DNA of 27,472 nt from Streptosporangiaceae bacterium. Lineage in GTDB: Bacteria; Actinomycetota; Actinomycetes; Streptosporangiales; Streptosporangiaceae. Numbering within the stretch: the first letter of the stretch is position 1; each line of letters begins with the position of its first letter. The translations under genes and the position numbers were made by a program. The stretch covers positions 1 to 27,472 of the forward strand of contig JAICWX010000089.1 in NCBI GenBank assembly GCA_025934635.1, in the 5' to 3' direction. Shown here in pieces: positions 1 through 27,472 of the stretch. Below the pieces are notes generated by a model. That model saw nothing but the letters and a program-made list of their open reading frames with translations. It was not told the DNA's origin and did no database searches.

Positions 1-26
1 AGCATGACCTTGGAGGTGATCCGCGC

Positions 27-890
27 ATGGCACCGCCTATGTGGGCAGGCTTGACGCTCGCGTTCGCCTCGGCGCTGGTCACCAACACGGCCTACTCCCT
101 GGAGCATGACGCCGCGGCGGCGCTGCCGCCGCTCTCGCCGCGGCGGCCCTTTCAGTCGGCTGGGCTCCTGCTCCGTGACCGGCGCTGGCTCCTGGCGTTC
201 GCGGCCGAGACCGCGGGCTGGCTGATGTACGTGGCGGCGCTGCGGCTGGCGCCGCTATCGCTCGTGCAGGCGGTGGCGGCGTCCGGGGTCGCCGTGCTGG
301 CGTTCGCTACCGCGCGCGGGCACCCGTCCCGGCTAGCGCGGCGCGAGCAGGCCGCCGTCGTCCTGGCGATTGCCGGGCTGACGCTGCTGGCGCTCTCGCT
401 CGTCGGCGCCAGCGAGTCCGATCAGCGTCCGGCCGCCCTCGGCGTCGTCATCTGGCTGGCCGCGTTCGGCGGCGGCGCGGCGCTGCTGATCGCCGTACCC
501 ACCCATTTCGTCCGGGCCGCCTCGCTCGGCCTGGCCGCCGGGCTGCTGTTCGCCGACGGTGACGTCTCCGCCAAGCTGGTCGGCTATGGCGGGGTATGGC
601 TGGCCGCGATCGGCACCCTCATCGTGGCCTACGCGGCCGGGACGAGCGTGCTGCAGTGGGCGTACCAGCGGGGTGACGCGCTGACCGCGGCGGGCATGGC
701 GACGATGGCGACGAACGCGGTGCCGATCGCGGCCGGGTTCGTGCTGTTCGGCGAGACGCTGCCGCACGGGACGCGAGCCGTCCTGCAGGTCGCGGCGTTC
801 GGCTGCCTGGTGGTGAGCGCGGTCGCGCTCGGCCACCGGCAGTCGTCGCAGGCTGAACCGAACGCGCCGGGTCCTCCGGCCGGCAGCTGA
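27..890 (+). CDS. DMT/EamA-like multi-spanning membrane protein
   Basis: This 287-aa, very hydrophobic protein has about eight to ten predicted membrane helices separated by short loops, with a polar Pro-rich tail (SSQAEPNAPGPPAGS). Its pattern of paired hydrophobic segments and late motif (ATNAVPIAAGFVLFGETLP) resembles the drug/metabolite transporter (EamA-like) superfamily, where a 'fGE.lp' element sits in the penultimate helix. The start at 27 is backed by GGAGG at 12-16, ten bases upstream; the frame is also open to the window edge, so a longer start cannot be fully excluded. It is convergent with the b561-like gene. The substrate cannot be inferred and no DosR-type box is visible in front of it. 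It may be unrelated to the stress locus that follows. Confidence 0.75.
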   Translation: MAPPMWAGLTLAFASALVTNTAYSLEHDAAAALPPLSPRRPFQSAGLLLRDRRWLLAFAAETAGWLMYVAALRLAPLSLVQAVAASGVAVLAFATARGHPSRLARREQAAVVLAIAGLTLLALSLVGASESDQRPAALGVVIWLAAFGGGAALLIAVPTHFVRAASLGLAAGLLFADGDVSAKLVGYGGVWLAAIGTLIVAYAAGTSVLQWAYQRGDALTAAGMATMATNAVPIAAGFVLFGETLPHGTRAVLQVAAFGCLVVSAVALGHRQSSQAEPNAPGPPAGS

Positions 891-999
891 CCTTGGTCCT
901 GGCGGTCAGCGTCGGCCCTGACGCCGTTCCGGGTGCCTGCCTGCTGGTCCGCCCAGCGCGCGACGGCCGCGTCCAGGGACAGGACCGGGCCGGTGCCGG

Positions 1000-1092
1000 C
1001 CAGAACGTGAACCCGAGAAAGGCGCGCAGCGGGAGCAGCACGCGGCCCAGGACGTCCGGCGCCGGCACGGCCGGGACTAGCTTGGATGTCAC
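1000..1092 (-). pseudogene. Possible DoxX-like gene remnant (N-terminus only)
   Basis: On the minus strand a GTG at 1092 is preceded by GCGGAGG and opens a frame whose first 31 residues include a stretch like the start of DoxX/TQO-small-subunit membrane proteins (LGRVLLPLRAFLGFTF). After that the frame turns into Arg/Pro/Ser-rich sequence with no membrane character and runs antisense into the gene ending at 890. I read it as a 5' remnant of a decayed gene. A second frame just downstream (GPVLSLDAAVARWADQQ) may be a fragment of another membrane-enzyme gene, but that is weak. The rest of 891-1112 holds nothing I can recognise. Confidence 0.3.
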
Positions 1093-1112
1093 CTCATACC
1101 TCCGCCCAGGTC

Positions 1113-1814
1113 CTAGTGATCGTGGCCGGGGGCTAGGGCTTGCCAGTGGCCCAGGTGGCTGAGCAGGAGAAAGCCGAGCACGACGCCGACCACCAGGCTG
1201 GCGGCGATCAGCCACTGCCGCGGCCCCGCCCCGGTGACGTCCCGGCGCGTCCGCCGCAGCCAGTCCCGCGGCGCCAGCCGGAACATCTCGCCCAGGTGGC
1301 CGAGCACGTGGATGGTCATGGCACCGAACCACAGCACGAAGCTGGCCTTGTGCACCTTCAGCAGCAGCGGCAGCCATGAGCCGCCCGCCAGGAGCAGCCC
1401 GATACCGCTGGCGAACAGCATGACGGTGAGGATCACCACGACCGGGCCCAGCAGGCGCAGCAGGACCGGCGGCGGTCCCTTGCGCCGGTAGGCCGCGTCG
1501 CCGCGGTAGTAGCGCGCGAACCGCCAGGTGGTGCTGGCCACCTTGAGCAGCACCGGCGGCACGAGCAGCATGCCGATGAACACGTGCGGCGTCAGCAGCG
1601 CGCGGACCCGCAGGACGGTGAAGCCCTCGGCGGCCAGCAGTACCAGCAGCAGGGCCGCGTTGGATGCGGTCAGCCGGGCGTTGGCCGCCACCCCCGCGTC
1701 GGCCCTTCGCCCGGCCCGGCCGGGCAGCCGGATACCGTCTCGGCTATCGGTGCTCACGGTGCGGACTGTACGAAGCAAACGTGACAGCTGCGTGAAGGGG
1801 CGGATGCTGGTCAT
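1113..1814 (-). CDS. Cytochrome b561-like membrane protein
   Basis: This 233-aa protein has a ~50-residue polar, Arg-rich N-terminus followed by about five hydrophobic segments (roughly 51-70, 72-95, 117-144, 148-175, 200-220). Histidines occur at membrane-helix positions typical of heme-b-binding proteins: H77, H155, H169/H173 and H220/H223. This suggests a cytochrome b561/ferric-reductase-like electron carrier, but the exact family is not certain. Its ATG at 1814-1812 overlaps the TGA of the upstream P-type ATPase (ATGA), so the two are translationally coupled. A heme membrane protein coupled to a hemerythrin-tailed metal ATPase suggests a shared role in iron or redox-dependent metal handling; that link is inference. 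Confidence 0.7.
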   Translation of the reverse strand: MTSIRPFTQLSRLLRTVRTVSTDSRDGIRLPGRAGRRADAGVAANARLTASNAALLLVLLAAEGFTVLRVRALLTPHVFIGMLLVPPVLLKVASTTWRFARYYRGDAAYRRKGPPPVLLRLLGPVVVILTVMLFASGIGLLLAGGSWLPLLLKVHKASFVLWFGAMTIHVLGHLGEMFRLAPRDWLRRTRRDVTGAGPRQWLIAASLVVGVVLGFLLLSHLGHWQALAPGHDH

Positions 1815-4150
1815 GCGCCCGCTGGCGCGGCCTCGTCGTCGCCCAGTGACAGGTAGGCCTCGTCCTCCTGCGCCGTGTGCAGGCGCAGGATCGCGTGCAG
1901 GCCGTACAGGGTGGTGCGGAGGTCAGCGATGTCGGCCTCGTCCGGGGCGCGGTCACCGATCTCGGTGATGAGCCGTCCGAGCCGGGTGATCTGGTAGGAG
2001 ATCTCGGCGTGAGCCCGGCTCATGGCGGCGGTGGGGTCGGTCCCGCCGAGGAGCCGGTTCACGGCCGGGTAGAGGTCGGTCTCCTCCGCGTTCTCGTGCG
2101 GCCAGATCTCGCCGGTCAGCACTGCGTACACCTGGCGGACCCGGGCCATGGCGACACGCGGTTCCGCGGCGAGCGCGTCGGCAGCGGCCCGCAGCTGCTC
2201 GATGTCGGCGCGGATGAACTGATGCTCGGCGCGAAACCTGCGGGTCAGCGCGGCGTCCGCGGCGGTCAGCCGCCCGTCGGCGACGGGCAGCAGCGCACGG
2301 AGGGCGTTGAGGATGGCCACCACGTCGATGGCCTCCTGCAGCAGCGCCCCCCAGACCGCGGGAAGCAGCCCGGCGGCGGCCGTGCCCATCGCGGCCAGCG
2401 ACATCGCCATTCCGGCGAGGACGCTCTGCAGCGCGATCCGGCGGGTCCGGCGGCCCAGCACCGCCGCCTCGCCGAGACGGCCGAGGTGGTCGACGGTCAG
2501 GACCGCGTCGGCCGCCTCCGACGACGCGGTGGATCCCCGTGCCCCCATGGCCACCCCGACGTCGGCCAGGGCGAGGGCGGGCGCGTCGTTGATCCCGTCA
2601 CCGGTCATGATGACGGGAGCCCGGCGCTGCTCCCGCCGCACCGCGTCCAGCTTGCCGTCCGGGGTCAGCTCGGCGAGCACCTCGTCGACGCCGGTGAGGG
2701 CCCCGACGACGCTGGCTGCCTCGGCGCGGTCGCCGGTAGCCAGGACGATCCGCGTGATGCCGCCGCGGCGCAGTGCCCTGATCGTCTGCCGGGCGTCCGG
2801 CCGGATCCTGTCCTCGAGCAGCAGCGCGCCCGCGGGCTCGCCGTCCACCGCGACGAACACCGTGAGGGCCCCGTCTAGCCGGGCCCGCCTGCGGACGGCC
2901 CTGACCCAGGGCGGAGTGCCCGTCACCGCGGCCCACTCGGCCCGGCCGAGCCTGACCGGCCGGTCCCCGACTGTCCCCGCGATACCCTGCCCGGGCTGCT
3001 CGGTCACGTCCGCGGGCGGGGCCAGCGGGCAGCCGCGTCCGGCGGCCGCGCGGACGACCGCGGCCGCCAGGACATGCCCGGAGGCCTGGTCGAGGGACGC
3101 CGCGAGGCCCAGGAGCTCGTCCGGCGGCAGGCTGCCCGCGGGCACGACGGCGGTCACGGCGGGCTGGCCGCTGGTCAGCGTGCCCGTCTTGTCCAGCATG
3201 ACGGTAGTGCACCGGGCGAGGCGCTCGAGGACCGCGCCGTTCTTCACCACGATCCCGCGGCGCGCCGCGGCTGACAGGCCGGAGACGAGCGCGACCGGGG
3301 CCGCGAGGATCAGCGGGCACGGAGTGGCGACGACCAGGACGGCCACCGCCCGGGCGGCGCCGCCCAGCCCCCAGGCCACCGCGGCTACCGCCAGGCTGAG
3401 CGGCAGGAACCACAGGGCGTACCGGTCGGCCAGCCGGACGAACGGCGCCTGCGTGCTCTCCGCCTCGCCGACCAGGCGGACGATGGCCGCATAGGTGCTG
3501 TCGGCGGCGCTGGCGCTGGCCCGCAGGTCGAACGGCCCGGCCGCGTTCAGCGTCCCGCTGCGTAGCGCGTCACCGCGCTGGTGCTCGACCGGAAGCGCCT
3601 CGCCGGTGAGGGCCGACTCATCGAGCACGGCCGTGCCCGAGGCCAGCATGCCGTCCACCGGGACGATATCGCCGGCGGCCACCAGCAGCACCTCGCCGGC
3701 GGCGATCTGATCCAGCGGCACGGTCTCCAGCCCGCCATCTTGGTAGCGGCGGCCAGTGCGCGGCGCCCGCGCCAGCAGCGTGCTCAGGTCGTGCCGGGCA
3801 CGATAGGCGGCCCAGGCTTCGAGAGCACGTCCGCTGGCGAGCATGACGCTGATCACGGCGGCGGCGAGCAGTTCGCCGACCGCCACCGCGCCGGCCAGCG
3901 CCAGCAGCGCGATGACGTCGACGCTGAGCCGCCCGCGCAGAAGGGCGGCCGTCGCGATCCAGAGCGCGTAGCCCAGGCCGCACGCTGCCGTGACGAGCCA
4001 TGTCAGGGCCGCGGCTCCGCCCGCGCCGGCCAGGCGGCTCAGGCCGCCTGCGGTCAGCCCGGCTGTCGTCGCGACCAGCAGCAGCGGCGCGGACCGGCGG
4101 TTCAGCCACGTCAGCGCGCCGCGGACGGCAGTCATGTTCATGACTGCCAC
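1811..4150 (-). CDS. P1B-5-type metal-transporting ATPase with C-terminal hemerythrin domain
   Basis: This 779-aa P-type ATPase has the actuator TGE at 182-184, phosphorylation motif DKTGT at 320-324 and GDGINDAP at 517-524. The membrane metal-site motif is TPCP (276-279) rather than CPC, and a late helix carries QE..D.....N..R (605-618). These two motifs together define the P1B-5 subgroup, whose studied members handle Ni/Fe-type metals. No N-terminal metal-binding domain is present. Residues ~635-769 form a hemerythrin-like helical bundle with candidate di-iron ligands H643, H685, E689, H714, H752/H758 and D763 (HxxxE and HxxxxD patterns). Such a fusion is known in actinobacterial P1B-5 ATPases (Acidothermus). 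The frame opens at GTG 4150; ATGs at 4141 or 4135 are alternatives. A DosR-like box lies 28 bases upstream, and the b561-like gene is coupled downstream. Confidence 0.92.
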   Translation of the reverse strand: MAVMNMTAVRGALTWLNRRSAPLLLVATTAGLTAGGLSRLAGAGGAAALTWLVTAACGLGYALWIATAALLRGRLSVDVIALLALAGAVAVGELLAAAVISVMLASGRALEAWAAYRARHDLSTLLARAPRTGRRYQDGGLETVPLDQIAAGEVLLVAAGDIVPVDGMLASGTAVLDESALTGEALPVEHQRGDALRSGTLNAAGPFDLRASASAADSTYAAIVRLVGEAESTQAPFVRLADRYALWFLPLSLAVAAVAWGLGGAARAVAVLVVATPCPLILAAPVALVSGLSAAARRGIVVKNGAVLERLARCTTVMLDKTGTLTSGQPAVTAVVPAGSLPPDELLGLAASLDQASGHVLAAAVVRAAAGRGCPLAPPADVTEQPGQGIAGTVGDRPVRLGRAEWAAVTGTPPWVRAVRRRARLDGALTVFVAVDGEPAGALLLEDRIRPDARQTIRALRRGGITRIVLATGDRAEAASVVGALTGVDEVLAELTPDGKLDAVRREQRRAPVIMTGDGINDAPALALADVGVAMGARGSTASSEAADAVLTVDHLGRLGEAAVLGRRTRRIALQSVLAGMAMSLAAMGTAAAGLLPAVWGALLQEAIDVVAILNALRALLPVADGRLTAADAALTRRFRAEHQFIRADIEQLRAAADALAAEPRVAMARVRQVYAVLTGEIWPHENAEETDLYPAVNRLLGGTDPTAAMSRAHAEISYQITRLGRLITEIGDRAPDEADIADLRTTLYGLHAILRLHTAQEDEAYLSLGDDEAAPAGA

Positions 4151-4177
4151 TCTCGATGCCGCGGACGGGCGATACCC

Positions 4178-4191
4178 AGGGCGAAAGTCAC
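4178..4191 (-). promoter_or_regulatory. Candidate DosR/DevR-like box upstream of the P1B-5 ATPase
   Basis: Read on the minus strand this is GTGACTTTCGCCCT, matching 11 of 14 positions of the box form GGGACTTTNGTCCC. It lies 28 bases before the ATPase start. Weak alone; its value comes from the series of similar sites in the window. Confidence 0.4.
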
Positions 4192-4218
4192 CAGGCCCGG
4201 GGCCGTTCGGTCATCCGG

Positions 4219-4521
4219 TCAATGGGACGGGTGCGTGGCGTCCTGGACCGTCCAGATTGCCGACGTCAGCGTCTCGAACCGGTGCAGGTGCCGGCGCAGC
4301 TGAGCGGAATCGCCCGCCCCGGCAGCGGTGACGGCCTCGGCGGCGGCCGCCGCGAGCCGGCTCAGCCGCACGTCCAGGAAGATGCCGGTGCCCGGGCTGC
4401 CCCCAGCCGCGGCCCGGACCTCGCGGCTCGCGGCTTCCGCCTCGGCCAGGATCGCCGCGGTCGCCGCGGCCCTGGTCAGCCACGGAACCGGCGCCTCGGG
4501 AAGGGACCATGGTGCCGGCAT
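4219..4521 (-). CDS. 100-aa Ala-rich protein of unknown function, likely DosR-box controlled
   Basis: I do not recognise the family. The frame starts at ATG 4521-4519 (MPAPWSLPEAPVPWLTRAAA), encodes 100 residues and ends in TVQDATHPSH. It is Ala/Glu/Arg-rich and predicted mostly helical, with two long amphipathic stretches (about 17-38 and 50-90), no signal peptide and no membrane segment. The coding signal begins near this ATG; upstream the same frame continues open but loses protein-like character. The ribosome site is weak. A near-perfect DosR-type box begins 31 bases upstream, so it may be expressed from a short or no leader. It is followed after 68 bases by the ATPase operon on the same strand. 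Confidence 0.6.
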   Translation of the reverse strand: MPAPWSLPEAPVPWLTRAAATAAILAEAEAASREVRAAAGGSPGTGIFLDVRLSRLAAAAAEAVTAAGAGDSAQLRRHLHRFETLTSAIWTVQDATHPSH

Positions 4522-4551
4522 GGCCCGGATCCGGTGGGCAGACCATCGGCC

Positions 4552-4565
4552 GGGACTTTGGGCCC
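4552..4565. promoter_or_regulatory. Strong DosR/DevR-like box (13/14)
   Basis: GGGACTTTGGGCCC matches GGGACTTTNGTCCC at 13 of 14 positions. It lies in the 343-base region between the minus-strand 100-aa gene (31 bases from its start) and the plus-strand phosphoribosyltransferase fragment. Confidence 0.65.
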
Positions 4566-4737
4566 GCCGTACCGTATCGATCGGATGACGAGCGGGCCGG
4601 TGCTGGCAGAGGCGGAGGACACGTCGCGGCATGACCTTTGCCCTGGATACCCACCCGTTCGGTACCTTCTTCCGCGCCGGGCCGGAACCAAGGCCCTTTC
4701 CGCGGGCGGGGGAATGACGTGTGCTGGTCAGGCGCGA

Positions 4738-4751
4738 GGGCTTTATGTCCC
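4738..4751 (+). promoter_or_regulatory. Candidate DosR/DevR-like box upstream of phosphoribosyltransferase fragment
   Basis: GGGCTTTATGTCCC matches 11 of 14 positions of the box form and lies 113 bases before the ATG at 4865, pointing into the plus-strand unit. Confidence 0.45.
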
Positions 4752-4864
4752 TAGCGGGGACGGCCGGGACGGGAGGCAATGGCAGAGGGGGCGAAAGGAA
4801 AGGTCGCACGATGTCATTCACCGGAGCCGGTTCATCGAGCCGGTCCGTATAGGGAGGTAGTGCG

Positions 4865-5077
4865 ATGCTGTTCGCCGATCGCATAGACGCGGGACGGCGG
4901 CTGGCGCGCTCGCTGTCATCCCTGCGCAGCACCGATGTCGTCGTGCTGGCGCTGCCGCGCGGCGGCGTGCCGGTCGCGTCGGAGGTGGCACGGATGCTGG
5001 GCGCCCCGCTCGACGTGATCGCGGTGCGCAAGCTCGGCCAGCTCGCGCAGGCGAGCACCGTCGCGACCGCGGCCTGA
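4865..5077 (+). pseudogene. Truncated phosphoribosyltransferase-like gene
   Basis: The 70-aa product matches the N-terminal part of phosphoribosyltransferase-domain proteins found in actinobacterial dormancy loci: [14 protein letters not shown], then [18 protein letters not shown] and the family's '[13 protein letters not shown]' strand (about 46-58). The family normally runs beyond 200 residues and holds its phosphoribosyl-pyrophosphate loop further on. Here the frame stops after [11 protein letters not shown] and the following 117 bases show no continuation in any frame. The ribosome site (AGGGAGGT) and upstream box are intact, so a short product may still be made, but it lacks the catalytic loop. 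I call it a 3'-truncated pseudogene. Confidence 0.75.
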
Positions 5078-5102
5078 GGGCGCAAATCATTATCACCAGC
5101 AA

Positions 5103-5116
5103 CCGACTTTCAGCCC
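5103..5116 (+). promoter_or_regulatory. Weak DosR/DevR-like box upstream of CBS-BON gene
   Basis: CCGACTTTCAGCCC matches 10 of 14 positions and sits about 80 bases before the CBS-BON start. Only the left half and the terminal CCC are well conserved. Confidence 0.25.
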
Positions 5117-5194
5117 TGTTTCGGGCAGACCATTGACCCTGCCCGTACGGCCCGCGGGAGAGGAGGCTCGGAGCATAAGGAACTAAAGGGCAGG

Positions 5195-5878
5195 GTGATG
5201 ATGATGAAAGCGCTGGTCAGGGACGTCATGTCCTCACTCCCGATATCGGTTCGCGAGACCACCTCGTTCAGGGAGATAGCCGCCAGGCTCCGCCGTGCCC
5301 GGGTGAGCGCATTTCCGGTCCTCGACGCCGACGGCAAGGTAACCGGCGTCGTTTCCGAGGCGGACCTGCTGGTCAAGGAGGCCGTGCATGGTGAGCCCGG
5401 CGGCATCGGCTGGTTGCTGGGCGGCCTGGTCCACCACGCCGCGCGGGCCAAGGCGGACGGTGTCACGGCGGCCGACCTGATGACGAGCCCGGCGGTGACG
5501 ATCGGCCCGGACGACACGGTGGAGCACGCTGCGCGGCTGATGTTCACCCGCAAGATCAAGCATCTTCCCGTGACGGACTCCGCTGGCCGCCTGGTCGGGA
5601 TCATCAGCCGGATCGACGTGCTAGCCGTCTTCGACCGCACCGACGCGGAGATCCGTGCGGAGATCATGCGCGACGTGATCACGGGCCGCTCCGAGCCGAG
5701 CTGGTACTCGGTGATCGTGAAGGACGGCGTGGTGACGATGGAAGGCACGCCCGAGACCGCTCACGTCGGTCACGACCTGGTCCGGCGGGCCTGGCACGTC
5801 CAGGGTGTCGTGGCGGTGCGTGACCGCCTCGTCTACCCGATGACGCTGGTTCCCAGCAGCCCGGGGCCTTACTTCTGA
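5195..5878 (+). CDS. CBS-CBS-BON domain protein
   Basis: This 227-aa soluble protein has two CBS motifs (about residues 8-65, VRDVMSSLPISVRETTSF...VSEADLL, and 92-150, ADLMTSPAVTIGPDDTV...IISRIDVL). A BON domain follows (about 155-218, with IVKDGVVTMEGTPETA...VVAVRDRLVY). CBS pairs bind adenine nucleotides and sense energy charge; BON domains are thought to bind membranes or ligands. In mycobacteria a CBS protein (Hrp1) belongs to the DosR regulon, although it lacks BON. The start is ambiguous: GTG 5195 or any of three following ATGs at 5198, 5201, 5204. The purine-rich AGGG at 5192-5195 suits ATG 5204 best. It ends 34 bases before the transhydrogenase remnant. Confidence 0.88.
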   Translation: MMMMKALVRDVMSSLPISVRETTSFREIAARLRRARVSAFPVLDADGKVTGVVSEADLLVKEAVHGEPGGIGWLLGGLVHHAARAKADGVTAADLMTSPAVTIGPDDTVEHAARLMFTRKIKHLPVTDSAGRLVGIISRIDVLAVFDRTDAEIRAEIMRDVITGRSEPSWYSVIVKDGVVTMEGTPETAHVGHDLVRRAWHVQGVVAVRDRLVYPMTLVPSSPGPYF

Positions 5879-5912
5879 TGCAGGCCGCGCGGGCGGAAGG
5901 AGAGCGACAGTC

Positions 5913-6293
5913 ATGAGCCAGACCTCATCGGAGCCGGCCGTCACGATCGGCGTACTGAAGGAGACCGCGCCGGGCGAGCAGCGGGTGGCGGTGGTGCCCG
6001 AGTCGGTGCCGGTGCTGGGCCGCGCGGGCGTCCGGGTTCTCGCGGAGGCGGGAGCGGGCGCGGCGGCGTGGTTTCCCGACAGTGCCTACGAACGAGCCGG
6101 CGCGACGGTCACCGACGTCGCGCTGGTCATAGGGGCCAACGACGTCACCAACCCGGCTGCCCGGCTCCCCGGCAACCCGGTATCGGGTATGCCGATCCTG
6201 AACGTGGACCAGGCCACCGGCATGTTCTTCTCCGACGCCAAGGCCGGCCAGGCCGGCCTGGCCGCCTCTGTCAAGGCCATGCTGCCCAGCTGA
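5913..6293 (+). pseudogene. Transhydrogenase remnant: PntA N-terminus fused in frame to PntB C-terminus
   Basis: The 126-aa frame has a good ribosome site (GGAAGGAG). Residues ~11-66 match the N-terminus of the NAD(P) transhydrogenase alpha subunit/alanine dehydrogenase family (IGVLKETAPGEQRVAVVPES...VLAEAGAGAAAWFPDSAYERAGA). Residues ~67-104 switch to the NADP-binding domain of the beta subunit (VALVIGANDVTNPAAR...GMPILNVD), and ~107-126 resemble its extreme C-terminus (FFSDAKAGQAGLAASVKAML). A normal pnt locus encodes about 900-1000 residues including all membrane helices. Here two in-frame deletions removed nearly everything. No transhydrogenase activity is possible; whether the mini-protein is expressed is unknown. 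Confidence 0.8.
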
Positions 6294-6299
6294 CGCCGG

Positions 6300-6319
6300 G
6301 CCGGAGCTCAGCCTCCGGC
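6300..6319. terminator. Weak bidirectional hairpin between convergent genes
   Basis: GCCGGAG (6300-6306) and CTCCGGC (6313-6319) form a 7-bp stem with a 6-base loop, spanning the stop codon of the phosphofructokinase gene and just after the pnt remnant. No T-run follows on either strand. Confidence 0.3.
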
Positions 6320-7585
6320 GAGATAGCCGAACCGGCCGGCGAAGGCCGCGGGCTCCAGGCCCGCGGCCTTCGCGAGCTGGCTGAGCCTGGCCGGATCGCC
6401 GAGATCCTCGCGGTCCAGCCGGATCATGTACTCGCGGGCCACCCGGTACGAGCTCGATTCGACGTCCACCAGCCTGATCCGCACCCGCCCCGTCTCAGGG
6501 TCGGTGAACGACCCGAAGGGCAGCGGCACCATGTGGCCGCCCTGGATCGTGATCATGCCGCCGGGCTCGTCGCCTGCCAGCACCTGCTTCAGGTACTCGA
6601 CGGCGGCGTAACCGAGGTCACGGGTGTACTCGATGTCGAACGGGATCGGGGGCGCGCACCGGAGCTCGTAGCCGATGTTCTTGCCCTCCACCGTGACATT
6701 CTGCCCGCGCTCCCGGAAACGGTCCTTGACCTGTTTGGCCAGCAGACGGTCCAGCTCGAGCTCGGCCAGCCGGACGTGACCGTGCTCGTCTCGCTCGACA
6801 TCGGGCATGGCCTGGGCGAGTTCGTCCGGGGGCAGGCGCAGGCCGATACCCTCGGCCAGCACCGCCACGCCGAAGGGACGGCCGTGGGCGATGCGCTTGA
6901 GCATCGACGTCTCCAGGATGTCCACCAGGCGCGACAGCCGGATGGGCTGGTCACGGGGAAATTCCTCCGCGATCAGCGTGAGGGTGGCCCCCGCCGACTT
7001 GCCGGTGCCCAGGGCCAGGTGGCCCGCCGAGCGGCCCATGGCCACCACCAGGTACCACCGCTGGGTGGTGATGGCGTCGGTCATCAGGTTGTTGACCAGC
7101 TCGACCCCCACGCTCCGGGCGGTCTCGAAGCCGAACGTCGGCGTACCGCCCGGCAGCGGCAGGTCGTTGTCGATGGTCTTGGGCACGTGCGCCACGCGCA
7201 GGGCCCCGCCGGCCGCCTCGGCCAGCCGGGACGCCGAGAACGCGGTGTCGTCCCCGCCGATCGTCACCAGCGCTTCGATCCCCAGCTTCCGCAGTGACGC
7301 CAGGCAGGCGTTCAGCCGCCAGTCCGGGTCCGCGGCGCCCGCGTCCCGGACCGTCGGGTTGGCCCGCGAGGTCCTGATGACCGACCCGCCCAGGACGTGG
7401 ATCCTCGACACGTCCGTGATGGACAGCGGCCGTGCCTCCTCGACCCGGCCCTCGATGAGGTGCTGGAACCCGTCCATGATCCCGACGACGTCCCACCCGG
7501 AGTTCCGGGCCTCGATGGTGGCCGCGGAAATGACCGAGTTCATCCCCGGAGCCGGGCCACCGCCGCACAAGATCCCCAGCCTCAC
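6308..7585 (-). CDS. pfp: 6-phosphofructokinase, PPi-dependent type by signature residues
   Basis: This 425-aa phosphofructokinase carries the phosphoryl-donor loop GGGPAPGMN at 8-16, GGDD at 110-113 and PKTIDND at 135-141. In ATP-dependent enzymes the second motif is GGDG and the third PGTIDND. Asp113 and Lys136 are the residues associated with pyrophosphate use, so PPi is the likely donor; this is a family rule, not proof. Further family blocks are MGRSAGHLALG, FGVAVLAEG and ITIQGGHM. The frame extends to a GTG at 7621, but the GTG at 7585 begins the conserved strand VRLGILCGGG and has GGGGGT at proper spacing, so I chose it. It is convergent with the pnt remnant, stands alone and has no clear box. 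A reversible PPi enzyme would spare ATP under hypoxia. Confidence 0.9.
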   Translation of the reverse strand: MRLGILCGGGPAPGMNSVISAATIEARNSGWDVVGIMDGFQHLIEGRVEEARPLSITDVSRIHVLGGSVIRTSRANPTVRDAGAADPDWRLNACLASLRKLGIEALVTIGGDDTAFSASRLAEAAGGALRVAHVPKTIDNDLPLPGGTPTFGFETARSVGVELVNNLMTDAITTQRWYLVVAMGRSAGHLALGTGKSAGATLTLIAEEFPRDQPIRLSRLVDILETSMLKRIAHGRPFGVAVLAEGIGLRLPPDELAQAMPDVERDEHGHVRLAELELDRLLAKQVKDRFRERGQNVTVEGKNIGYELRCAPPIPFDIEYTRDLGYAAVEYLKQVLAGDEPGGMITIQGGHMVPLPFGSFTDPETGRVRIRLVDVESSSYRVAREYMIRLDREDLGDPARLSQLAKAAGLEPAAFAGRFGYLAGG

Positions 7586-7861
7586 GCTCCCGCCACCCCC
7601 GTAACGAGGCGATCCCGGCACACGGGCGGGTTCCGGCGAGGCTGGCAGTCGCGGCGCGTGGCGCTGTCCGTCATACCGGGAGCGTAATCCCTGCCTTCCG
7701 CTTCTTAGGTGAATTTCGGCCGTCGCTGGCTGCGCCTGTTATGCCATGTGACGTTCGGCCTGCCCGATACCGGTCTGACTGCTCTAGCGCGCGCGAGCAT
7801 CCCGGCGGAATCTGGAGCAGTCTGACAGAGAGCAGGACCCAGGACCGCTCCAGGAGGAACC

Positions 7862-8272
7862 ATGCCCGCTATCTCCGATGGGCCCGCGTGGGCCATTTAC
7901 CCACCTGTGCCGCCAGTACCGGTGGATGCCTCCCTGCCACCCAAAGCGGGCGGCCTGGCCAGGACCCACTGCCGGGTGACCGGGCACACCGGTGACTGGA
8001 GCTACCCCGACGAGCGGTGTGTTCGTATCCGGATGTGCCGGCGCTGCGGCGAGATCACCAGCAAGCAGGAGCACGCGTGGGGGCCGTTCGAGTACGTCGC
8101 AGCAACACGGTGCGACCAAGAGCGCCGGTGCGACCGGTGCGGCGCAGCTGAATCACGCGTCCAGCACAGCTGGGGGCCGTGGCGCTACGCCAGCGAGCAC
8201 GACTCGCGCCAGTCCACCACCTGCCGCCGCTGCGGCGAGGAAACACGCACCCGCCCTGGATCAGTCTGGTAG
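7862..8272 (+). CDS. Zn-ribbon repeat protein (CxxC / HxW repeats), function unknown
   Basis: This 136-aa protein starts at ATG 7862 behind AGGAGG. The first ~35 residues are Pro/Ala-rich. The rest is a degenerate repeat of about 31 residues: Cys, five residues, CxxCG, then HxWGP and Tyr. Copies show C53/C59-C62/H71-W73, C84/C90-C93/H102-W104 and a final C121-C124; an earlier partial copy has C37, H42 and W46. Spaced CxxC and His suggest bound zinc, so a small Zn-ribbon array is likely. I cannot assign a function; nucleic-acid or protein binding is possible. It has no membrane segment. It lies between the phosphofructokinase gene, divergent from it across a 276-base gap with no clear box, and the carbamate kinase remnant. 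Confidence 0.75.
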   Translation: MPAISDGPAWAIYPPVPPVPVDASLPPKAGGLARTHCRVTGHTGDWSYPDERCVRIRMCRRCGEITSKQEHAWGPFEYVAATRCDQERRCDRCGAAESRVQHSWGPWRYASEHDSRQSTTCRRCGEETRTRPGSVW

Positions 8273-8485
8273 CCAAGCAGATCCGGCGGCTGGTCCGGTA
8301 CCTGCGGATGAAGCGCGTGCGGCCTGGGTGGGTGCCACGGGCCAGGCACGCATGACCAACGTCCCAGGAGCCGAGGACCCGTGTCCCTAACGTTGCCGCC
8401 CGGGCCCGGCGCAATCTGGCTCCATGGTGTGCAGCGAAACGGATCCTGGCCGACCCGGCAATGCTGGCCACCTCGGGGACCTGCG

Positions 8486-8870
8486 GTGAGGATCGTCGCC
8501 GCGCTCGGCGGCAACGCGCTGCTCGAGCGCGGCGAGCCCCCGGAGTCCGGGCTCCAGGAAGCCCACGTCATCAAGGCCGTCTCGGCGCTGGCCCGCTGGC
8601 CGCGGGGAACGACCTGGTGATCACCCGGGGCAACGGCCCGCAGGTCGGCCGATGGCATCCGCGGCGTGGAAGCGGTGGTGGACAAGGACCCGACTGCCTC
8701 GCTGCTGGCCCGCGAGCTGCACGCGGACGCACTGCTGCTGCTCACCGACGTAGCGGCGGTCATGGACGGGTACGGAACACCGCGGGCCCGGCCGATCCGG
8801 CGGGCAGCTCGGTGACGCTCAGGCCCTGCTCGATCAGCGGGCCGGCACGGTCATCGTCCGGTCAGTGTGA
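8486..8870 (+). pseudogene. arcC: Decayed carbamate kinase gene
   Basis: Three pieces of carbamate kinase remain in order. The first begins at GTG 8486 (VRIVAALGGNALLERGE...AHVIKAVSALA). A frameshift follows near 8595, then AAGNDLVITRGNGPQVG, matching the 'HGNGPQVG' substrate loop. After a large deletion comes GVEAVVDKDPTASLLARELHADALLLLTDV.AV...GTP.ARPIR. A further deletion leads to the C-terminus (ALLDQRAGTVIVRSV) ending at TGA 8868-8870. The normal enzyme has about 310 residues; roughly 125 codons remain in at least two frames, so it is inactive. Its end overlaps the 3' end of the convergent stress-protein gene by nine bases. The intact enzyme makes ATP from carbamoyl phosphate in fermentative arginine breakdown. 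The 213 bases before it (8273-8485) hold nothing recognisable. Confidence 0.85.
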
Positions 8871-9704
8871 CGGGACGATGGCGACGGGGCCGTGCGCGTG
8901 GCTCAGCACCGCGTGCCGCACCGCGCCGGGACCCGGCAGGTCACCGTGCCCCGGGTGCCGCCCGATTACCACCAGGTCGGCGCGGGCGGACAGGCCCACC
9001 AGGACCCGGGCGGGAGGGCCGGACACGATCTCCTGGCAGACCGGGATGCCGGGATACTTCTCCTGCCAGGTCCGCAGCGCTTCCGCCAGGCCGGCGCACG
9101 CTCCGGCTGGCACCGGGCCGGACGCCGGCCAGGCATGCACCGCTAGCAGCCTGGCCTGGCGCAGGTCCGCCTCCTCGAACGCGACGGCGACCGCGTCGGC
9201 ACAGTTTTCCGGATCGCCGACGCCCACGACGACCCGCCCGGGCGAGACGGCGGGCTGGTCGCGGACGACTGCGACCGGGCAGGCCGCGTGGGCCGACACG
9301 TACCGGCTGACCGATCCCAGCGTCATCGCGGTGAACGCGCCGACCCCGCGGCAGCCGACGACCAGCATCGACGCCCCGGATCCGGTCCGGGCGATGGCCT
9401 GGGCGGGCGGGCCGCCCAGCGGGTCAGCCGTGATCGTCAGGCCCGGAGCCCGTGCGGCGGCCCGGGTGGCCGCCTCCTTCAGGGCCAGCTCGCGCTCGCT
9501 GCGGACGAGGTCGGCGATGTGGTCGCGGTCCGGCCGCAGCTGGAGCGGGACCGTCCAGGGCAGCGGCGGCATGGCGGACACGATCCGCAGCGGGACGCCC
9601 CGCAGCAGGGCCTCGCTGGCGCCCCATTCGACCGCGCGCAGGGATTCCTCGGAACCGTCCGTCGCGGCCACGATGGCCTTGGCTGTGCTGGCTGATGCGG
9701 TCAT
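8862..9704 (-). CDS. Universal stress protein, two UspA domains
   Basis: The 280-aa product contains two tandem UspA domains. Domain 1 (about 8-145) begins AIVAATDGSEESLRAVEWG and ends with the nucleotide-loop pattern VVGCRGVGAFTAMTLGSVSRYV...CPVAVV. Domain 2 (about 155-280) starts VVVGVGDPENC and ends VIGRHPGHG...RHAVLSHAHGPVAIVP. Domain 1 keeps the G-2x-G-9x-G-S pattern for ATP binding; domain 2 deviates. The frame extends to GTG 9713, but ATG 9704 has GAGGAG eight bases upstream and is preferred. A box-like 14-mer lies 85 bases upstream. It is paralogous to the next gene, with near-identical DNA around the C-terminal codons. Double-domain stress proteins of this type are core DosR-regulon members in mycobacteria. 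Confidence 0.92.
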   Translation of the reverse strand: MTASASTAKAIVAATDGSEESLRAVEWGASEALLRGVPLRIVSAMPPLPWTVPLQLRPDRDHIADLVRSERELALKEAATRAAARAPGLTITADPLGGPPAQAIARTGSGASMLVVGCRGVGAFTAMTLGSVSRYVSAHAACPVAVVRDQPAVSPGRVVVGVGDPENCADAVAVAFEEADLRQARLLAVHAWPASGPVPAGACAGLAEALRTWQEKYPGIPVCQEIVSGPPARVLVGLSARADLVVIGRHPGHGDLPGPGAVRHAVLSHAHGPVAIVPSH

Positions 9705-9788
9705 GGCTGGCACTCCTCACTCGATTCCACATCGTCATCGTGTTCTCACGCTGGCGTGCGGCGGCAGGGAGTTCGGTCCCTTTCTGGA

Positions 9789-9802
9789 CAGACCAAGGTC
9801 CC
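9789..9802 (-). promoter_or_regulatory. Candidate DosR/DevR-like box upstream of the stress-protein gene 8862-9704
   Basis: Minus-strand sequence GGGACCTTGGTCTG matches 11 of 14 positions. It lies 85 bases before the start at 9704 and overlaps the first bases of the hairpin that follows the upstream stress-protein gene. Confidence 0.45.
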
Positions 9803-9832
9803 GTCCCGCCGGGAACTCCGGCGGGACGGGAC
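9798..9832 (-). terminator. Strong hairpin after stress-protein gene 9846-10712
   Basis: GTCCCGTCCCGCCGG (9798-9812) pairs perfectly with CCGGCGGGACGGGAC (9818-9832) across a 5-base loop, a 15-bp stem starting 13 bases after the stop codon of the minus-strand gene. The trailing sequence is only mildly T-rich, as is usual for actinomycete terminators. Confidence 0.7.
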
Positions 9833-9845
9833 GGAAACAGCTCGT

Positions 9846-10712
9846 TCAGGCGGAGGGCACGATGGCGACCGGGCCGTGCGCGTGGTTCAGCACCGCGTGC
9901 CGGACCGAGCCGACTCCCTGATGGCCGGAATGCCTGCCGACGACGACCAGGTCGGCCCGGGCCGACAAGCCGATCAGCGCCCGGCCCGGGTGACCATGCG
10001 CGACTTCCTGGACGACCGGGACGTCGGGGTACTTGGCCCGCCATTCGTCGAGCAGGGCGGTCAGGTGCCTGCTCGCGTCCGCCGCGGCGGCCTGCGCGGC
10101 CGGAGCGGTGAACATCTGGCCGGCCCGGGAGATCTCAGTCTGCGGCGTGTGCCAGGCATGCATCGCCAGCAGGCTGGCGTGGCGCAGGCTGGCCTCTTCG
10201 AACGCGAAGGTGAGCGAGTCGCCGCAGTGGTCCAGGTCACCGACGCCCACGCCGACGAGGCCGTGCGGCTCCGGGGCTTCGTCCCGGACAACCACGACCG
10301 GGCAGGGGGCGTGGCTGGCGGCGTAGCGGCTGGCCGAGCCGAGCAGCAGGGCGGTGAAGGCGCCGGTGCCGCGGGAGCCGACCACCAGCATCAGCGCGCC
10401 GGCGCCGCTCTGGACGAGGGCCTCGGCCGGCGGCCCGGTCAGCTGGTCGGTGTCGATGAGCACGCCGTGAGCCGCCTTGGCGGCCCGCTCGGCCGCCAGG
10501 GCCAGCGCGCTGTCGCGGTTTTTGAGGAGGGCCTCGGTCACCGTGTCGTACTCACCCGACCCCACACGCGGGCTCATCCGGGGCAGCAGTGCCGCGGCGG
10601 CCACGATCCGCAGCGGCGCACCGCGGCGCGCGGCTTCCCTGGCGGCCCAGTCGACCGCCCGCAGGGATTCCTCAGAACCATCCGTACCGGCCACGATGGG
10701 CTTGGCTGCCAT
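9846..10712 (-). CDS. Universal stress protein, two UspA domains
   Basis: The 288-aa product has two UspA domains. Domain 1 (about 5-145) starts PIVAGTDGSEESLRAVDWAA and has VVGSRGTGAFTALLLGSASRYA...CPVVVV, an intact ATP-binding pattern. Domain 2 (about 155-288) starts VGVGVGDLDHC and ends VVGRHSGHQGVGSVRHAVLNHAHG. The ATG at 10712 has AAGGAGG ten bases upstream. A perfect DosR-core box lies 102 bases before the start, the best regulatory site in the window. A strong hairpin follows the gene, separating it from its paralogue (8862-9704). Both likely arose by tandem duplication. The role is probably ATP-responsive control of dormancy or stress survival, inferred from mycobacterial homologues. 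Confidence 0.93.
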   Translation of the reverse strand: MAAKPIVAGTDGSEESLRAVDWAAREAARRGAPLRIVAAAALLPRMSPRVGSGEYDTVTEALLKNRDSALALAAERAAKAAHGVLIDTDQLTGPPAEALVQSGAGALMLVVGSRGTGAFTALLLGSASRYAASHAPCPVVVVRDEAPEPHGLVGVGVGDLDHCGDSLTFAFEEASLRHASLLAMHAWHTPQTEISRAGQMFTAPAAQAAAADASRHLTALLDEWRAKYPDVPVVQEVAHGHPGRALIGLSARADLVVVGRHSGHQGVGSVRHAVLNHAHGPVAIVPSA

Positions 10713-11076
10713 TGTGCTCGTCCTCCTTGGACCCGATGAACATGTAGTTCGCCCACCGTCATCATGACCGCGGGCATGGCCTGGCCGCTAGGGCCGTTCC
10801 GGCCGCCAGGTCCGGGACTAAAGTCCCGGGTCCGATGGGGCCGGAGAAGCTGAATGGCCGCAGAGCAGCAGGTCGGTCTGGTGCGGCGGGGGCGCGGCAG
10901 CTGTTCGCTGACGGGTGCTTGAATCGCGCGTTCATGACCTCAGCTTCGCCCGGACCTCGCGAGCCCGGCAGAGACGTACCTCACCTCCTCGGCTGCCGAA
11001 GGTCCCGTACCAAGGACCCTGGCCGCGTCCCGCCCGCGGCGGTTTGCTTCAGGCATGCCATCAGGAGGAGGACCAG
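10713..11076. other. 364-base intergenic region with DosR-core palindrome
   Basis: It contains the perfect box at 10814-10827. A looser pair (GGTCCC at 10999-11004 and AGGACCC at 11012-11018) lies in its right part. Plus-strand open frames exist here but their translations are Arg/Pro-rich and look non-coding. Confidence 0.55.
10814..10827 (-). promoter_or_regulatory. Perfect DosR/DevR box core
   Basis: GGGACTAAAGTCCC is fully palindromic apart from its centre; read on the minus strand it is GGGACTTTAGTCCC, an exact match to the mycobacterial core GGGACTWWAGTCCC. The flanks CC/GG extend the symmetry to 18 bases. It lies 102 bases upstream of the minus-strand stress-protein gene. Confidence 0.85.
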
Positions 11077-11259
11077 GTAACGGCCACGCTGGCCTGCGAG
11101 GTCGCCGATTCCACCGGCGACCTGACCGCGCTGTTCTACGGGCGCGCGCACATCGCCGGGCTGGAACCGGGATACCGGATCCGGCTGCACGGCGTGGTCG
11201 GCATCGGCGACTACGGCCGTCCCACTATGGTCAACCCGCGCTACGAACTGCTCGGGTGA
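11077..11259 (+). pseudogene. OB-fold nucleic-acid-binding protein fragment
   Basis: The 60-residue stretch from VTATLACEVADSTGDLTALF to the end, with RAHIAGLEPGYRIRLHG and NPRYELLG, matches the core of small actinobacterial OB-fold proteins, which are about twice as long and usually begin further upstream. The same frame continues open upstream to about 10915, but that part is not protein-like. An AGGAGGAGG element sits just before codon GTA at 11077, where a GTG start would be expected, so a start-codon mutation is possible. Either it is a 5'-truncated remnant or it uses an unusual start; I favour remnant. Confidence 0.5.
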
Positions 11260-11269
11260 ACAACTGTTC
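11258..11269. promoter_or_regulatory. LexA-like palindrome GAAC-N4-GTTC
   Basis: GAACAACTGTTC, within TGAACA-AC-TGTTCA, fits the Gram-positive SOS-box form GAACN4GTTC. It lies about 70 bases before the GTG start of the sensor kinase and overlaps the stop of the OB-fold fragment. It may be chance. Confidence 0.3.
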
Positions 11270-11339
11270 AGGCATCTGGCGTGCGATCCGGCCGCGGGAT
11301 ACGCTGTCCGACGTATCGCCGTCGTGGAAGGATTCACTG

Positions 11340-13079
11340 GTGGGACAGGGTGCGGAGAATCGCCCGGGCCTGCTGCCCCAGCTTCAGCTCGACGAGCTCC
11401 TGTCCGAGCTGCAGGGGCGGCTGCAGGCCGTGCTGGCGACCAGGGACCGGATGCGCGGCCTGCTCGAGGCGGTCGTGGCCATCGGCTCGGGCCTGGACCT
11501 GGAGTCCACGCTGAGGCGGATCGTGGAGACCGCGGTCGGGCTGGTGGACGCGACTTACGGCGCGCTCGGCGTGATCGGTGACGCGGCCGGGGGCAAGCGG
11601 CTGGCCGAGTTCATCCCGGTCGGCCTGACCCAGGACGAGATCGCCGGGATCCACCACTGGCCCGAGGGCCGTGGCCTGCTCGGCCTGCTGATCGACGATC
11701 CGCGCCCGCTGCGCCTGGCCGACATCGGCCAGCACCCGGCATCCTCCGGTTTCCCCGAGGGGCATCCGCCGATGCACGGATTTCTCGGCGTGCCGGTGCG
11801 GGTCCGCGACGAGGTGTTCGGCAATCTGTACCTGACCGGCAAGCGCGGCGGCGGCGAGTTCACCGAGGACGACGAGGCCGTGCTGGTCGCCATGGGCGCG
11901 GCGGCCGGGGTGGCGGTGGAGAACGCCCGGCTCTACGAAGCGGCGCGCCGCCAGCAGCGCTGGATCCAGGCCAGCGCCGAGGTCACCACCCGGCTGCTGT
12001 CCGGTTCGGCGCCCAGCGCGGTGCTCGCCGATATCACCAAGCAGGCCCGGGAACTGTCCGGCGCCGATCTCGCGGTGCTCGCCCTGCCCGCCGAAGACGG
12101 GCGGCTACTCGAGGTCAGCTACGCCGACGGCGAGGGGTCCGAAACCACCCAGGGCCTGATCCTGCCGGCCGCCCAGTCCCTTTCTGGCCAGGTCCTGGCC
12201 ACCGGAGAGCCGGTGATAGCGGAGGACTTCGCTCAGGACGAGCGCGCGGCGAAGTCCGCGCGCGGGGCGATGAGCCAGATCGGGCCCGCGATCGTGTTCC
12301 CGCTCGGCGCCCCGGGCAACGTCCGCGGCGTGCTCACCATCGGCCGCCGCCACGGCGCGGCGCCGTTCCCCCAGGCCCAGACGGACATGGTCGCCTCGTT
12401 CGCCGCCCAGGCCGGCGTCGCGCTCGAGCTGGCCGCCAGCCGGTCCGAGGCCGAGCGGCTCTCGCTGTATGAGGATCGCGACCGGATCGCGCGTGACCTG
12501 CACGATTTGGTCATCCAGCGGCTGTACGCCACCGGCATGTCGCTGGAAGGCACCATGCCGATGATTACCAAGCCGGAGGTGGCCAGCCGGATCACCCACG
12601 CGGTCGACGCGATGGACGAGACCATCAAGGACATCCGCGCCACCATCTTCGCGCTCCAGGCCCGGGACGCCCCGGCCGGGCCGGACTTGCGCGGCGACGT
12701 CGTCGCGCTGACCGAGGAGATGACGGACATGCTGAGCTTCGCTCCGTCACTGCGGCTCGGGGCCGGGCTCGGAGCCGGCATCAGTGCCGAGGTGGCCGAG
12801 CAGGCGCTCGCCGTGCTGCGCGAGGCGCTGTCCAACGCGGCCCGGCACGCGCAGGCCAGCCAGGTGGACGTGACCGTCGACGTGAGCCCCGGCGGGACGC
12901 TGACGGTACAGGTGACCGACAACGGGACCGGCGTCCCGGCCGATGGCAGGCGCAGCGGGCTGCGTAACCTGGCCAGCCGGGCCGAGAAGCTGGGCGGCGA
13001 GCTGCGGCTGGAGACGGCGTATCCGGGGGCGGCATCGCCCGGCACCAGGCTGGAGTGGCGGGTGCCGCGCGCCGATTGA
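11340..13079 (+). CDS. devS: DevS/DosS-like GAF-GAF sensor histidine kinase
   Basis: The 579-aa kinase has GAF-A (~50-195), GAF-B (~220-365), a HisKA_3 dimerisation helix with RDLHDLVIQRLYATG (phospho-acceptor H388) and a HATPase domain (N box ALSNAARHA with N499; DNGTG 527-531; SGLRNLASRAEKLGG). In GAF-A the block HPPMHGFLGVPVRVRDEVFGNLYLT aligns with the heme region of mycobacterial DosS, placing H142 at the position of the proximal heme ligand (H149 there). Heme-based redox/O2/NO sensing is therefore likely. The open frame runs back to 11055, but GTG 11340 has GGAAGGA seven bases upstream and gives the usual DosS length (~578). The partner is likely the regulator at 16108-16827, which is 3 kb away on the other strand. 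Confidence 0.93.
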   Translation: MGQGAENRPGLLPQLQLDELLSELQGRLQAVLATRDRMRGLLEAVVAIGSGLDLESTLRRIVETAVGLVDATYGALGVIGDAAGGKRLAEFIPVGLTQDEIAGIHHWPEGRGLLGLLIDDPRPLRLADIGQHPASSGFPEGHPPMHGFLGVPVRVRDEVFGNLYLTGKRGGGEFTEDDEAVLVAMGAAAGVAVENARLYEAARRQQRWIQASAEVTTRLLSGSAPSAVLADITKQARELSGADLAVLALPAEDGRLLEVSYADGEGSETTQGLILPAAQSLSGQVLATGEPVIAEDFAQDERAAKSARGAMSQIGPAIVFPLGAPGNVRGVLTIGRRHGAAPFPQAQTDMVASFAAQAGVALELAASRSEAERLSLYEDRDRIARDLHDLVIQRLYATGMSLEGTMPMITKPEVASRITHAVDAMDETIKDIRATIFALQARDAPAGPDLRGDVVALTEEMTDMLSFAPSLRLGAGLGAGISAEVAEQALAVLREALSNAARHAQASQVDVTVDVSPGGTLTVQVTDNGTGVPADGRRSGLRNLASRAEKLGGELRLETAYPGAASPGTRLEWRVPRAD

Positions 13080-13090
13080 TCCGGCCTGCG

Positions 13091-13270
13091 TCAGGTCCAG
13101 TCGTCCTCGCGGGTCGGGATGCCGTCCGGCAGCGGCAGGAACGGCCGCCGGTTCGCCGCCAGGCAGTGGCCGCGTTCGTGCCGGGCCAGCTCGGGCCCGA
13201 AGACCCGCAGGGCGCTGCGGACGAACCGCACCGTGCCGTTCGGGTGACTGCAGGCGCTATCGGCAGACAC
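13091..13270 (-). CDS. 59-aa small protein, function unknown
   Basis: From GTG 13270 this frame encodes 59 residues: MSADSACSHPNGTVRFVRSA followed by LRVFGPELARHERGHCLAA and a tail ending TREDDWT. Composition is protein-like, with a basic amphipathic centre, two Cys and three His, and no membrane segment. It does not match a family I can name. No strong ribosome site is visible. It begins 35 bases after the stop of the nitroreductase gene on the same strand, so it could be the last gene of that unit, and it is convergent with the kinase gene, 11 bases away. Confidence 0.45.
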   Translation of the reverse strand: MSADSACSHPNGTVRFVRSALRVFGPELARHERGHCLAANRRPFLPLPDGIPTREDDWT

Positions 13271-13305
13271 GCTCAGGAAGCTAGGCAGCCAACGTGAAGG
13301 ACACC

Positions 13306-14310
13306 TTAAGGACCGGCCGGGAACAGGACGTCCTCGGGATCGCGCCGCACGCTGACGGCCACCTGAGTGACCAATCCGATCCGCAGTACGAGGTGCGGGC
13401 AGGCGTCGTCGCTGAGCTGGGTCCTGATGAACTCGCGCAGCCAGGGCAGCTCCAGCGGCTGGCTGTGCAGCGCCACCGCAGCTCCGCAGGTGCTGGCGGT
13501 GAGCATGATCCGCTGTAGCGCCTGCCCGGCGTTTACCCAGTCCACCGGGCCGTCGCCGGCCGTGGTGAGCAGGCCGGCCACGCCCGCTGACCGGACCGAG
13601 GTCGCCGTGCTGAGCGGCGGCAGCCCCCAGCCGTGGCCGTGGGCGAAGTCCCGGCCGGGAAAGTCCGGCTCGGTATGCTCAGCCCGCGCCGGGTAGCAGG
13701 TGGCAGGCACTCCGTCGTTACGGGCGCTGCCCGGCGAGGGAGCCCACCGGGCGAGTTCCCTGACGCGCTCGCCGGAGAGCCGCAGGTGGCGTTCGGCGGT
13801 TTCCACGGCGGCCGCCAGGGCGGCCCGCCGCCCGTCGTCGGCCACGATGCGCAGCGCCGCCCCTTCGCGCGCCGCTCCCGCGCGCAGCGCGGCGAGCGTG
13901 TCCGTAGGCAGCGGCTCCGGGTCGAATGCGCCGCGATGGGTCCGCCGGGCGAGCACCTGGCGGGACAGCCGCCGCTCGAACTCGTCGGCGGGGGCTTGCT
14001 GCCGCCAGGACACCCGCGCCACCAGCATCGGCTGGCCCGGGTCAGGCAGCACGCGGGTCTGCGGGATGAAACCCAGGGACCTCAGGGCCAGGCGGACGTT
14101 GAACAGCGCGGCGCCGCAGCTGATCATCATCTCGCGGCCGTCCGGGTCGGCCACCGTCAGCCGCCGGCTGGTATCGGCGTACAGGCTGATCTGCTGCTCG
14201 CCGTCGGCGGTGAACCGCCACGGCTGGGTGTTATGCACCGAGGGTGCCCAGGTGGCGTAGGCAACCACGTACCTGGAGATCTCTTCGGCGGTAATCATCG
14301 GCTCGCTCAT
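13306..14310 (-). CDS. Acg-like FMN-binding nitroreductase-family protein
   Basis: The 334-aa protein shows the hallmark of Acg-type nitroreductase-fold proteins: WAPSVHNTQPWRF near residues 21-33, then REMMISCGAALFNVRLALRSLG (about 59-80). The length matches the double-domain Acg family (~330) rather than ordinary 200-aa nitroreductases. Several DosR-regulon genes of M. tuberculosis (acg/Rv2032, Rv3127, Rv3131) belong here. The known member binds FMN but its lid blocks the active site, so a flavin-storage or sequestration role has been proposed; the function here is unproven. ATG 14310 has TGAGGT upstream. A box and hairpin lie 36-71 bases upstream. It is a distant paralogue of the protein encoded at 24717-25721. 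Confidence 0.9.
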   Translation of the reverse strand: MSEPMITAEEISRYVVAYATWAPSVHNTQPWRFTADGEQQISLYADTSRRLTVADPDGREMMISCGAALFNVRLALRSLGFIPQTRVLPDPGQPMLVARVSWRQQAPADEFERRLSRQVLARRTHRGAFDPEPLPTDTLAALRAGAAREGAALRIVADDGRRAALAAAVETAERHLRLSGERVRELARWAPSPGSARNDGVPATCYPARAEHTEPDFPGRDFAHGHGWGLPPLSTATSVRSAGVAGLLTTAGDGPVDWVNAGQALQRIMLTASTCGAAVALHSQPLELPWLREFIRTQLSDDACPHLVLRIGLVTQVAVSVRRDPEDVLFPAGP

Positions 14311-14345
14311 GACCTCAGCTCACTCCGCTGCGCCGGATCCGTTCA

Positions 14346-14359
14346 GGTGCGAAGGTCCC
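14346..14359 (-). promoter_or_regulatory. Candidate DosR/DevR-like box upstream of nitroreductase 13306-14310
   Basis: Minus-strand GGGACCTTCGCACC matches 11 of 14 positions and lies 36 bases before the nitroreductase start. It forms one arm of the hairpin at 14346-14381. Confidence 0.5.
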
Positions 14360-14381
14360 GGTCCGGGCGGACCTTCGCACC
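14346..14381 (-). terminator. Hairpin between acetyl-CoA hydrolase and nitroreductase genes
   Basis: GGTGCGAAGGTCC (14346-14358) and GGACCTTCGCACC (14369-14381) form a perfect 13-bp stem with a 10-base loop, starting 7 bases after the stop of the upstream minus-strand gene. There is no T-run. It may end the upstream unit or serve as a double operator, since each arm contains an AAGGTCC half-box. Confidence 0.6.
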
Positions 14382-14387
14382 GCCTGC

Positions 14388-15617
14388 TCAGATCCGGAAG
14401 CCGAGCTTCCGCCCGGCCTCGCGCAGCTCTTCGCGGACCCGCGGGTGGGCCACCTGGGAGATGATCTGCTCGGCCTGCTCGGAGGCGTCGTGGCCCCAGA
14501 TCGCGGCGGTGCCCTGGTCGCTGACGATGAAGCTGTGCTGGAAGGATGTCACCGGCCCGGTCAGCCGGGGCACCACGGTGGACACATCCGCCTTCGGGTG
14601 CCAGGACGGCAGCGCGATGACGGCCTGCCCGCCCGGAGAATGCAGCGCGCCGACCACGAAGTCGGTCTGGCCGCCGAACCCGGAGTAGATCGTTCCCCGC
14701 ACGCGGCTGGCGTTCGCCTCGGCGAACAGGTCGACCTGGAGCGCGGAGTTGACCGAGACCATGCGCGGGCGGCGCTCGATCTGGGCCGGGTCGTTGGTCG
14801 TCTCCGTCCGCAGCATCCGGACCCGGGCATTACGGTCCATCCAGTCGTAGAGCTCGGCGCCCCCGAACGCGAAGGACCCGACGACCGGCTGATCCGGGTC
14901 CAGGGCGCCGGCCTTGTCCAGGGCGGGCACGCCGTCACTGAACATCTCCGACCAGACGCGCAGGCCGCGCTGGCCGGTCAGCGCGGCCAGGACCGCATCG
15001 GGGACCGCGCCGATGCCGAGCTGAAGGGTCGCGCCGTCCGGGACGAGCCCGGCCACCCGCTCCCCGATCGCGGCGGAAGCCGCGGAAACCAGCCTCGGCG
15101 GCGGGGACGGCAGCGCGCTGTCCGCCTCGATGGCGTAGTCGATTTCGCCGGTAGCCAGGACCGCGTCCCCGTGGGTGTAGGGCATCCGCGGATTGACCTG
15201 CGCGACGACCAGGCCACCGCGGGCGCGGGCCGTCTCGATCGCCGCGGGCAGCACGTTTACTTCCGTGCCGAGCGAGACCGTGCCGCCGGCCGGCGCCGAC
15301 GTGTGCACGAGCACCACGTCCGGGGGCAGCGCCGAGGCCAGCAGCACGGGGACCAGGGAGAGCCGGCACGGGAAGTACCTGAGCCGGTCGCGGCCGCGCA
15401 TTCCCGGCCCGACGAACGGCGTCTCCAGCGTCACGCCGTCGCGGTCGGGCACGCCGGCCTGCGCGTTCAGCATGAACAGCCGGTACTCGGCGACGGCCGC
15501 GTCGAGCACGGCCAGCGCCTGCCACGGGGTGGCGAAGTTGCCGCCGGCTACCACCCGGGGGGTGCCGGGCAGTGCGCTCAGCACCTGCCCGAGCCGCTCG
15601 GCGGAGACGACGCGCAT
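14388..15617 (-). CDS. Acetyl-CoA hydrolase / acyl-CoA:carboxylate CoA-transferase family protein
   Basis: The 409-aa product belongs to the acetyl-CoA hydrolase/4-hydroxybutyrate CoA-transferase family. It has an N-terminal domain with VVAGGNFATPWQAL, a second domain with ATLQLGIGAVPDAVLAAL, and VWSEMFSDG, where E224 aligns with the glutamate that forms the CoA thioester in this family. Later blocks are GGAELYDW and FGGQTDFVVGA. The reaction is either transfer of CoA between an acyl-CoA and acetate or hydrolysis; sequence alone does not decide. Its ATG (15617-15615) overlaps the TGA of the upstream split-barrel gene (TGATG), so it is translationally coupled. Together with the acyl-CoA synthetase and AcuC it points to acetate/acyl-CoA traffic under low oxygen. 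Confidence 0.88.
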   Translation of the reverse strand: MRVVSAERLGQVLSALPGTPRVVAGGNFATPWQALAVLDAAVAEYRLFMLNAQAGVPDRDGVTLETPFVGPGMRGRDRLRYFPCRLSLVPVLLASALPPDVVLVHTSAPAGGTVSLGTEVNVLPAAIETARARGGLVVAQVNPRMPYTHGDAVLATGEIDYAIEADSALPSPPPRLVSAASAAIGERVAGLVPDGATLQLGIGAVPDAVLAALTGQRGLRVWSEMFSDGVPALDKAGALDPDQPVVGSFAFGGAELYDWMDRNARVRMLRTETTNDPAQIERRPRMVSVNSALQVDLFAEANASRVRGTIYSGFGGQTDFVVGALHSPGGQAVIALPSWHPKADVSTVVPRLTGPVTSFQHSFIVSDQGTAAIWGHDASEQAEQIISQVAHPRVREELREAGRKLGFRI

Positions 15618-16057
15618 CACGCCGTCCGGTCGAGCTGCAGGGCCGGCCGACCCGAGCCGAGCCAGCGGCCGTTCAGCAGCTGCGGTGCGATCCGGATGAA
15701 GTGCTCCCGCGCACCGGGAGCCCAGGTATCAAGGCCGATCCGCCGCAGCCGGCCGATGTCCGCGGCGTCGGTCACCTCGCGTGAGGGCCCGATGGCGGTG
15801 ACACTCCAGCCAGTGCGCTGCTCAACGTCGACGACATCGGCCTCGAACGCGACGATCGCCCCGCGGGCCGCGGCGGCCAGCTTGCCGCTCGGATCCGTCC
15901 TGATGATGATGTCGCCGCCGTCGAGCGCGAAGTTGACCAGTTCCACGGCGGGCAGCGCCTGCCGGGTATAAATGATCCGCCCGATGGGTACCATGGCCAG
16001 GAGCCTGAGAGAGTCTTCCCTGGTCAGTTGCCGGAGAGCCGAGCCGTCGGAGTACAT
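15617..16057 (-). CDS. FMN-binding split-barrel (pyridoxamine oxidase-like) protein
   Basis: The 146-aa protein has the split-barrel arrangement seen in pyridoxamine 5'-phosphate oxidase-like flavin proteins: GRIIYTRQALPAVELVNFAL, then DIIIRTDPSGKLAAAA, IVAFEADVVD and TGWSVTAIGPSREVTD, ending with FIRIAPQLLNGRWL. Such proteins bind FMN, F420 or heme; the cofactor is not decidable here. Similar small proteins occur in mycobacterial DosR regulons. The frame is open far upstream through the regulator gene, but coding character begins at ATG 16057. The ribosome site is weak. A box-like palindrome lies 38-51 bases upstream, and the acetyl-CoA hydrolase gene is coupled downstream. Confidence 0.85.
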   Translation of the reverse strand: MYSDGSALRQLTREDSLRLLAMVPIGRIIYTRQALPAVELVNFALDGGDIIIRTDPSGKLAAAARGAIVAFEADVVDVEQRTGWSVTAIGPSREVTDAADIGRLRRIGLDTWAPGAREHFIRIAPQLLNGRWLGSGRPALQLDRTA

Positions 16058-16088
16058 GACCGCTAGCTTGCCCGGGCGGCGGCGGCAC

Positions 16089-16114
16089 CGAGTAGGGAAG
16101 AAGGTCCCTACTCG
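16089..16114. repeat. Perfect inverted repeat at the end of the regulator gene
   Basis: CGAGTAGGGA (16089-16098) and TCCCTACTCG (16105-16114) form 10-bp arms around a 6-base spacer. It spans the stop codon (16108-16110) of the DevR-like gene and contains the box at 16095-16108. It may be a terminator, an operator, or both. Confidence 0.6.
16095..16108 (-). promoter_or_regulatory. DosR/DevR-like box upstream of split-barrel/acetyl-CoA hydrolase unit
   Basis: Minus-strand GGGACCTTCTTCCC matches 12 of 14 positions of GGGACTTTNGTCCC. It lies 38 bases before the split-barrel start and overlaps the regulator gene's stop codon. Confidence 0.55.
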
Positions 16115-16827
16115 CCGGGACCGTGGTGAGGTTCGCCGCTCCCGTGCTGGTCGCCGAAGGCGCGGACGGCGTAGGCGGCGGCCTGGGTACGGCGCTCCAT
16201 GCCGAGCTTGGCGAACAGCGCGGACACGTAGTTCTTCACGGTCTTCTCGGCCAGGAACAACCGCTCGCCGATCTGCCGGTTGGTCAGGCCCTCCCCGATC
16301 AGCTCGAGGATATTGCGTTCCTGGTTGCTCAGCCCGGCCAGCGGGTCGTGCCGAGTCGCCTGGTTGCGCAGCCGGGCCATCAGCTGGCTGGCCGCCCGCG
16401 GGTCCAGCATCGACTGGCCCGATGCCACCGTGCGCACCGCGCCCACCAGGTCGGTGCCGCGGATCTGCTTGAGCACGTATCCCGCCGCGCCCGCCATGAT
16501 CGCGTCGAACAGCGCCTCGTCGTCGCCGAACGAGGTCAGCATCAGGCAGGCGACCTCCGGCAGCCGGGACCGGATCTCCCGGCACACCGACACCCCGTCG
16601 CCGTCCGGCAGCCGCACGTCCAGGACGGCCACGTCCGGCTTCAGCGCCGGGATGCGGGCCAGGGCCGAGGACGCGGTCCCGGCCTCGCCGACCACGGTGA
16701 TGTCCGGCTCGGCTTCCAGCAGGTCGCGGACGCCACGGCGGACGATCTCATGGTCGTCCATGAGAAACACCGCGATCGGCGGCCTGGCCTCGTCGCCCGT
16801 CCCTGTGCCGCTCGCCGGACTTGTCAC
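16108..16827 (-). CDS. devR: DevR/DosR-like NarL-family response regulator
   Basis: The 239-aa regulator has a receiver domain (about 18-135): acidic pair D24-D25, phospho-acceptor D70 in [14 protein letters not shown]98 in MLTSF and K120 in [10 protein letters not shown] LuxR-type helix-turn-helix domain follows (about 163-225) with [25 protein letters not shown] and [21 protein letters not shown]. The recognition helix block [22 protein letters not shown] is the one characteristic of mycobacterial DosR, supporting recognition of the same DNA box. It carries a longer polar N- and C-terminus than DosR (217 aa). A symmetric box lies 80 bases upstream, suggesting autoregulation shared with the divergent stress-protein gene at 17020. 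The likely cognate kinase is at 11340-13079. Confidence 0.93.
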
Positions 16828-16906
16828 GGTAACTCCCGAAGTTCGTAAAGGGCCCCGCAGGCCCTTGTGTCACCTCAACTCTAGGCAGTAGGTCCGCTCC
16901 AGGTTA

Positions 16907-16920
16907 AGGACCAAGGTCCC
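16907..16920 (-). promoter_or_regulatory. DosR/DevR-like box between regulator and stress-protein genes
   Basis: Minus-strand GGGACCTTGGTCCT matches 12 of 14 positions; AAGGACCAAGGTCCCTT (16906-16922) is strongly symmetric. It is 80 bases from the regulator start (16827) and 100 bases from the divergent stress-protein start (17020), so one site may serve both. Confidence 0.65.
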
Positions 16921-17019
16921 TTGTGCCCAGCCCGGACGGCCCTTATCCGGCGGGTCCAGCGTGCCTACTGTCGGCAGCAGAGGGGTCAGGAGAACCCTCA
17001 CGGCATAAGGAGAAGGAAA

Positions 17020-17469
17020 ATGTCGGGCATCATCGTCGGAGTGGACGGTTCCGGCCACTCTCAGCGCGCCCTGGAGTGGGCTATGCGCGAAGCGGCGGCC
17101 CACCAGGTGCCGCTCACCGTGCTTACCGTGAACGAAGCCATCAGGAGTTACTACAGCGGCATGGCCATCTTCCCGGACGACCCGGTCCGGACCGAGGACG
17201 CCCGCAAGCTGGCTCAGGCCGAGACCGACGAGGTGCTGGCCGGCCTGGACGGGCCTCACCCGGCTTCGGTCACGGTCACCGCGGTGCACGGCTTCCCGGT
17301 CGAGGAGATCATCGGCGCGGCCAAGGACGCCGACATGATCGTGGTGGGCTCGCGCGGCGCGGGCGGCTTCACCCGGCTGATGATGGGCTCGGTCGCCGAC
17401 CAGGTCGCCAAGCACGCGCACTGCCCGGTCCTCATCGTTCCCCCGGAGAACCGGGAGCACCACAGCTAA
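17020..17469 (+). CDS. Universal stress protein, single UspA domain
   Basis: The 149-aa protein is one UspA domain: IIVGVDGSGHSQRALEWAMREAA at the N-terminus and VVGSRGAGGFTRLMMGSVADQV...CPVLIVP near the C-terminus, keeping the G-2x-G-9x-G-S pattern for ATP binding. ATG 17020 follows AAGGAGAAGGAAA, a strong ribosome site; the frame is open to 16921 but that part lies across the regulatory region. It is divergent from the DevR-like gene with a shared box between them, comparable in content to the devR/Rv3134c neighbourhood of mycobacteria (orientation differs). A strong terminator follows. Confidence 0.93.
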   Translation: MSGIIVGVDGSGHSQRALEWAMREAAAHQVPLTVLTVNEAIRSYYSGMAIFPDDPVRTEDARKLAQAETDEVLAGLDGPHPASVTVTAVHGFPVEEIIGAAKDADMIVVGSRGAGGFTRLMMGSVADQVAKHAHCPVLIVPPENREHHS

Positions 17470-17505
17470 CTCCAGTCATGCCAGCGCCGACCCGGCCGGT
17501 GGACT

Positions 17506-17556
17506 CGGTGGCCCCCTGAGTACCGAAGAAGGTACCCCGGGGGCCACCGGGTCTTT
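17506..17556 (+). terminator. Rho-independent terminator after stress-protein gene
   Basis: CGGTGGCCCCC (17506-17516) pairs with GGGGGCCACCG (17539-17549); inside the loop GTACC/GGTAC can pair further. GTCTTTT follows on the plus strand. It separates two convergent units, so it may also stop transcripts of the cyd-acuC run. Confidence 0.85.
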
Positions 17557-17580
17557 TCAGGGCCTTGGGAGCAGAACCAG

Positions 17581-18786
17581 TCAGGGCATCAGGCCGTGCA
17601 GGGGGAAGACGGCATTCCTGGTGGCCAGGATGGCCTGGTCGACGGGATCGGCCGGGTCGTAGCCGCCGTCGAAGGAAGCGAACCGGGGCAGGGCGCCTTC
17701 GGTCATCGTCTGGGGGGCGGCCTGACTGGTCACCAGCGACACGTACTCCCGCCACAGGCCCGGAGTCACCGAAGCCGGGTCGAGCGGGTGACCCGCCGCC
17801 TCGAACAGCAGGTGAGTCCAGCTCCTCGGCACTACGTGCACATGCTCGTAGCCGCCGCCCCCGGTCAGCAGCCAGCGCCCGCCCGCGTACTCGTGGGCCA
17901 GCTGGTGGATCGCGGCGTGGGCGGCCCGCTGGCCGTCGATGCTCAGCTCCAGGTTGGTCAGCGGGTCGTCCCGGTGCGAGTCGCACCCGTGCTGGCTGAC
18001 CAGGAGCTGCGGGCGGAACTGCCGCAGCAGCGGCGGTACCACGGCGTGGAAGGCGCGCAGCCAGCCGGCGTCCCCGGTCAGGGCGGGCAGCGCGACGTTG
18101 ACCGCCGAGCCCTCCGCGGCGGCACCCCCGGTATCGGTCGCGTACCCGGTGCCGGGGAACAAGCTGTCCGGGTGCTCGTGCAGCCCGATGGTCAGGACCC
18201 GCGGGTCGTTCCAGAAGGCCCGCTCCACGCCGTCCCCGTGGTGGGCGTCCACGTCCACGTAGGCGATCCGCTCGGCACCCTGGCTGAGCAGCCAGGCGAT
18301 CGCGACGGCCGGGTCGTTGTAGACGCAGAAGCCGCTGGCGCTCCCGGCCATGGCGTGGTGCAGGCCGCCCGCGATGCTCGCCCCGTGCTGCGCCGCCGAC
18401 GTCCACACGGCCCGGGCCGCGGCCAGCGTGGCCCCGGTCACCATGGCGGCCGCCTCGTGCATGCCGGGGAACACCGGGTCGTCGTCGGTGCCGAGCCCGT
18501 GCATGAGCAGCACCCGTTCGGTCATGCGCTCCTTGCCCAGGCCCAGCAGCCGGCCACTGCCGGCCAGCCGGACGATGTCGATATAGCCGCGGTGGTGGTA
18601 GAGCTCGAGCTCGGCCCGGGTCGCCGCGGCCGGGACCTCGACCGACACCCCGTCCAGCTGGAACAAGCCGAAGGCCCGGGCCAGCTCCATGGTCAGCTTG
18701 AGCCGGATGGGAGCCATCGGGTGGCCGGGCCCGAAATCGTACGCAGCCAGCCGCTCGTCCCAGGCCACGTGCAGAGTGCAGGTCAT
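17581..18786 (-). CDS. acuC: AcuC-type class I histone-deacetylase-fold lysine deacetylase
   Basis: The 401-aa protein has the arginase/deacetylase fold of AcuC. H143-H144 form the charge-relay pair (GLHHAMAGSASGFCVYND). The zinc ligands are D180 and H182 in YVDVDAHHGDGVE and D269 in SQHGCDSHRDDPL. Y313 in TGGGGY is the catalytic tyrosine. All active-site residues are present, so it should be active. AcuC enzymes remove acetyl groups from lysines and classically reactivate acetyl-CoA synthetase. Its ATG overlaps the cydC stop (ATGA), so it is the last gene of the cytochrome bd run, an unusual setting. An acyl-CoA synthetase, whose catalytic lysine is the usual acetylation site in that superfamily, lies at the other end of the run. 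Confidence 0.92.
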   Translation of the reverse strand: MTCTLHVAWDERLAAYDFGPGHPMAPIRLKLTMELARAFGLFQLDGVSVEVPAAATRAELELYHHRGYIDIVRLAGSGRLLGLGKERMTERVLLMHGLGTDDDPVFPGMHEAAAMVTGATLAAARAVWTSAAQHGASIAGGLHHAMAGSASGFCVYNDPAVAIAWLLSQGAERIAYVDVDAHHGDGVERAFWNDPRVLTIGLHEHPDSLFPGTGYATDTGGAAAEGSAVNVALPALTGDAGWLRAFHAVVPPLLRQFRPQLLVSQHGCDSHRDDPLTNLELSIDGQRAAHAAIHQLAHEYAGGRWLLTGGGGYEHVHVVPRSWTHLLFEAAGHPLDPASVTPGLWREYVSLVTSQAAPQTMTEGALPRFASFDGGYDPADPVDQAILATRNAVFPLHGLMP

Positions 18787-20570
18787 CTCGGCCCTCCTCG
18801 TGCCGTCCAGAGGCGCTGGTAAACGCCGCCGGCCCGGATGAGCTGGTCGTGGATACCCCGCTCGGCCACCCGGCCGTGATCGAGCACGACGATCTCGTCC
18901 ACCTGGTCCAGGCCGTCCAGGTCGTGGGTGATCAGCAGCGTGCTCCGGCCGGCGGTGGCGGCCAGCAGGTCGGCGGTCAGCGCGCGGCGGTTCTCCGGGT
19001 CCAGGTGCGCGGTGGGCTCGTCCAGGACGAGCACGGCCGGGTCGGCCAGCAGCGCCCGGGCCAGGGCGAGCCGCTGGCGCTGGCCGCCGGACAGCGCGGT
19101 GCCGTGGGTCCCGGCCGGGGTATCCCAGCCCAGGGGCAGCGAGGTGATCCAGTCCAGCAGCCGGGCCCGGTCCGCGGCCGCGGCCAGCTCGGCGTCGCTG
19201 GCGGCCGGCTTGGCCAGCCGGAGGTTGTCCCGGATGGTCGCGTCGAAGATGTGCGGGTCGGCGGCGCAGCCGGTGACCACCGCGCGGACGTCGTCGGGGT
19301 CATAGCCGGCCAGGTCGCGGCCGTTCAGAGTGGCCGTGCCGCGGGACAGGTCGGCGAACCGGAACAGGACCGCGGCCACGGTCGACTTGCCGGCGCCGGT
19401 CGCGCCGACCAGGGCGACCCGTCGCCCGGGCCGAAGGTCAAGATCTATATCCCGAACGGCGTCGGTGTCACGCCCCGGGTACCGCACCGCGGCCCCGCGC
19501 AGCGAGATCGTCACCGGCCGCTCCGGTGGCGGGAACGGGTGACCGGGGCGGCGGACCGGATCCGGCGTGTCGGCCATCGCCGCGATCCGGTCCGCCGCGC
19601 TCCTGGCCTGGCCGAGCTGGAGCGCGGCGGCGGGCAGCGCCGCGACCGCCTCGAACGCGGCCAGCGCGGTGAGGGTGATGACGGCCAGCGGCACCCGGCC
19701 CAGCGCGCCGTGCCCGGTGGCCGCGACACTGGTTGTTGTAACACCGAGCACCAGCACGCCCCACAGGGTCAGGCCGGAGACCACGGCGGTGAGGCCGACG
19801 CCGAGACCGGACGCCGCGGCCGAGCGGCGGGCCAGCCGGGTCAGCTCGGCGTCCGCGGTCCGGGCCCGGTCCAGGCCGGACTCGACCGCACCGAACGCGT
19901 GCAGCTCGGCCGCGCCGTTCAGCAGGTCGGTGACGGCGGCCCCCAGTTCGCCGCGGGCGGGCGCGGTCCGGCGGGACGCGCGGCGGGCCGTCGTGGCGGC
20001 GGCCAGCGGCACCAGCACCCCGGCGGCCAGCAGGCCCGCCGCGAGCACCCCGGCCGCGGGAGCCAGGATCAGCAGCACGGCGGTGCTGGCGCCCGCTCCG
20101 ACCAGGGCGGCGGCCAGCGGCGGCACGATGCCGCGGATGAACAGGTCCTGGGTTGCGTCCACGTCGCTGACCAGCCGGGCCAGCATGTCACCGGACCGGA
20201 ACGCGGCCAGGCCAGCCGGGGCCAGCCGCTCGAGCTGGCGGTAGCTGGCCACCCGGACGTCGGCCAGGACCCGGAAGGCCACGTCGTGAGAGAACAGCCG
20301 CTCGGCGTAGCGCAGCACGCCCCGGCCGACGGACAGCGCGCGGACCAGGACCACGACCACCGAGATGGCCACGATGTTCGGGTGCTGGGAGGCGCGGGCC
20401 AGCAGGAAGCCCGAGGTGGCCAGCAGCGCGACCCCGGCCCCGCAGGCGCCCGCCCCGGCCAGCACGGCCAGCGCCAGCTCGCGGCGCATCGAGCGGGATA
20501 CGAAGGCGAGCTGGAGCAGGCGGAGCAGCGAGTGCCCGGCTCCCGGCCGGACGGGGGTGATCGCGGTCAT
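18783..20570 (-). CDS. cydC: CydC, heterodimeric ABC exporter subunit for cytochrome bd assembly
   Basis: The 595-aa half transporter has six N-terminal membrane helices (about 25-320) and a C-terminal ATPase domain: Walker A GATGAGKS, signature LSGGQRQRLALARALL, Walker B VLVLDEPTAHLD and switch histidine in THDLDGLD. With CydD it forms the thiol/heme-linked ABC exporter needed to assemble cytochrome bd in the membrane. Its ATG overlaps the cydD stop by four bases (ATGA) and its own stop overlaps the acuC start in the same way. Assignment as CydC rather than CydD rests on gene order and on its similarity to the second subunit. Confidence 0.93.
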   Translation of the reverse strand: MTAITPVRPGAGHSLLRLLQLAFVSRSMRRELALAVLAGAGACGAGVALLATSGFLLARASQHPNIVAISVVVVLVRALSVGRGVLRYAERLFSHDVAFRVLADVRVASYRQLERLAPAGLAAFRSGDMLARLVSDVDATQDLFIRGIVPPLAAALVGAGASTAVLLILAPAAGVLAAGLLAAGVLVPLAAATTARRASRRTAPARGELGAAVTDLLNGAAELHAFGAVESGLDRARTADAELTRLARRSAAASGLGVGLTAVVSGLTLWGVLVLGVTTTSVAATGHGALGRVPLAVITLTALAAFEAVAALPAAALQLGQARSAADRIAAMADTPDPVRRPGHPFPPPERPVTISLRGAAVRYPGRDTDAVRDIDLDLRPGRRVALVGATGAGKSTVAAVLFRFADLSRGTATLNGRDLAGYDPDDVRAVVTGCAADPHIFDATIRDNLRLAKPAASDAELAAAADRARLLDWITSLPLGWDTPAGTHGTALSGGQRQRLALARALLADPAVLVLDEPTAHLDPENRRALTADLLAATAGRSTLLITHDLDGLDQVDEIVVLDHGRVAERGIHDQLIRAGGVYQRLWTARGGPR

Positions 20571-22251
20571 GACGCCACCGCCAGCAGCGCCGCCGGATGG
20601 CTCAGGCGGCCGTCGTCGAGGGTGAAAACCCGGCCCGTGACCGGTCGCTGGTCGTGGGCGACCCGGATCACGGTGCGGCCGGCCGTCAGGGTGGCCAGCG
20701 CGGCGTCGAGCCGGGCCGCGGTCTGCGCGTCCAGGTGGGCGGCGGGCTCGTCCAGCAGCAGCAGCGGCGCGTCGCGCAGGAACGCGCGGGCCAGCGCGAG
20801 CTGCTGACGCTGGCCGGAGGACAGCCGCAGGCCGCCCTCCCCCACCGCCGTGTCGTAGCCGTGCGGCAGGTTCTCGATGAACTCATCCGCCCCGGCCGCC
20901 CGGGCGGCGGCTTCGACGGCCGCGCGGCTGGCGGCCGGGTCGCCGAGCGCGATGTTCTCGGCCACCGACGCGGCGAACAAGTGCGGATCCTGCGGGACCC
21001 AGGCGAGCTGGCGGCGCCACTCCCCCACCGGGACGCGGGCCAGGTCCAGGTCGCCGACCTCGATCCGGCCGCTGGTGGGCTCGGCGAAGCGGAGCAGGAG
21101 CGCGAGCAGCGAGCTCTTGCCCGCCCCGCTCGGCCCGGTCAGGGTGATCCGGTCACCGGGCCGGATCGTCATGCTCACCCCGGACAGGACACCGGAGCCG
21201 CGGCCCGGGTAGGACAGTCCCACCCCGCTCAGCCTGATCGTGTCCGTCCGCAGGTCCGCCGGCCGCGACGCGGGCCGGGCGAGCCCGGCCTCCCGGCCGG
21301 GGACCGGGGTGTCGAGGATGGCGAAGACGTCGGCGGCCGCGGCGGCGCCTTCGGTGCTGGCGTGGAACTGGGCGCCGACCGCGCGCAGCGGCAGGTACGC
21401 CTCGGGGGTGAGCAGCAGGACCAGCAAGGCAGTCTGATAGCTCATGTGGCCGGCCAGCAGGCGCAGCCCGACCTCCACCGCGACCAGGGCAGTGGCCAGC
21501 GCGGCCGCCAGCTCCAGCACGAACGCGGACAGGAAGGCCACCCGCAGCGTGGCCATGGTGGCCTGGCGGTAGTCCCCGGTGACCTGGCCGATCACCTCGG
21601 CCTGGGGCTTGGCCCGGCCGAACAGCTTGAGCGTGGGCAGCCCCTCCACCACATCGAGGAAATGGCCGCCGAGTTTCGCCATCAGCCGCCACTGGCGCTG
21701 GGTGACGGCCTTGGTGTGCAGGCCGACCAGGATGGCGAACAGCGGGATCAGCGGCAGCGTCACGCCGATGACCACCCCGGAGATCCAGTCCGCCAGCCCG
21801 ACCCGGATCAGCACGGCGAACGGCACCACGCTGGCCAGCACCAGCTGGGGCAGGTAGCGGGCGAAGTACGGGTCGAGCGCGTCCAGGCCCCGGGTGGCCA
21901 GCGTGGTGACCTCGCCGGACCGGTGCCCGGTCAGCCAGGACGGTCCCAGCCTCAGCACGTGGTCGGTCAGGCGGCGGCGCAATTGGGACTTGACCGCGGC
22001 CGCCGCGCGCAGCGCGGTGACCTCGCCGCCGTAGGTGGCCGCGGCCCGGGCCAGCAGGACGATCGCCAGCGCACCGAGCGAGCCGGCCAGGACGGTAACC
22101 CCGGTCCCGGTGGCGGCGCCGGCCAGGAGGTGCGCCAGCAGGCTGGCCTGGAACAGGATCAGGGCGGTGGCGACCAGGCCGAGGGCGACGGTGACCGCGA
22201 GGTAGCCGCGCGCGGCGGCCGAGTAGCGCAGCAGCCGCGGGTCGAGTGGCT

Positions 22252-22255
<4 letters not shown>
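20567..22255 (-). CDS. cydD: CydD, heterodimeric ABC exporter subunit for cytochrome bd assembly
   Basis: The 562-aa half transporter has six membrane helices (about 15-300) and an ATPase domain: Walker A GPSGAGKSS, signature LSSGQRQQLALARAFL (SSGQ instead of SGGQ), Walker B LLLLDEPAAHLD and AHDQRPVTG at the switch. The same frame is open far upstream through cydB, but the true start is GTG 22255-22253, which overlaps the cydB stop (GTGA) and begins VKPLDPRLLRYSAAARGYL. It is preceded by cydB and followed by overlapping cydC, so the exporter is made in step with the oxidase it matures. Confidence 0.93.
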
Positions 22256-23292
<1,037 letters not shown>

Positions 23293-23308
23293 GACGGGAT
23301 TCTCCTGA

Positions 23309-24697
23309 TCAGTACTGGAAGACGGGCAGCGGTTCGGGGGCGCCGGGCTGGCCGGCCTCGGCCGGGGCGCCCGCCTTGACGTGCCGGACCGTCAGCCACC
23401 AGGCGATGCCCGCCAGGGCGGCGTAGAGCAGCGTGAAGGTGGTCAGCGAGATGATCACCGAGGAGACGGTGACGCCCGGCGAGACGCTCTGCGCGGTGGT
23501 CAGCAGGCCGAACACCGTCCACGGCTGGCGGCCCATCTCGGTGAAGATCCAGCCGAACGCGATGCCCAGGTAGGGCAGCGGCAGGCCCCACAGCGCGACC
23601 CGGTAGAACCAGCGGCTGCGCGGCAGGGCGCGCCGCCGGGTCAGCCACAGGCCGAGCGCGGCCAGCAGCGCGGCCAGCGAGCCGAAGCCGATCATCAGGC
23701 GGAACGACCAGTAGGTGACACCGATGACGGGCTTGTACTGGCCGGGCCCGTACTTCCTGGCGTAGGCCTTCTCGACGTCGTTGATGCCCTGGACGGTGCC
23801 GTGCGGGTTCATCGTGGAGATCAGCGAGAGCAGGTACGGCACCCGGACGCTCCACAGCTCCTTGTCGCCGTTCAGCGAGCCGATGGTGAACAGGGAGAAG
23901 GACGCGTCGGTTTGGGTGGTGTACAGCGCCTCGGCCGCGGCCATCTTCATCGGCTGCTGCGACTCCATCATCCGGGCCTGCACGTCGCCGGTGACCGCGG
24001 TGGCGATGCCGGCCAGCAGCGTCACGACCAGGCCGAGCCGCATGGCCCGCCGGAACACGTCCAGGTTGTTGCGCAGGGCTACGTGCCAGGCGCTGGCGGC
24101 CACGATCACCGCGCCGGCCACCATGAACGCCGCGAAGAACACGTGCGGCCAGGTCGCCAGCACGGTCGGGTTGGTGAGCAGGGCGACGATGCTGGTGAGC
24201 ACCACCCGGTGGGTGGCCGGGTCGACCCGGTAGCCGACCGGGTGCTGCATCCAGGAGTTGGCGGCCAGGATGAAGAAGGCGGACAGGCTGGTGCCGACGG
24301 AGACCAGCCAGATCGCGGTCAGGTGCAGCCGGGGCGACAGCTTGTTCCAGCCGAAGATCCAGACGCCGATGAACGTGGACTCCAGGAAGAACGTCAGCAG
24401 CGCCTCCATCGCCAGCGGCGCGCCGAACACGTTCCCGACGAACCTGGAGTAGGCCGACCAGTTCATGCCGAACTGGAATTCCTGCACGATCCCGGTAACC
24501 ACCCCGACCGCGAAGTTGATCAGGAAGATCTTCCCGAAGAACTTCGTCATCCGCAGGTACACGTCGTCCTTCTTGACCCGCCACAGCGTCTGCATGATCG
24601 CGACCAGGTAGGACAGGCTGAGGGTGAGCGGGACGAAGATGAAGTGGTACACGGTGGTGATCCCGAATTGCCATCGGGACAGTTCGAGAACGGTCAT
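23309..24697 (-). CDS. cydA: Cytochrome bd oxidase subunit I
   Basis: The 462-aa protein carries the CydA heme ligands: H18 (b595 position) in ITTVYHFIFVPLTLS, H185 and M335 (b558) in TWPHVFF and FRLMIGFG, plus E98/E106 in the proton path and EMGRQPW at 387-393. The Q loop between helices 6 and 7 is of the short kind. It oxidises menaquinol/ubiquinol and reduces O2 to water without proton pumping, working at very low O2. ATG 24697 has AGGGAAAG upstream and follows the nitroreductase stop by 19 bases, with no promoter-like gap, so it is probably co-transcribed from the box at 25759. Confidence 0.96.
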   Translation of the reverse strand: MTVLELSRWQFGITTVYHFIFVPLTLSLSYLVAIMQTLWRVKKDDVYLRMTKFFGKIFLINFAVGVVTGIVQEFQFGMNWSAYSRFVGNVFGAPLAMEALLTFFLESTFIGVWIFGWNKLSPRLHLTAIWLVSVGTSLSAFFILAANSWMQHPVGYRVDPATHRVVLTSIVALLTNPTVLATWPHVFFAAFMVAGAVIVAASAWHVALRNNLDVFRRAMRLGLVVTLLAGIATAVTGDVQARMMESQQPMKMAAAEALYTTQTDASFSLFTIGSLNGDKELWSVRVPYLLSLISTMNPHGTVQGINDVEKAYARKYGPGQYKPVIGVTYWSFRLMIGFGSLAALLAALGLWLTRRRALPRSRWFYRVALWGLPLPYLGIAFGWIFTEMGRQPWTVFGLLTTAQSVSPGVTVSSVIISLTTFTLLYAALAGIAWWLTVRHVKAGAPAEAGQPGAPEPLPVFQY

Positions 24698-24716
24698 CGG
24701 CTTTCCCTGATCGTCG

Positions 24717-25721
24717 TTAGTCGGTCGTCAGTTCGCTCGCCGGGCGGCGGGCGGTGGGATGGCTGGACCGGACCACGCCGAGTTCCAGCAGCAGCTGCGG
24801 CGACCCGGCCGGCGTCAGGCCGCCGCGGAGCTGCGCCCGGACCGACGCCGATTGCAGCGGCTGGGTCTGCAGCCGGGCGAATACCCACTGGCTGGCGGCG
24901 CGCAGCAGGACCCGCTGCAGGGCCTGGCCGGCCCGCAGCCAGCTGGGCTCGTCCTCGCCGGGTGCCACCATGACCGCGGTGACCGGGGCGGGCGGACCGC
25001 CGGGCGGCACCAGTCCCCAGCCCCGGCCCAGGTCGAAGTCGCGTTGCGGCAGGCGCCCGGGCTCCCGGCCGGCCGTGGCCGGGAAGGCATGGGCGGGCAC
25101 GCCGTCCCTGGCCGCATCGCCCGCGTCGCGGGTCCAGCGCAGCGTCTCGGCGCGGGTCCGGATCGCGGCGGGCGATGTGGGGTAAAGGTCCTGGTACCGG
25201 CTCCACGAGGCGAGGATCGCGGTCAGCCGCTGGTAGGCGGGCCCGTCGTCGATGACCGTCAGGGTCGCGCCCTCGGCCTCGGCGTCGTCCCGCAGCCGCT
25301 CGAGCAGGTCCGCGGGCAGCGAGCCGGCTTCGAACGCAGCACGGTGCGTGTGCCGGTGCGGGACCGCGCGGAGCATCGCCCGTTCGGCTGATGTCATGGG
25401 CTCCTGCTGGCCTGCCCGCACCCGGGCCAGCAGGTGCCGCCGGCTGGCGTCGGGGAACAGGTCGACCTCGGGCTGGTAGCCCAGCGAGCGGATCGCGAGC
25501 CGCAGCCCGAACAGCGCCGCGCCGCAGCTGATGATCATTTCCCGTCCGGTCGGGTCCTCCGTCAGCTGGCGGCTGGCGTCGGCGTAGAGCTCGATCGCCT
25601 GCCCGGTGACGGTGAACCGCCACGGCTGGGTGTTGTGCACCGACGGCGCGCGGGACGCTATCTCGATCAGGTACCCAGCCCGTTCGGCTAGGTCCTGATT
25701 TGTTCTGTCGTCTGTGGTCAC
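24717..25721 (-). CDS. Acg-like FMN-binding nitroreductase-family protein, first gene of the cyd run
   Basis: The 334-aa protein has the family hallmark RAPSVHNTQPWRF (about 24-36), ADASRQLTEDPTGREMIISCGAALFGLRLAIRSLGY (about 47-82) and the C-terminal block AGQALQRVLLRAASQWVFARLQTQPLQ. It matches the 13306-14310 protein in length and layout but differs clearly in sequence, so the duplication is old. The start is GTG 25721 with GAGGGTAGG upstream. A 12/14 box lies 38 bases upstream, and cydA begins 19 bases after its stop. A flavin protein heading a bd-oxidase operon suggests a redox-balancing or flavin-holding role at low O2 (inference). Confidence 0.9.
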   Translation of the reverse strand: MTTDDRTNQDLAERAGYLIEIASRAPSVHNTQPWRFTVTGQAIELYADASRQLTEDPTGREMIISCGAALFGLRLAIRSLGYQPEVDLFPDASRRHLLARVRAGQQEPMTSAERAMLRAVPHRHTHRAAFEAGSLPADLLERLRDDAEAEGATLTVIDDGPAYQRLTAILASWSRYQDLYPTSPAAIRTRAETLRWTRDAGDAARDGVPAHAFPATAGREPGRLPQRDFDLGRGWGLVPPGGPPAPVTAVMVAPGEDEPSWLRAGQALQRVLLRAASQWVFARLQTQPLQSASVRAQLRGGLTPAGSPQLLLELGVVRSSHPTARRPASELTTD

Positions 25722-25758
25722 GTCGCCTACCCTCGGCCGGGGTCCCCGGTCGGCGGCA

Positions 25759-25772
25759 GGGCCGAAGGTCCC
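25759..25772 (-). promoter_or_regulatory. DosR/DevR-like box in front of the nitroreductase-cydABDC-acuC run
   Basis: Minus-strand GGGACCTTCGGCCC matches 12 of 14 positions. It lies 38 bases from the nitroreductase start and 106 bases from the divergent acyl-CoA synthetase start, so it may act on both. Confidence 0.6.
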
Positions 25773-25877
25773 TTCTGGCCAGGCTGAACGCCCGTAGCCG
25801 GCCCGCGGCGATGGCCCAAATGTGAAGGAGAAGACCTAGCACGAAGCCTTCCGGCTTGGTACGGAAAGAAGAGGACC

Positions 25878-27410
25878 ATGAACTTCAACCTGGCTGTCAT
25901 CCTCAGCGAAAGCGCGCGGTCCTCACCGCACCACCCGGTAGCGGTATTCGACGGCGGCCGGCTGACCTACGCCGAGCTGGACGCGGCGTCGGACCGGGTC
26001 GCGGCGAACCTGGCGGCGGCCGGGATCGGGGCCGGCGACCGGGTCGCGCTGCAGCTGCCCAACATCCCGCAGTTCCTGATCGCCTACTTCGGGATCCTCA
26101 AGGCGGGGGCGGTCGTGGTCCCGCTCAACGTCCTGCTCCGGGCGCCCGAGATCGCCTACCACCTGGCGGACAGCGGGGCGCTGGTCCTGATCACCTGGGA
26201 AGGCGTGCTGGCGGAGGCGGCCAAGGGCGCCGAGGCGGCGGACATCGGCGTGATCTTCGCCGTCGGCCACCCGGCCGGCGCGCCGGGGGCGCTCCCGTTC
26301 GAGCGGCTGCTCGAGGGGGCCCGCCTGCCCTTCGAGATGGTGCTGCGGGAGCCCGCGGACACCGCCGTCATCGTCTACACCTCGGGGACCACCGGCCGGC
26401 CCAAGGGAGCCGAGCTCACCCACATCCAGCTGTACATGAACGCCGACATCCCGGGGCGCCTGTTCGACGTCGCGCCGGACGACATCGTGATCACCGTGCT
26501 GCCGCTGTTCCACGTGTTCGGCCTGTCGTCCATCCTGGACATCTGCGTGCGGTTCGGTGCCACGATGTCGCTGATCCCGCGGTTCAGCGCCGCGGCGGTG
26601 CTCACCGCGATCGAGCGGGACCGGGCCACCATCTTCGAGGGCGTGCCCACCATGTTCGCCGACCTGCTGTCCTGCCCGGGCCTGGACCGCTACGACCTGT
26701 CCTCGCTGCGGGTCGCCATCTCGGGCGGGGCGTCGATTCCGGCACCGGTCCTGGACGCGTTCGAGGAACGCCTCGGCCTGGCCATCCTGGAGGGCTACGG
26801 GATGACCGAGACCGCGTCCACGACGACCTTCAACCCCAGCGCGGCCGAGCGCCGCGCGTACAGCGTGGGCAAGCCCATCTGGGGGACGCAGACCCAGGTC
26901 TGGGGCGATGACGGCCGCCCGCTGCCGCCCGGGCCCGAGCACGTGGGCGAGATCGTGACCCGCGGCATGCACGTGATGAAGGGCTACCTGAACATGCCGG
27001 ATGCCACCGCGGAGGTTCTCACTGACGGCTGGCTGCACACCGGGGACCTGGGCTACTTCGACGAGGACGGCTTCTTGTTCATCGCCAGCCGCAAGAAGGA
27101 GCTCATCATCCGCGGCGGGTACAACGTGTACCCGAGCGAGATCGAGAACGTCCTGCATGCCCATCCGGCCGTGGCCGAGGCCGCCGTGGTGGGGGTACCC
27201 GACGAGCGGCTCGGCGAGGAAGTCATGGCCGTGGTCATCGTGCGGGCCGCGCTGGAACTGGCCGAGGCCGAGCTCGTCGCCTGGTGCCGGGAACGGCTGG
27301 CCGCCTACAAGTGCCCGCGGGTCTACCAGTTCCGTTCCGCGCTGCCGAAGAACGCCCTGGGCAAGGTGCTCAAGGACGAGCTGGCCATGAGCTGGGGCGG
27401 GCCGTCATGA
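25878..27410 (+). CDS. AMP-forming acyl-CoA synthetase (FadD-like)
   Basis: The 510-aa adenylate-forming enzyme has the phosphate loop YTSGTTGRPKGA at 167-178, LPLFHVFG, the adenine-binding EGYGMTE, the HTGDLGYFDEDGFLFI motif, the hinge RKKELIIRGGYNVYPSEIE and the catalytic lysine K496 in PKNALGKVLKDEL. It activates a carboxylic acid with ATP and joins it to CoA; length and motifs fit medium/long-chain fatty acid or aryl acid ligases more than acetyl-CoA synthetase (~650 aa). The exact substrate is unknown. ATG 25878 follows AAGAGGA. K496 is the residue that is reversibly acetylated in related enzymes, which could make it a target for the AcuC protein. The next gene overlaps its stop. Confidence 0.92.
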   Translation: MNFNLAVILSESARSSPHHPVAVFDGGRLTYAELDAASDRVAANLAAAGIGAGDRVALQLPNIPQFLIAYFGILKAGAVVVPLNVLLRAPEIAYHLADSGALVLITWEGVLAEAAKGAEAADIGVIFAVGHPAGAPGALPFERLLEGARLPFEMVLREPADTAVIVYTSGTTGRPKGAELTHIQLYMNADIPGRLFDVAPDDIVITVLPLFHVFGLSSILDICVRFGATMSLIPRFSAAAVLTAIERDRATIFEGVPTMFADLLSCPGLDRYDLSSLRVAISGGASIPAPVLDAFEERLGLAILEGYGMTETASTTTFNPSAAERRAYSVGKPIWGTQTQVWGDDGRPLPPGPEHVGEIVTRGMHVMKGYLNMPDATAEVLTDGWLHTGDLGYFDEDGFLFIASRKKELIIRGGYNVYPSEIENVLHAHPAVAEAAVVGVPDERLGEEVMAVVIVRAALELAEAELVAWCRERLAAYKCPRVYQFRSALPKNALGKVLKDELAMSWGGPS

Positions 27411-27472
27411 CCGTACCGGTGACCACGGCGGCGGGGGGGGGGCCCCGGGCCCGGGCCCCCCCCCCCCCCCCC
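27407..27472 (+). CDS. Start of a further gene, cut by the window end
   Basis: ATG 27407-27409 overlaps the TGA of the acyl-CoA synthetase (ATGA), as at other junctions here. Only MTVPVTTAA precedes the G/C homopolymer tract, so no function can be given and the reading frame after ~27432 is not trustworthy. Confidence 0.4.
   Translation, partial: MTVPVTTAAGGGPRARAPPPPP
27431..27472. other. G/C homopolymer tract, probable sequencing or assembly artefact
   Basis: The last ~42 bases contain a run of ten G, short alternating C and G runs, then 17 C to the end, nearly self-complementary. This is unlike the rest of the sequence and typical of artefactual contig ends. Confidence 0.75.

Follow-up and report, generated by a model that had tools for sequence, protein, structure and literature searches.

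A DosR/DevR-type regulon cluster with a widespread operator form, predicted from the DNA of a Streptosporangiaceae-like soil actinobacterium

The window, by which we mean the whole stretch of 27,472 nucleotides analysed here, holds a gene for a response regulator of the DosR/DevR type, a gene for a GAF-domain histidine kinase and, around them, the following genes:

1811..4150, - strand: P-type ATPase with a C-terminal hemerythrin domain (Pfam)
4219..4521, - strand: 100-aa protein, predicted regulon member
8862..9713, - strand: universal stress protein (Pfam Usp, 2 stretches)
9846..10712, - strand: universal stress protein (Pfam Usp, 2 stretches)
11340..13079, + strand: DevS-type GAF-GAF histidine kinase (Pfam GAF_2, GAF, HisKA_3, HATPase_c)
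13306..14310, - strand: nitroreductase-like protein (Pfam Nitroreductase)
14388..15620, - strand: acetyl-CoA hydrolase/transferase (Pfam)
15617..15994, - strand: pyridoxamine 5'-phosphate oxidase-like protein, PNPOx (gene call; Pfam Pyridox_ox_2, scanned as the longer ORF 15617-16585)
16108..16827, - strand: DosR/DevR response regulator (the gene finder favours start 16761)
17020..17469, + strand: universal stress protein (Pfam Usp, scanned as ORF 16921-17469; start from gene call and alignment with the relative L001)
17581..25721, - strand: putative operon, nitroreductase-cydABDC-deacetylase (Pfam; all genes on one strand, the first two gaps being 19 and 16 bp and the later genes overlapping)
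24717-25721, 23309-24697 and 22252-23292, - strand: its nitroreductase-like, cydA and cydB members (Pfam)
20567-22255 and 18783-20570, - strand: ABC transporters, named cydD and cydC from their place in the operon
17581-18786, - strand: histone-deacetylase-like, last gene of the putative cyd operon

The regulator combines a NarL-type receiver with a GerE domain and, among solved structures, is closest to M. tuberculosis DevR (best PDB match by phmmer 3c3w, E 3.7e-84). The phosphoacceptor Asp54, named in the accessible part of PMC3029386, is present in the VLDVRLPDG segment aligned to 3c3w. In addition, the DosR recognition-helix block that the initial annotation assigned to the regulator at 16108 is indeed there: K179, K182 and N183, core DNA-binding residues according to the accessible part of PMC5999986, are kept and are unchanged in 182/182 aligned regulators, and Y184 is as in DevR.

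The kinase starts at about 11316-11340, DNA similarity to the syntenic close relative L001 begins near 11316, and the longer open reading frame from 11055 probably does not mark the true start. Its first GAF domain has its best matches in 2vzw and DevS GAF structures, and both histidines of an HPAS..HPPM segment, candidate heme ligands, are conserved; the heme-ligand histidine of DevS, in GAF-A, we take to be His149. By homology, both the regulator and its GAF kinase appear to be true orthologues. A homologous regulator with a GAF kinase, the GGGAC core and Tyr184 are shared with the DosR/DevR-DevS/DosT system of M. tuberculosis, as are Usp, nitroreductase, phosphofructokinase and CBS-type members, which belong to the M. 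tuberculosis DosR regulon. Unlike in that system, the kinase gene here converges with dosR from the other strand, at a distance of three annotated genes.

Operators were sought with a weight matrix whose training set consisted of 13 other DosR loci (L002-L014), the window and L001 being excluded; its training was seeded with a DosR-like motif, and it replaced an earlier low-threshold matrix that was too permissive. The sites are as follows:

4178..4191, - strand: predicted DosR operator GTGACTTTCGCCCT (rank 10, score 13.6), 37 bp from the predicted start of the P-type ATPase/hemerythrin gene
4552..4565, + strand: predicted DosR operator GGGACTTTGGGCCC (rank 4, score 17.5), 31 bp from the start of 4219-4521
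4631..4644, + strand: additional candidate ATGACCTTTGCCCT (score 12.3)
4738..4751, - strand: unsupported site of the initial annotation, GGGACATAAAGCCC (rank 45, score 6.1)
7748..7761, + strand: additional candidate GTGACGTTCGGCCT (score 12.4), 205 bp from the predicted phosphofructokinase start 7543
8352..8387, - strand: candidate pair 8352/8374, 22 bp apart (scores 13.8, 4.6), before a carbamate-kinase-like remnant
9767..9802, - strand: predicted operator pair 9767/9789, 22 bp apart (scores 10.3, 14.8), upstream of Usp 8862-9713
10814..10827, - strand: predicted DosR operator GGGACTTTAGTCCC (rank 2, score 19.6), 102 bp from the start of Usp 9846-10712
10993..11006, - strand: additional candidate (score 10.9), upstream of the kinase region
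14346..14381, - strand: predicted operator pair 14346/14368, 22 bp apart (scores 15.4, 12.9), upstream of nitroreductase-like 13306-14310
16095..16108, - strand: predicted DosR operator GGGACCTTCTTCCC (rank 5, score 16.9), preceding the PNPOx gene (predicted start 15994, 101 bp away) and the acyl-CoA hydrolase/transferase gene
16907..16920, - strand: predicted DosR operator GGGACCTTGGTCCT (rank 1, score 19.6), between dosR and Usp
25759..25772, - strand: predicted DosR operator GGGACCTTCGGCCC (rank 3, score 18.6), between the nitroreductase-cydABDC-deacetylase row and an AMP-binding gene

Nine near-palindromic intergenic 14-mers had been put forward as operators. All nine are present and lie outside predicted genes, 16095 sharing one base with the end of dosR, and eight of them fall within the top ten of the 27,459 window positions (ranks 1-7 and 10) by this matrix, whereas 4738 was rejected as a good operator. 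Scores above 13 occur at 10 noncoding and 0 coding positions of the window; 300 dinucleotide shuffles yield on average 0.11 noncoding positions of this kind, and never more than 2. Above 10, seven extra noncoding candidates appear (887, 4631, 7748, 8352, 9767, 10993 and 14368), of which 887 has no promoter position because it lies at a gene end facing another gene's end, together with four positions inside genes (4503, 5495, 19428 and 25179). The loose pattern of the initial annotation, searched with at most 2 mismatches, shows no enrichment of its own in the window (58 found, 48.8 expected; 11/100 shuffles reach 58).

Near-palindromy describes 10814 (12/14) and 16907 (10/14) better than the other sites (8/14 for five, 6/14 for 14346, 4/14 for 4178). 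Compared with the M. tuberculosis consensus, TTSGGGACTWWAGTCCCSAA in the accessible part of PMC2275270, 10814 is a perfect core (14/14), as had been claimed, and 4552 agrees at 12/14, one fewer than the 13/14 first given. Position 6, supposed to be C in all sites but these two, is C in 9789, 14346, 16095, 16907 and 25759, T in 4178, 4552 and 10814, and A in 4738; C is commoner than T here, unlike in the M. tuberculosis system.

Three sites were compared with L001, where 41/42 operator bases are the same as against 256/374 (68%) of other intergenic bases: 16095 is identical, 16907 lies inside an unchanged block and 25759 has one change. The L001 contig ends near the region of 10814, for which no counterpart was seen there. 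The spacing of the pair 14346/14368 is repeated in L001 at 11267/11289; for the acetyl-CoA hydrolase/transferase gene 14388..15620, no counterpart was found in that relative. Across genomes the preferred pair spacing is 22-23 bp, two helical turns: the window clade, which also supplied part of the training set of the matrix, has 13 distinct pairs at 22 bp, 5 at 23 and 3 at 21, against a mean of 0.32 for the remaining distances, and 86 further Tyr184 loci give 29, 12 and 3, respectively (mean 0.92). In this regard, tandem sites with cooperative binding are described for M. tuberculosis DosR in the accessible part of the literature, which the tandem sites found here resemble by sequence.

An unseeded count returns GGGACCTT as the most noncoding-enriched 8-mer in L001-L014 (19 noncoding, 4 coding). 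In the 86 Tyr184 loci, where noncoding DNA makes up 12.1% of the bases, scores above 12 are reached at 180 noncoding as against 47 coding positions, and for 206/210 noncoding sites above 13 (L001-L014 plus the 86 loci) a facing gene lies within 350 bp (median 90 bp), compared with 1578/2000 random noncoding positions. The genome scan of noncoding versus coding DNA suggested by the initial annotation, run in eight relatives, placed 79/102 matches in noncoding DNA, and in these relatives the outcome named there as refuting the idea did not arise; raw counts were clearly above those of a reversed control pattern in only 2/8 relatives, and the closest one, G001, has 14 matches (9/14 noncoding) versus 16 for the control. 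The 110 downstream genes scanned include 18 response regulators, 12 nitroreductases, 9 kinases, 9 PNPOx, 8 Usp and 6 CBS proteins, in loci that were all fetched for holding a DosR gene. The predicted membership of 4219..4521, whose product has no Pfam match, is supported by a single homologue: in L002, site 6014 (score 16.6) lies 169 bp upstream of the predicted start of that homologue.

Together, our findings point, with a probability of about 0.9, to a genuine DosR/DevR (OsdR) low-oxygen regulon cluster in a Streptosporangiaceae-like soil actinobacterium, which would use the widespread operator GGGAC(C/T)TTnGnCCC. The original reading is borne out as regards a cluster with its own DosR orthologue, a DevS-type GAF kinase and operators upstream of genes, and fails as regards a lineage-specific operator.

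That last idea, in which GGGACCTT would be an operator variant specific to the window lineage through a changed DosR specificity, has in its favour a first set of 80 loci, where the window clade favours GGGACCTT and a mostly Streptomyces set favours AGGGCCGA. However, the C6 form occurs in 45/86 Tyr184 loci (45/83 without loci shared with the first set) of a class-wide sample, which leans to window-like regulators because it was taken from the top matches to the window DosR (the best 100 of 189 genomes with a DosR match, one locus per genome; 4/100 loci share DNA with L015-L080). It also occurs in S. coelicolor sites, and a weak consensus published for M. smegmatis gives Y at position 6, so that C is allowed; a lineage-specific C6 is therefore not supported and appears very unlikely. 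In this line, the core DNA-binding residues are the same in all 182 aligned regulators, and C6:T6 tends to track GC content (53:16 at GC >=0.71, 30:18 below), on small counts and with no statistical test. The cluster belongs to the known DosR system, and the supposed special variant is already widespread.

The homologous OsdR/OsdK system of S. coelicolor bears on this point. The accessible part of PMC5069765 prints the C6 14-mer GGGACCTTCGGCCC, common to both systems, for SCO5979, SCO0167 and SCO0216, and reports the SCO5978-5979 region as bound by OsdR in EMSA, whereas the consensus printed there is AGGGCCGATCGGCCCT. The printed sites, used as a matrix, put five noncoding positions among the top ten of the window (25759, 10791, 7748, 4552 and 16095); the fit to the window clade is poor, since 25759 ranks first but 16907 only 25th. 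Judged from predicted operators, it is the Streptomyces-type OsdR clade that is the divergent one (GGGCCG..CGGCCC). The sampled regulators of this dialect carry H or N at 184, plus R187, V194 and R153, and the four with Asn184 keep it. Residue 184 as sole cause of the difference could not be told apart from ancestry: all 57 non-Tyr184 tips form one clade (support 0.80). The sequence pair GGGACCTT versus GGGCCGAA contrasts the two dialects. The 23 Tyr184 loci within L015-L080 are at odds with a simple residue-dialect rule, with weak GGGAC enrichment, GGGACCTT in 6/23 and other 8-mers at the top.

Marginally less probable still is that the sites serve a different member of the NarL/LuxR family, one with a GGG..CCC palindrome resembling this one, DosR being a mere neighbour. 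NarL-family operators resemble one another, and it was the matrix, not binding, that assigned our sites. Nevertheless, in DosR-bearing loci (chosen for DosR, hence not independent) these sites precede genes for regulators, kinases and Usp proteins, the dominant operator form differs between two DosR sequence clades, and OsdR bound in vitro a region with the same 14-mer, as given in the accessible part of PMC5069765. Chance occurrence in GC-rich intergenic DNA, with which the loose-pattern count and the barely palindromic nature of some sites would agree, has almost no probability left, being contradicted by the shuffles, by conservation between species, by the bias towards noncoding DNA and by the 22-bp pairing.

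For the DosR-type regulon we propose a model in which the kinase (11340-13079) would sense O2, NO or CO via heme in its first GAF domain and phosphorylate DosR, whose dimers would bind the 14-mers, often in pairs of sites that share a DNA face at a spacing of 22-23 bp. Bound DosR may then activate, under hypoxia, genes starting some tens to about 185 bp away. The predicted targets comprise dosR itself, the genes of three universal stress proteins and of two nitroreductase-like proteins, the PNPOx/acyl-CoA pair, the genes of the hemerythrin P-type ATPase and the 4219-4521 protein, the cytochrome bd operon (cydABDC) and, probably, phosphofructokinase.

The least expected result is site 25759, which heads the nitroreductase-cydABDC-deacetylase gene row. 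In the class-wide sample, a DosR-type site lies upstream of cydA in 16/16 of the genes most like that of the window, in 18/30 best matches and in 10/40 of the next. One such site stands 111 bp ahead of the cydA match in Actinospica acidithermotolerans. Low-oxygen regulation of cytochrome bd, proposed here from sequence, recalls that of Streptomyces, where cydABDC is reportedly under Rex; unlike there, the cyd operon of the window has a DosR-type site, and no Rex-like site was found in the window within 3 mismatches of two Rex-site patterns. It also differs from mycobacteria, for which, in the accessible parts of the sources, M. smegmatis cydAB is reported to lie outside the DevR regulon and Crp and PrrAB are the regulators given for cytochrome bd. 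On balance we lean towards a joint proposal: DosR would directly control the cytochrome bd operon in many non-mycobacterial actinobacteria, one oxygen-sensing kinase switching dormancy genes and the high-affinity oxidase, and the two operator dialects, GGGAC(C/T)TT and GGGCCG, would have changed once among the sampled regulators, in the clade that lost Tyr184, next to Asn183.

With these findings, a soil lineage represented here chiefly by metagenome assemblies can be assigned to the DosR system. As its operator is the widespread form, actinobacterial regulons should be searchable with a single matrix, to which a second would be added for the OsdR clade, and residues 184, 187, 194 and 153 offer a small candidate set for operator specificity. 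The bd link, if real, would let oxygen sensing act directly on the bd oxidase, by a route other than those through Rex in Streptomyces and Crp/PrrAB in mycobacteria.

The initial annotation correctly spotted the cluster in the window: it is a real DosR regulon, of an ordinary kind, in a lineage that has been little studied. The nine 14-mers proposed there as DosR operators (4178, 4552, 4738, 9789, 10814, 14346, 16095, 16907 and 25759) all lie at these positions and outside predicted genes. The annotation's loose pattern with up to two mismatches matches the window 58 times against 48.8 expected, a count that proves nothing alone, and an independent matrix test was therefore built. The DosR loci came from a search with the window's DosR (best 80 of more than 563 relatives, L001–L080); the matrix was trained on noncoding DNA of L002–L014, leaving out the window and its close relative L001. 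Among 27,459 window positions, sites 16907, 10814, 25759, 4552, 16095, 14346 and 9789 take ranks 1–7, in this order, and site 4178 takes rank 10. Eight of the nine thus stand in the top ten, and 4738, at rank 45, was rejected as a good operator. Above a score of 13 the window holds 10 noncoding and 0 coding sites (shuffles: mean 0.11, maximum 2), and above 10 it holds 15 noncoding and 4 coding sites (shuffle mean 0.59). In addition, an unseeded 8-mer count gave GGGACCTT as the top noncoding-enriched word in L001–L014 (19 noncoding vs 4 coding) and AGGGCCGA in L015–L080 (105 vs 45). A further site at 887, scoring 14.7, sits where two convergent genes end and has no apparent promoter role.

Across the genomes of eight relatives, all 102 matches of GGGACYTTNGNCC were classified, and 79 of them are noncoding. 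The raw count clearly exceeds a reversed-pattern control in G002 and G007, less so in G003, and shows no clear excess in the remaining five.

Matches of GGGACYTTNGNCC by genome: noncoding share; raw count vs reversed-pattern control (raw totals, coding and noncoding together)
G001: 9/14; 14 vs 16
G002: 29/30; 30 vs 8
G003: 10/11; 11 vs 6
G004: 6/10; 10 vs 18
G005: 4/5; 5 vs 6
G006: 4/5; 5 vs 4
G007: 15/21; 21 vs 7
G008: 2/6; 6 vs 8

L001, a MAG labelled Nocardiopsis sp., shares 84–89% DNA identity with the window across most of 11275–26602; the acetyl-CoA hydrolase/transferase gene at 14388–15620 has no match in this otherwise syntenic locus. Operators 16095, 16907 and 25759 stand out against drifting surroundings, with 41/42 bases identical as compared to 256/374 other intergenic bases. 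At 14346/14368 the letters drift and the two-site layout with 22-bp spacing is retained. In the DosR tree, the window clusters with L001 and loci from records labelled Streptosporangiaceae, Trebonia and similar.

The two signalling genes are:
11340..13079, forward strand, GAF-GAF kinase
16108..16827, reverse strand, DosR regulator

The best solved-structure match of the regulator is M. tuberculosis DevR (3c3w, E 3.7e-84), and K179, K182 and N183 are invariant in 182/182 aligned regulators. The first GAF domain of the kinase best matches DevS GAF structures and 2vzw (database title: probable histidine kinase response regulator), which we take to be DosT.

For 206 of the 210 noncoding sites scoring above 13 in L001–L014 and 86 Tyr184 loci (Tyr at regulator residue 184), a gene facing the site lies no more than 350 bp away, at a median of 90 bp. 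A Pfam scan of the first 110 of 339 distinct downstream proteins, from L001–L014 and the class-wide loci L217–L228, yielded, within the 25 commonest of 74 families, 12 nitroreductases, 9 kinases, 9 PNPOx, 8 Usp, 6 CBS and 2 cydA, together with 18 response regulators, a count partly built in because every locus was chosen for its DosR gene. The regulon membership predicted for the protein at 4219–4521 gains support from a homologue in L002 with a putative site upstream there too. The P-type ATPase at 1811–4150 carries a hemerythrin domain at its C-terminus and is itself under a putative DosR-type site.

Sites also occur in pairs, three of which lie in the window, each with a 22-bp spacing:
8352/8374
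9767/9789
14346/14368

Counting distinct pairs, since directional counts enter some pairs twice, the window and L001–L014 hold 13 at 22 bp, 5 at 23 and 3 at 21 (remaining distances within 8 to 60: mean 0.32), and 86 further loci outside training hold 29, 12 and 3, respectively (other distances: mean 0.92). This spacing amounts to two helical turns and fits the cooperative binding at tandem sites described for M. tuberculosis DevR in the text examined of PMC3029386 and PMC4973870; the DevR tandem-site text examined, these articles included, held no statement of the 22-bp figure itself. L015–L080, mostly Streptomyces, show a second peak at 14 bp (38 directional counts vs 1.7 expected).

Several remnants lie in the window. 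In a 126-aa frame at 5913–6293 the N-terminus is PntA-like and the C-terminus PntB-like; the frame is apparently left from a transhydrogenase operon. Carbamate kinase-like pieces in different frames at 8486–8860 (that at 8666–8815 matches Pfam AA_kinase), preceded by the pair 8352/8374, are perhaps a decayed former regulon member. A short 70-aa phosphoribosyltransferase fragment occupies 4865–5077. Between Usp and kinase, 10915–11259 gave no match in a Pfam scan; judged by eye, it is possibly a remnant of a small OB-fold-like protein.

The initial annotation regarded C at position 6 as a lineage-specific operator variant, a view that the class-wide comparison contradicts. A DosR-like match was found in 189 of 246 genomes, and the best 100 matches, one locus per genome, were compared, a sample that consequently leans to window-like regulators. 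Residue 184 is Tyr in 86, His in 10 and Asn in 4. The Tyr184 group has GGGACYTTNGNCC 75 times in noncoding vs 4 in coding DNA (47/86 loci), GGGACCTT alone in 45/86 and GGGCCGNNCGGCCC in 2/86, whereas the His/Asn184 group has GGGCCGNNCGGCCC 25 times in noncoding vs 3 in coding DNA (12/14 loci) and GGGACYTTNGNCC in 3/14. Dropping the four loci that overlap in DNA with the first 80 leaves the picture unchanged (GGGACYTTNGNCC in 47/83 Tyr184 loci, GGGCCGNNCGGCCC in 11/13 His/Asn184 loci). GGGAC(C/T)TT is thus a widespread operator, and the clade of OsdR, the Streptomyces coelicolor DosR homologue, is the deviating one. C6 forms are also in print: Table 1 of the OsdR study gives GGGACCTTCGGCCC for SCO5979, SCO0167 and SCO0216, and its text reports the SCO5978-5979 region as bound in EMSA (PMC5069765, in part), and the weak M. 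smegmatis consensus RRGNCYWNNGNMM quoted from PMC6448022 has Y at position 6. The first 80 loci show the same split for His184, with AGGGCCGA in 41 of 42 loci; in the 23 Tyr184 loci of L015–L080 the GGGAC likeness is weak. Unexplained noncoding-enriched 8-mers, e.g. ATCGCATC and ACGTTACC, occur in the latter. All 57 non-Tyr tips of the DosR tree form a single clade (support 0.80), and the dialect change is therefore not assignable to one residue.

Site 25759 precedes a row of genes that all share a strand; the first two gaps measure 19 and 16 bp, and the later genes overlap. In order, the row reads:
nitroreductase
cydA
cydB
two ABC transporters, named cydD and cydC by place
deacetylase

Seven of the eight scanned relatives have cydA; among them, G003 and G006 carry sites upstream of this gene, and in G001 the nitroreductase-cyd row has such a site before it. 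Across the class, cydA matches in 145 of 246 genomes, and the 420 bp upstream of the best 70 of these were scored, taking a score above 11 as a site and column-permuted matrices as control. The first 16 matches all have a site (permuted mean 0.62, maximum 4/16), four of them only a weak one (11.1–11.7), including L329 and L330, similar genomes with an identical 14-mer. Sites precede 18 of the best 30 (permuted mean 1.19, maximum 10) and 10 of the 40 at ranks 31–70 (mean 1.56, maximum 9), one of the latter weak and 371 bp distant. The candidate DosR site before the cyd row contrasts with M. smegmatis, for which PMC7739888 reports that cydAB lies outside the DevR regulon and that cydA was still induced when devR was mutated (data not shown in that article), and with Streptomyces, where passages of PMC2799521 and PMC7739888 report Rex control of cydABDC. 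Searches of an open-access library listed no published connection between DosR and cyd for other actinobacteria. Together, the two-dialect picture and the cytochrome bd link are the parts worth testing.
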